The translations under genes and the position numbers were made by a program. The notes below the pieces were generated by a model. That model ran no database searches. It was not told where the DNA came from and saw only the letters and a list, made by a program, of their open reading frames with translations. A stretch of DNA of 64,000 nt, from NCBI GenBank assembly GCA_964035545.1, contig OZ037769.1, positions 3,689,001-3,753,000 of the forward strand, written 5' to 3'. Position 1 is the first letter of the stretch. Each line of letters opens with the position of its first letter. This stretch comes from Bugula neritina (Eukaryota; Bryozoa; Gymnolaemata; Cheilostomatida; Bugulidae). Positions 1 to 64,000 of the stretch are shown piece by piece.

Positions 1-335
1 TGTGAATCTTCCCTGGTGTTTATTTTATTATTTAAACTTGGCTTATATACTGGGTTTACAACCTACACTTCTACACCATCAAGATTACTAATTTTGTTAA
101 CCAACTTAATTTTTTTATTATATGATACATATATCTATGCCAACTGGTTGTACTTGAGAGCTATAAGGAATTTGCTGTAGGCACAGCTTGTTTTCAAAGG
201 TTAAAGAAATAGCGCAAAGTAAAAGCTTGGCACTTGTAATGAGTCATGCTAGATGAAAATTGATTGGCTACATCATATATTGTTCAAAATCTATTCCATT
301 TTAAACTTATTAGTGTTATTTCATGTTTGCCACAG

Positions 336-3300
336 GAACAAAATACGCAGGATTGTCTAATGGCTACTGTTATTGTGGCAATTCCTACGGCAGGTATGGA
401 AAAGCCGATGCGGATGACTTTTGTTCTGATCCATGTCCTGTCCCTCACGAGGATGAGATGTGTGGAGCATCTTACCTTGTCTCTTTGTATAGGACTAATT
501 ATCTAGGTCAGTATGCTATAACTGAACAGTGTTTTATGTGCAAATCTGTACTACTAAAAGTAGTAAATTTTACTTGTTTAATGAAATATATTCCAAGAGG
601 CTAATTAGTAAAATTATCAAAATGATCAAATTTTCACTCAACAACCAACCAGCAACAGCTGGAACAATACTTTTTGAATAATTTATATATTTGAGAAGTA
701 GTGCTTGCATATATAATAATTATTTTGATAAAGTAAATTAACAAACTTTGAGGTGGTATATGATGACTTTTTTCTATCTCTAAGCATTATGATAACATAT
801 TGTGCCAGTCAATATACTACCTCATTGTTTTTTCATAATTTTATGATGTAACAGCGTGATGTGACTTACTTTAATGTGTCACACTATGCCATTGTCATAT
901 GATCTGGGTTGATGTGTCACAGGGTGTTATGTGAAAGATAATAGTTCACTGGAAGGTAACCCAATAGAATATGTGACAGCTGAAGAATGTACAGAAGCAT
1001 GTGGCTATGCAGGTTAGTGCATGTTTCTATATTCCAAGTAAGTTATGAAAATTTGATGGGAAGACAAATCTAGTTGTACCAAGTATAAAGTTTTTAGAAG
1101 ATGTCTTTTTAAATATTGTAGGAATACTGACACTTAAATAAGATGTTTTGTGGCAGCCTGACAATAATGTGCATGCAATAAATGTTTTCGTTTTAACTTT
1201 TCTGGTAACTCATCTCTATGAAATTATTTTTAGCATTATTTATGTTTTAACAATGAAATATATTATAGTATAACATTGAGTAGGGATTTGGGTTTTGTAA
1301 TTTTACTTTTTTGAAGATGGCTCATTTAGTGCCTCTTTTCAATGTCCAACAGAGCAATTTCGTTATTCAAATAAAATGTTAATGTTTTCATTGCAGAATT
1401 TAATATAATGATGTAATGTAACATCATGGGTTTATAATATATATTGCAGACTACGATTTTGTTGGCGTAGCGCTAAATCAGGGTTGTAATTGTGACAATG
1501 ACTTCAACAGATTTACTGAAACTAGTAACGAAAATTGCGCTGCTGCGTGTCCCAGCAACAGTAGTCTGATTTGTGGAATTCCTGGTGTGAAGGCAGTATA
1601 TAAGACATGGGTGTTTACCAGAGGTAAGGGTCTGTTACTATGCTAATTTTAATACAATAATTACTTATCACATTTGATAATATATTTAATTTCTATGATG
1701 TACATTTTTCTGGAATTTGCAAAAATTTTTGTATCTTGTGTCGATTGCAAAAATTTACACTAAAGGAGTTGAACTCATTTTTTTTATCTTTACATAATTT
1801 AAACTCTTTTTCTACAAAATTTATCAATTTTTCTAGCTAAATATTTCTTTAAATTTAATCTGTCATACCTTACAAAGTTTAATAAAATGTTTACTTGTAA
1901 TGTTTGATATTATGTTGAAATTTTCAATGATCTGAAATTACTCATTACAAATTTCTAAGTGTATAGTCTCATTGAGACTGAAATGTAAAATACAATAAAA
2001 TAACTGAGGTTTACAAAATGTTAATTATACTTTTTACTTTATATTTCGATTTTGATGATATATAAATGTTTACCATGTATGAGTTAGATTTCATTTTTAA
2101 GATCTTTCTCACGAAGTTTGTTTTGTTCAAAATTTTTTTTTACAAAATATAAGGAATAACATTTAAAATCTAACTTAACTTAACATACCTCAGCATATAA
2201 GTCATAATGTTAATTTCCATCAAAATGTTTTATTTTATACAGACATCGTATTTGGATACTCCCGCGGCTGTTATCTAGAGAACGCATCAGACCCTGACAT
2301 GGACGATACTCCAGTTACTCTCAATCCGGACACTGCTTTGGAAGATTGTACAGAAAGTTGTGTCAACAGAGGTTCGCATCTTTGCAATTGACCCTTTGCA
2401 TTGTGTTGGAAAAGTAAAATATCATTTTATTAATAATATAGAAATTATCCTAAATAATTTTATATATAAATTATTTGGACCATAATATACAACATCATAG
2501 TTGCAACTACTATTGTGGTTATTTGATAAATATATTCCAATAACTTGAGCAATGTGCAAAAACTTCCGTTTTATTGCCGTTGCATGCTTTACAAAAAAAT
2601 TAAGTTTTCAACTCAAAATTATATTGAGAAAAAGTATCTTCTAACAGTTTCAAAACCATCTAATTTTAAACAAGCAGCCGGTGTTATCATGCAACTAAAT
2701 ATTTGTACAGTTATTTTGTTAGCTTTCAAGAAATTATGACTTCAAAAAAAATATATATCTATTATACACAACAGGTTGTAAAATTTGGTATTTAGTCTCT
2801 ATTATGGCAATAAAATGCTGTACAGAACAGCACCACCCTTCAAGATGTTTACTGGTTTAGAAAAAGTTTTTAATACAAAGTTAATATACTCGTACATGAA
2901 CATACAACACAAAAGCATGTCTATAGTTGAAACGGCCTGAGGCACCAAACAATATGGGTGTCTGTTAGTCAGTCAGTTATTTATCTCTTTGAACATTCAT
3001 TCTCTGCATTGCATAGTTTTGCTATGTCACTACTTATAGGATTCAAATATGCTGGAGTACAAGAGACTAGTTGTTTCTGTTCTCAAACTTATGGCAAGCA
3101 CGGTGAAACCTCGGAGTTTGATTGCAATCTATGTGAAGACGGCTCATACATGAGATGTGGCGCTCAGGAGAAAAACTCTGTGTACCGCACGACTTTTCTA
3201 GGTAAGAGTAGAATAGAGGAAAGCAATTTATTCTGTGTAGTGATGAGTTTAGCCAGTGGTCCCTGTGGTGTAATGGTTAGCACCCTTGCTTGCATACCAG

Positions 3301-5331
3301 AGGTCTCAGGTTCGATTCCCAGTGGGAGCAATTATTTTTCATTCTGCACTCCAATAAAAAAAAATTATTTACTTCTGAAATTGTGGCGAACTTTCAAATG
3401 ACAAGTTAAACAAATTCATGCAAATACCAGTGTTAAAAAATAGCATTTCTGTTGATATGAATTAATTATACTGTCTCAGATTGAAACCAAAATTTTAAGC
3501 CCATGTTATGTTTTTGAACTATAGGTCTTGCAAAGTTCTACCATTTTTTTCCATGTTTAATATATTTCATTGCTAAATCATTGAAATTAGAAAAGTATTT
3601 TTAAGACTAGAAAAATTATGGCAATTTTTAACTTCTACAGTTATTTTAGTTCTCTGGTAAACAATGTTTCAATCATTATAGCTGCTTTTAACATAAATGA
3701 TGCCAAAAATCTCGTGAGAACATATGCTGATTATACAGTATATCCAAAGGATTGCTGCTCAAGTGCGCTTCTTTCTAGTAGATATCAATTTTCAGTATAA
3801 GATCTTTAAAAAAAACATTGGGACAGTAAATTTAACTATTTTTTTAGTTTTATTATTTGAAATGACCTACTCAAGGTTTTGAATGATATAAAATTTACAT
3901 AATATATTGTATTGGTAATTCTAAAACTACAACGAAATACTTTGTGTTTCTTTAAACTATATGGATTAGAATGAACTTTTGGCTAATAAATAGTAGAAAA
4001 AGAGGTAAAAATTAGTTTGTTTCCTGTGGGCATAATTTGCTTTTGTTTCAAAAATATGTGATAGATTAAATATTTTTCCAAACTTGTAAAAAACTTGTTT
4101 GACTCCAAAAATGTCCCATACTTTCATGCTGAATCTGAATAAAATTGTTTGGAAACCTTATTATTTAAGATTGTAATTTACAAGCTTAAAAATATAAATG
4201 TGAAATTATTTTTTATTATATTTTTCAATAAACTTTTTAAATGTAAATGTTTGTGTTTTGCAGGCTGTTACATAGAAGATATGTTTGTAAAGACATTTGA
4301 TCACTTTGCTCATTTACCTAGTTATGATATCACTCCAACTGAATGCATATCGAAATGCAGAAAAGATGGTGAGTTAATTAACTTAATTCTACATACTTAT
4401 TTCGTAATAAGGAGACAAGATAGCCTGGTTTAAATATATTTAGAAGTTATCAATTCACCATGTCAACCTATTTGACCTGTAGAATTTTAATCCTAAAACA
4501 CAATAACTTTTAATTTCAGAAGATTTTTCAAAATTTTAAAAGTGATGCTCAATTTTTTTGTTGCTGCCGCTGCTGGGTCTAGCAATGTATTTGGTCGAAA
4601 TTTATAAGTAGCATATGTAAATCATATTTGCTACACGTTTTATATAGTGTTGCAATACATATAATAAAGCAAGCTCAACATTATACTGTGTGAAATAGCA
4701 GATGGCATACTCATATTTCTTTTAAAAGGCAAATCATTCGCTCAAGGTTGCACATTTTATCTAATATATAGTATTGATTATAGTATAATATGAACTATAC
4801 TAAAATATAACTTTAACTAGAGTATCATATGAACTACAGTAGATTATAACATATAGAAAAGTATAACATAATATTTACTAGAGTATAATATAATATTAAT
4901 TAGATTTTAATAGCAACTATAAAGTATAATATGGTATGTAGCAGAGTATATAATTCATGATATTTACTAGAATATAATATCTAAAAAACAATCCGAATTT
5001 TCCTTCATTATTCAGTGTATGGAAAACTGAAAATTAGTAAGGAAAGCTTATTTTTCAAGCCTTATAAATTTTATAGAGATGGTATATTAAAATTATATTT
5101 TCTATAAGTACATAAACGTTTTAAGACACTTTTATAAATATTTTAGGATTTCTTTTTGCTGGAATTCGAAATGGACAAGATTGTTACTGTGGAAATGAAT
5201 TCAACAGATACGGTGAAGCCCCTGTGGATGAATGCAATCTCCCTTGTTCTGGCAACCCTCAGGTTACTTGTGGTGGAATCCTTCGTAATTCTGTTTATAA
5301 TACTCAGTTTGACTCTCAAAGATACAATTAA
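336..5331 (+). CDS. Gene A (5' partial): multi-WSC-domain protein, C-terminal part
   Basis: Seven exons read in one continuous phase-1 frame: 336-506, 923-1012, 1450-1623, 2243-2371, 3040-3201, 4264-4368 and 5147-5331 (TAA at 5329-5331). The first exon is the second half of a WSC domain; the rest form three more complete WSC domains, each from a short 'GCY...C...C' exon and a longer 'AG...C.C...C...C.CG..NSVY' exon. WSC is a cysteine-rich module of about 80-90 residues with eight cysteines, known as a putative carbohydrate-binding domain in yeast Wsc sensors, Kremen and polycystin-1. With at least four WSC units this member is longer at its C-terminus than its neighbours. Its 5' part lies outside the window, so a CD225 domain is expected from the paralogs but not seen. 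The donor after 2371 (GTTCGC) is weak. The third exon's domain is divergent. Splicing is inferred from junctions and frame only. Confidence 0.82.
3258..3330 (+). repeat. tRNA-like short repeat in an intron of gene A
   Basis: A 73-base stretch resembles a tRNA: A-box-like TGGTGTAATGG, a four-pair D stem GGTG/CACC and a B box GGTTCGATTCC. The acceptor arms pair imperfectly (two mismatches) and no five-pair anticodon stem forms, so it is better read as a tRNA-derived SINE head or tRNA relic than a working tRNA. Related copies lie at 8139-8208, 32657-32727, 36379-36450, 53749-53816 and 57232-57305. Confidence 0.55.
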
Positions 5332-7678
5332 TAGTTATATATAATATTATAGTTGGTTATGTAAAATTTATTTTATATTTACCAGCATTATATATTTAGG
5401 TTTCAATAGTACAATGTTACTTTGAAATTTCAGGCTGTAGCTTTATCTAGCAATTCAAACTTTCAATTTGAGTTTAGTATATTGTAAGAAATGGTGTTGT
5501 GTACACAAACTGGGAAAATTAGAGCTTATTTTGTAAACTATATAAATAGTTATTTTATAAAAAGTTTCTAACTTGCATGTATGGAAATTGTCACAAATCA
5601 CTTATTTTACTGCAAATGTTAATAAATAATATAGAATGACTTTTATTCTGGTCATGAAATAGTAGTCACACTGCCAGATCTTAGCCAATTATTAGAAAAT
5701 CAATTTTATATGATTTCATTTGAATTTTTGTAAAAACTTTATGCTTCCATTGTTTTCAGTAAAACAAAACGTATTATGATCATTAGGATAAGAGACAGTT
5801 TTGCCATGCTTTGCAATTGATGATAGTTTAAGAATTTTAGATTAACTTTTGTCTGGAATTATTGTATGATGGATGAGAATTGTATCTAAGTTAGAAATGT
5901 TTTCATACCGTGAACTCGATATGAAGATTGTAATTAGATCTGATCAATTTTAAATTTTATTGATAAAGATAACTAAATGTATAAAACAATATACGACATG
6001 TACTCCATGCCATCGATTTCTCTTTGATTTTCTAATTGTAAATCATAATGTTAGTTCTATACTCAGCATAATGTACTTTGTAGCTTAATATAGTAAGAAG
6101 TTCTTCTTGCACCTCTGTTTTTCTGTTAGTACATTTACAAACTAGATAAAAAGTAATTACTCAAAATTCAGTGAAAATGTACATGTTTAGAAGTTATCTG
6201 CTCCTAACAGTGTCCAGTTTACACACACAGGGAGCTTTGTAAACAATTATTGTATTATGACTACCAGGTGGTTGACATAATAACATACTGATTTAGTACC
6301 AGCTAGTACAGCTACGGCCATATTATTATATCACTACATAAATAAGCTCTTTTGTTCAGTATAATATTATATCACGTATTGATCTTTATATATATTTTAG
6401 TTTACAAAGAGATCCAATTGCATTATCAATGGTTTGTGAATAAGAACAATAAACTTATTCTTGGAAACTATTCACCTATATCTATTTCATAAACCTGAAT
6501 TTGAAAACTGACACACTTTATAGAAGTGGTGGCGACATCATAATATGATATTGCAGCTCATGTCTTCATTTGATAGAGTAAATAATTTATTTCTTTAACA
6601 TTAGCAGTTATTAGCTAATGTAACGCCTCAGGATTAAAAAAATAACAATACTGCTGTATAGAACTGTATACTTGTTGGGTGTCACAATGCAAAACTACAA
6701 ATATGGTGCAGCCAAACAACTTAAATAAAAACAATCAAAATAGGAGAATGTTGGTTTATGACATTAGCACCTTCTCAGCCATGTTACAGCTACATGCTGT
6801 TTATATATAAAACAAACATTCCCTTGAGGCCACATAAAATCGATTGGTTTTTCTAAGCTTATTTGAATAGGTTTTACCTATACTTATACTAATGATGAAT
6901 GCCATTAGGTAATATTATTCAATTTTTTCGCTTGACTTAAGCCTTTGTGAAGCAGTGTAAAGAATTCTTTGCGTGTCCTACTTTTGTTCAATAATCACAG
7001 AGTCATAGCTTAGGTAAGTGTGATCTTGCTATAGGGCGTAGTTCGTATTGATTTTCAGTTGATGACATAAGGGAAAAGCTGCCAATACATATAAGCATTA
7101 TACTGTATTGTATAATAGTTTATATAGTAGAAGCTTTAATTGCTTGTTTAGTTGCAGCATTGTAAGCTGTAAAATCACGAAGTGAGGCTAGTAAACTAAC
7201 TGGTCAAGTAAAATTTTATATATTGTCAGAAGAGGGTGAGTTTATGTCACATTTTCATCAGTTAATCTGTATATAAACTTCAAGGAATTAGTTGATATTT
7301 GCTCTGTGTAAAAAGTCCACTTGAGTTATAAAAGCTAATTTGGCATTCAATATTTGCAAGGATAGTTTAGTAAACTATAACTAAGAGTTAGAAAAAGCAA
7401 CTTTTGAAACTTTTGATGTTGGATTATAATTAATCTTTGATTCAAGCTAAATAATACTTTGTGAAACATATTGCGCAGGATTATACTTTTGCACACTGTC
7501 TTATGTACGCCATATATATATGTAAGCATAAGCTAAGCACCTACTCTTTTAAGTGCGTTGCTTTTAAACTACACTGATTCAATGTTTACACCTTCTAAAT
7601 GTCTCTTATAACCTGCAAAATGGCAAAAACCATTTAACTACTATTAGGTATCACCGTGTGACAGTCTTGCAGTCAATT

Positions 7679-7693
7679 GGGGGGGGGGGGGGG
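7679..7693. repeat. poly-G tract (15 G)
   Basis: An uninterrupted run of G. Shorter G-runs occur at about 8205-8217 and 8960-8970. Such tracts are prone to slippage and assembly error and can form quadruplexes. Confidence 0.8.
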
Positions 7694-7889
7694 CGAGACT
7701 AGTTTCAGACTCTCAGTCTGGTTGAACGTTACTCAGGCAGTTTCTCTATAAATAATTATATATTTTCGAAATATCAACAGAAATTTCCACTTGGGTGTAA
7801 ATAAAAAGACTCCTACGGATGTTTATATAGTCACTATCCTTGTGAGAAATATCTGATGCAAAATATTTTTAAATGGAACTTTAAACACT

Positions 7890-8217
7890 TATTAACATGT
7901 GGCTCAGGAAAAATTATGACTGGATGCTTTTTCAAACAAATTGGTAAGCAGGCGCCTTTACCAATTACACCACGGAGGCCACTGGGTAAACTCAACACTA
8001 CATCCCACCCAGTTCTCTGAACTCCACTTGCCTATCTACTACTCTTTCAGTCTTCAGGCTCCCCTGGCCTTTCCACTCTCTTGGAGTACTACTACTACAC
8101 TTTATTAAAGGCCAAAATAGCTTGAAAAATAAATGCCCCTATCGGGATTTCAACCACAGACCTTCGGTCTGCAAGCAGGCACGGCAACCAACTAAACCAC
8201 AGGGAGGGGGGGGGGGG
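7890..8217 (-). repeat. Nested dispersed repeats with tRNA-like segments
   Basis: Contains a version of a repeat holding the word GACTGGATGCT (also at about 19000, 31700, 39900, 55610 and 56480), joined to two tRNA-like pieces read on the minus strand: about 7941-7985 (5' half only) and 8139-8208 (A box, B-box-like GGTTGAAATCC). The two pieces share GGTAAAC/AACACTACA flanks, suggesting a SINE with a common body. Confidence 0.5.
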
Positions 8218-8381
8218 CTGGGTAAACGCAACACTACAGACTTCTACTGAAGTTGTAACTCAGCATGACTTACTAAGCCAATGCTAGTAGCCCCCAGATT
8301 ACAGCTTATTCCCAGTGCCAATGATTCTTAAAACCTGATCTACTGAAGTGAATATAAAAATATAAATTAGGGCTCAACTGA

Positions 8382-9696
8382 ATAGGGGTAACGGGGGCAC
8401 AACGGGCCGAATTTCGCATTTTTTGCTCTCATTCGTCTGTTTTTCAAGTTACTAGTTCAATAATCTGTAGTCTTAATGCTGCATCTGTTGTCTATTACAG
8501 GTATCAGTTTGCTGTTTCTATCTCTCTCATAATTTTCAGAATAATGAAATTTTCATGAGGAAAAAATCGGCCCATTGTGCCCCGGTACCGGGGTACAATG
8601 GGCCACTGGGTGGGACACAACAAATATATTGAAACTTGGCAGATTTTGTTGCATCTGATCTTTATTTATTTAATATTACAAATAAATAAACATATTCTTT
8701 CAGATTTAAAGCAAAATTCATGTTTTAACTGTACAGTTTGTGCCACCAGGGGGAGGCAAAATCAAACGCACATCACTCGGTTCTACGGTGCCATTATCAT
8801 TACTGTTTGAAACTAAAAATGTTTTTTATTTACACTTTAGAAAAACTTTTATCAGAAAAAAAAACTTTAGTAACATGTGCTACAAAATTTTAAGTGGACT
8901 TTTTTCTATGAACTGCAGTTAAGGTGCATGGCTTCGATTTGTGGCTGGAGTACGGAAGGGAGGGGGGGGGGAGCGAATAAGCAAATCACAATTTATTTTA
9001 GTCAAATACATGTATATTCCCTCAATGATATAATGTATAATGAATATTATGACTATCTACTAGTAGCAACAGCAGAGTGTTTTGTATTATGTATAAAATA
9101 GCATAGCTTTAACCTCGCCAGATGTATATATTAGGGGAGCTTCACCTTGTAGTTTTGTACTCTTACCATGATGTCTTTGATATTTTACAAAAAGGTCAGA
9201 AATGGCTCTATCTATAGATTTTAGTAACATTTCAACCAACTTTTTGGGCAAACAACCCAATAACAGTGATCAGAGTACAATAATCAGGTGGCCCATTGTG
9301 CCCCGGTCAGCGTGGCCCATTGTGCCCCGGATGGCCAAATTGAACAAAAATGTGCCTCATGGAAAATTTATTTTAGAGTTTGCTGTTATACTAGTTAAGC
9401 AATGTAGAGACAAGCAATGGCAACAATATCAGTAAAATCTAGGCTTGTTGCCTTTGAGTGTAAAAAGTTATAAAGCCTTAACGACATCTTAAAAAATTTA
9501 CAAAAAGTAGGTAAAAACAGTTTTTCACTCGCCTTTTCAACATGTATGTTCCGCAAATGTTGAAACTACAGTGGCTGAATATTTATGTCAATACCTTTTT
9601 ATGAAAAAAAAATTCACAACTCTAAGTCAATAAGTTCTCTCACAATTTGGCCGGCTTTTTGTACCCCTATGACCGTTGTGCCCCCGTTACCCCTAT
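8382..9696. mobile_element. Non-autonomous TIR DNA transposon, 1.3 kb
   Basis: The first 24 bases (8382-8405, beginning ATAGGGGTAACG) are a perfect reverse complement of the last 24 (9673-9696). If the outer TA is the target duplication, the terminal repeat is about 21 bp. Near the ends a motif GGCCCATTGTGCCCCGG recurs: at 8570-8586, followed directly by an inverted copy to form a palindrome around GGTACC, and twice in direct orientation at 9292-9332. No open reading frame of transposase size exists inside, so this looks like a deleted or MITE-like element mobilised in trans. TA flanks suit Tc1/mariner or similar superfamilies, but no family is recognised. Confidence 0.8.
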
Positions 9697-9861
9697 ATCT
9701 GAAATGAAAACTCAGACTAGCAAACTTAAACTTAAACCATGCAGCTAAAAATAAATAAACTGTGACTGTACTATATAATACTCAGGTTGCTATGTAGTTT
9801 ATTTTTATATGCACCTTCAGCTTAACATTGGTCAATATTTACACATCTGCTGCAGGTCACA

Positions 9862-12800
9862 ATGGCTGAACCGGAAATGAATGAATATGAATATGTTAGT
9901 ACTGAAGATCAAAAGACTGGTACTTACCAGGGTTTATCAGCACCTCGGCCAATTGAAGCTCAGCCTGTGGGGAAAATAAACCCTCAACCTGGTCAACAAG
10001 GTGAACATCACTATGAGCAGCTGCCTACAGGGAACCAGCAGCAGTTTTTACCTCAACAAGGATATGCCCCTGCACCTGGAAATGCCTCTTATACACAACC
10101 TCCACCTGGATATGCCCCTCAAACACAGCCACCACCTGGAAATGCCTCTCATACTCAACCTCCACCTGGATATGTTCAACAAGGATATTCTGCACAACCA
10201 CTTGCTTATGGATATGTCACTGGTCAGCAGGTGATTGTACAGGCACCACCGCCTCTGCCAGTCGTAAGTTTATTTATATTATCCAGTGAATGCATACTTA
10301 CTCAATTTTTTCTTCTTAATTTGCCGCTTTTATTTTTATATGATAAAATTCTTTGAGCTATCCAAATACAAATAATATAATCATCTACAAATAGCTGAAG
10401 AATATACTAATCATTATGAAATATGAATAGGAGTATAATAACTACTATAAAACTTAATACTAAAACACCAATATAATATGAATGCCTTGTACAGAATATG
10501 AAACATGTTTGATGCATAAAAGTTGTAAGCATTTCAACAGGTCATTCTATACAGTTTTATTTGGAAGTTAAAATGACATCCATGTTTGATGAAGTATAAT
10601 ATGATGCTAGAGCTTTAAGTATAAAATTTTTAGATTTAGTTCAGAGTCAGGTTTAAATAAATTATAAATTAGACAAAGTGCCTATCTGTAGGTAACAGAA
10701 ACAAGTTCAATATGCTGGATGGTTTTTGGAATTCTGACGGCCATATGCTGCTGCCTGCCACTGGGAATTGCTGGTGCTGTCCTGGCATATTTATCTGGTG
10801 AAGATGCTAGAAGAGGAAATGCTGCTGCCTACAAGACAAAGATCTGTCAGTCTAAAGCTCTCACACTCACAGGACTAGGAATTGGGTTGCTGATCGTTAT
10901 AACTGTAGTATGTGCGGTAGGTGGCTGTTCATGTTGCATTATACAACCGTTGATCCCAAATGTATATATTATTAAACATGAAGACATTTTAACATATGCT
11001 ATTATAGAATGTTGAACATTTGTTTAATTCCTGTGTTACTTATAATTTACCATAATAACTACTTTTAATCTGAAAACCCGATAATATATCTTCATAACCT
11101 TCTTAGAATCTATATAGGTTTAATATAAATTGAGATTTTTGATTTATAGAAAGAAGAAAACTCCATTTAGTATAGGTAAAAAACAAAGTCATGCTATTTT
11201 AAAAACTGTACTTTAGTGCATTTTTTGCAATATATTTTATTATTGATCTTTTCAGATTTGCCATATTTATAATCTCCTAAATAGTTTTGTGTTCTGTCAG
11301 AGATATTCTCATCATTTTTCTATTTGAACACATCTCGAAATTGCCCAATTTCCTATAAACTCGGTTCTATCTCCGCTCTGTTCTGTTCGGGTAGCGGGTG
11401 GCTACTAGAGGCCTAGCTCAATTAGGCATCTCCACCTAACCCTGTCTTAAGTATCCTCTTCATTGAGGGAACATGACTAGAGATCTTTTCTGATTGTATC
11501 CCACCATCGATGCTTTGGGCGGTCACATGCAGTTTCTCTTTTCGTTAACTGTCATCTTATGCAATCTTCTGATATCATCTTCTTTCTTTCTTCTAATAAT
11601 ATGCAAGTCACCATTTACAGCTGATTTACTCTGTAAGTTTGTATGCTTATTATGTTTTATGTCTATGCTATTGATTCATTATTAATTGATTATCTCCATA
11701 TATCATGATATTAATTCTCTAGTTTACGATGATTATGTTTGTCAACCACTGCCTAGTAATATTTTAGAGTAACATGTGTAACTGGCATTATTGTTCAATC
11801 TTTCTTGGATTCAATATTAAATTCCTATTCTAGGGACAACTCAGAAAAAATAGGTTGTCCTTATTTGAAGGAGAAGATAATTTCCTTACACCAGCTAAAA
11901 TTGTAATGCTTGAGTTTTAGATGACAATATGGTGCATCGACTGTTATAAATAGTAAAATATTGTAGTATCTGGTACCAATATATTCTATTGGTCAAAGCT
12001 ATAGTGTCTATTCTGGAAACTCTGTTTATCCAACTTCTGGAAACTGGGGTTATCGGACTTCAACTCATGGATATCCAGGCACTCTGCCTGGTAAGTGCAT
12101 AAATGACTAATACTTTTAGGTTTTGTAAGTTGTTCATAATATGAGTGTAAAAATATCCGCTAAAATATATGTTTGTATATTACTATTAGTAAATGTTTGT
12201 TTAACATAATTTTCAAATTTGGCTTGCAAACTGCGTTAATTATACATAAATTCATTTATATTATTATAAAATCTTTTTTGTTGAATAAAGTTGGGAAATA
12301 ATATTGTCATGTACGCTATAAAAATTGTTGTTATAGCTTATTTAAATTACATATATATTCAATAATTTTATAATACAGTCAGCATTAGCATAAACATAGT
12401 TTCAATTTAGATTAAAGCAAAGATTTTAATTACAACGTTAAACGAAACAATAGGCCCCCTACCAGTTTTTAACTGTTATTTTTACTTTGAGCAGTTGGTG
12501 TGAGTTATCTCGGATGCTTTGATGACAGTGCAGTTTCTCGAGATCTTGATGGCGATGACTACGATTTTGGAGCTGGTCTTTCTGTAGAGAAGTGTACAGA
12601 CTACTGCTCTGCAAGAGGTGGGTGTAACTTTAGTTTATAGCTTTACTTCCAACTTATCTGTTATAGTGCAAACTTGCATACATTATATTAACATTCACAT
12701 TATATATGTATATTAAAGCAGCAGGTGTGACACAAACTGTAATATATTAAAACACAATGTGTCTGCTACACCTTTATGATGACAACTTCAGGTGCTCTAC

Positions 12801-13348
12801 CCTGAAAACAATTTTCGTCTCAAACACTAAATAAATAGAGTGACAGAGAGAAACCCTTTGCCTTTAACATAACTAGCACAGCACCAATTGATGATTTAGG
12901 CAATTATTTCAAATATGATACTTCTTATACTTGGCAGTAAAAAAGGAGTGTAAATTTCAGTGGATTTTAAGCCAGTTACAATTCAGAAGTTTAAATTTTG
13001 CTTAGTAATATATTAGTGATGAAATAACATGGGCTTCTTGTATAGGTGAATGGTGAGTAAAAGCTAGCCTTAGTATTAATTGCTGAGCAAACTTTAGATT
13101 ACAGTCACATGTTATGCTTCAAGAAAAAATTCATTATAATATATTTTAAAAATTTACTTATAATGTTTTTTTTCAAAGATTACTTATACGCCGGTCTACA
13201 AGATGGATATCGCTGTTATTGTGGGAAATCCTATGGTTCATACGGAGAGGTGAATCAGTACAGGTGCAGTTCTGTCTGCTCTGCTGATGGCATGGAATGT
13301 GGTGGATTTTACGCCAACTCTGTTTACAGAACTAACTATTATGGCTAA
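9862..13348 (+). CDS. Gene B: Pro-rich N-terminus, CD225 membrane domain, one WSC domain (347 aa)
   Basis: Exons 9862-10263, 10692-10916, 11967-12090, 12495-12617 and 13179-13348 (TAA 13346-13348) join in phases 0, 0, 1, 1. Residues 1-134 are Pro/Gln/Tyr-rich with two PPGY (PPxY) motifs near residues 81 and 101 and a YEQL sorting-type motif at Tyr51. Residues 135-209 are a CD225/dispanin domain: a first hydrophobic segment after SICWMVFGILTA with a CCC cluster, the basic ARRGN loop, then a second hydrophobic segment. Residues 210-250 are a Tyr/Ser/Gly linker; about 251-347 form one WSC domain. CD225 proteins (IFITMs, PRRTs) are membrane proteins with cytosolic N-terminus, placing the WSC domain outside or in the lumen. 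Unlike D-G there is no splice donor after the first WSC domain: the protein ends NYYG-stop. The start ATG has CACA before it, and MAE matches D-G. Confidence 0.85.
11335..11700. repeat. GC-richer insert in intron 2 of gene B, probable transposon fragment
   Basis: This stretch is clearly richer in G and C than the surrounding intron and has no counterpart in the equivalent intron of D-G, which suggests a foreign insert. No complete protein or terminal repeat is visible. Its identity is unknown. Confidence 0.3.
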
Positions 13349-15110
13349 AGACTTTATAGTACTAACTCTTTTCTACTCTGAGTGTTTTAAACTAATAACT
13401 TGAAGTATTTGTTTTTATTTCAACAAATAGTTTTAATTTAAGTTATGCAAAATGATAATTGATCTGCTTTTCCCACTGTTATGGGATTGCTATAAATTAC
13501 AATCCAACTTCAGTTGTTATATTTTTATATTTTCTTGTTTATAATTTGTGATAGATAATTATATTATTAGAAATATTTCGTTCGAACGGCATTTATCCAA
13601 AAGGTAGTATATAGCCTTATATAACTGTAATAAACTTTTTAAAACTAAGCTGAAAGTTTCTTGCTTATCAAATAAAAGTTTGCAAATTTATGAAAACAGT
13701 CAATTCAATAAGGTTTTTCAAGACCACACTCTGTATAAACTATAACACACGCATACTGGATAACAACCTCTACTTTATGTTAAAATAAAGATGCTAATCA
13801 CCGTCAACTATAGTGAAAAATAACAGTAAAAGGCAGATCACAATTGCACTTATACTGAAATTATTATTTTACACTCTATATATAATACTGCCAACAAATC
13901 ATGCATTATAGATATGTATATAAATACTGTACTTTACAAAGTTGTCAAAACTAATAAAAACTCTCCGAAAGTCTCACTAAATGTATTATAAGAATTCTTG
14001 AGATTCCAATTTAGTTCCTTGCGTCTGTATATAATTTGATTCTGTAAATGTCAGCTGAGTATCAAATTGTACAGCTTGTTGAGATAAAATCGATTGTTTG
14101 TAAGCTTCTTTAAATAGATTCATTAGATATTCTACACTAAACCTGAACTTGTAATATTATTCGTTTTCTTTCATGAATTGCAGCTTTTGTATTAAATCGA
14201 TGTATGAAATGCTTTGTGTTTTGAGCTGTTCAATAACTATATAACCTCAGCTCATGTAACTGTATTCTTATTACAAGGCGTGGTTTATATTGTTTTCCAG
14301 TTATAATTTGGCAGCTCAAAACGCTAAAAGCACTAAATTGTTTAGAGTTAAGTAGGTGGGAACATTATTTACTCGTTTAGTTACAGCACAGCAAACCTAT
14401 AAGTACTAAATTTTTGAAAAGAGCGGAATAAACTAACAAGTCATTATCAAAAAAAGGTGGGTTTATTTCACACTTTAGTAAGATTATAGTCTGTGTTATA
14501 AGCTTCAGTGAATTATTTGATAGCATTATATATAATGTTTAGACTTTAGAGTATAAAAACAGGTTCTTAATTATACATGTTTTGTCTATCTGAATATTGA
14601 CAAGGATAATCTAGTACCATATATGCAATTGTGTACACATTGGTTGCTTTCAGTGCATATTATTTACATTTACATTTACATTTATATGTTAGTTTTATGT
14701 GCTTTGGTTTAGAATGTTTAGTGGATAGGGATTGTTTTAAAAACTGCAAATAAGTGTTAGAAGAAGGGAATTTCTAAAACTGCAAATGCTGGATTCTTAT
14801 TTGCACCAGAACCTAAATTGAACAATACTTTATAAAACATGACAGCATAATAGATTACAATAAGATGCATACATAATATAGGCCTACTTTGAAAGTTCGG
14901 GGTTGGAACCATCTTCAAAATTTCAAAAGCAGGGTTTGCTTTGGTAAAAACAAGTTTTGAAAAACCAAAAGCAACTAAACGTAAACTGCAATTGAAGTAC
15001 ATAGTAGCAGTTTACTGAAATAATATTTGCATATAATTTACTAAAACTTTTACTGAAAATGAAAAATATTCGTATACGTTATATAAGTCCCACAAAGGTC
15101 TGAATGAGAA
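13349..15110. other. Spacer between genes B and C
   Basis: No gene seen. AATAAA near 13629 is a candidate polyadenylation signal for B. About 13660-14600 is homologous to 17310-18210 downstream of C, and 14085-14600 also matches the upstream blocks of D-G, so it is a duplicated family flank. Short repeats (ACATTT) occur at about 14665-14685. Confidence 0.45.
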
Positions 15111-17005
15111 ATGGAAAATCAAAGAAATAAACGTGCTCAGGGTTCAGGAGAGACAAAGCTTGGTCAACCTGCACAATGTTCATCTCTGTATGAACTGCAA
15201 CAATCTTCAGGGAACCAACAACATTTTGCAGATCAACAAAGATATACCCTTCCACCTGGCTATACCCCTCAAACACAGCCTCCACCTGGATCTGTTCAAC
15301 AAGGATATTCTGCACAACCACTTGCTTATGGTTATACCACTGGCCAGCAGGTGATTGTTCAGGCACCACCGCCTCTGCCAGTCGTAAGTTTATTTATATT
15401 ATCCAGTGAATGCATACTTACTCAATTTTTGTTTCTATTTTTCGGTTTTTGTTTTTATATAATGATATCCTTGAGCTAACCAAATATAAATATAATCATT
15501 TAAAAATAACAAAAGAAAACTAATAATTATGAATAGCAGTCTTACTATAAAATCTAATTGATAAACAATCCTAATATATGAATGTCTTGTAGAACGTGAA
15601 GAGTGTTTGATGCATAGGCTGTTCTATATATACAGTTCCAATTTAGGAAAAGCTCAGGTTATAGTTGCTATCACTATGAGAATCCCGTCTTTTATTCAAC
15701 TTCTGCACAAAAGCAATTATGACTAAACGCTCTTTTTTACTCAACCACTGACCTCTTGTTTATACTAAGACAGTGCTCAAACCACTAAACTATGGCTGTT
15801 TAACGCAGTTGCATTTAGAAGTTACAATAATAATAAATCTCAATACAAAATAATAGTCACCATCACTTCTCTGCAGGCTCTTATAATTAAAGAATTGTTC
15901 ATATTTAGTTCAAAGATAGATTGGATAAGGTACACATTAATATTGAAATCTAAATTGAAGAAATTGCTTATCTGCAGGTAACAGAAACAAGCTCACAACT
16001 TTGGCTGGTTGTTGGAATTCTGACGGCCATATTTCTTTGTCTGCCACTGGGAGTTGCTGGTGCTGTCCTGGCAAGTGTATCTGGTAAAGAGGCTCGACGG
16101 GGAAATCTTCTTGCCTACAACAGGAAACTCTATCATTCTAAAGTTTTCACACTCATAGGGCTAGGAATTGGGTTGGCGATATATGTTATAGTTATTCTAA
16201 TTAGAGTTTTGGTAGGTAGCTGTTTGCATATTTTTTCCCCATATAAGGAAAGTTTGTTTAACTTTTACATATATAACTTTAAGAATCAACCTAACATTTA
16301 TTACTTTGAATACAGAGAGAAATACAAACATCTATATTGATATATCTTTATAACTTCTTTAGAAAGTGGATTTATTATTACTTAGAAGACCTGAAAGTTT
16401 TGGAGTTCAGATCAGTACAGTTGGCTTACAAAATAGTGATATGTGAAAACGTGTGTCTAAATTTGTAGTTGAATGGCATCATTGTATAAAAAAACATTGT
16501 ACTATAATTTTTTATACATAAGTTTTTAATTACTCAAATATTGTATGACATTTATCTTTAAGTTTGATTACGAAAGTTTGGAAAATTTCAAATACTTCAA
16601 ATTGCAGCATTTAAATTTAAAACTACTTTTTTAATTTATAGTTTTATAATGTACTGAGAATGAAAAAAAAATTGTAATAAAATATATAAACACAATAAAT
16701 TTAGCAAAATAATTAGAGGAACTTCTTTTGCTGAATAATACAATTTGATTGAATTGAAATAAGTTTATATAGCTGAAAATAGGACATATTGCCTACAGTT
16801 GCTTTGTTCAAATGTTGTAGAAACTTCCATGGCTGCATCTATACTACTGGTAGTGGCTATGAGTTTTACGGAAGCTCTAATTATTGATTATCATATGGAT
16901 CGAGTTAGAGCAGTACAAATAAAGTTTTTTTGCTCTGCGGATGAAATGGAATGGGGACAATTTCAAACCAACTCTATTTTTACAGAGCAAACTACATTGG
17001 CTAAA
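15111..17005 (+). pseudogene. Gene C: CD225 family member with decayed WSC part
   Basis: Exon 1 (15111-15383, 91 codons) and exon 2 (15978-16211, 78 codons) are intact. They encode a short Pro/Gln-rich N-terminus with one PPGY and a CD225 domain. The splice sites and about the last 30 codons of exon 1 are nearly those of B, so C is a tandem copy of B. No linker exon or first WSC half-exon is seen. At about 16800-17005 a remnant of B's last exon survives: the CSADGMECGG region reads CSADEMEWGQ, the upstream cysteines are missing and the frame is shifted. Either C is a dying copy or it now yields only a short CD225 protein by read-through past the exon 2 donor (the frame stays open to a TGA near 16340). 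Confidence 0.65.
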
Positions 17006-19980
17006 AGTTTTATAATACTAACACTATTTTAATTTCAGTGTTTTCAATTAATTTGCAGTGTTTTATTTTATTTAACCAATTAACTTTAATTTTAGTTATG
17101 CAAAATGGTAATTGATTCATTCTCACACTGTTATGAGATTGCTGTATAAATTCAACTGTTCTTGTTTACTATTTTGTTTTGATCATTTATGATAGATGAA
17201 TTTATTAGAAATATTTCTTTCAACAGTATTTATCTCAAAATATAGTAGTCTTATATATATGAAATTCTAATCATTTTTAGAACCAAGCTGATAACTTCTG
17301 GTTTGCAAAATTTTCAAATTTATCAAAACAGTTAATTTAACAAGGTTTTTCAAGACCACACTTTGTATGTATAAACTGTAACACACGCAAGTGACGGGCT
17401 ATAATACTGGGTGAAGAGCTCTAATATAGATACTAATCACCACCATCTAAAGTGACAAATAACAATGAAAAATTGCCGAAATTGCACTTTTTACCAATTA
17501 AGATGAATATTATACACTCTGTTATAGTACTGTCAATAGATGCATATATAAGTACAAAGTTGCCAAGCTAGTACAAACTCTCCGAAAGTTTCACTATTTA
17601 ATACATATTATAGGAATTCTTATTTTAGAGTTTCAAATTTAGTTCCTTAATGTGCCTGTATAATTTGATTCTGTAACTGTCAGCAGAGTATTAAATTGTA
17701 TAGTTTGTTGAGATAAGATCAATCGTTTGCAAGCATGTTTGAATAGATGAATTCAATACCCATATACTAACAGTGAATTTGTAATATTATTCGTGTTTCA
17801 AGTATGTGCATAACAGTGTACAAAATGCTTTGTGTTTTGAATTGTTTAATAATCGTATGATCATAACTCATATAGCAGTAGTCTTATTACAGAGCATAGT
17901 CTATATTGCTTTTCCGTCATGGATGGAAGCGCTAAATTATTGTAGAGTTATATATGGAGAAATTTATTTACTCGCTTAGTTACAGCACATAAACTCTCCA
18001 GTTTTTTGAAAAGAGTAGAATAAACTAACAACTCAAGTATCTAACTTTATATTATCAAAGCAAAGTGAGTTCATATGTCAAACTTTAGTAACATCTGCAT
18101 GAGATACTCTGTAAATAAACTTCAGTGAATTACTTGATACATTTTCTCAGCACTATATAATGTTTAGGGGATAGAAATTGGTTCCTTTATGTTTTGTCTT
18201 TTCCAATATTGACAAGGATAACTTTTATTAACATGCAAGTGTGTCAACAATGGCTGCTGTCAATTGGTATAGGTACTATATTTAAATACAATATTTTTAC
18301 CTGATTTGGTGTGGAATGTTAAGTGCGTGGATAACATAATTATTTTAGCAACTGAAAATAAGTGTTAGAAAAAGACAATTCCTGAACTTTTACATGTCAA
18401 ATTTTATCTTTATACCATCAGAGGACTATAGATCAATATGGAATGTTATAACTAGCAGTTTATGTTAGTAAATATTATTATGTATCCACTATAAAGTGTT
18501 CTTTAGCACTAGAGTAGGCTTGGAGACTTCACTTCACTATTCACTATTATATTGATCTTTATATCGATTGTAGTTCACAAAGACATATCCAATTGGATTT
18601 TCAATAGTTTATGAACAAAAATAATGAGTATATCATGGTAGCTTAGCAACTATTCTTCTAGTATATTCTGACCTAAATTTGAAAGTTGACCTACTTTATA
18701 GAAATGATAAATAGATTTTGTGCTGATGCTTTGATTTATTAAAAATATAGGTATAACTGAATTTTTAGTTACATGTTATAATGTCAATTTATAGAAGTAT
18801 GTAATATATTATTATATTTAGGGATGTATGTATAAGTGTATGCAAATTGTACCAGTAGGGTATGGGGTTTCTGCTTCAAAAAACTTAAACTAAGATAATA
18901 GAAATTGTAAACAAGGTTATGTATATATACTTGCTTTATATACAAACTGTATCCTAAAAACATATCTTATAGCTAAATGACTTTAGCAAGTTTTACTCCT
19001 GTGAGAAACCCATGGAGGGAAGGGTTTTTTGTTAAATCGAGCTAAGGACTTATTCAGATGGGGCACAGGAGCAATTATGACTGGATGCTCTTTCTAGCAT
19101 CACCAATGACCTTTGTCAGCTCGAACCCACGACATCTGGTTTACTAGACCACAGCTGCTCCCATCTAACTAAATTTGCACATTTTATTGAAAACAGCTAT
19201 TAAACTGCTTTAAAAACTGTTTCATTATTTCATAAACAGAAGGCAATTCAACACTTAGAATTATTTTGTCAGTAAAATAAGCATAGGATTTATAATTCTA
19301 GTTTAATGTCACTTCTCCTATAGCTCTTCAGTTTGTAAGCTGTACTGACTCAAGCACAATAAGTGATAGTTAAATAGCTTTTGCCGAAAAATGTCCTATT
19401 ATATACCTACGTGTAGGCTATAATAATACATGCAAAGGGAAGTGCACGTGCATATTCTTTTGTTAGTATTATGCTGAGATTCAAAGTCAGTCAAAAAGAT
19501 CAATAATTTTTTCTAAGCTTCTAGGAATATGTTTTTGAGATACAAACAATGAATGTGAATACAATGTTATTCAATTTGGTATAGCATTGTGAAGAATGCT
19601 TTGTATGTGTTAGGTTGTTCAATCATTGCTCAGGTAGGAGAAGTTTTACTAGCGATTAGTTTGTATTGCCTTTCAGTAGATGACAAAGCAGTTTACAAAA
19701 TATATTATTAAAGAACACGGTCACTATCTCATATAGTTAAGACTTTGATTACTTGTTTGGTTTGCGATGAGTTAACATTTGTCACAGGATTGTAAACATT
19801 TGTCAACTGGCCAACTTCAACTGTCTATTGTGGCAAACCCGGTGCGCTTTTAGCAAATATATTAGATTATATCTAATATATTAGATTATAGCCAATATAT
19901 AAGGTTAGTTGATTTAATATTTTCTCACTGCTGAGAAGTTTATCATATATAGCTGTTGTGTTTACTCGCAGTGGTCCCTG
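17006..19980. other. Spacer between C and the retroelement
   Basis: No gene is supported. Two successive blocks resemble family 5' flanks: about 17700-18200 (like 14085-14600) and about 19480-19920 (like 32180-32620, 40390-40890 and 52840-53360). A dispersed repeat with GACTGGATGCTC lies at about 19003-19165. A short TA-rich direct repeat (ATATTAGATTATA) is at 19859-19890. Confidence 0.45.
19003..19165. repeat. Dispersed repeat containing GACTGGATGCTC
   Basis: Starts CTCCTGTGAGAAACCC and ends near CAGCTGCTCCCATC. The same repeat recurs at about 31705-31880, 39910-40085, 55605-55800 and 56480-56670, with an inverted TTTACTAGACCACAGC-like end reminiscent of a tRNA-derived SINE. The copies at 31.7 and 39.9 kb are carried by tandem duplication; those at 55.6 and 56.5 kb look like separate insertions. 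Confidence 0.55.
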
Positions 19981-20210
19981 TGTTGTGTTTAGTCTTACAA
20001 TGCCACACCAGAGGTTGGAAAAATAGGACCGCGGCTAAGCGGATATGACTCCCAGCGGGGCAGAAGATAGAAATTTGAAAGTTAGTCAAGTTGAGTAGGT
20101 TTTGGCTGGCCAGCCCTAGTAATACTTTTAAATTCTTGTTATACTAATGTTAACGTATTTTGTCATTGATTGCAACGTCCACATCGTCATAAGAAGGTAA
20201 GAATACAACA
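19981..20210 (+). repeat. 5' LTR of copy 1
   Basis: 230 bp with perfect 6-bp terminal inverted repeats TGTTGT/ACAACA. Differs from its own 3' LTR at about 13 positions but from the 5' LTR of copy 2 at one (T/C near 20049). Confidence 0.92.
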
Positions 20211-20228
20211 TGGTGGCAGCGCGTGTTG
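20211..20228 (+). other. Probable primer-binding site
   Basis: TGGTGGCAGCGCGTGTTG begins immediately after the LTR terminal CA. The TGG start fits priming by the CCA end of a tRNA; which tRNA is not clear. Confidence 0.5.
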
Positions 20229-20558
20229 GCTTCAGCTGCAGATTGAGTTTGATTATATGATTCACTGATTGTGAGCCATCAATTCGTTGACGGCTTTTCC
20301 CTACTCTTCCAGTGATTTGCATTGTTTGTTTAATATTTGCTGTTGTTCTGCCTGAAGTCTTGTGTTTATTCGGTTATGTTGAACCTGCAGCTCTTTTGAT
20401 GACTACAGTTTAATTTTGTGCTGGTGTTCTTTTGTTGTTTGTGAATTTGTCCGTTGTTTGATAAGGTCATGGATGGTCTCAGACAGCCATCTGGGATGTG
20501 TTTTGAGGGCAATGTGTCGGAGAACTAGAAACGGTTCTGCAGAAATTTTGAAAATTAT

Positions 20559-21074
20559 TTGATGGCCATTAATGTAGTTCTAACTTCCAAAGCGAGTCCC
20601 ACAGACCCTGAACCTGCCGGCAATGCAGCCATATCCCGGAGGCAAATAGCAATGTTTTTGCATATTGCTGGCGACGAGACCAACGAAATTTTCTCACAGT
20701 TGAAGGCCCCAGCTGGGAAAAGTAAAATAGTATTAAGTGATGTACTGGATATGTTTGATACATATTGTAATCCAAGAAAAAATGAGCTCTATGAGTGGTT
20801 TGTGTTCTGGTCAATGTCGCAGACCGAAAGTGAGCCTATAGATGTATATTTGAAGCGACTCAAGTCACAGGCATCGCGATGTGATTTTCCAAAGGGTGTG
20901 AAGTCAAAGATGTTGCTATGTCGAATCGTTTTTGGTTTGACATCTGTAAAGCTGAAAGAAAGATTACTTCGTGACAACACGATGGCAATAGAAAAAGCAG
21001 TAGAGGATATTCAGGCTACAGAGATGACCGAAGCACAGCTGAGTCTGATTGCTGATGGGATAAGTCTTCTTTAG
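20559..21074 (+). pseudogene. gag: gag-like coding region, copy 1
   Basis: A 171-codon reading frame with the helical capsid-like pattern of Gypsy Gag (segments around ELYEWFVFWSMSQ and the following basic-rich part). It ends in a TAG; about 80 bases later CRFCLYEH with a further Cys downstream looks like a degenerate nucleocapsid zinc knuckle in the same region as the protease frame. Gag packages the element RNA in particles. The break between Gag and protease may be a lesion or a frameshift site; since pol is also broken, lesion is more likely. Confidence 0.65.
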
Positions 21075-21164
21075 TGATGAGACAGGTTGCCAATGTTGTC
21101 AACAAACTCATTCACAAGGGTGGACTTACCACTGACAAGAAGATAAATTGCAGATTCTGTTTGT

Positions 21165-21620
21165 ATGAACATGTCTACGGCAACCTTGTTTATCGGAATT
21201 GTAGAGGCAGTCGAGGCTAAGAAGTCGTGGTTTGTAGATGTCAAGTTGAAGAGCAATGAAAAAAATTATTTCAAAGTTGACACAGGAGCCGAAACAAATA
21301 CTGTAACTGAAGGCATGGCCAATAAACTGGGTGTGGAAATAAAACCATCTGAGGTCTGGCTCCTGGGGTCCAACAGGTCTAGCATACAAACTTCAGGCTA
21401 TGTAACACTGCCTGTAATTTTTTTCTATTCGGATATGAGTTATAATTTGAGATTTGAGGTAGTTCCCAATAATCTAGCACCGATTTTAGGTTTAGAGGCA
21501 TGTGAGTTACTAAAAACTGTGCAAAGAGTTAATGAGATCACTCCGGCAGACATCCTGGCCGAGTATCCTGATGTTTTTGAAAAGATTGGGTGCTTGGATG
21601 GTGAACATAATAATATATAG
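21165..21620 (+). pseudogene. pol: Retroviral-type aspartic protease region, copy 1
   Basis: Contains the active-site motif DTGAETN near codon 43 and an ILGLEA motif near the C-terminus, both typical of retropepsins, which cleave the polyprotein as a dimer. The frame stops at TAG 21618-21620, before the reverse transcriptase starts; the same stop is at 42000-42002 in copy 2. Confidence 0.85.
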
Positions 21621-22380
21621 ATAGACGCGTCTATAAAACCAGTGATTTACCCGCCAAGGCGTGTACCCCATAGCATGATGGATCGTGTTAAGAGTGAACT
21701 TGAGCAAATGGAGTCTGTCGGCATTATTAGGAAAGTAGATCAACCAACCATGTGGGTAAATAGTATGGTTTGTGTCAAAAAAGAGACAGTTCTGTGCGCA
21801 TTTGTCTGAATCCAAAAGACTTAAATCGTGCAGTTCGACGTGAATATCATAAAATTCCCACTTTGGAGGATATTGCATTCAGGTTTAATGGCATGAAGCA
21901 CTTTACTATTCTGGATATGAAGCATGGCTATTGGCATATCCGCCTATTCCCTGAAAGTAGTCTTCTCACCACGTTAAACATGCCATTTGGCAGATATTGC
22001 TATACAAGACTACCGTTTGGCCTTCACTCATCTGCCGAAGTGTTCGAAAAACGTGTCGAACAGATTTTGGTGATCTAGCGGTCTCCATATACTTTGATGA
22101 CCTCATTGTGGCCGGTCGCACGCAGGCGGAACATGACAATAACCTCCACAAAGTATTGCAGAGAGCCCAGGAGTGCAATGTGCGTTTTAACAAAGAAAAA
22201 ATTCAAGTCAATCGTCAAGAATTTAACTACCTTGGGCATGTTGTGTCCGTAGATGGTCTAAAGCCCGACCAAACAAAGTGTCAGCTATTGCAGACAGAAA
22301 TGGTGTGCAACGGCTGTTGGGCACAGTCAACTTTCTTCGGAACTACATTCTGAATATGTCCACAATTACTGAGCCTCTCA
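21621..22380 (+). pseudogene. pol: Reverse transcriptase region, copy 1 (frameshifted)
   Basis: Fragments in successive frames carry the RT core: VGIIRKV, then LDMKHGYWHI and LPFGLHSSAEVF, then IYFDDL (catalytic Asp pair at 22096-22101) and FNYLGHVVS. At least three frame changes (near 21785, 22060 and 22290) separate them, all present in copy 2 at equivalent sites. RT copies element RNA to DNA. Non-functional as it stands. Confidence 0.88.
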
Positions 22381-22967
22381 GATGCCTTTTGATGAAGGAT
22401 GTGGATTGGTTCTGGGGTCCAGAACAGCAATCAGCTATAGCCAATATCAGAAGTGTTCTCATGAATGACAGTGTTTTAAAGTACTTTGATGTAACCAAGC
22501 CGGTAAATCTCCAAGTAGATGCCTCTAAGTCTGGGCTTGGTGCTGTGCTACTACAGCAGGGTAGGCCTGTAGCCTATGGCTCTCGGGCCCTGACCAGTGC
22601 TGAGATCAATTATCCCCAAATTGATAAAGAGTTATTAGCTATGGTCTTTGGCTGTGAGTACTTCCATAGCTATGTTTATGGTCGTCCTATAGCACTACAG
22701 ACTGATCACAGTCCCTTGTTATCTATAATGAAGAAACCTTTACATAATGCATCTCTACGGCTACAACGACTGTTCCTGAGATTACAACGTTATAAATTAG
22801 CCCGAGTCACCTATGTCCCAGGGAAATATTTCTATCTTGCCGACACTCTGTCTAGAGCCTATAGCATTAAGACTCCGTCGACCCAAGCTGACCTGGAGGA
22901 TGAAGTAGTGATGGTTTACTTGCTGGAGGTTGCAAGTGAGATGAGTGACTGGTTGAGTGCGGCATAG
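22278..22967 (+). pseudogene. pol: RNase H region, copy 1
   Basis: A 229-codon stretch begins with the RT connection and carries Gypsy RNase H motifs with acidic residues: QVDASKSGLGAVLL, DKELLAMVFG, QTDHSPL and YLADTLSRA. It ends at a TAG (22965-22967). RNase H removes RNA from the RNA-DNA hybrid. Confidence 0.9.
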
Positions 22968-24157
22968 TCAGATGACACAACAATGTCGGATCTCAAGCAG
23001 GCGTGCCAAGAGGGTTGGGACTGGTACTCCATCGTAGTCATGCACCTGCCAACCTACAACCCTATTGGTTGGTGAGAGATGAACTATATGAAGCTGGTAG
23101 TTTGCTTTTCGTAGGTGAGTGCCTAGTTGTTCTGGTTGGTGCACGAAAAAAAATGTTGAACAGGATTCACCAGGGACATTTGGGAATACAGAAGTGGAAA
23201 GAGCAAGCCCATAGGTCTGTTTATTGGCCGGGACTGAATCAGGACATCTATTCAAAAGTTAGCGTGTGCAGTGAGTGTGCTATGTTTGCAAACAGGCAGT
23301 CAAAAGAGCCACTTATGCCTCATGACACGCCCACCTTGCCGTGGTACACTGTAGCCATGAATATAATGCAGTTTCGCGGTCAGGACTACTTGTTAGTAGT
23401 TGACTGCATGTCACACTTTCCTGAACTACGTTTATTAGGTGTAAAAACTGCAGAACATGTTGTCATGACCCTGAAATCCATGTTTTCAATTCATGGCGCG
23501 CCCAAATCCATTATGGTGGACAATATGCCCTTTACAAGTCATGTGATGAAACAGTTTGGTAAGGATTGATGTTTTGATATTGTTACCTCCAGCCCACACC
23601 ATCATCAATCAAATGGTCTTGTTGAACGGTATGTTCAGACTGTGAAGCAGTTTTTGAAGAAGTGTGAACAGTCTCAGGTTGATGTGTATCACTCTCTACT
23701 AGTTTACAGAGAGACACCACTGAGTGGTTGTCTATATAGTCCAGCAGAAATGCTTTTCAGCAAGAATTTAAGAACTGGACTCTCGACGACTACAGCATTT
23801 CTGACTCCAAATATTATGAATTCAACTGGTGCTCTCAAAGCAAGACAAAAGACAGCTAAAGGATATTACAATCAGCAGACAAAAGAACTATCCAACATAC
23901 CTCTAGGCTTCGAAGTATTCATGAGAGCTGGTCCAGAAAAGATCTGGACACCTGGATGTGTGGTTGGACACCATGGTGCACTGAGGTCATACCTCGTTGA
24001 TAACGGGTCTCGAATCCTAAGGAGAAATCGAGTCCATTTGAAGCCCAATAATACCATTGTTTGTCCTAGTTCCGAGCTGGACTCTTCTAGCCCTTGGACA
24101 CTGAAGAGCTATCAAACCCAATCTTCCAACACCAGTTGTGTCGGACCAGGAGGTTAA
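22968..24157 (+). pseudogene. pol: Integrase region, copy 1 (split)
   Basis: Frame 23003-23569 holds the HHCC zinc finger (RIHQGH ... CSEC) and the first two catalytic Asp residues (VVDCMSHF, VDNMPF). A stop at 23567-23569 and a frame change separate these from HHHQSNGLVER with the catalytic Glu near 23618 and from the C-terminal part to 24157. Integrase inserts the cDNA. The same breaks are in copy 2 (43349-44539). No chromodomain is evident. Confidence 0.88.
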
Positions 24158-24473
24158 AGCAGTTACCCCAACTCGCAGTATTGTCCCCCTATCGGTAGGC
24201 GAAGTGTTAGGTCCAGTAGAGGGGTGCTTCCATCAAGATTTAAAGATTTTAATATGAACTAGGAGGCTTTGTTACTCCTTACTTTGTACATAGTTCGTTT
24301 TTACTACACTTCAGTCAGTTAGCTTATATTTTCCTGTCTTCTTTGGAGATTCTACATATATGATGTTATTTTTATTTTTTTATTTTCTTTCTATGTTCAT
24401 CTTCACTGTTACTGTCATATTATTGGTGAAGGATGTTACGCTTATTTTACACGTGGTATCATAGTTCTTTGTT

Positions 24474-24484
24474 GAGAGGGAGGA
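24474..24484 (+). other. Polypurine tract
   Basis: GAGAGGGAGGA directly precedes the 3' LTR, the usual place for plus-strand priming. Between 24158 and here about 300 bases are non-coding. Confidence 0.75.
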
Positions 24485-24714
24485 TGTTGTGTTTAGTTTT
24501 ACAATGCCACACTGGAGGTCAGAAAAATAGGACCGCGGCTAAGCGTATATGACCCCCAGCGGGGCAGAAGATAGAAATTCGAAAGTTAGTCAAGTTGAGT
24601 AGGTTTCGGCTGGACAGCCCTAGTAATACTTTTAAATTCTTGTTATACTAATGTTAACATATTTTGTCATTGATTGCAACGTCTGCATCGTCATAAGAAG
24701 GTAAGAATACAACA
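24485..24714 (+). repeat. 3' LTR of copy 1
   Basis: 230 bp, TGTTGT...ACAACA. It ends only 122 bases before the start codon of gene D, so it is now the nearest upstream sequence of that gene. By eye identical to the 3' LTR of copy 2. Confidence 0.92.
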
Positions 24715-24768
24715 GGTTAGCACACCTGCTTGCAAGCCTGAGGTCTTTGAATCTAATCCTGGTAAGGA
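24715..24768 (+). repeat. Truncated tRNA-like repeat at the retroelement edge
   Basis: Starts GGTTAGCACACCTGCTTGC and runs to a B-box-like ATCTAATCC. It matches the 3' two-thirds of the tRNA-like copy at 32657-32727. Its first part (GTGGTCCCTG) lies on the other side of the element at 19971-19980; about ten bases between are missing. Confidence 0.65.
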
Positions 24769-24836
24769 AAATTGTTCTGCATTGTCAAAAACACTGATGA
24801 AGTATTTGCATATTTCGTAGTTACTCCGGTGGCACA

Positions 24837-27800
24837 ATGGCTGAAGCACAGCCTGGGAGAAACATACCAACTCAGGTATTAAACTCCCGGCTTGGTCAAC
24901 CTCCACAAAATGAACATCTGTACCAACCACTATCTACAGAGCGCCTGCAGTTCTCACTTCAACAAAAATATGTTTCTTCATATGCATATTATATTTCTTA
25001 TACACAATCGCGAACTGAATATGGCTCTCATACACAACTACCACCACCTGAATATGCCTCCTGTACACAGCAACCACCTGAGAATGCTCAACAAGAAAAT
25101 TCTGCAGAACCATCTGCTTATGAGTTCGTCACTGGCTGGCAGATGGGTGTTCAGGACTCACGGCCTCGACCAGCTGTATGTTTATTATCTCATCCAGTGA
25201 CTAAACTCTCAGTTAAAGTTCTTTTTAATTATTCTTGATTTTATATAATAATTTATACTTGAGCTAACTAAATGCAAATATATTTATGTCATCAAATTAC
25301 TAAATATACTCATACCATTATGATAAAAATTTTATTATAATGCATGTTTTATATGAATGTTTTATACACAATACAAAATATACTTGATGAGCTAATTTTT
25401 TAAGCAGTTTTAGAAGTTACGATGCATGGCATTCAATTTTAATAGAGCAGTTTAATACCACAGCTTAATACCTGCTTATACTTAGTTCAGATACAAGTTC
25501 ACTGAAATACAATAATAAAGTCTAAAGTTAAATAAATTTTTTTAGGTAAAAGACACAAGTTCAAAACGCTGGATGATTGTTGGGATTCTAACAACCATAT
25601 TTTTTGCTCCTCTTTCTGCATTAGGAATTATGGGTGCTATCAGGGCCTTCGAGGCCGGTAATGAAGCCAAAAGGGGAAATGTTGCTGAATACAGAAAAAA
25701 AATTTATAAATCTAAAACGCTTTCACTGACAGGAATAGGACTGGGGTTGCTGCTCATTACAATCATTACAGCAGCAGAAGTAGGTGGTGCTGTTTATTAT
25801 CTTTTTTGAAATAATGAAAATTTGTTTAAATTTGACATAATTCTGACATTAACCTACATATTTAGTACTTTAAATGCAGCAGAAACCCAAAATACGTGAC
25901 ATTTTAGCAATTTTTAAAAACTGAATAAAGTATTCAAAATGTTATATCTGATAATTTTTTAAAGTTTGTCAAAAAAGTCCCCAATTTAGCACAGTTAGCT
26001 AGCGAAAAATGATATTCTAAAAGCTGTGCTTAATTTTTTCAGCTGGGTATATATCAATGTTATCTTGTTGCATTGTCATACTTGCTAAGTGTTCAACCAT
26101 ACAGAATTTCTTAATTAGTCCTCAACTATTGTATGCTCTTTGTCTTTGATATTGACAATAAAATTGTTTTAAAATTTTTTTTGAGTCACATGCAGCATTA
26201 TTTCATTTAAATTTGAAATTATCTTTTTACCCTATACTTTACTACTATACTTTATTGTAGACCTAATCATTAGATTTAACAGAAGCTTTGTAGTAAAATG
26301 ATAAATAAACTAAAAAATATGGAACAAAAATCATAACTTTCTATATACTGCATATTGTAAATTTTTCATTAACCAAAAGCAATTTATCTACGTTAGCTAA
26401 AACTTTGAGGTAAAATAGTTTTATAGTTAAAACTGTGACCTGCATGTGTTAGCTGTTAATAATATTTGGTTGTTGTAGCTTTCTAAAAAAAAATCTTCTG
26501 GAAGCTCTTCCAATGAATTTAATGTTTCCACTCCTGGATATACACAAAACCCAGTGTGTAAGTCTACGAATTATTCTCTGTATTTTGTGTGATATTTCAG
26601 TACATATGGGTTCAGCACTTTTAATGTAATTACTAGTATTTTTTATTTTTTTATAATAGTCCTAAAATGCTCAAACTAAAGTTATTGCATGTATACAGTT
26701 TTCTGTTCAATATAGCAAACAAAAATACTTATTTTAGTTGATGATTTATAGAAACTTTAGTACTTTAGTAAAATAAAATATACTATAAAAGTTTTTGTTA
26801 CAGCTTATTTAAATATACAATAATTTTACCAACTTGTCAAGTAAAATTTTATTTATATTTGAATAAAAAAATGTTTTTGATTGCATAGAATATAACACAT
26901 GTTTAACTCTATACTTCTAATTATAATTTTGAGCAGCCGATCATATTTATCTGGGATGCTTCAATGATAACATACCTAGAGATCTTAATGGTGATGACTA
27001 CAACTTTGGAGAGGATCTTTCTGTTGAGAATTGCTCCAACTACTGCTCTGAAAGAGGTGGGTGGTAACCATGGTTTATCGCAATTGATATTTTTCTGTAA
27101 GGCAGAGTGTTATATAATACAGTGAGGCAGCAGATATGACTGAAACTGTTATAATGACTCTGAGAGAAATTAACTTTAGATGTTTTATCTCAAAGATAAC
27201 TTTTGTCCAAGAACACCAGTTCAATGCAGTGACAAGAAAACATTCCTTGTGCAATTTCCATTATCTGTACCACCAACTCACTTTCAACAAACATTTTGTA
27301 AAAGAACTTTGCTCTGTTTCAAAGTCTGAATGCATGTAAATACATTATTTATTTACAGTTTTATTATAACTAGAAAATAACTTGTTGTTTAGAGAAAAAA
27401 AACTAAGCAACAATTTAAATTAAATGCAATCACACTTTGTCTGTGGAATATGTTTGTGGAATGTATTTCAAAACATGTGCACACATTGTGTATGTTTGTT
27501 AGGTTACAAATACGCTGGTCTAAAAGATGGATTCCTTTGTTCATGTGGGACATCATATGGTTCATATGGAGAGGTGGACCAGGATGAGTGCAATTCTGTC
27601 TGTTCTGCTGATGGCATGGAATGTGGTGGATTTTACAGCAACTCTGTTTACAGAACAAACTACATTGGTTTGTAATTTCACAATAAACACTTAATTTGAA
27701 ATTATTTGTTATAAACTAAGTTGCTTCTGAGTTCATAGTACCAGTAGCTTGTTGAGCTCAGCTATGAATTAGCTCAATAGGGTACGCATCAAAGTTACCC

Positions 27801-28718
27801 TTACTCATGTAGGGTCACTAAAAAGGTTTTAAATTGCAGCATAGGATTAGTTTGTTTTGATCTCTAAATTATATATTGCGGTTTCATTATCATCTTCAAA
27901 CAAGTTTAAATATAAGTTATTTATAGACATTTAGTTTAAAAATCAGAATTGTTTTTAAACTATTCTACTGATCATTTATTAATCTTCTATGACTCAGTGT
28001 ATATTACCATTTTTCTAACAGAGAAATTCACTGCTTTCAACGATAAGAAAAAAATAATATAAAAAGTTAGTTTGATAAACAATTGAAACTATCAGGTCTT
28101 ATCAAAATGAATGCAACTGCATGTAACATTTATTTAGGTTGTTTAATGAAGTTGAGCTCGCAGCATCTTCATTTTGATTTTGCAGTGGTTCTTTGAAGTT
28201 TTCTAATAATAACAATCTCACATTTGTAATGTTTTTCTCTCTCTTCCAAGATTTGGAGCAAAAAGTCAACCCAGCTTCATGTCTAGTCTTAGTTTTAATC
28301 AACTGTTCCAGTAGGTTTAAGTATATTTCATGTTTTGCAGGTTGCTACAAAGACTATCATGAGACATTTGATTATCATATTGATTTACCAGTTGATGAGG
28401 TAACTCCAAGTGGTTGCACAAAACACTGTAAGACTGATGGTGAGTTACCCGATGTATTTCTAACTTTTTTGTTTACCTATATATAAAAGTGTTGAAATAA
28501 TTTAGAATGAAGGAATTTACTTTTTCAAAATACTCCGTCTACTTCTTGCAGGATATCGTTTTGCTGGACTTTGGTCTGGAAGGTATTGTTACTGTGGAGA
28601 TCACTTCGACAGATTCGATGAAGTTCCAGATGAAGAATGCAAATGGAGGTGTCCTAGTAACTCTCAACTCAGCTGTGGCGGAGCTCTTAGACAATCTGTT
28701 TATAACACTTTTAATTAG
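24837..28718 (+). CDS. Gene D: Pro-rich N-terminus, CD225, two WSC domains (400 aa)
   Basis: Exons 24837-25175, 25546-25779, 26479-26557, 26937-27056, 27503-27667, 28341-28439 and 28552-28718 (TAG) join in phases 0, 0, 1, 1, 1, 1. Residues 1-113: Gln/Pro-rich, with YQPL (YxxL type) near residue 29 and one PPEY. Residues 114-191: CD225 domain (SKRWMIVGILT, EAKRGN loop, hydrophobic LTGIGLGLLLI); the usual Cys cluster is replaced by FFAPLS. About 192-217: Ser-rich linker. About 218-312 and 313-400: two WSC domains with the eight-Cys pattern. Donor GTTTGT after exon 5 is weak and is followed by an in-frame stop and AATAAA, allowing a one-WSC isoform. The 3' LTR of a retroelement lies 122 bp upstream and may affect expression. 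The last intron is about 0.55 kb shorter than in E. Confidence 0.86.
27668..27687 (+). promoter_or_regulatory. Possible intronic polyadenylation site in gene D
   Basis: If the weak donor at 27668 is skipped, the frame reads Gly-Leu-stop (TAA 27673-27675) and AATAAA follows at 27682-27687. The same stop and signal occur in E (35525-35539), F (48051-48065) and G (57895-57909). Confidence 0.45.
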
Positions 28719-31700
28719 AAAGTTGCTATAGTAAAAATATATACCTGCTTTGGATATCTGCAGTGAAACAACAGTAAAATATTTATATCATAAATATATG
28801 CACTTATATACTTATACAAACCCTGCGCTTTGCTAAACTGCTAAATGTGTTAAAAGCTCAGCAAAAGTTTAATCAAGTAGGCCTTTTTAAAAATAAAAAT
28901 TTTGGAGGATTATGTTATGCTTTCCTTCTATCTACCTATATCTTGAAATTTGTGAAATGTTCACTCAAAATGAAACATTCAACTCTAAAGTTTTTTAATA
29001 AAAGAAAGTTAATTAAATAATCAACACACATGCAGTTTCATCTTCAAAAAGATTAAATAAGTTATACAATGTTAATTATTTTACATTTAATACAGTTTAG
29101 CATATATAATCTATGCACCAATAAAGAAGCTACTGAGGTTTTAATACCATGGGTGCTAGTATCATCGTTTTTAATGGAGTGTTTTCAGTTTTAAGTTAAA
29201 AATATTCCGTTTCTTCACAATAGGAAATTAAATGCACTTTACCAAGTTTATTTAAATTTTAAATTAATTTCAGTAAACTCTGTTGTTATTGATAAAATAT
29301 AAATTATGTTGAATTCCAACCTTCGCTATGTCTATTGCTCGTATTTACTATAGGCTATAGGAGTCTGTTGACATCAGTGGTGTAATATGCTCCTTCTATA
29401 TTTGTCTGTTTTAAGCTAAACATTAAACATTTCTTCCATTTTTTATCCATATTTTTTGAATTTAAAATTTTTAAAATCAAACTACATAATGTTAGTGCAG
29501 AAGCACACAAAAACCTTTCTTCTGAATTTATTGTGATTCTCAAAACAAAATAAAGGTTACAGCTAAACAAAACAAAGTAACTTGTTTATATCTGGAAGAC
29601 AGTACAGTAACAATTCTGACAGCGAGTCAAGCTAAGTAAACATGTGTATTTTTCTGCTCTCTGTACATCTAGCAAATTGCGCATTTAAAAATATTCATAT
29701 AATAGTTGCTTTGCAATTTCTACAATTTTCAGTATCCTAACGCGTAATATTAACTAAAAGTCGGTACTTTTTCCAGTAGAGGTATAAACGAAACTTAACA
29801 CGTAGGCAAGTATACTGGGTAGAGACCTCTACTTTATGATGAAATATATAAATGTTAACCACCACCAACTGCAATGACGGATAATAGTCAAAAAATTTCA
29901 CAGTTTCAATTACTGAAACTATTGCTTTATACTCTATAATACTGCCAATAAATCATGCATAGTTGAGTATAAATACTCTACTTTACAAAGTTGCCAAAAC
30001 TAATAAAAGTTTCTGAAAGTCTCACTGTAGTGAAATTATAAACTCCAGAATTCTTATAATACATTTATAAATGTAATATGAGAATTCTGGAGTTTCAAAT
30101 TTAGTTCCTTGTGCCTGTATAAGTTGATTCTGTAACTATCAGCAGAGTATTAAATTGTATATTTGTTGAGATGAGATCAATTGTTTGTACGCTTGTTTAT
30201 GCAGATTTATTAGATACCTAATTATAAAAACAATGAATTTGTAATATTATCTGTTTTTTCACCCGACTTAGGCATGTGCATAGCAGTGTACAGAATGCTT
30301 TGTGTTTTTAATTGTTCAATAATCATATGACCATAACTCATATAACAGAAGTGTTATTACAGAGCATAGTTTATATTGCTTTTCCGTGATGGACTTAAGC
30401 GCCTCAAAACACTATAAGCATTAAATCATTGTAGAGTTTTCTATAGGGGGTACTTCATTTACTCGCTTATAGTTAAAGTTTATTGCGCAGTAAACTTTCA
30501 AGAATTAGAGTTCTGTAAAGTGTGGAATAAGCTAACCAGTCAAATATAACTTTATATATTATCAAAACAAGGTGAGTTCATATCAAACTTTAGTCACATT
30601 TGCACGGGATATTCTGCAAATGAACTTCAGTAAATTATTTGATATTTGTTCAGCACTATAATGTTTAGAGTATCAAAATTAGTTCTTATATGTTTTGTCT
30701 TTTTCAATATTAGCAAGGATAATCTATAGTGACATGGAAATGTGTAAACAGTTGCTGCTTTCAAATTATACTATTTAAAATATTTATAGTTTTACCTGTC
30801 TTGGTGCAAAATTTTGAGTCCGTGGATAGCGTAATTATTTTCAAATCTGAAAACAAGTATTAGAAAAAGACAATCTTTGAAATTATAAATGATGCAATTT
30901 ATCTTTACGCCATCACGCAGCGTTATAGATTTTTATGGAATGTAACTTATAGCGTTTATGTTAGTAAATGTATCTATACTACATGTATACACTCAAACGT
31001 GGTAATTTTTGATACACACTCTCATGTATATTCTTCCATTTTCAGTAGTAGTTTATATGCCCAAAACTCTATTACTTTGTTACTATACACTATTTAGCTA
31101 AATTAGTGAATAGTTATCACTCATAGAATAATTATTATATACAAAGTTTGAAGTTCTCCTCTCCTAACAGGGTCAGGTTTATACACCGAAAGCTATTTGG
31201 AAATATGACTAACTAGTGAATACATTATGTTGACTACAAGGTGGCTGAAATAATAGCAAAATTATTCAGTTCCTGCTAGTACAACTATGTAATGTTATGC
31301 AATTCATTATAACATACACATGAATAGGCTTTCAATCTATATAGCTATTCAATCAAATATTGATTTTTATATAGACTTTAGCTTACACAGATCAAAATTC
31401 AATTGCATTATCAATGGTTTATATATGAACAAAAATAATGAGCAGGTCATGGTAGCAACTATTGTTCTGCATGGTAAATTACGACTTATATCTGAAAGTT
31501 GACCTACTTTATATTATAGGGACAAGAAATATAATATTTTGTACTGATGCCTCCGATTTTTAAAAATCTATATTGAAATTCCTAATTATATGTTAATGCC
31601 AATCGATGAAGAAAAAGATATTATCATAGATATTTCCAACAAAGGTATAATTGCTTCATATACAAACTGCAACCTAAAACATATCTAGCTAAATTACTTA

Positions 31701-32656
31701 AGCATGTTTTACTCCTGTAAGAAACCCATGGTGGGAAGACTTTTTGTTAAATCTGGTTAAGGACTTATTTAGATGGGGCACAGGAGCAAATATGACTGGA
31801 TGCTCTTTCTATAGCATCACCAATGACCTTTGTCAGCTCGAACCCACGACATATGGTTCACTAGACCACAGCTGCTCTCATCTAACTAAATTTGCATATT
31901 TTATTAAAAACAGCTATAAAACTGCTGTATAAACTGTTTCATTATTTCATAAACAGAAGGCAATTCAACACTTAGAATATTTTGTCAGTAAAGTAAGCAT
32001 AGGATTTATAATTCTAGTTTAATATCACTTCTCCTAGCTCTTCAGTTTGTAAGCTGTACTGACTCAAGCACAATGAGTGATGGCTAAAATAGCTTTTGGC
32101 GAAAAATGTCCTGTTATATACCTACGTGTAGGCTATATACATAGGGAAGTGCACGTGCATATTCTTTTGTTAGTATTATGCTGATATTCAAAGTCAGTCA
32201 AAAAAATCAATAGCTTTTCTAAGCTTTTAGGAATATATTTTTCAGATTCGTACAATGAATGTGAATACAATGTTATTCAATTTGGTATAGCATTGTGAAG
32301 AATGCTTTGTATGTGTTAGGTTGTTCAATCATTGCTCAGGTAGGGGATGTTTTACTAGCCAATAGTTTGTATTGCCTTTCAGTAGATGACAAAACAGTTT
32401 ACAACTATTATTAAAGAACATGGTCACTATCTGATATACTTGAGACTTTGACTACTTGTTTGGTTTGCGATGAATTAACATTTGTCACAAGATTGTAAAA
32501 GTTTGTAAACTGGCCAACTTTAACTTTTTATTGTGGCAAAATCAGGTGAGCTTTTGCTAAATATAATTAGATAGTCAATATAGAGTTAGTTTATTTAATA
32601 TTTTCTCACTGCTGAGAAGTTTAACGAATATAGCTGTAGTGTTGTGTTTACCCAGT
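28719..32656. other. Spacer between genes D and E
   Basis: No gene supported. AATAAA near 28996 may end D. A perfect-looking palindrome-like inverted repeat (AGAATTCT arms around an ATTTATAAAT centre) is at about 30044-30100. Family flank blocks lie at about 30150-30750 and 32180-32620, and a GACTGGATGCTC dispersed repeat at about 31705-31880. Confidence 0.45.
31705..31880. repeat. Dispersed repeat containing GACTGGATGCTC
   Basis: Tandem-duplicated counterpart of 19003-19165 and 39910-40085; begins TTACTCCTGTAAGAAACCC. Confidence 0.55.
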
Positions 32657-32727
32657 GGTTCCTGTAGTGTAACTGGTTAGCACACCTGCTTGCAAGCCTG
32701 AGGTCTTTGGTTCTAATCCTGGTAAGG
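32657..32727 (+). repeat. tRNA-like repeat upstream of gene E
   Basis: Uninterrupted version: CCTGTAGTGTAACTGGTTAG (A-box part) and B-box-like GGTTCTAATCC. This is the empty-site equivalent of the retroelement insertions at D and F. It lies 70 bases before the start codon of E. Confidence 0.6.
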
Positions 32728-32796
32728 AAAATTATTCTGCATTGTCAAAAACATTGATGAAGTATTTGCATATTCCGTAGTTACTCCTGTAGTACA

Positions 32797-35700
32797 ATGG
32801 CTGAAGCACAATCCGCGAGAAATATACCAGCCAGAGTATTAAACTTTCAGCCTGGTCAACCTCCACAACGTGAACATCTGTACCAACCACTATCTACAGA
32901 GCACCTGCAGCTTTCATTTCAACAAAAATATGCTTCTCCATATGCATATTATGCCTCTTATACACAACATCCACCTGAATATGCCTCTTATACACGGCCA
33001 CCAACTGAATATGCCCCTCATACACAGCCACCTCCTGAATATGCCTCTCATACACAGCCACCACCTGAATATGCCTCTCTTACACAGCAACCACCTGGAT
33101 ATGCCTCTCATACACAACCACCACCACCTGAATATGCCTCCTGTACACAGCAGCAACCTGAAAATGCGCAACAAGGAAATTTTACACAACCACCTGCTAA
33201 TGGGTTCATCACTAGCTGGCAGGTGGGTGTTCAGGACTCACAGCCTTGACCAGCTGTATGTTTATTATCTCATCCAGTGACTAAACTCTCAGTTAAAGTT
33301 TTTTTTAATTATTCTTGATTTTATATAATAATTTATGCTTGAGCTAACCAAATGCAAATATATTTATGTCATCAAATTACTAAATATACTCATACCATTA
33401 TGATAAAAATTTAATTAGTAACGCATGTTTTATATGAACGTCTTATACATAATACAAAAGATACTTGATAAGCTAATTTTTTTAAGCAGTTTCTTTTAGA
33501 AGTTAAGATGGCATTCAAATTTAATAGAATAGTTTAATACCACAGCTAAATACATGCTTATACTTAGTTCAGATACAATAATAAAGTTAAATAAATTCCT
33601 TTTTAGGTAGAAGACAAAAGTTCAAAACGCTGGATAATTGTTGGGATTCTAACAACCATATTTTTTGCTCCTCTTTCTGCATTAGGGATTATGGGTGCTA
33701 TCAGGGCCTTCGAAGCCGCTAATGAAGCCAAAAGTGGAAATGTTGCTGAATACAGAAAAAAAATTTGTAAATCTAAAACGCTTTCACTGACAGGAATAGG
33801 ACTGGGGTTGCTGATATTCACAATTATTACAGCAGCATCGGTGGGTGGTGCTGTTTATTATCTTTTTGAAATAATGACAATTTGTTTGAATTTGACATAA
33901 TTCGGCCTTTGACCTACATATTCAGTGCTTTAAATGCAGCAGAAACCCAAAATACGTGACATTTTAGCAATTTTTAAAACTGAATAAATTATTTAAAATC
34001 TTATATTTGTTAATTTTTTAAACTTTGTCTTGAAATATAAAGTCCCAAATTTAGCACAATTATAGCTGGCAAAATGACATTAAAAAAATTGTACCTAATT
34101 TGTCAGTTGGGTATATATCAATGTTATCTTGCTGCATTCTCATTAGTAAGTGTCCAAAATACAGAATTTTTCAATTATTCCTTAGCTATCGTATGCCCTT
34201 TATCTTTGATATTGACAATAAAATTGTTTTAGAGTTTTATGAGTAACATGCAGCATTATTTCATTTAAATTTGAAGTTATCTTTTTACCCTATATACTTT
34301 ATTGTAATCATTAGATTCAACAGAAGCTTTGTAGTAAAATGATAAATAAACTAGGAAATACGGAACAAAACATCATAACTTTTTATACTGCATATTTCAA
34401 TTTCATTAATCAAAAGTAATTTATATACGGTAGCTAAAAATCTGATGTAAAATAGTTTTATAGCTAGAGTTGTGACTTCTTGGCTGTTAATAATATTTAG
34501 TTGTTGTAGCTCTCTAAAAATAAATCTTCTGGAAGCTCTAGCAGTGAATTTAATATTTCAACTCCTGGATATACACAGAACCCAGTGTGTAAGTCTACAA
34601 CTTATTCTCTCTATTGTTGTGTGACATTGCAGTACATATGAGTGTAGCAGTTGTAATGAAACTGCTAGCAATTTTAAATTCTTTTAAAATAGTCCTAAAT
34701 TGCTCAAACTAAAGTTAGGCTATTGTATGCACTTTTCTGTTCAATATAGAAAACAAAAATACTTATATTAGTTAATGATTTATGGAAACTTTAGTACTTC
34801 AGTAAAATAAAATATACTAGAAAAGTTCTTAAGTTACAGCTTATTCAAAGATACATTGATTTTACCAACTTGTCAAGTAAAATTTTATTTATATTTGAAA
34901 AAAATGTTTTTGATTGCATAGAATATAACACATATTTAACTTTATATTTCTAATTATAATTTTGAGCAGCTGATCATATATATCTGGGATGCTTTGAGGA
35001 TAACAAACCTAGAAATCTTAATGATGATGACTACAACTTTGGAGATGATCTTTCCGTTGAGAATTGCTCCAACTACTGCTCTGAAAGAGGTTGGTGGCAA
35101 ACAAAGTTTGTCCAATTGCCAACTCACTAATTTAAACAAACAAATTTCATACGAGGACTTAGCTCTGTTTCAAAATCTAAATTCGTGTAAAGTCATTATT
35201 CATTCACAGTCTTATTATAACTATAATATTAGTTTTTATTTAAAGAGGAAAAGCTAGGCAAAAATTGAAATTATATATGCAATCATACACTATGCTTGGA
35301 ATATGTTTGCAGAATGTATGTTTCAAAACGTGTGCACACGTGTATGTTTGTTAGGTTACAAATACGCTGGTCTAAAAGATGGATTCCTCTGTTCATGTGG
35401 AACATCATACGGTTCATATGAAGAGTTGGACCAGGATGAGTGCAATTCTGTCTGTTCTGTTGACGGCTTAGAATGTAGTGAAGTTTACAGCAACTCTGTT
35501 TACAGAACAAACTATATTGGTTTGTAATTTCACAATAAACACCTAATTTAAAATTATTTAAGTTATAAACTAAGTTGCTTCCGTGTTCATAGTTACCAGT
35601 AGCTTGCTGAGCTCAGCTATGAATTAGCTCAATAGGGTACGCATCAAAGTTACCCCTACTCATGTGAGGTCACTGAAAAGGTTTTAAATTGCAGCTTAGG

Positions 35701-37122
35701 ATTAGTTTGTTTTTATGTCTAAATTATATATTGCGGTTTCACTATCATCTTCAAACAAACAAGTTTAAAAATAAGTTATTATTAGACATGTAGTTTACGA
35801 ATCAGACCTGTTTTTAAACTATTCTACTGATCATTTAGTAACTTTCTATGACTCAGTATATTATCATTTTTCTAACAGAGAAAATCGCTACTTCCAATGA
35901 TCAGAAAAAATTAATATATAAAAAGTTAGTTTGATAAACAATTAAAACTATCAGGTCTTATCAAGATGAATGCAAATGTAACATTTATTTAGGTTGTTTA
36001 ATGAAGTTGAGCTCGCAGCATCTTCATTTTGATTTTGCAGTGGCTCTTTGAAGTTTTCTAATAATAACAATCTCACATTTGTAATGTTTTTCTCTATCTT
36101 CCAAGTTTTGGAGCAAAAGGTCAACCCAGCTTTATGTCTAGTCTTAGTTTTAATCAACTGTTCCAGTAGGTTTAAGTATATCTCATGTTTTGCAGGTTGC
36201 TACAAAGACTATCATGAGACATTTGATTATCATATTGATTTGCCAGTTGATGAGGTAACTCCAAGTAGTTGCACAAAACACTGTAAGACTGACGGTGAGT
36301 TACCCGATGTATTTCTAACTTTTTTGTCATTAGGACTTGATTACTGCTTGAAATTTAACTCTGAGCTGTAAAATAATTGCTTCACCGAGATTTGAACCAC
36401 AGACCTCCAGCTTGCAAGCAGGCACGCTAACCAATTACACCACAGGGGCTCTGGGATTTCAAACAACAAATAGCTAGGTCACCGAAATAATTTGTTTTTA
36501 GATTTATTTTTGTTTTCTTTCAAATTCAATTATAGTTCTGCGCCAAATAAATATAAATGAAAACTTCAAATTCAAGAGCTTGAAATAAAAAAATTTAAAA
36601 GATAGAAATGCCAATTAGCTTTAAAGTATTAAATTATTATAGCTACAGTTTTAATAGCATTTTCTCAGTTAGTAAAATAAAACAAAGCACTAAATGGTCA
36701 CATTTGTTACCTATATAACTTTTGGTATACAACTGGTTAAAAAATGTTGATAAATACTTCATGGTGTAATTGACATAATAATATAACTGCTCATTATTCA
36801 AACGATTATAATAATTACAATATTAGTTGACACTTGGCATTTAAAAATTTACTAATACCTGTTATATCAATTCAGTTTACCGATATATAAAAGTGTTGAA
36901 ATAATTTAAAATGAAGGAATTTACTTTTTCAAAATACTCCGTCTATTTCTTGCAGGATATCGTTTTGCTGGACTTTGGTCTGGAAGGTATTGTTACTGTG
37001 GAGATCACTTCGACAAATTCGATGAAGTTCCAGATGAAGAATGCAAATGGAGGTGTCCTAGTAACTCTCAACTCAGCTGTGGCGGAGCTCTTAGACAATC
37101 TGTTTATAACACTTTTAATTAG
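32797..37122 (+). pseudogene. Gene E: CD225-WSC-WSC gene with in-frame TGA in exon 1 (possibly rescued by splicing)
   Basis: Exons 32797-33255, 33607-33840, 34510-34588, 34970-35089, 35355-35519, 36196-36294 and 36956-37122 (TAG) are otherwise intact and in frame. Exon 1 encodes YQPL and five PPxY motifs (PPEY/PPGY) in 10-residue repeats. TGA at 33247-33249 replaces the CGA codon of D and F, ending the protein at 150 residues. An upstream donor CAG/GTGGGT at 33222/33223 is in phase 0 and would remove the stop, giving a predicted 429-residue protein. CD225 and linker are close to D. The first WSC domain has ECSEVY where the others have ECGGFY, and its exon 4 donor is GTTGGT instead of GTGGGT. 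Either a recent pseudogene or a gene using the alternative donor. Confidence 0.75.
36379..36450 (-). repeat. tRNA-like repeat in the last intron of gene E
   Basis: Minus-strand copy: A-box-like TGGTGTAATTGG, GCCTGCTTGCAAGC centre and B-box-like GGTTCAAATCT. It lies in the segment absent from gene D's last intron. Confidence 0.6.
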
Positions 37123-40100
37123 AAAGTTGCTATAGTAAAAATATATACCTGTTTTGGATATCTGCAGTGAAATATTTATATTATAAATGTATACACTTAT
37201 ACAAACCCTGCGCTTTGCCAAACTGCTATAAATGTGTTGAAAGCTCAGCAAAAGTTTAATCAAATATTTAAAAATAAAAGTTTTGGAGGATTATATTATG
37301 CTTTCCTTCTATCTACCTATCTTGAAATTTGTAAAATGTTTACTTGAAATGAAACATTTAACTCTGAAGTTTTTTAATAAAAGAAAGTTAATCAAATAAC
37401 CAACACATGCAGTATCATCGTCAAAAATATTAAGTAAGTTATATAATGTTAATTATTTTACATTTAATACAGTTTAGCATATATAATCTATGCACCAATA
37501 AGAAAGTTACTGAGGTTATAATACTATGGGTGCTAATATCATCTTTTTAATAGAGAGTGTTTTCAGTTTTAAGTTAAAAATATTCCGTTTTTTCACAATA
37601 CGAAATTAAATGCACTTTACCAAGTTAATTTAAATTTTTAAATTAATTTCAGTAAATTCTGTTGTTACTGATAAAATATAAATTATGTTGAATTCCAACC
37701 TTCGCTATGTCTATTGCTTGTATTTACTATAGGCTATTATATATAGGAGTCTGTTGACATGCAGTGGTGTAGCATGCTCCTTCTATATTTGTCTGTTTTA
37801 AGCTAAACATTAAACATTTCTTCAATTTTTTGTCCATATTTTTTCAATTTAAAATTGTTAAAATCAAACTACATAATGCTAATGCAGAAGCACACAAAAA
37901 CCTTTCTTCTAAATTTATTGTAATTCTCAAAACAAAATAAAGGTTACAGCTAAACAAAACAAAGTAACTTGTTTATATGTGGAAGACAGTAGTAACAATT
38001 CTGACAGTGAGTCAAGCTAAGTAAACATATGCATTTTTCTGCTCTCTGTATACATCTAGCAAATTGCACAGTATACTGGATAGAGACCTCTACTTTATGA
38101 TGAAATATATAAATGTTAACCACCACCAACTGCATTGACGAATAGTAGTCAAAAAGGTTCACAGTTTCAATTACTGAGACTATTGTTTTATACTCTATAA
38201 TCTCTCTCTCTCTTTTCGCTATCCCTCTGAGTAGAGTATGATGTCTGTCTACAGCTGTTTGTGAGTAGCTTGATGACTTCTGAGTCCTATCAGTGATCTG
38301 CATATGCGGTCACAGCGGAAGCATTTGAGGTCATCACTCGGTGTGTCTAGAATTATTATAATACATTTATAAATGTATTATGAGAATTCTGGAGCTTCAA
38401 ATTTAGTTCCTTGTGCCTGTATAATTTGATCCTGTAAATATCAGCAGAGTATTAAATTGTACAGTTTGTTAACATGAGTTCAATTGTTCGTAAGCTTGTT
38501 TAAACAGATTTATTAGATACCTAATTATAAAAACAATGAATTTGTAATACTATTCGTTTTTTCACCCGACTTAGGCATGTGCATAGCAGTGTACAGAATG
38601 CTTTGTGTTTTTAATTGTTCAATAATCATATGACCATAACTCATATAACAGGAGTGTTATTACAGAGTGTATTTTATATTGCTTTTGCGTGATGGATTTG
38701 CATCTCAAAACACTATAAGCATTAAATCATTGTAGAGTTTTATATATAGGGGGAACTTTATTTACTTGCTTATAGTTACAGTTTATAGCACAGTAAAATT
38801 TCAAAAATTAGAGTTTTGTAAAGTGTGGAATAAGCTAACCAGTCAAATATAACTTTATATATTATCAAAACAAGGTGAGTTCATATCAAACTTTAGTCAC
38901 ATTTGCACGGGATATTCTGCAAATGAACTTCAGTGAATTATTTGATATTTGTTCAGCACTATAATGTTTACAGTATCAATATTTATAGTTTTACCTGTCT
39001 TGGTGCAAAATTTTGAGTCCGTGGATAGCGTAATTCTTTTTAAAACTGAAAACAAGTATTAGAAAGAAACAATTTTTGAAATTGTAAATGGTGCAATTTA
39101 TCTTTACGTCATCACGCAGCGTTATAGATCTTTATGGGATGTAACTTATAGCATTTATGTTAGTAAATATATCTATATTACATGCATACACTCAAACGTG
39201 GTAATTTTTGATACACACTCTCATGTATATTCTTTTATTTTCAGTAGTATAGTTTATATGCCCAAAGCTCTATTACTTTGTTACTATACACTAGTTAGCT
39301 AAATTAATGAATAGTTATCACTCATAGAATGATTATTATATATACAAAGTTTAAAGTTCTCCCCTCATAACAGCATCAGGTTTATACACCGAAAGCTATT
39401 TGGAAATATGACTAACTAGTGAATATTATATTATGTTGACTACAAGATGGGGAAATAATAGCAAAATCATTCAGTTCCTGCTAGTACAACTATGCAATGT
39501 TATGCAATTTATTATAACCATACATAATAGGCTTTTAATCTATATAGCTATTCTATCAAATATTGATCTTATTATTGAGATTTTAGCTTACAAAGATCAA
39601 AATCCAATTGCATTATCAATGGTTTATGAACAAAAATAATCAGCGGTTCATGGTAGCAACTATTGCTCTGCATGGTAAATTACGACTTATATCTGAAAGT
39701 TGACCTACTTTATATTATAGGGACAAGAAATGTAATATTTTATACTGATGCCTCCATTTTTTAAAAATCTATATTGAAATTCTTAATTATATGTTAATGC
39801 CAATCGATGAAGAAAAAGATATTATCATAGATATTTCCAACAAAGGTAAAATTGCTTCATATACAAACTGCAACCTAAAACATATCTAGCTAAATTACTT
39901 AAGCATGTTTTACTCCTGTAAGAAACCCATGGTGGGAAGACTTTTTGTTAAATCTGGTTAAGGACTTATTTAGATGGGGCACAGGAGCAATTATTACTGG
40001 ATGCTCTTTCTAGCATCACCAATGACTTTTGTCAGCTCGAACCCACGACATCTGGTTTACTAGACCACAGCTGCTCCCATCTAACTAAATTTGCATATTT

Positions 40101-40895
40101 TATTAAAAACAGCTATTAAACTGCTTTAAAAACTGTTTCATTATTTCATAAACAGAAGGCAATTCAACACTTAGAATATTTTGTCAGTAAAGTAAGCATA
40201 GGATTTATAATTCTAGTTTAATATCACTTCTCCTAGCTCTTCAGTTTGTAAGCTGTACTGACTCAAGCACAATAAGTGATGGCTAAAATAGCTTTTGCCG
40301 AAAAATGTCCTGTTATATACCTACGTGTAGGCTATAATAATACATGCAAAGGGAAGTGAACGTGCATATTCTTTTGTTAGTATTATGCTGATATATTTTG
40401 AAGTCAGTAAAAAGGATCAATAGTTATTCTAAGCTTCTAGGAATATATTTTTCAGATACGTACAATGAATGTGTATAATGTTATTCAATTTGGTATAGCA
40501 TTGTGAAGAATGCTTTGTATGTGTTAGGTTGTTCAATCATTGCTCAGGTAGGAGAAGTTTTACTAGCGAATAGTTTGCATTGCCTTTCAGTAGATGACAA
40601 AGCAGTTTACAAAATATATTATTAAAGAACACGGTCACTATCTCATATAGTTAAGACTTTGATTACTTGTTTGGTTTGCGATGAGTTAACATTTGTCACA
40701 GGATTGTAAACATTTGTCAACTGGCCAACTTCAACTGTCTATTGTGGCAAACTCGGGTGCGCTTTTAGCAAATATATTAGATTATATCTAATATATTAGA
40801 TTATAGCCAATATATAAGGTTAGTTGATTTAATATTTTCTCACTGCTGAGAAGTTTATCATATATAGCTGTTGTGTTTACTCGCAGTGGTCCCTG
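37123..40895. other. Spacer between gene E and retroelement copy 2
   Basis: No gene supported. About 38203-38345 is a CT-repeat plus GC-richer fragment also found at 50765-50925 downstream of F but missing downstream of D. Family flank blocks at about 38440-38980 and 40390-40890. Dispersed repeat with ACTGGATGCTC at about 39910-40085. Confidence 0.45.
38200..38345. repeat. CT microsatellite with unknown repeat fragment
   Basis: TCTCTCTCTCTC followed by a GC-richer piece (GAGTAGAGTATGATGTCTG... to GTGTCTAG). A near-identical copy is at 50765-50925. Looks like a transposon fragment; family not recognised. Confidence 0.5.
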
Positions 40896-41125
40896 TGTTG
40901 TGTTTAGTCTTACAATGCCACACCAGAGGTTGGAAAAATAGGACCGCGGCTAAGCGGATATGACCCCCAGCGGGGCAGAAGATAGAAATTTGAAAGTTAG
41001 TCAAGTTGAGTAGGTTTTGGCTGGCCAGCCCTAGTAATACTTTTAAATTCTTGTTATACTAATGTTAACGTATTTTGTCATTGATTGCAACGTCCACATC
41101 GTCATAAGAAGGTAAGAATACAACA
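40896..41125 (+). repeat. 5' LTR of copy 2
   Basis: One visible difference from the 5' LTR of copy 1, but about 12 differences from the 3' LTR 4 kb away. Confidence 0.9.
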
Positions 41126-41546
41126 TGGTGGCAGCGCGTGTTGGCTTCAGCTGCAGATTGAGTTTGATTATATGATTCACTGATTGTGAGCCATCAATTC
41201 GTTGACGGCTTTTCCCTACTCTTCCAGTGATTTGCATTGTTTATAGTCACAGGCATCGCGATGTGATTTTCCAAAGGGTGTGAAGTCAAATATGTTGCTA
41301 TGTCGAATCGTTTTTGGTTTGACATCTGTAAAGCTGAAAGAAAGATTACTTCGTGACAACACGATGGCAATAGAAAAAGCCGTAGAGGATATTCAGGCTA
41401 CAGAGATGACCGAAGCACAGCTGAGTCTGATTGCTGATGGGATAAGTCTTCTTTAGTGATGAGATAGGTTGCCAATGTTGTCAACAAACTCATTCACAAG
41501 GGTGGACTTACCACTGACAAGAAGATAAATTGCAGATTCTGTTCGT

Positions 41547-42002
41547 ATGAACATGTCTACGGCAACCTTGTTTATCGGAATTGTAGAGGCAGTCGAGGCT
41601 AAGAAGTCGTGGTTTGTAGATGTCAAGTTGAAGAGCAATGAAAAAAATTATTTCAAAGTTGACACAGGAGCCGAAACAAATACTGTAACTGAAGGCATGG
41701 CCAATAAACTGGGTGTGGAAATAAAACCATCTGAGGTCTGGCTCCTGGGGTCCAACAGGTCTAGCATACAAACTTCAGGCTATGTAACACTGCCTGTAAT
41801 TTTTTCCTATTCGGATATGAGTTATAATTTGAGATTTGAGGTGGTTCCCAATAATCTAGCACCGATTTTAGGTTTAGAGGCATGTGAGTTACTAAAAACT
41901 GTGCAAAGAGTTAATGAGATCACTCCGGCAGACATCCTGGCCGAGTATCCTGATGTTTTTGAAAAGATTGGGTGCTTGGATGGTGAACATAATAATATAT
42001 AG
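41547..42002 (+). pseudogene. pol: Protease region, copy 2
   Basis: Carries the DTGAETN active site and ILGLEA; ends at the same TAG as copy 1. A gag tail (from about 41248) precedes it. Confidence 0.85.
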
Positions 42003-43349
42003 ATAGACGCGTCTATAAAACCAGTGATTCACCCGCCAAGGCGTGTACCCCATAGCATGATGGATCGTGTTAAGAGTGAACTTGAGCAAATGGAGTCTGT
42101 CGGCATTATTAGGAAAGTAGATCAACCAACCATGTGGGTAAATAGTATGGTTTGTGTCAAAAAAGAGACAGTTCTGTGCGCATTTGTCTGAATCCAAAAG
42201 GCTTAAATCGTGCAGTTCGACGTGAATATCATAAAATTCCCACTTTGGAGGATATTGCATTCAGGTTTAATGGCATGAAGCACTTTACTATTCTGGATAT
42301 GAAGCATGGCTATTGGCATATCCGCCTATTCCCTGAAAGTAGTCTTCTCACCACGTTAAACATGCCATTTGGCAGATATTGCTATACAAGACTACCGTTT
42401 GGCCTTCACTCATCTGCCGAAGTGTTCGAAAAACGTGTCGAACAGATTTTGGTGATCTAGCGGTCTCCATATACTTTGATGACCTCATTGTGGCCGGTCG
42501 CACGCAGGCGGAACATGACAATAACCTCCACAAAGTATTGCAGAGAGCCCAGGAGTGCAATGTGCGTTTTAACAAAGAAAAAATTCAAGTCAATCGTCAA
42601 GAATTTAACTACCTTGGGCATGTTGTGTCCGTAGATGGTCTAAAGCCCGACCAAACAAAGTGTCAGCTATTGCAGACAGAAATGGTGTGCAACGGCTGTT
42701 GGGCACAGTCAACTTTCTTCGGAACTACATTCTGAATATGTCCACAATTACTGAGCCTCTCAGATGCCTTTTGATGAAGGATGTGGATTGGTTCTGGGGT
42801 CCAGAACAGCAATCAGCTATAGCCAATATCAGAAGTGTTCTCATGAATGACAGTGTTTTAAAGTACTTTGATGTAACCAAGCCGGTAAATCTCCAAGTAG
42901 ATGCCTCTAAGTCTGGGCTTGGTGCTGTGCTACTACAGCAGGGTAGGCCTGTAGCCTATGGCTCTCGGGCCCTGACCAGTGCTGAGATCAATTATCCCCA
43001 AATTGATAAAGAGTTATTAGCTATGGTCTTTGGCTGTGAGTACTTCCATAGCTATGTTTATGGTCGTCCTATAGCACTACAGACTGATCACAGTCCCTTG
43101 TTATCTATAATGAAGAAACCTTTACATAATGCATCTCTACGGCTACAACGACTGTTCCTGAGATTACAACGTTTTAAATTAGCCCGAGTCACCTATGTCC
43201 CAGGGAAATATTTGTATCTTGCCGACACTCTGTCTAGAGCCTATAGCATTAAGACTCCGTCGACCCAAGCTGACCTGGAGGATGAAATAGTGATGGTTTA
43301 CTTGCTGGAGGTTGCAAGTGAGATGAGTGACTGGTTGAGTGCGGCATAG
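42003..43349 (+). pseudogene. pol: Reverse transcriptase and RNase H region, copy 2 (broken)
   Basis: Same RT motifs (LDMKHGYW, IYFDDL) and RNase H motifs (VDASKSGLG, TDHSPL, ADTLSRA) in the same shifted frames as copy 1, with only a few substitutions, for example PKGLN for PKDLN. Confidence 0.87.
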
Positions 43350-44539
43350 TCAGATGACACAACAATGTCGGATCTCAAGCAGGCGTGCCAAGAGGGTTGG
43401 GACTGGTACTCCATCGTAGTCATGCACCTGCCAACCTACAACCCTATTGGTTGGTGAGAGATGAACTATATGAAGCTGGTAGTTTGCTTTTCGTAGGTGA
43501 GCGCCTAGTTGTTCTGGTTGGTGCACGAAAAAAAATGTTGAACAGGATTCACCAGGGACATTTGGGAATACAGAAGTGGAAAGAGCAAGCCCGTAGGTCT
43601 GTTTATTGGCCGGGACTGAATCAGGACATCTATTCAAAAGTTAGCGTGTGCAGTGAGTGTGCTATGTTTGCAAACAGGCAGTCAAAAGAGCCACTTATGC
43701 CTCATGACACGCCCACCTTGCCGTGGTACACTGTAGCCATGAATATAATGCAGTTTCGCGGTCAGGACTACTTGTTAGTAGTTGACTGCATGTCACACTT
43801 TCCTGAACTACGTTTATTAGGTGTAAAAACTGCAGAACATGTTGTCATGACCCTGAAATCCATGTTTTCAATTCATGGCGCGCCCAAATCCATTATGGCA
43901 GACAATATGCCCTTTACAAGTCATGTGATGAAACAGTTTGGTAAGGATTGATGTTTTGATATTGTTACCTCCAGCCCACACCATCATCAATCAAATGGTC
44001 TTGTTGAACGGTATGTTCAGACTGTGAAGCAGTTTTTGAAGAAGTGTGAACAGTCTCAGGTTGATGTGTATCACTCTCTACTAGTTTACAGAGAGACACC
44101 ACTGAGTGGTTGTCTATATAGTCCAGCAGAAATGCTTTTCAGCAAGAATTTAAGAACTGGACTCCCGACGACTACAGCATTTCTGACTCCAAATACAATG
44201 AATTCAACTGGTGCTCTCAAAGCAAGACAAAAGACAGCTAAAGGATATTACAATCAGCAGACAAAAGAACTATCCAACATACCTCTAGGCTTCGAAGTAT
44301 TCATGAGAGCTGGTCCAGAAAAGATCTGGACACCTGGATGTGTGGTTGGACACCATGGTGCACTGAGGTCATACCTCGTTGATAACGGGTCTCGAATCCT
44401 AAGGAGAAATCGAGTCCATTTGAAGCCCAATAATACCATTGTTTGTCCTAGTTCCGAGCTGGACTCTTCTAGCCCTTGGACACTGAAGAGCTATCAAACC
44501 CAATCTTCCAACACCAGTTGTGTCGGACCAGGAGGTTAA
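43350..44539 (+). pseudogene. pol: Integrase region, copy 2 (split)
   Basis: HHCC finger and two catalytic Asp motifs in 43385-43951, then a stop and frame change, then the Glu motif and C-terminus to 44539. One substitution lies beside the second Asp (MADN for MVDN). Confidence 0.87.
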
Positions 44540-44865
44540 AGCAGTTACCCCAACTCGCAGTATTGTCCCCCTATCGGTAGGCGAAGTGTTAGGTCCAGTA
44601 GAGGGGTGCTTCCATCAAGATTTAAAGATTTTAATATGAACTAGGAGGCTTTGTTACTCCTTACTTTGTACATAGTTCGTTTTTACTACACTTCAGTCAG
44701 TTAGCTTATATTTTCCTGTCTTCTTTGGAGATTCTACATATATGATGTTATTTTTATTTTTTATTTTCTTTCTATGTTCATCTTCACTGTTACTGTCATA
44801 TTATTGGTGAAGGATGTTACGCTTATTTTACACGTGGTATCATAGTTCTTTGTTGAGAGGGAGGA

Positions 44866-45095
44866 TGTTGTGTTTAGTTTTACAATGCCACACTGGAGGT
44901 CAGAAAAATAGGACCGCGGCTAAGCGTATATGACCCCCAGCGGGGCAGAAGATAGAAATTCGAAAGTTAGTCAAGTTGAGTAGGTTTCGGCTGGACAGCC
45001 CTAGTAATACTTTTAAATTCTTGTTATACTAATGTTAACATATTTTGTCATTGATTGCAACGTCTGCATCGTCATAAGAAGGTAAGAATACAACA
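44866..45095 (+). repeat. 3' LTR of copy 2
   Basis: Preceded by the polypurine tract GAGAGGGAGGA (44855-44865). Ends 122 bases before gene F's start codon. Confidence 0.9.
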
Positions 45096-45149
45096 GGTTA
45101 GCACACCTGCTTGCAAGCCTGAGGTCTTTGAATCTAATCCTGGTAAGGA
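45096..45149 (+). repeat. Truncated tRNA-like repeat at the edge of copy 2
   Basis: Same junction as 24715-24768. Confidence 0.65.
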
Positions 45150-45217
45150 AAATTGTTCTGCATTGTCAAAAACACTGATGAAGTATTTGCATATTTCGTA
45201 GTTACTCCGGTGGCACA

Positions 45218-48200
45218 ATGGCTGAAGCACAGCCTGGGAGAAACATACCAACTCAGGTATTAAACTCCCGGCTTGGTCAACCTCCACAAAATGAACATCT
45301 GTACCAACCACTATCTACAGAGCGCCTGCAGTTCTCACTTCAACAAAAATATGTTTCTTCATATGCATATTATATTTCTTATACACAATCGCGAACTGAA
45401 TATGGCTCTCATACACAACTACCACCACCTGAATATGCCTCCTGTACACAGCAACCACCTGAGAATGCTCAACAAGAAAATTCTGCAGAACCATCTGCTT
45501 ATGAGTTCGTCACTGGCTGGCAGATGGGTGTTCAGGACTCACGGCCTCGACCAGCTGTATGTTTATTATCTCATCCAGTGACTAAACTCTCAGTTAAAGT
45601 TCTTTTTAATTATTCTTGATTTTATATAATAATTTATACTTGAGCTAACTAAATGCAAATATATTTATGTCATCAAATTACTAAATATACTCATACCATT
45701 ATGATAAAAATTTTATTATAATGCATGTTTTATATGAATGTTTTATACACAATACAAAATATACTTGATGAGCTAATTTTTTAAGCAGTTTTAGAAGTTA
45801 CGATGCATGGCATTCAATTTTAATAGAGCAGTTTAATACCACAGCTTAATACCTGCTTATACTTAGTTCAGATACAAGTTCACTGAAATACAATAATAAA
45901 GTCTAAAGTTAAATAAATTTTTTTAGGTAAAAGACACAAGTTCAAAACGCTGGATGATTGTTGGGATTCTAACAACCATATTTTTTGCTCCTCTTTCTGC
46001 ATTAGGAATTATGGGTGCTATCAGGGCCTTCGAGGCCGGTAATGAAGCCAAAAGTGGAAATGTTGCTGAATACAGAAAAAAAATTTATAAATCTAAAACG
46101 CTTTCACTGACAGGAATAGGACTGGGGTTGCTGCTCATTACAATCATTACAGCAGCAGAAGTAGGTGGTGCTGTTTATTATCTTTTTTGAAATAATGAAA
46201 ATTTGTTTAAATTTGACATAATTCTGACATTAACCTACATATTTAGTACTTTAAATGCAGCAGAAACCCAAAATACGTGACATTTTAGCAATTTTTAAAA
46301 ACTGAATAAAGTATTCAAAATGTTATATCTGATAATTTTTTAAAGTTTGTCAAAAAAGTCCCCAATTTAGCACAGTTAGCTAGCGAAAAATGATATTCTA
46401 AAAGCTGTGCTTAATTTTTTCAGCTGGGTATATATCAATGTTATCTTGTTGCATTGTCATACTTGCTAAGTGTTCAACCATACAGAATTTCTTAATTAGT
46501 CCTCAACTATTGTATGCTCTTTGTCTTTGATATTGACAATAAAATTGTTTTAAAATTTTTTTTGAGTCACATGCAGCATTATTTCATTTAAATTTGAAAT
46601 TATCTTTTTACCCTATACTTTACTACTATACTTTATTGTAGACCTAATCATTAGATTTAACAGAAGCTTTGTAGTAAAATGATAAATAAACTAAAAAATA
46701 TGGAACAAAAATCATAACTTTCTATATACTGCATATTGTAAATTTTTCATTAACCAAAAGCAATTTATCTACGTTAGCTAAAACTTTGAGGTAAAATAGT
46801 TTTATAGTTAAAACTGTGACCTGCATGTGTTAGCTGTTAATAATATTTGGTTGTTGTAGCTTTCTAAAAAAAAATCTTCTGGAAGCTCTTCCAATGAATT
46901 TAATGTTTCCACTCCTGGATATACACAAAACCCAGTGTGTAAGTCTACGAATTATTCTCTGTATTTTGTGTGATATTTCAGTACATATGGGTTCAGCACT
47001 TTTAATGTAATTACTAGTATTTTTTATTTTTTTATAATAGTCCTAAAATGCTCAAACTAAAGTTATTGCATGTATACAGTTTTCTGTTCAATATAGCAAA
47101 CAAAAATACTTATTTTAGTTGATGATTTATAGAAACTTTAGTACTTTAGTAAAATAAAATATACTATAAAAGTTTTTGTTACAGCTTATTTAAATATACA
47201 ATAATTTTACCAACTTGTCAAGTAAAATTTTATTTATATTTGAAAAAAATGTTTTTGATTGCATAGAATATAACACATGTTTAACTCTATATTTCTAATT
47301 ATAATTTTAAGCAGCCGATCATATATATCTGGGATGCTTCAATGATAACATACCTAGAGATCTTAATGGTGATGACTACAACTTTGGAGAGGATCTTTCT
47401 GTTGAGAATTGCTCCAACTACTGCTCTGAAAGAGGTGGGTGGTAACCATGGTTTATCGCAATTGATATTTTTCTGTAAGGCAGAGTGTTATATAATACAG
47501 TGAGGCAGCAGATATGACTGAAACTGTTATAATGACTCTGAGAGAGATTAACTTTAGATGTTTTATCTCAAAGATAACTTTTGTCCAAGAACACCAGTTC
47601 AATGCAGAGACAAGAAAACATTCCTTGTGCAATTTCCATTATCTGTACCACCAACTCACTTTAAACAAACATTTCGTAAAAGAACTTTGCTCTGTTTCAA
47701 AGTCTGAATGCATGTAAATACATTATTTATTTACAGTTTTATTATAACTAGAAGATAACTTGTTGTTTAGAGAAAAAAAACTAAGCAACAATTTAAATTA
47801 AATGCAATCACACTTTGTCTGTGGAATATGTTTGTGGAATGTATTTCAAAACATGTGCACACATTGTGTATGTTTGTTAGGTTACAAATACGCTGGTCTA
47901 AAAGATGGATTCCTTTGTTCATGTGGGACATCATATGGTTCATATGGAGAGTTGGACCAGGATGAGTGCAATTCTGTCTGTTCTGCTGATGGCATGGAAT
48001 GTGGTGGATTTTACAGCAACTCTGTTTACAGAACAAACTACATTGGTTTGTAATTTCACAATAAACACTTAATTTGAAATTATTTGTTATAAACTAAGTT
48101 GCTTCTGAGTTCATAGTACCAGTAGCTTGTTGAGCTCAGCTATGAATTAGCTCAATAGGGTACGCATCAAAGTTACCCCTACTCATGTGGGGTCACTAAA

Positions 48201-49555
48201 AAGATTTTAAATTGCAGCATAGGATTAGTTTGTTTTTATGTCTAAATTATATATTGCGGTTTCACTATCATCTTCAAACAAACAAGTTTAAAAATAAGTT
48301 ATTATTAGACATGTAGTTTACGAATCAGACCTGTTTTTAAACTATTCTACTGATCATTTAGTAACTTTCTATGACTCAGTATATTATCATTTTTCTAACA
48401 GAGAAAATCGCTACTTCCAATGATCAGAAAAAATTAATATATAAAAAGTTAGTTTGATAAACAATTAAAACTATCAGGTCTTATCAAGATGAATGCAAAT
48501 GTAACATTTATTTGGGTTGTATAATGAAGTTGAGCTCGCAGCATCTTCCTTTTGATTTTGCAGTGGCTCTTTGAAGTTTTCTAATAATAACAATCTCACA
48601 TTTGTATTGTTTTTCTCTCTCTTCTAAGTTTTGGAGCAAAAAAGTCAACACAACTTTATGTCTGGTCTTAGTTTTGATCAATTATTTTAGTTATAGTAGG
48701 CTTAAGTATCTAGTGTTTTACAGGTTGCTATAAAGACATTCATGAGACATTTGATTATTATATTGATCGGCCAGATAATGACGTAACTCCAAGTAGTTGC
48801 ACAAAACAGTGTAAGACTGATGGTGAGTTACCCTATTTTTTTCTAACTTTTTTGTCATAACGACTTGGTCATTGCTTAGAATTTGACCCTGGGCTATAAA
48901 TTAATTGCCCCACCAGAAGTTGAACTTTAAACCTCAGACCTTGGCTTGCAAACACTACACTGCATGAGCTTTTTGGGGAGTCGTCACTTCAGCATTACAC
49001 TGATAGGTTAATCTGTTTGTGTAGCTCTAGCATGTTGCTAAATCTAGAAAAAAATAGAATCAGCAACTAGCTACGCTAGGTTATAAGTATTATGTCACTG
49101 AATTTTGTTTTTCTTTATTTTTTTGTTTTAGTTCAAATTTATTAGTCCTGCGCCAAATAAATATATGCAATCTTTAAATTCAAAAGCTTGCAATAAAAAA
49201 GCTTGAAAAATAGAAATGCCTTAGCTTTAAAGTATTTAGTTTATTATAGCTACAGTTCTGAATGCAAATAGATTTATATATATATAAATATATATACATA
49301 TATATTTATATTTTTTTTTTCAAATTGTTGAAACTATTTAGAATGAAGGAGTTTAGTTTTTCGAAAGTATTTAGTCTACTTCTTGCAGAATATCGTTTTG
49401 CTGGACTTTGGTCTGGAAGGTATTGTTACTGTGGAGATCACTTCGACAAATTCGATGAAGTTCCAGACGAAGAATGCAAATGGAGGTGTCCTAGTAACTC
49501 TCAACTCAGCTGTGGCGGAGCTCTTAGACAATCTGTTTATAACACTTTTAATTAG
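45218..49555 (+). CDS. Gene F: Pro-rich N-terminus, CD225, two WSC domains (400 aa), D/E chimera
   Basis: Exons 45218-45556, 45927-46160, 46860-46938, 47315-47434, 47881-48045, 48724-48822 and 49389-49555 (TAG) in phases 0, 0, 1, 1, 1, 1. Exons 1-5 are almost identical to D (for example Ser for Arg in the EAKSGN loop, Leu for Val in WSC1). From about 48230 the intron and downstream sequence follow E. Exon 6 is more divergent than either (KDIHETFDYYIDRPDNDV region). The exon 6/7 junction codes Glu where D, E and G have Gly, because the acceptor is CAG/AA instead of CAG/GA. One PPEY, one YQPL, no Cys cluster in the first hydrophobic segment. As in D, a 3' LTR sits 122 bp upstream. Confidence 0.86.
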
Positions 49556-52500
49556 AAAGTTGCTAGTAAAAATATATACCTGTTTTGGATATCTGCAGTG
49601 AAATATTTATATTATAAATGTATACACTTATACAAACCCTGCGCTTTGCTAAACTGCTATAAATGTGTTAAAAGCTCAGCAAAAATTTAATCAAATATTT
49701 AAAAATAAAAATTTTGGAGGATTATATTATGCTTTCCTTCTATCTACCTATCTTGAAATTTGTAAAATGTTTACTTGAAATGAAACATTTAACTCTGAAG
49801 TTTTTTAATAAAAGGAAGTTAATCAAATAACCAACACACATGCAGTATCATCGTCAAAAATATTAAATAAGTTATACAATGGTAATTATTTTACATTTGA
49901 TACAGTTTAGCATATATAATCTATGCACCAATATGGAAGCTACTGAGCTCATAATACCATGGGTGCTAGTATCATCCTTTTTAATAGAGACTGTTTTCAG
50001 TTTTAAGTTAAAAATATTCCGTTTTTTCACAATACGAAATTAAATGCACTTTACCAAGTTAATTTAAATTTTAAATTAATTTCAGTGAATTCTGTTATTG
50101 ATAAAATATAAATTATGCTGAATTCCAACCTTCGCTATGTTTATTGCTCGTATTTACTATATATAGGCTATAGGAGTCTGTTGACAGTGGTGTAATATGC
50201 TCCTTCTATATTTGTCTGTTTTAAGCCAAACATTAAACATTTTTTCCCTTTCGTTTATCCATATTTTTACATTTTAAAATTGTTAAAATCAAACTACATA
50301 ATGTTAGTGCAGAAGCACACAAAAACCTTTCTTCTGAATTTATTGTGATTGTCAAAACAAAATAAAAGGTTACAGCTAAACAAAACAAAGTAACTTAAGT
50401 TTATATCTGGAAGACAGTAATAACAATTCTGACAGTGAGTCAAGCTAAGTAAATATTTGCATTTCTCTGCTCTTTGTACATCTAGCAAATTGCACATTTA
50501 CAAATATTTGTATAGTAGCTTCTCTGCAATTTCTAAAAATTTTCATTATCCTAACGAGTAATATTAACTAAAAGTCGGTACTTTTTCCAGTCGAGGTATA
50601 TAATTGAAACTTAACACATACATGTAGGCAAGTATACTGCATGGATAGAGACCTCTACTTTATGATGAAATATATAAATGTTAACCACCACCAACTGCAA
50701 TGACGAATAATAGTCAAAAAGGTTCACAGTTTTAATTACTGAGACTATTGTTTTATACTCTATAATCTCTCTCTCTCTCTCTCTTTGCTATCTTTCTGAG
50801 TAGAGTATGATGTCTGTCTACAGCTGTTTGTGAGTAGCTTGATGACTTCTGAGTCCTATCAGTGATCTGCATATGCGGTCACAGCAGAAGCATTTGAGGT
50901 CATCACTCGGTGTGTCTAGAATTATTATAATACATTTATAAATGTATTATGAGAACTCTGTAGTTTCAAATTTAGTTCCTTGTGCCTGTATAATTTGATT
51001 CTGTAAATGTCAGCAGAGTATTAAATTGTACAGTTTGTTGAAATGAGTTCAATTGTTTGTACGCAGATTTATTAGATACCTATAAATATCAAAACAGTGA
51101 ATTTGTAATATTATCCGTTTCTTCACCAGACTTAGGCATGTGCATAACAGTGTACAGAATGCTTTGTGTTTTTAATTGTTTAATAATCATATGACCATAA
51201 CTCATATAACAGGAGTGTTATTACAGAGCATAGTTTATATTATTGCTTTTCCGTGATGGATTTGCATCTCAAAGCACTATAAGCATTAAATCATTGTAGA
51301 GTTTTATATAGGGGGAACTTTATTTACTCGCTTACAGTTACAGCTAGCACAGTAAACTTTCAAGCACTAGAGTTTCGAAAGCTAACCAGTCAAGTATAAC
51401 TTTATATAATCAAAACAAGGTGAGTTCATATCAAACTTTAGTCACATTTGCACGAGATATTCTGCAAATGAACTTCAGTAAATTATTTGATATTTGTTCA
51501 GCACTATAATGTTTAAAGTGTCAAAATTGGTTCTTATATATGTTTTGTCTTTTTCAATATTAGCAAGGATAATCTATAGTGACATGGAAATGTGTAAACA
51601 GTTGCTGCTTTCAAATTATACTATTTAAAATATTTATAGTTTTACCTGTCTTGGTGCAAAATTTTGAGTCCGTGGATAGCGTAATTATTTTCAAATCTGA
51701 AAACAAGTATTAGAGAAAGACAATTTTTGAAATTATAAATGGTGCAATTTATCTTTACGCCATCACGCAGCGTTATAGATTTTTATGGGATGTAACTTAT
51801 GGCGTTTATGTTAGTAAATATATTTATATTACATGTACATTCAAATGTGGTAATTTTTGATAGACACTCTCATGTATATTCTTCCATTTTCAGTAGTAGT
51901 TTATATGCCCAAAACTCTATTACTTTGTTACTATACACTAGTTAGCTAAATTAGTGAATAGTTATCACTCATAGAATGATTATTATATACAAAGTTTAAA
52001 GCTCTCCCCTCCTAACAGGATCAGGTTTACACATCGAAAGCTATTTGGAAATATGACTAACTAGTGAATATATTATGTTGACTACAAGATGGCTGAAATA
52101 ATAGCAAAATATGTCAGTTCCTGCTAGTACAACTATGCAATGTTATGCAATTCATTAAATAACATACACATGGATTTCAATCTATATAGCTATTCAATCA
52201 AATATTGATCTTTATATAGACTTTAGCTTACACAGATCAAAATCCAATTGCATTATCAATGGTTTATATATGAACAAAAATAATGAGCAAATCATGGTAG
52301 CAACTATTGCTCTGCATGGTAAATTATGACCTATATCTGAAAGCTGACCTACTTTATAATATAGGGACAGCAAATATAATAATTGTGCTAATGCCTCCAT
52401 TTATCAAAAATCTACGTTGAAATTCTTAGTTATATGTTAATACCCATCGATGAAGAAAAAGATATTATCATAGATATTTTCAACAAAGGTGCAATTGCTT

Positions 52501-53748
52501 CATATACAAACTGCAACCTAAAACATATTTAGCTAAATTTACATTTATCAAAAGAAGCAACTGCTTAATAAACTGTTTCTTGCCTTCCTAAACAAAAGGT
52601 GGTTTAATACTTGAAATTTTTCTGTCCATGCTTTAAGCATTATGTCATAATGTTTATATAGGATGAACAGTTAGTTTAATGCAAGTTGTAAGCTGTATAC
52701 TCACTTACTCACTCATTTATTGCACAAAGTGCTAGAGCTGACAGGAAAAAAAATTGCAAAAAAGTTCCTTTTATATACATACATATACATAGTACAATAT
52801 ATTATACATTCATGTTCTTTTGTCAACATTATGCTGACATTTGAAGTCAGTAAAAAGGATCAATAGTTATTCTAAGCTTCTAGGAATATATTTTTCAGAT
52901 ACGTACAATGAATGTGTATAATGTTATTCAATTTGGCATAGCATTGTGAAGAATGCTTTGTATGTGTTAGGTTGTTCAATCATTGCTCAGGTAGGGGAAG
53001 TTTTACTAGCAAATAGTTTGTATTGCCTTTCAGTAGATGACAAAGCAGTTTTCAACTATTATTAAAGAAAATGGTCACTATCTGATATACTTGAGACTAG
53101 CGAATAATTTTTATTGCCATTCAGTAAATGGCATTCCAGCTCACAACTATAACTAAACATCGGCACTATGTTATATATACTTAAGACATTGATTACCTGT
53201 TTAGTTTTTGGTGATTTAAGATCTGTCATAGGATTGTAAGCATTTATCAACTGGCCAACTTCAGCTTTTTATCGTGTCAAAATCAGGTGAGCTTTTAGCA
53301 AATATTAGATAGTCTGTAAAATTAGTTTATTTAATATTTCCTCATTGCGGAGAAGTTCAGCGTATAAAGCTGATTAGTTTATGTTCTATTATTTTCAATA
53401 TTGATGAGATTATTTGGTGATTTGCAAATGTTACTGATTCTGTCAGCTCTAAGAATATATATTTTCATATCAGAATTATTTTGAGAACTAAAACCTTGGA
53501 TTAGTATAAGACAGGTTCCAAAATAGCCAAGTTAGAACCTAATATATATATTTATAGGAATTTTCAGAGTGGGAAGTCAAAGCAAAAATAGATCTTATTG
53601 TCTTTAAAAATAGAGTCCAAACTGAAAGTTAAACTCAAGTCACACAGTTTACTGTCAATGGAATGTTCAGGATTTGAATACAGCATGCAGAGTTACCATA
53701 ATAATTATATTAGTCTGCATCCTAGCTGTAGTGTTGTGTTTCCCGCAG
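49556..53748. other. Spacer between genes F and G
   Basis: No gene supported. AATAAA near 49805 may end F. Contains the CT/GC-rich fragment at 50765-50925 and family flank blocks at about 51000-51620 and 52840-53360. The GACTGGATGCTC repeat present before D, E and F is absent here. Confidence 0.45.
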
Positions 53749-53816
53749 TGGTCCCTGTGGTTTCACTGGTTAGCACAATTGCTTGCAAGCCTGAGGTCTT
53801 TAGTTCTAATCCTAGT
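53749..53816 (+). repeat. tRNA-like repeat upstream of gene G
   Basis: GTCCCTGTGGTTTCACTGG (A-box part) to AGTTCTAATCC (B-box-like), 79 bases before the start codon; not interrupted by a retroelement. Confidence 0.6.
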
Positions 53817-53894
53817 ATAGTAAGAGAAATTATTTTGTATCCTCAAAAACACAAATGAAGTATTTGCATATTCCGTAGTTACTCCTGTAGTACA

Positions 53895-56800
53895 ATGGCT
53901 GAAGCACAGCCTGTGGGAAACATATCTACCGAGGTAATAAACCCTCAGCCTGGTCAAGCTCCACAAAGTGAACATCTGTACCAACCACTATCTACAGAGC
54001 ACCTGCAGTTTTCACTTCAACAAAGATATGCTTCTCCATATGCATATTATGCCTCTTATACACAACATCCACCTGAATATGCCCCTCATACACAACTTCC
54101 ACCTGATTATGCCCCTCATACACAGCCACCACCTGAATATGCCCTTCATACACAGCCACTACCTGAATATGCCCCTCATACACAGCCACCACCTGGATAT
54201 GCCCCTCATACACAGCCACCACCTGGATATGCCCCTCATACACAGCCACCACCTGGATATTCCCCTCATACACAGCCACTACCTGGATATGCTTATCACA
54301 CACAGCCGCCACCTGGAAATGCCTCTCATACACAGCAACCACCTGGAAATTTTCAACAAGGATCTTCTGCACAACCACATGTTTATGAATATGTCACTGA
54401 CCCACAAGTGGTTATTCAGGCACCACCGCCTCTGCCAGTGGTGAGTTTATCTTACCTGGTGACTACACTTTTATTATATAGTTAAAGTTTTTTTTAGTTT
54501 TTTTTCTTATAATAGTCTATACTTGAACTGACAAAATGCAAATATATTATGTTAATGACAAATGACTAAGAATATTCATACTATGGTGGACAAATTTACT
54601 TATTGGCCCATGTTTTATATTAATTTCTTATACATAATAAAAAAATACTTACTGATGACCAATTTTTTTTTCAAACAGTTTTTTGTAGAAGCTATAATAT
54701 GATATTTAATTTCAATGAAATACTTTAATACATGCTTATACTTAATACAGGGACAAGTTTACTGAAATAGAATAATAAAGAATAAGTTAAAAAAAATATT
54801 CATTTGTAGATAAAGGACACGAATTCAAAATGCTGGATGGTTGTTGGAATCTTGACAGCCATAGTTTGTCTTCCATGTGGACTTGGTGCTGCCGCCATAG
54901 CACGTGCAGCTGGTAAAGATGCTAAAAAAGGCAATGCTGCTGCCCACAAGAAAAATATCCGTCAATCTAAAGCTCTCTCACTGACGGGAATAGTGCTGGG
55001 GTTACCGTTCATTACAGCTGTTGTAATGGTTACGGTAAGTGATGGCTGTTTTTTAAATAATGAAAGTTTGTTTAAATGTTCCATAATTTAAGCTCTAACC
55101 TGCATATTTAGTAAATTACATGAAGAAGAAAATCCAAAATCCTTAAGCATAGTAATTTCAAAAATTAAATGAAATATTCAATAAGTTATATAACTGGTGA
55201 TTTTTAAGCTTTGTCAGAAAAAATGAAATCCCCCATTTAACTCAGTCAGCTGACAAAATGATATTCCAAAAACTGTGCAATTTTGTTGCATTCTCATAGT
55301 TGGTTAACTAGTGGTTTACAATACAGAAGTCCTCAATTACTGCAGTACTCAACTAATGTATGCTATTTGGCTTTGATATATTGACAATAAAACTGTTTTA
55401 AATTTGTACGAGTCACATCGGAAATTATATTTTATTTGAATTCAAACTTTTTTCCTTGTACTTTGATGTATTGACACTCAACAAAAGCTTTTTAGTTTAA
55501 AAATATAACTGCATGAGAAAATATAAAGTAAAATTTATAAGTTTTATAACTCGTAACGTACTTTTACTAACCAAGCTAAACATTTGACTTAAGAAAAAAG
55601 AACTTGGCACCCCTGTGAAAAACCTTTGATAGAAAAGGTTTTTTTAGTAAAAACGGGCTAAAAACTTATTCATATGCGACACAGGAGCAATTAGGACTGG
55701 ATACTCTTCTTAACATCACCATAATGGTCTTTGTCCAGGCTTGAACCCATAATTTCATGCTTTCTAGAAAAAACGCTCCAACTCCTAGACTACATGGCTG
55801 CTTTCTCAAAACTTCTCTGTAACAGTTTTAGCTGAATTATTGCTATCTTTTAGTTGTTTATGGATCATATTACTCAATTTAATACACATGCACTGAAAAT
55901 CTCCAGTTTTTAGCTACTTTTTGCAATTTAACTGCTAATGAACATGGGTTTTTTGCCCAAAACTAGTAAAATATCAATAAATATACACCTAAATAATCAA
56001 GGTTCTTCCTAATTTTACTTGATTTCCCATGTTTTTTTCTATCTATTTAACTAATTATTACTAAAAAACCGTAACTGTCTGCAATCAAAAGTAGCTAAAT
56101 AAATAAAAAAAACTATGGGAAATTAAGAAAAAATAAAAGGAACCTTGATTATTGGAATGTATTTATTGATATTTTACTATTTTTGGGTAAAAACCCATGT
56201 TAATTAGCAGCTAAATTGTAAAAAAATAGCTAAAAACTAGAGATTTCCAGTGTGTACTATAAATTAGGTAAAATGACCTTCATAATATTTAGTTGTTTGA
56301 GCGCTCTGCACTGACACCTTCTGGCAAGGGTGACTCTGAATATGTTGAAAGCTCTGGCAGTGAAGATACAGTTTCTGCATTTGTTGAAAGCTCTACCAGT
56401 GAACATACCACAGTTTCCACTCCTAGATATAAGCAGAATCAGACATGTAAGTATAAAACTCACACAATTTTATAGTGGCCATCCTTGTGAGAAACCCCTG
56501 GCGTAAAGGGTTTTTTGTTAAAGCGGGCTATAAGGACTTATTTAAATGAGGGACAAGAGCAATTATGACTGGATGCTCTTCCTAACATCACCATAATGGC
56601 ATTTGTCCGGGCTCAAACCCATGACTTTGTGTTTGCTACGAAAACGCTCTAACCCCTAGACCATGACTGATCCTTAGACACAGTAAATATACAACTTATT
56701 TCTTTTACTTTTGTGTGATATTGCAGTGCATATGAATTTAAAAAATTTAATGTAGTTGCTAGTATTTTTAAATCAATTTATAATAGTCCTAAATTGCTCA

Positions 56801-59218
56801 AACTAAAGTTATTTTATACAGTTTTCTGTTCAATATTATAGATAACAAAAATACCTATAATAGTTGCTGATTTATTGAAACTAACTTAACCATAATCTTT
56901 AATAAAGTAACACATACCACAAAGGTTTTTGTTACAGCTTTTTTAAAGACAAATTCACCAACTTATTAAAAAAAATTTATAATTGTTTTTATTTGCAAGA
57001 ATATATTTAACCGCCTTATATCTCTAATTATAATTTTGAGCAGCCGATTATATATATCTCGGATGCTTTGAGGATAACATACCTAGAGATCTTAATGGTG
57101 ATGACTACAACTTTGGAGAGGATCTTTCTGTTGAGAATTGTACCAACTACTGCTCTGAAAGAGGTGGGTGATAACCATGGTTTATCGCAATTGATATTTT
57201 TCTGTAAGGCAAAGTGTTATGTAAAATAATTGCCCCCGCACTGGGGTTCGAACCACAGACCTCCGGCTTACAAGCAGGCGCCCTAACCAATTGCGCTACA
57301 GGGGCTTCAGGGGCTGCAGGATTCCAAACAACATTTTATATAATATAGTGAGGCAGCAGGTACGACTGAAACTGTTATACTGACTCTGAAATAACAACTT
57401 CAGATGTTTTATCTCAAAGATAACTTTTGTCCAAGAACACCAGCTTGATGCAGTGACAAGAAGACATTGTTTGTCCAATCGCATTACCTACACCGCCAAC
57501 TCACTTTAAACAAACACATTTCATAAGAGAACTTTGCTCTGTTTTAAAGAATGAATGCATGTAAATTCATTACTTATTCACAGTCATATTATAACTAGAA
57601 TCTAACTTGTTTAGAGAAAAAAAAACTAAGCAAAAATTTAAATTATGCAATCACACTTTGTCTGCAGAATATGATTTGCGGAGTGTATTTCAAAACATGT
57701 GCAGATGTTGTGCATATCTGTTAGGTTACAAATACGCTGGTCTACAAAATGGATTCCTCTGTTCTTGTGGGACATCCTATGGTTCATACGGAAAGGTGGA
57801 TCAGGATGAGTGCAGTTCTGTCTGCTCTGCTGACGGCTTAGAATGTGGTGGATTTTACACCAACTCTGTTTACAAAACAAACTACATTGGTTTGTAATTT
57901 TACAATAAACACTCAATTTGAAAGTAATTGTTATAAACTACATTGCTTTTGAGTTTATTATACCAATAGCCTGCTGACCTTAGCAATGAATTATATTAAA
58001 TCACTTTTTTGTGCTGAGTAACCTTCAATCGTACGCATCACAGTTAACCCTACTCATATAGGGTCTTTAAAAAAAGTTTTAATGCGTAGTATATATGGAG
58101 TAGCTTGTTTTTATGTCTAAATTACATATTTTAGCTTCATTATCATCCTAAAACAAACAGGTTTAAATATAAGTTATTAGACATGAAGTATCGAAATCAG
58201 ATTTCTTTTAAAACTATTCAACTGCGATCATTTAGCTCAAGTTATTGAACTTTTATGACTCAGTATATTATCATTTTTCTACCAGAGAAAATAATTGTTT
58301 TCAACAAGCAAAACAAACTATTATAAAAGTTAATTAGATAAACAATTAAAACTATCAGGTTTTATCAAAATGAATGCAGCGGTATTATTTGCTTAGGCTA
58401 TTTAATACAATTGGGTTTGGAGCATCTTCATTCTAATTTTGCAGCAGCTTTTTGAATTAGTGTTCTATACTATTAATCTCACATTTGCAATCTTTTTTTC
58501 TCTCTCATCTGAGTTTCGGTGACCTATTTCAGTAAGAAACTCATGTTTTGCAGGTTGTTTCGAAAATGATGATGTGGGATTTGATTATCAAGTTAATTTA
58601 CCATATTATGAGATTACTCCAAGTAGTTGCACAAAACATTGTTTAAAGGATGGTGAGTTAATCACTGTATTTCTAACTATTGTGTCATAGCTGCTTGAAT
58701 ATAACCCTGGGCTTTCTTAGTAGTTGTCATTTCAACATTGTTGGACTAACAAAGTTTGTAGCATGCTTATCACTCTAAAATTTAAAACCTTTACCAACTA
58801 TAGCTATTCTACTTTGTACATGTAATTTACTGAAATATTTCTCTCTGCTTATTTTTTTCTTAAAATTTAGTAGTCGTGTGCCAAATAAATAAATACAACT
58901 TCTAAAATAAAACAAATTAAAAGATAAAAATTTCTCAGCTTTAGAGTATTTAATTTATTATAGCGCAGTCCTAAATTTATGCAAATGAACATTTGGCATC
59001 TTCTCAGTTAATAAAATAAAACAAAGCACTAAACGGTCACTTTTGTTCAATTACATTGATTGCTTTAACTGGTTGAAAAATGTTGATATATATTTTATTT
59101 TATAATTGACATAATAATATAACTGCTCATTATTTCCAAAAATTATAATAATTACAATATTATTTGACACCTAACATTTAAAAAGCTGCTAATACCTTTT
59201 ATATCAATTCAGTTTACC

Positions 59219-59250
<32 letters not shown>

Positions 59251-59440
59251 CTAAGTATTCTGTCTATTTCTTGCAGGATATCTTCTTTCTGGACTCGGGT
59301 CTGGGAGGTATTGTTACTGTGGAAATTACTTCTACGGATTTGTAAGGTCGAATGATGAATGCAGTTCGGGGTGTCCTGTTGACTCTCAACTCAGCTGTGG
59401 GGGACCTCTTCGACAATCTGTTTATAAAACTTTTATCTAA
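53895..59440 (+). CDS. Gene G: long PPxY-repeat N-terminus, CD225, two WSC domains (490 aa)
   Basis: Exons 53895-54440, 54810-55034, 56293-56446, 57044-57163, 57725-57889, 58554-58652 and 59277-59440 (TAA) in phases 0, 0, 1, 1, 1, 1. Residues 1-182: YQPL at 29-32, then a 10-residue repeat (type PPPGYAPHTQ) from about 58 to 152 with six PPxY, two LPxY and two PPGN units. Residues 183-257: CD225 domain with SKCWMVVGILT, cysteines in VCLPCG, the DAKKGN loop and a second hydrophobic stretch. Residues 258-308: a Ser/Glu-rich linker twice as long as in D, with an internal VESS(G/T)SE duplication. About 309-403 and 404-490: two WSC domains. The best-preserved member by all criteria. Intron 3 holds several repeats and a hairpin element. 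Confidence 0.88.
54055..54354 (+). repeat. Coding 30-bp tandem repeat in gene G exon 1
   Basis: About ten units of 30 bases, typified by CCTCATACACAGCCACCACC followed by TGGATATGCC; the three central units are almost identical in DNA, showing recent expansion. E has about six units, D and F one or two, B three. Confidence 0.85.
55605..55800. repeat. Dispersed repeat in gene G intron 2
   Basis: Divergent copy of the GACTGGATGCTC repeat (begins CCCTGTGAAAAACC, contains GGACTGGATACTCTT). Confidence 0.55.
55883..56255. mobile_element. Foldback (hairpin) MITE-like element in gene G intron 2
   Basis: Two arms of about 160-170 bases are imperfect reverse complements: words such as TTTTTAGCTA, AACATGGGTTTTT, TAGTAAAATATCAATAAATA and AATCAAGGTTC on the left return in inverted form on the right, with a short centre near 56070. 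Transcribed, it would make a long hairpin. No coding capacity. Confidence 0.75.
56480..56670. repeat. Dispersed repeat in gene G intron 3
   Basis: Another copy of the GACTGGATGCTC repeat, starting just after the exon 3 donor (CCTTGTGAGAAACCCC) and ending near CTAGACCATGACTG. Confidence 0.55.
57232..57305 (-). repeat. tRNA-like repeat in gene G intron 4 (best-preserved copy)
   Basis: On the minus strand, seven acceptor pairs form (GCCCCTG with CGGGGGC, one G-T), a GCGC/GCGC D stem, A box TAGCGCAATTGG and B box GGTTCGAACCC. The region that should be the anticodon stem does not form five pairs in any register tried, so a SINE head is favoured; a real tRNA cannot be fully excluded. Confidence 0.55.
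59222..59250. repeat. (TA)n microsatellite before the last exon of gene G
   Basis: About 14 TA units lie 25 bases upstream of the acceptor of exon 7, replacing the usual polypyrimidine context there. Confidence 0.85.
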
Positions 59441-60919
59441 AAATATGTTAGTAAAACTATATACCTGCTTTGGCTATCTGTGAAAGAACAGTGAAAATAT
59501 AGATATTATAAGTGTATACTTATACAAATCATGTGCTTTGTTCAATTCTGCTAGAGTTATTAAAAGCTCAGAAAAAGTTTAAAAGCAAGTGTTAAATAAT
59601 GAAAATGTTGAAGGATTATATGTTTTTCTCCTTTCTATAATAACATATTTTGAAATTTATAAAATGTTAACTTGAATTAAAACATTCAACTCTGAAGACT
59701 TTTAGTAAACTGAAAGTAATTGAATAGCCAACACCCATGCATGCATGCAGTGTCATCTTCAAAAAGACTAATTTATTTATAATTTTATTTTTAGTGTAGT
59801 ACATCTAGGCACCAAGGTATAGTTACTCAGGTGATACATAGGTGCTAACATTACCTTTTCTAATAGAGATCTTTGTCAGTTTCAAGTATAAATTATTTTG
59901 TTTCTTCCAAATATTGTTATGCATTTGCTTTACACATTATGTTTAGCATTAATTCAAAATATTTTACTTTTATATATACCGCAGAAACACTTAATATTGC
60001 ATAACTGTTTATAAACCTTATAACATTTCATTAACCTTTATTGTATATAATTATATGCACTTGTGTTTTTTGTAAGAAGTCGTGCCTGAATTTCTTTTTA
60101 TTCTGCATTTTCTGTATCTCTTATATGGCTGCATTGTCATAAAATATTTGTTAATTAAAAAACATAATATATGTACAAATGAAAAATTATCTGCTCTTTC
60201 TAAATTAGAAACAGCAGCATCATGCAGTGTTGCTGATTAGAAAGCTGTTTTAAAATGTAAACAACTTTATTTTGACTACAAGGTAGTTGACATTATAGTT
60301 TAGTAACAGCTAGTACAGCTAGGGCTACATATATTATATCACTGCGTGAATAGGTTTTCATTGTAAGTATTATATTGAGTATTGATCTCTGGAATTTTTA
60401 ATTCACAAAAAGATCCAATTGCATTATCAACAGTTTGTGAACAAAGGCAGTAATATATAACAACCTAGTGTGGTTGCATTGAGGCAGTATAGGAGGGTTT
60501 ATTCAACTAGTTGAAGTTAAGAAACAGGCTCCATCAGAGTAAGTACTTTTATATCCTATTTTATTTTTAGTTAACTCTAGTAATTGCTAACTACTTTGAC
60601 TTCCAAATTTGAAGTATGTTTCAAGTTGAAGCTTTTAGCATATTTCACAACCTTGTTGTTCCAAAGATATCAATATAAAACTGTGGAATATGCAACAAAG
60701 AAAATGTAGACTAGTTATTTAGTTAAAGGATTTAGATTTTATTCATAATGCATAAAATTGCCGTTCATTATAATACAAAGTGTACAAATGAACATGAATC
60801 TGATTCCCTTATAATTGTAGATCCTGCATTGTAAACATTTTTGGATTCCCATACAACCACTTTATAATGTTTCAAGCGAGTGTAATTTTTGATCATTTTT
60901 AATTTCAGTTAAGTCAAGC
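59441..60919. other. Spacer between genes G and H
   Basis: No gene supported. AT-rich; a family-like flank (GATCCAATTGCATTATCAA words) is at about 60410-60445, as also before B and E. Confidence 0.4.
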
Positions 60920-63900
60920 ATGGCTTCAAGACTGAGCCCTGTTGAGACACCCGAGGTCCCGGAACTTTCTGAGAAAGAAAAGCTGTCACTGTCTCTGAAT
61001 CGTCTCCCACCCATAAACAGTTCCCAGCAAACTAACCCAACACTGTTCCTTGCTCAGCCAGTGGCCACTCAACAAGCCAACGGCCAGCCAGCTTACATCC
61101 TACAGCCAAATGGCCAATTGGAGTATATGTTACAAGCCAATGGCCAATCAGCTAATGGTCAGCCGGGTACATCTAATGTTTTACAAGGCCAACAAGTTTT
61201 TGCTACAACATCCTTTACCGGAGAAATGACTCAGCAGTCCGTCTACATTCTCAGACCTCAGCCATTGTCAGCCGTATGTTGTATACCAATGAAGTCAGCG
61301 GTGTATATATATTAGTAAAGTCAGCAGTGTATATATATTAGTAAAGTCAGCAGTGTATATATTAGTAAAGTCAGCAGTGTATATATATTAGTAAAGTCAG
61401 CAGTGTATATATTAGTAAAGTCAACAGTATATATATTAGTAAAGTCAGCAGTGTATATATTAGTAAAGTCAGCAGTATATATATTAGTAAAGTCAGCAGT
61501 ATATATATTAGTAAAGTCAGCAGTGTATATATTAGTAAAGTCAGCAGTATATATATATTAGTAAAGTCAGCAGTGTATATATTAGTAAAGTCAGCAGTAT
61601 ATATTAGTAAAGTCAGCAGTGTATATATTAGTAAAGTCAGCAGTGTATATATATATTAGTAAAGTCAGCAGTGTATATATTAGTAAAGTCAGCAGTGTAT
61701 ATATATATTAGTAAAGTCAGCAGTGTATATATTAGTAAAGTCAGCAGTGTATATATATATTAGTAAAGTCAGCAGTGTATATATTAGTAAAGTCAGCAGT
61801 GTATATATATATTAGTAAAGTCAGCAGTGTATATATTAGTAAAGTCAGCAGTGTATATATATATTAGTAAAGTCAGCAGTGTATATATTAGTAAAGTCAG
61901 CAGTGTATATATATATTAGTAAAGTCAGCAGTGTATATATTAGTAAAGTCAGCAGTGTATATATATATTAGTAAAGTCAGCAGTGTATATATTAGTAAAG
62001 TCAGCAGTGTATATATATTAGTAAAGTCAGCAGTGTATATATATTAGTAAAGTCAGCAGTATATATATTAGTAAAGCCAGGAGCATTAAGTATTAGTAGA
62101 GTAAGTTGTATGTTACACATTCATAGAGTATCAGGAGGTTATATATTTGTAAAGTCAGCGACTAACAATAGACTATTAGTCAGCTGCATGGTGACAATTA
62201 CATATTCCTATAGTTTGAAGTTGGTAATACTGTACTTTTGGTAGAATAGTCAGTTATAGTTAATGTGTTATTGTAGCAATATGGTAGTTGCACTTTAGTT
62301 AATGTAAAGCCAGTGATATTGTGTTTTAGTTCTGTCACATTGGAAATTGTAATAACTTGATAAACAGAATCATTTACATTATTATACTTGAAAGATGGTT
62401 TCTTTTAACTAGTAATTTAGCAGTTCAACTAAAAAAATCTTCATGTGTTCCCACAGCTACAGTGTTCACTGTAGCAATAATTCTTTTTAATTATAAGTTG
62501 TTAATATTGTGTTATATATGTGTTAGATGATGTCTGCCACAATAACACTGGGTGTGGTGATTCCTATCTGCATGCATTTCTGTTTTATAAGTCGAATCAA
62601 ACAAAGCCAATCAATCGAATAGTAGCTAGAATAACTTTTTTATTTTTATAAAGCATGCATACCATGACATTTGAAAACATCCTAATCACTTTAATTGAAA
62701 TGATGATTTTTAAACAATGTTTGTATAGTAACGCAGTCATCGTCACATTTTATATATTGGTTATGTGTTTGTAGTCTGAACACGCTGCCTCTAAGACCTG
62801 GGTTATTGTTGGCATCCTATCAACCATCTTCTGCTGCTTTCCCCTGGGACTTGCCGGTACTATTATAGCTCACATGTCTAGGGAAGATGCTGCTAGAGGT
62901 GATGCCGGCAATCACAGACGTAGACTGTGTCAGGCTAAAGCTCTCACGGGGACGGCTATTGGAATTGGGTGTTTGGCCCTCATTGCCTTAGCAGTTAGTG
63001 TGAGTAGCAAATTTATCAGTAGGAGTTGAGTATTTGTTATTTCATATAATTACGCTATGATATACAATTAAGGGTGCTTTTGAATTCCCTAAGCGTATCG
63101 AATCCGAAAGCGCCTTTAATGAAACAGATAACCATTATATAGAATAAACAACCACATTTATATTGTATTCAAGTTATTACCCTAGTTGTGTAATAACATT
63201 ATGACAGTTGTTTTCTTTAATAAATACGCAATACTAAAAAATCATGTTAACTTTTCTAACTTATCTTCAGTTTTACATTTACTAGACTGAAAAATGTTCA
63301 CATTTCTTTTGTAGCTTGGACTAATTTTTGGACTACTTCACAACCAGGGAAATGATTATGAGTATGAACCCATTCCTAGTTTTACCTGGACAGGTTAAGA
63401 ATTTAATTACAATGCATTATAAGGCTTCTACAGGTTAATAGCTAAACATAGCAAAATGCTGATTACATTTTAGCTTGCCGAAACATAAAATTTTTAACTT
63501 GAGAACCTACTAATGTCTAAGAATCAATAGAGAAGAATATTTTGTTTATCTTTCTTTACTGTCTGTCTCTCTTTGTGTTTGTCTGTCTGTATTTATGTCT
63601 GTCTGTTGTCTTTATGTCTCAATATTTTGCATGTCATTAGTCCCATATCATGAAACCAGCTCACCAACTAACTTCGCAACCATTGGGCTGATTAAATACA
63701 TGTACGTATATAGATGACAGTGTGGGCCAGTTTCTGTACAATTGTTTCCTAGGTGTTTGTGGTCAAACCTCACTTTTTAAAGGCAGCAATACTTTGTAGA
63801 TAAGGGAATCTACCTAGGTTGCTATGAAGATGATCAGTTTCACAGAGATGTTTCTGGTATTAACACGGAGTTTGAAGACGATAATGATGTTGATAAATGT

Positions 63901-63922
63901 GTCTATTACTGTGCATCACATG
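60920..63922 (+). CDS. Gene H (3' partial): divergent CD225-WSC family member
   Basis: Exons 60920-61273, 62775-62999, 63315-63393 and 63800-63922 join in phases 0, 0, 1 and run off the window. The N-terminus (118 residues) is Gln/Asn-rich with an NGQ-type repeat (ANGQPAYILQPNGQ) and has no PPxY. Residues 119-193 are a canonical CD225 domain: TWVIVGILSTIFCCFPLG, a RGDAG loop and a second hydrophobic segment. The linker is short and acidic/aromatic (NDYEYEPIP). The fourth exon (GCYEDDQFHRDV ... KCVYYC) is the first half of a WSC domain, and its second half must lie beyond 64000. It is the most divergent member in the window but shares every intron phase. Intron 1 holds a minisatellite beginning about 18 bases after the donor. 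Confidence 0.82.
61291..62080. repeat. Minisatellite in gene H intron 1
   Basis: About 30 tandem copies of a 22-28-base unit built on TTAGTAAAGTCAGCAGTG plus a variable TATA stretch. From about 61620 to 62010 short and long units alternate, making a dimeric higher-order repeat of about 50 bases. Confidence 0.92.
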
Positions 63923-64000
63923 GTACGTTGACATTTTAAACTTTATAGCAGTCGGCAACCTTTTGCTTTACAACTACATAAATATATACACTAAGTTTAA

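Follow-up and report, generated by a model that had tools for sequence, protein, structure and literature searches.

The 64,000-nucleotide stretch of DNA analysed here (the window) belongs to chromosome 5 of Bugula neritina, a bryozoan and colonial marine animal (assembly tzBugNeri2.1), and lies in a tandem array in which about 16 neighbouring genes appear to join CD225, a membrane module akin to that of the IFITM proteins, which act against viruses by blocking membrane fusion, to extracellular WSC domains. The features of the window, all on the + strand, are the following.

Gene A, in-window part only, 336..5331 (+): WSC exons 336-506, 923-1012, 1450-1623, 2243-2371, 3040-3201, 4264-4368 and 5147-5331, which exon models and a profile scan assign to the C-half of the first WSC and three full WSC domains
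Gene B, 9862..13348 (+), hand model: Pro-rich exon 9862-10263, CD225 10692-10916, linker 11967-12090, WSC halves 12495-12617 and 13179-13348 (stop TAA), open throughout
Gene C, 15111..16981 (+), degenerate: Pro-rich exon to 15383, CD225 15978-16211, WSC remnant 16931-16981
Gene D, 24837..28718 (+), hand model: exon 1 24837-25175, CD225 25546-25779, linker 26479-26557, WSC1 26937-27056 and 27503-27667, WSC2 28341-28439 and 28552-28718
Gene E, 32797..37122 (+), hand model: exon 1 32797-33255, CD225 33607-33840, linker 34510-34588, WSC1 34970-35089 and 35355-35519, WSC2 36196-36294 and 36956-37122
Gene F, 45218..49555 (+), hand model, open from ATG to stop: exon 1 45218-45556, CD225 45927-46160, linker 46860-46938, WSC1 47315-47434 and 47881-48045, WSC2 48724-48822 and 49389-49555
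Gene G, 53895..59440 (+), hand model: exon 1 53895-54440 (six PPxY), CD225 54810-55034, Ser/Thr-rich linker 56293-56446, WSC1 57044-57163 and 57725-57889, WSC2 58554-58652 and 59277-59440
Gene H, 5' part, 60920..63922 (+): exon 1 60920-61273, CD225 62775-62999, linker 63315-63393, first WSC half 63800-63922

The seven CD225 exons given for genes B to H in the initial annotation are present (starts 10692, 15978, 25546, 33607, 45927, 54810 and 62775), WSC half-domain exons follow the linker in the six genes for which they had been claimed (B, D, E, F, G and H), and splice sites and phases, 0,0,1,1(,1,1), match its reading. Gene A is cut by the window start: its CD225 exon lies about 1 kb before the window begins, and its linker and first WSC half also precede the window; in P0006, a similar gene model, CD225 and WSC are connected through the linker. 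Of the WSC exons of gene C only the short remnant is left. Gene E is interrupted late in exon 1 by an in-frame TGA (33247-33249) and is therefore likely a pseudogene or truncated. Gene F is a recent duplicate of gene D, the 98.5% duplication containing a retroelement, and gene H runs past the window end, with its remaining WSC exons (four C-halves) beyond it. In D to G, exon 5 has an unusual donor, ATTG|gtttgt, but can also read on into a TAA immediately behind it; one-WSC and two-WSC forms may therefore both be made, and the models P0001 and P0002 splice at a donor of this type.

Together with flanking chromosome 5 DNA (loci L013-L030), the array extends over about 220 kb, more than three times the window, within C5:3.60-3.84 Mb, and holds 19 CD225 exons. 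Same-strand WSC exons lie 3' of 16 of them, the first WSC match being 526-2018 bases away in these 16 units; the count includes two inverted genes, which were flipped as whole units. CD225 exons without WSC occur at -66547 and -56472 (window coordinates) and in gene C, and WSC pairs without any CD225 exon among them occupy window coordinates 96324-105631. A second locus, 3.3 Mb from the array and within 0.23-0.28 Mb of the same chromosome (L031, L032, L034 and L035), contributes three more CD225-WSC units in both orientations, one gene there having about ten WSC domains; an exon scan of L033, which lies in the C4 CD225 cluster, gave three CD225 matches and no WSC. That the array is a fast-changing one had been proposed from a part of it only, and sequence evidence backs this; tandem and inverted duplication are both seen.

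The identity of the WSC part is, at the level of sequence, beyond doubt. Against a Pfam cut-off of 27.8 bits (PF01822), WSC scores reach 141.4 bits in gene A, 108.1 in F, 90.9 in G and 52.8 in B, and 70.9 in H with inclusion of the C-half that lies outside the window. Four constructs have eight cysteines per WSC (8 after the helices in the one-WSC gene B, 16 in the two-WSC G, H and L117), and the nearest solved chain is Kremen-1 (E 8.8e-11, 45.5 bits). Chance cysteine-rich reading frames were rejected as an explanation on the score of gene A, as was orthology to Kremen, no Kringle or CUB match being found in the 5 + 9 proteins scanned.

The CD225 domain is real but divergent. CD225 (PF04505, cut-off 27.1 bits) passes in H and in P0006 and stays below the cut-off in most members scanned: among B, F, G and H only H exceeds it (33.8 bits), with B at 25.0, F at 16.1 and G at 15.1, and among the other B. 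neritina models P0006 does so (37.5 bits), with P0003 at 23.0, P0007 at 19.7, P0004 at 19.3 and P0001 at 16.5. A profile built from seven array CD225 exons (A, B, C, D, E, G and H) had a single credible match among solved chains, to PRRT1, a dispanin (E 5.8e-5), and hydropathy gave two hydrophobic regions and a loop with 5-7 K/R in all four members tested (B, H, L117 and G). In genes B to H a single exon spans both helices, and the splice site in the loop between them is absent; such a site is described as conserved in the dispanin family, with exceptions listed (PMC3282796).

The splice phases bear directly on whether both parts belong to one protein. With splice profiles trained inside the window and scored outside it on HMM matches of at least 20 bits, CD225 exons had a phase 0 acceptor in 10 of 12 cases and a phase 0 donor in 10 of 12, WSC C-halves a phase 1 acceptor in 36 of 40, and WSC N-halves a phase 1 acceptor in 15 of 24 and a phase 1 donor in 18 of 24. 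Since CD225 ends in phase 0 and WSC starts in phase 1, a direct join would be out of frame, and a 0-to-1 linker exon is required. Linkers from distantly placed members have a Tyr-rich stretch in common, and in most of them a Trp comes shortly before WSC; those of H, I71, K129 and L117 start hydrophobic and, on our reading, would extend the second helix. When linkers were sought without guidance in 16 genes, a phase-1-ending exon scored highest in nine, a phase 0 ending scored slightly higher in D, E and F, M260 favoured phase 2, and G and H had no phase 1 candidate at threshold, their linkers being hand models; for gene A, where other endings scored higher, P0006 guided a manual assignment of the linker. 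In 10 of 11 CD225-WSC gaps there was no ATG exon that both encodes a signal-peptide-like core and ends in phase 1.

Independent B. neritina gene models (EB796 names, taken to be assembly ASM1079987v2), which PMC7576161 describes as AUGUSTUS predictions with transcriptome hints, point the same way. P0003, which is 71% identical to gene B, and P0006 have CD225, an in-frame linker and WSC, and P0007 likewise with the first WSC half only; both Pfam cut-offs are passed by P0006 (37.5/48.2 bits) and by the joined H model (34.5/70.9 bits). Other models differ in detail: P0001 and P0004 fuse the domains directly and lack the first WSC half wholly or partly, P0002 and P0005 have the linker and first WSC half in a different frame, and P0008 and P0009 are CD225-only models. 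The Ensembl annotation, whose 33,722 transcripts derive mostly from transcriptomic data (PMC11480708), may include transcripts across the CD225-linker and linker-WSC junctions. An AlphaFold2 model of P0003 (five sequences) had a mean pLDDT of 38.4, too poor for use. Because of the splice phases, the related linkers, the missing signal-peptide starts and the independent gene models, we regard it as highly probable that CD225 and WSC form a single protein, as the initial annotation had proposed.

Such a protein would begin with a cytosolic Pro/Gln/Tyr-rich tail. After it would come the CD225/dispanin unit in the membrane, then a stalk that is either short or rich in Ser/Thr, and finally the WSC domains, one to four in number, which would face the cell exterior or the lumen of endosomes. 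The C-terminus would face out, dispanin-like, thus placing the eight-cysteine WSC domains in an oxidising compartment, and the CD225 unit would stand in for signal peptide and transmembrane anchor. The dispanin survey describes an intracellular loop between the two membrane helices (PMC3282796). That arrangement puts the C-terminus out but the tail out as well, which counts against a role for its PPxY motifs. Later work on IFITM3 and PRRT2 reportedly places the tail inside. By analogy with dispanins the C-terminus-out topology is probable, and sequence evidence likewise favours the earlier view of WSC as an ectodomain.

PPxY occurs in 16 of 20 tails tested, which are related to one another and of which the upstream ones were chosen with a Pro+Gln filter; it is missing in A, H, I71 and N270. 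All nine single-PPxY tails are matched by 6-37% of shuffles, and the PPxY content of E, G, K129, L117 and the 243-kb gene lies beyond 99.7% of shuffles. In IFITM3 the motif is required for NEDD4 ubiquitination (PMC4532365), and in the array proteins it might similarly attract WW ligases of the NEDD4 type, which would control the amount of protein at the surface and its uptake into endosomes, a trafficking route that we put forward tentatively.

Some fungal proteins bind glucan through WSC (PMC9024836), and in Kremen it forms part of a protein-binding face (PMC5014086). The ligands of the array ectodomain could vary and could be glycans or proteins, of microbial or own origin, in which case the family would act as surface or endocytic recognition receptors. 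The combined reading, in which the architecture and topology are as above and the protein is broadly a surface binder of some ligand, is one that we favour by a little; recognition of foreign or other cells is possible, though we would not assume it. The lectin label of the WSC part and the defence label of the array are putative, and an immune role stays an inference, as in the initial annotation.

A real fusion could also serve a structural, adhesive or developmental role, such as attachment to body-wall or cuticle polysaccharide or Kremen-like control of signalling, and not recognition. The bryozoan body wall is chitin-containing and mineralised, the nearest solved WSC is that of a Wnt co-receptor, Kremen-1, and fungal Wsc proteins work at cell walls (PMC9024836), all of which would suit it. 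However, the Kringle and CUB of Kremen had no match in 14 proteins scanned, and a large, copy-variable, mosaic tandem array would be unusual for a developmental regulator, and we find such a role rather unlikely.

It is improbable that the array is mostly decaying, with copies from unequal exchange, few expressed genes and a variety that has no special role. In favour of decay, two genes (C and E) carry damage, no WSC was seen with the CD225 exons at -66547 and -56472, and the recent D-to-F duplication carries a retroelement. Pairwise NG86 omega, computed without significance test on short exons of the related paralogues B, D, E, F and G, was 0.50-2.03 for the linker, 0.47-1.10 for exon 1 and 0.56-0.96 for second WSC against G; by these values the three are relaxed or fast-evolving, near neutrality in several pairs. 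Against decay, omega is below 1 for CD225 (0.47-0.74 in the 9 of 10 pairs defined) and for first WSC halves (19 values defined, of which 16 lie at 0.25-0.6 and the others are 0, 0.78 and 0.91), the hand models of B, D, F and G are open throughout, and the architecture recurs in models of another B. neritina assembly. The array could also be a self/non-self locus of dispanin-anchored WSC receptors, their copy number and mosaic ectodomains varying between colonies and lineages and used in colony-border allorecognition or in discriminating symbionts, for which B. neritina is known, from pathogens; we give this little probability.

Very improbable are two interleaved families, short dispanins (exon 1 and CD225, ended by intron read-through, which in gene D meets a stop about a dozen residues past the CD225 exon and gives a normal-looking dispanin) alternating with separate secreted WSC genes: CD225 exons without WSC, CD225-only models and WSC pairs without CD225 do occur, but the WSC part has no signal-peptide-like start in 10 of 11 gaps, linkers are related and phases match, P0003, P0006 and P0007 join both parts in frame, and the second locus repeats the pairing in both orientations.

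With CD225-WSC as one protein, the array resembles dispanins (IFITM, PRRT1, PRRT2; PF04505) in its Pro-rich N-terminal tail, two hydrophobic regions and basic loop, in a CC motif in A, B and H, in its PRRT1 profile match and possibly in PPxY, present in most tails and, likewise, in IFITM3. It differs in having both helices in one exon, where the family has a splice site between them (PMC3282796), and in the folded extracellular WSC part after the second helix. From Kremen-1/2, Kringle-WSC-CUB receptors with a clearly similar eight-cysteine WSC and a membrane-bound ectodomain, it differs by having no Kringle or CUB match, by opposite membrane orientation and by tandem WSC domains and a tandem gene array. 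Kremen is a type I membrane protein, and fungal Wsc sensors carry an N-terminal WSC on a type I protein; the latter share WSC, stalk and membrane anchor with the array but have no CD225 and belong to a different kingdom. Known dispanins, to our knowledge, end shortly past the second helix.

The initial annotation knew of no described CD225-WSC system, and we likewise found none in open-licence literature, nor the use of a dispanin/IFITM-type unit as anchor of a folded extracellular part in the literature searched; protein searches of limited sensitivity found no protein outside Bugula with both domains. The architecture is already in public databases as A0A7J7JVQ3 (KREMEN1, P0006) and A0A7J7J722 (LIPI, P0003), both named after other families, and gene models of the family vary; the KREMEN1 name misleads. 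We know of no described recognition gene family for bryozoans, for which the array is a concrete, clustered and testable candidate, and it links IFITM and Kremen-type WSC, both studied around vertebrate virus entry. At eight other CD225 loci (L001-L008, about 3.1 kb each), where stop-to-stop frames of at least 50 aa were judged by eye only, no further ectodomain fusion was visible in seven; L006 has a His/Gly-rich frame downstream of CD225.

The CD225-WSC family is real and larger than the initial annotation reported. Scanning C5:3600001-3840000 with exon profiles derived from the window itself and from four Bugula proteins yielded 117 matches, including 19 CD225 exons between window coordinates -82087 and 129422 (values below 1 or above 64000 denoting flanking DNA). 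Same-strand WSC exons lie 3' of the CD225 exon in 16 of these 19 units, starting 526-2018 bases downstream, and are missing there from units -66547, -56472 and 15978 (gene C). In the two minus-strand genes, 117142 and 129422, the WSC exons lie on that strand too, and this co-orientation is the first of five lines that we count toward a single protein. Each unit has one to four C-halves (a WSC domain being encoded by two exons, an N-half and a C-half); unit 71048 has five C-half matches, two of which are pieces of one domain. Opposite-strand WSC matches were found beyond units 117142 (two) and -82087 (one), and no CD225 match falls among the four WSC pairs at 96324-105631.

Within the window, which is G000:C5:3689001-3753000, template searches and manual splicing recovered all seven CD225 exons that had been claimed. 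For genes B, D, E, F, G and H they also bore out that a linker exon and then WSC half-domain exons follow, the phases being 0,0,1,1(,1,1). The Pfam comparison proposed at that stage was clear for WSC, with B, F, G and A far above the cut-off and H, whose WSC has only its first half in the window, at 16.4 bits. It held in part for CD225, which ranked first or second among families in B, F, G and H but passed the cut-off in H only. A profile of seven of the array CD225 exons, those of A, B, C, D, E, G and H, matched PRRT1 as the single credible solved chain (E 5.8e-5, improving to 2.5e-11 once three other Bugula CD225 exons joined the profile). Gene C has lost its WSC, gene E has a stop inside exon 1, and coding in D-G may end after one WSC or continue into a second; the Bugula gene models P0001 and P0002 continue. 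The ATGs at 9862, 24837, 53895 and 60920 each have an acceptor-like AG about 6-16 bases before them, as if each gene had a 5' UTR intron or were trans-spliced. The first intron of gene H holds a long tandem repeat (window 61267-62159) with units, judged by eye, of about 50 bases rich in TATATA and GTAAAGTCAGCAG.

Splice phases were scored outside the window, which served as the training set. CD225 acceptors and donors were each in phase 0 in 10 of 12 cases, and WSC N-halves had phase 1 acceptors in 15 of 24 and phase 1 donors in 18 of 24. Of 40 C-halves, 36 had a phase 1 acceptor and 24 a phase 1 donor, last exons finishing with a stop. The linker, between the CD225 and WSC exons, was sought in 16 genes as the best exon starting in phase 0, using profiles that excluded its own sites. 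A phase 1 ending came top in nine genes; phase 0 was narrowly ahead in D, E and F, other endings led in A, phase 2 led in M260 (a gene outside the window), and G and H gave no phase 1 candidate at the thresholds used. When assigned by hand, phase 0-to-1 linkers are present in A, B and D-H. Linkers of distant members align at a Tyr-rich stretch and, mostly, a Trp, and that of gene A continues to VGKWS ahead of the donor, as in the gene-model protein P0006. Hydrophobic residues begin the linkers of H and of I71, K129 and L117 outside the window, as if they completed a helix. No signal-peptide-like start exon was found in 10 of 11 CD225-WSC gaps, and B has one candidate.

The B. neritina gene models among the matches listed include nine array-type proteins (P0001-P0009). 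In P0003 (A0A7J7J722) and P0006 (A0A7J7JVQ3) an in-frame linker connects CD225 to WSC, and P0007 is built likewise but has the first WSC half only. P0001 and P0004 run from one domain to the other with no linker and lack the first WSC half wholly or in part, whereas P0002 and P0005 have the linker and first WSC half in a different frame, and P0008 and P0009 end after CD225. The 2020 assembly was annotated by AUGUSTUS with transcriptome hints (PMC7576161), which may have extended to these loci. The five proteins found with gene G in a collection of 5.8 billion sequences are all from B. neritina and share 51-77% identity with those parts of the query that align. Among the matches listed by this search, which needs shared five-residue words, CD225 and WSC occurred together at E 0.01 or better in Bugula only, B. 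neritina being the only animal genome scanned; single-part matches listed were a CD225 protein from stickleback and two WSC proteins, one of which (P0010) resembles the WSC of unit -41849. The architecture has been in public databases unrecognised, as KREMEN1, LIPI and the like. The open-licence full-text literature yielded nothing combining CD225 with WSC domain, or bryozoan genome with WSC domain; matches to IFITM with WSC domain look unrelated by title and abstract, and the portion consulted of the dispanin survey (PMC3282796) mentions no such fusion. As far as we could search, this is an undescribed architecture, a new one made from two known families, and we consider its structural reading, drawn from sequence, sound.

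A second locus, at C5:230-276 kb, contributes three more units.

CD225 exons of the second locus on C5
260023, plus strand, CD225 exon with four WSC C-halves behind it
270209, plus strand, CD225 exon with four WSC C-halves behind it
C5:243338-243526, minus strand, CD225 exon (locus L035) with ten WSC C-half matches behind it, one weak

The last CD225 is itself weak (20.0 bits with the exon profile and 19.2 bits with Pfam, in which no other family scores higher). A single open frame there holds PPSYEPPSYE repeats and the divergent CD225 unit, followed by the largest WSC run observed behind any CD225 unit. At E 0.001 the whole genome has no fewer than 33 matches to CD225 and 145 to WSC, both lower bounds, and WSC looks greatly expanded in B. 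neritina. Among the matches listed, the large WSC arrays at G000:C3:15150000-15895000, C4:23060000-23082000 and C8:5811000-5888000 have no nearby CD225, and no WSC lies near a cluster of seven CD225 copies on C4; within the reach of these searches, the pairing is limited to two places on C5. In the C4 cluster, a frame coding for the His/Gly-rich stretch HGGHRGPGGHGG lies downstream of a CD225 exon (locus L006, G000:C4:17306816-17309998, 2257-2637 in gene orientation), which may make this another dispanin whose C-terminal part is unusual.

In IFITM3 and PRRT-type proteins the tail is cytosolic and the C-terminus outside. The 2012 survey, in the part consulted, places the loop between the two membrane helices inside the cell (PMC3282796), which also puts the C-terminus outside but the tail not inside. 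An eight-cysteine WSC after the second helix would thereby reach, without a signal peptide, a compartment where disulfides form. PPxY occurs in 16 of 20 tails tested; for E, G, K129, L117 and the 243-kb gene, fewer than 0.3% of shuffles give a count as high, against 3-5% for B and J83 and 6-37% for the nine single-motif tails. NEDD4 ubiquitination of IFITM3 requires PPxY, which overlaps an endocytic signal, according to the portion seen of PMC4532365, whose authors point to disagreement from an earlier study over the effect of this motif. From the WSC placement, the PPxY tails and the IFITM3 precedent we propose, by analogy, surface or endosomal receptors whose WSC ends would bind a putative ligand and whose tail would govern turnover. 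In the excerpts consulted, WSC of some fungal proteins binds glucan (PMC9024836), and that of Kremen, together with Kringle, binds Dickkopf (PMC5014086). A CD225/dispanin transcript is reported as 2.18-fold down in parasite-infected zooids of a freshwater bryozoan (PMC7460649, seen in part); it is weak evidence and may be an ordinary dispanin, and the text of a second study of the same animal contains none of the relevant terms.

Pairwise NG86 omega among B, D, E, F and G, plain values from small exons without significance test, was 0.47-0.74 for CD225, 0.47-1.10 for exon 1 and 0.50-2.03 for the linker. First WSC halves gave 0.25-0.6 in 16 of 19 defined values (the rest 0, 0.78 and 0.91), and the second WSC 0-0.96, its six comparisons with G falling at 0.56-0.96. 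D and F align over 7,623 bases at 98.5%, a stretch that includes a retroelement, in our reading probably Ty3/Gypsy-like.

Retroelement copies inside the D/F duplication
window 20529-24157, protease, reverse transcriptase and integrase-like frames
window 41529-44539, protease, reverse transcriptase and integrase-like frames

To the right of this alignment D/F identity falls to 90% whereas E/F is 93%, which fits unequal exchange or conversion. Relative to D, E and F, the CD225 of G is distant (dS 0.70-0.76) and its first WSC close (dS 0.13-0.24), and the array genes therefore look like mosaics.
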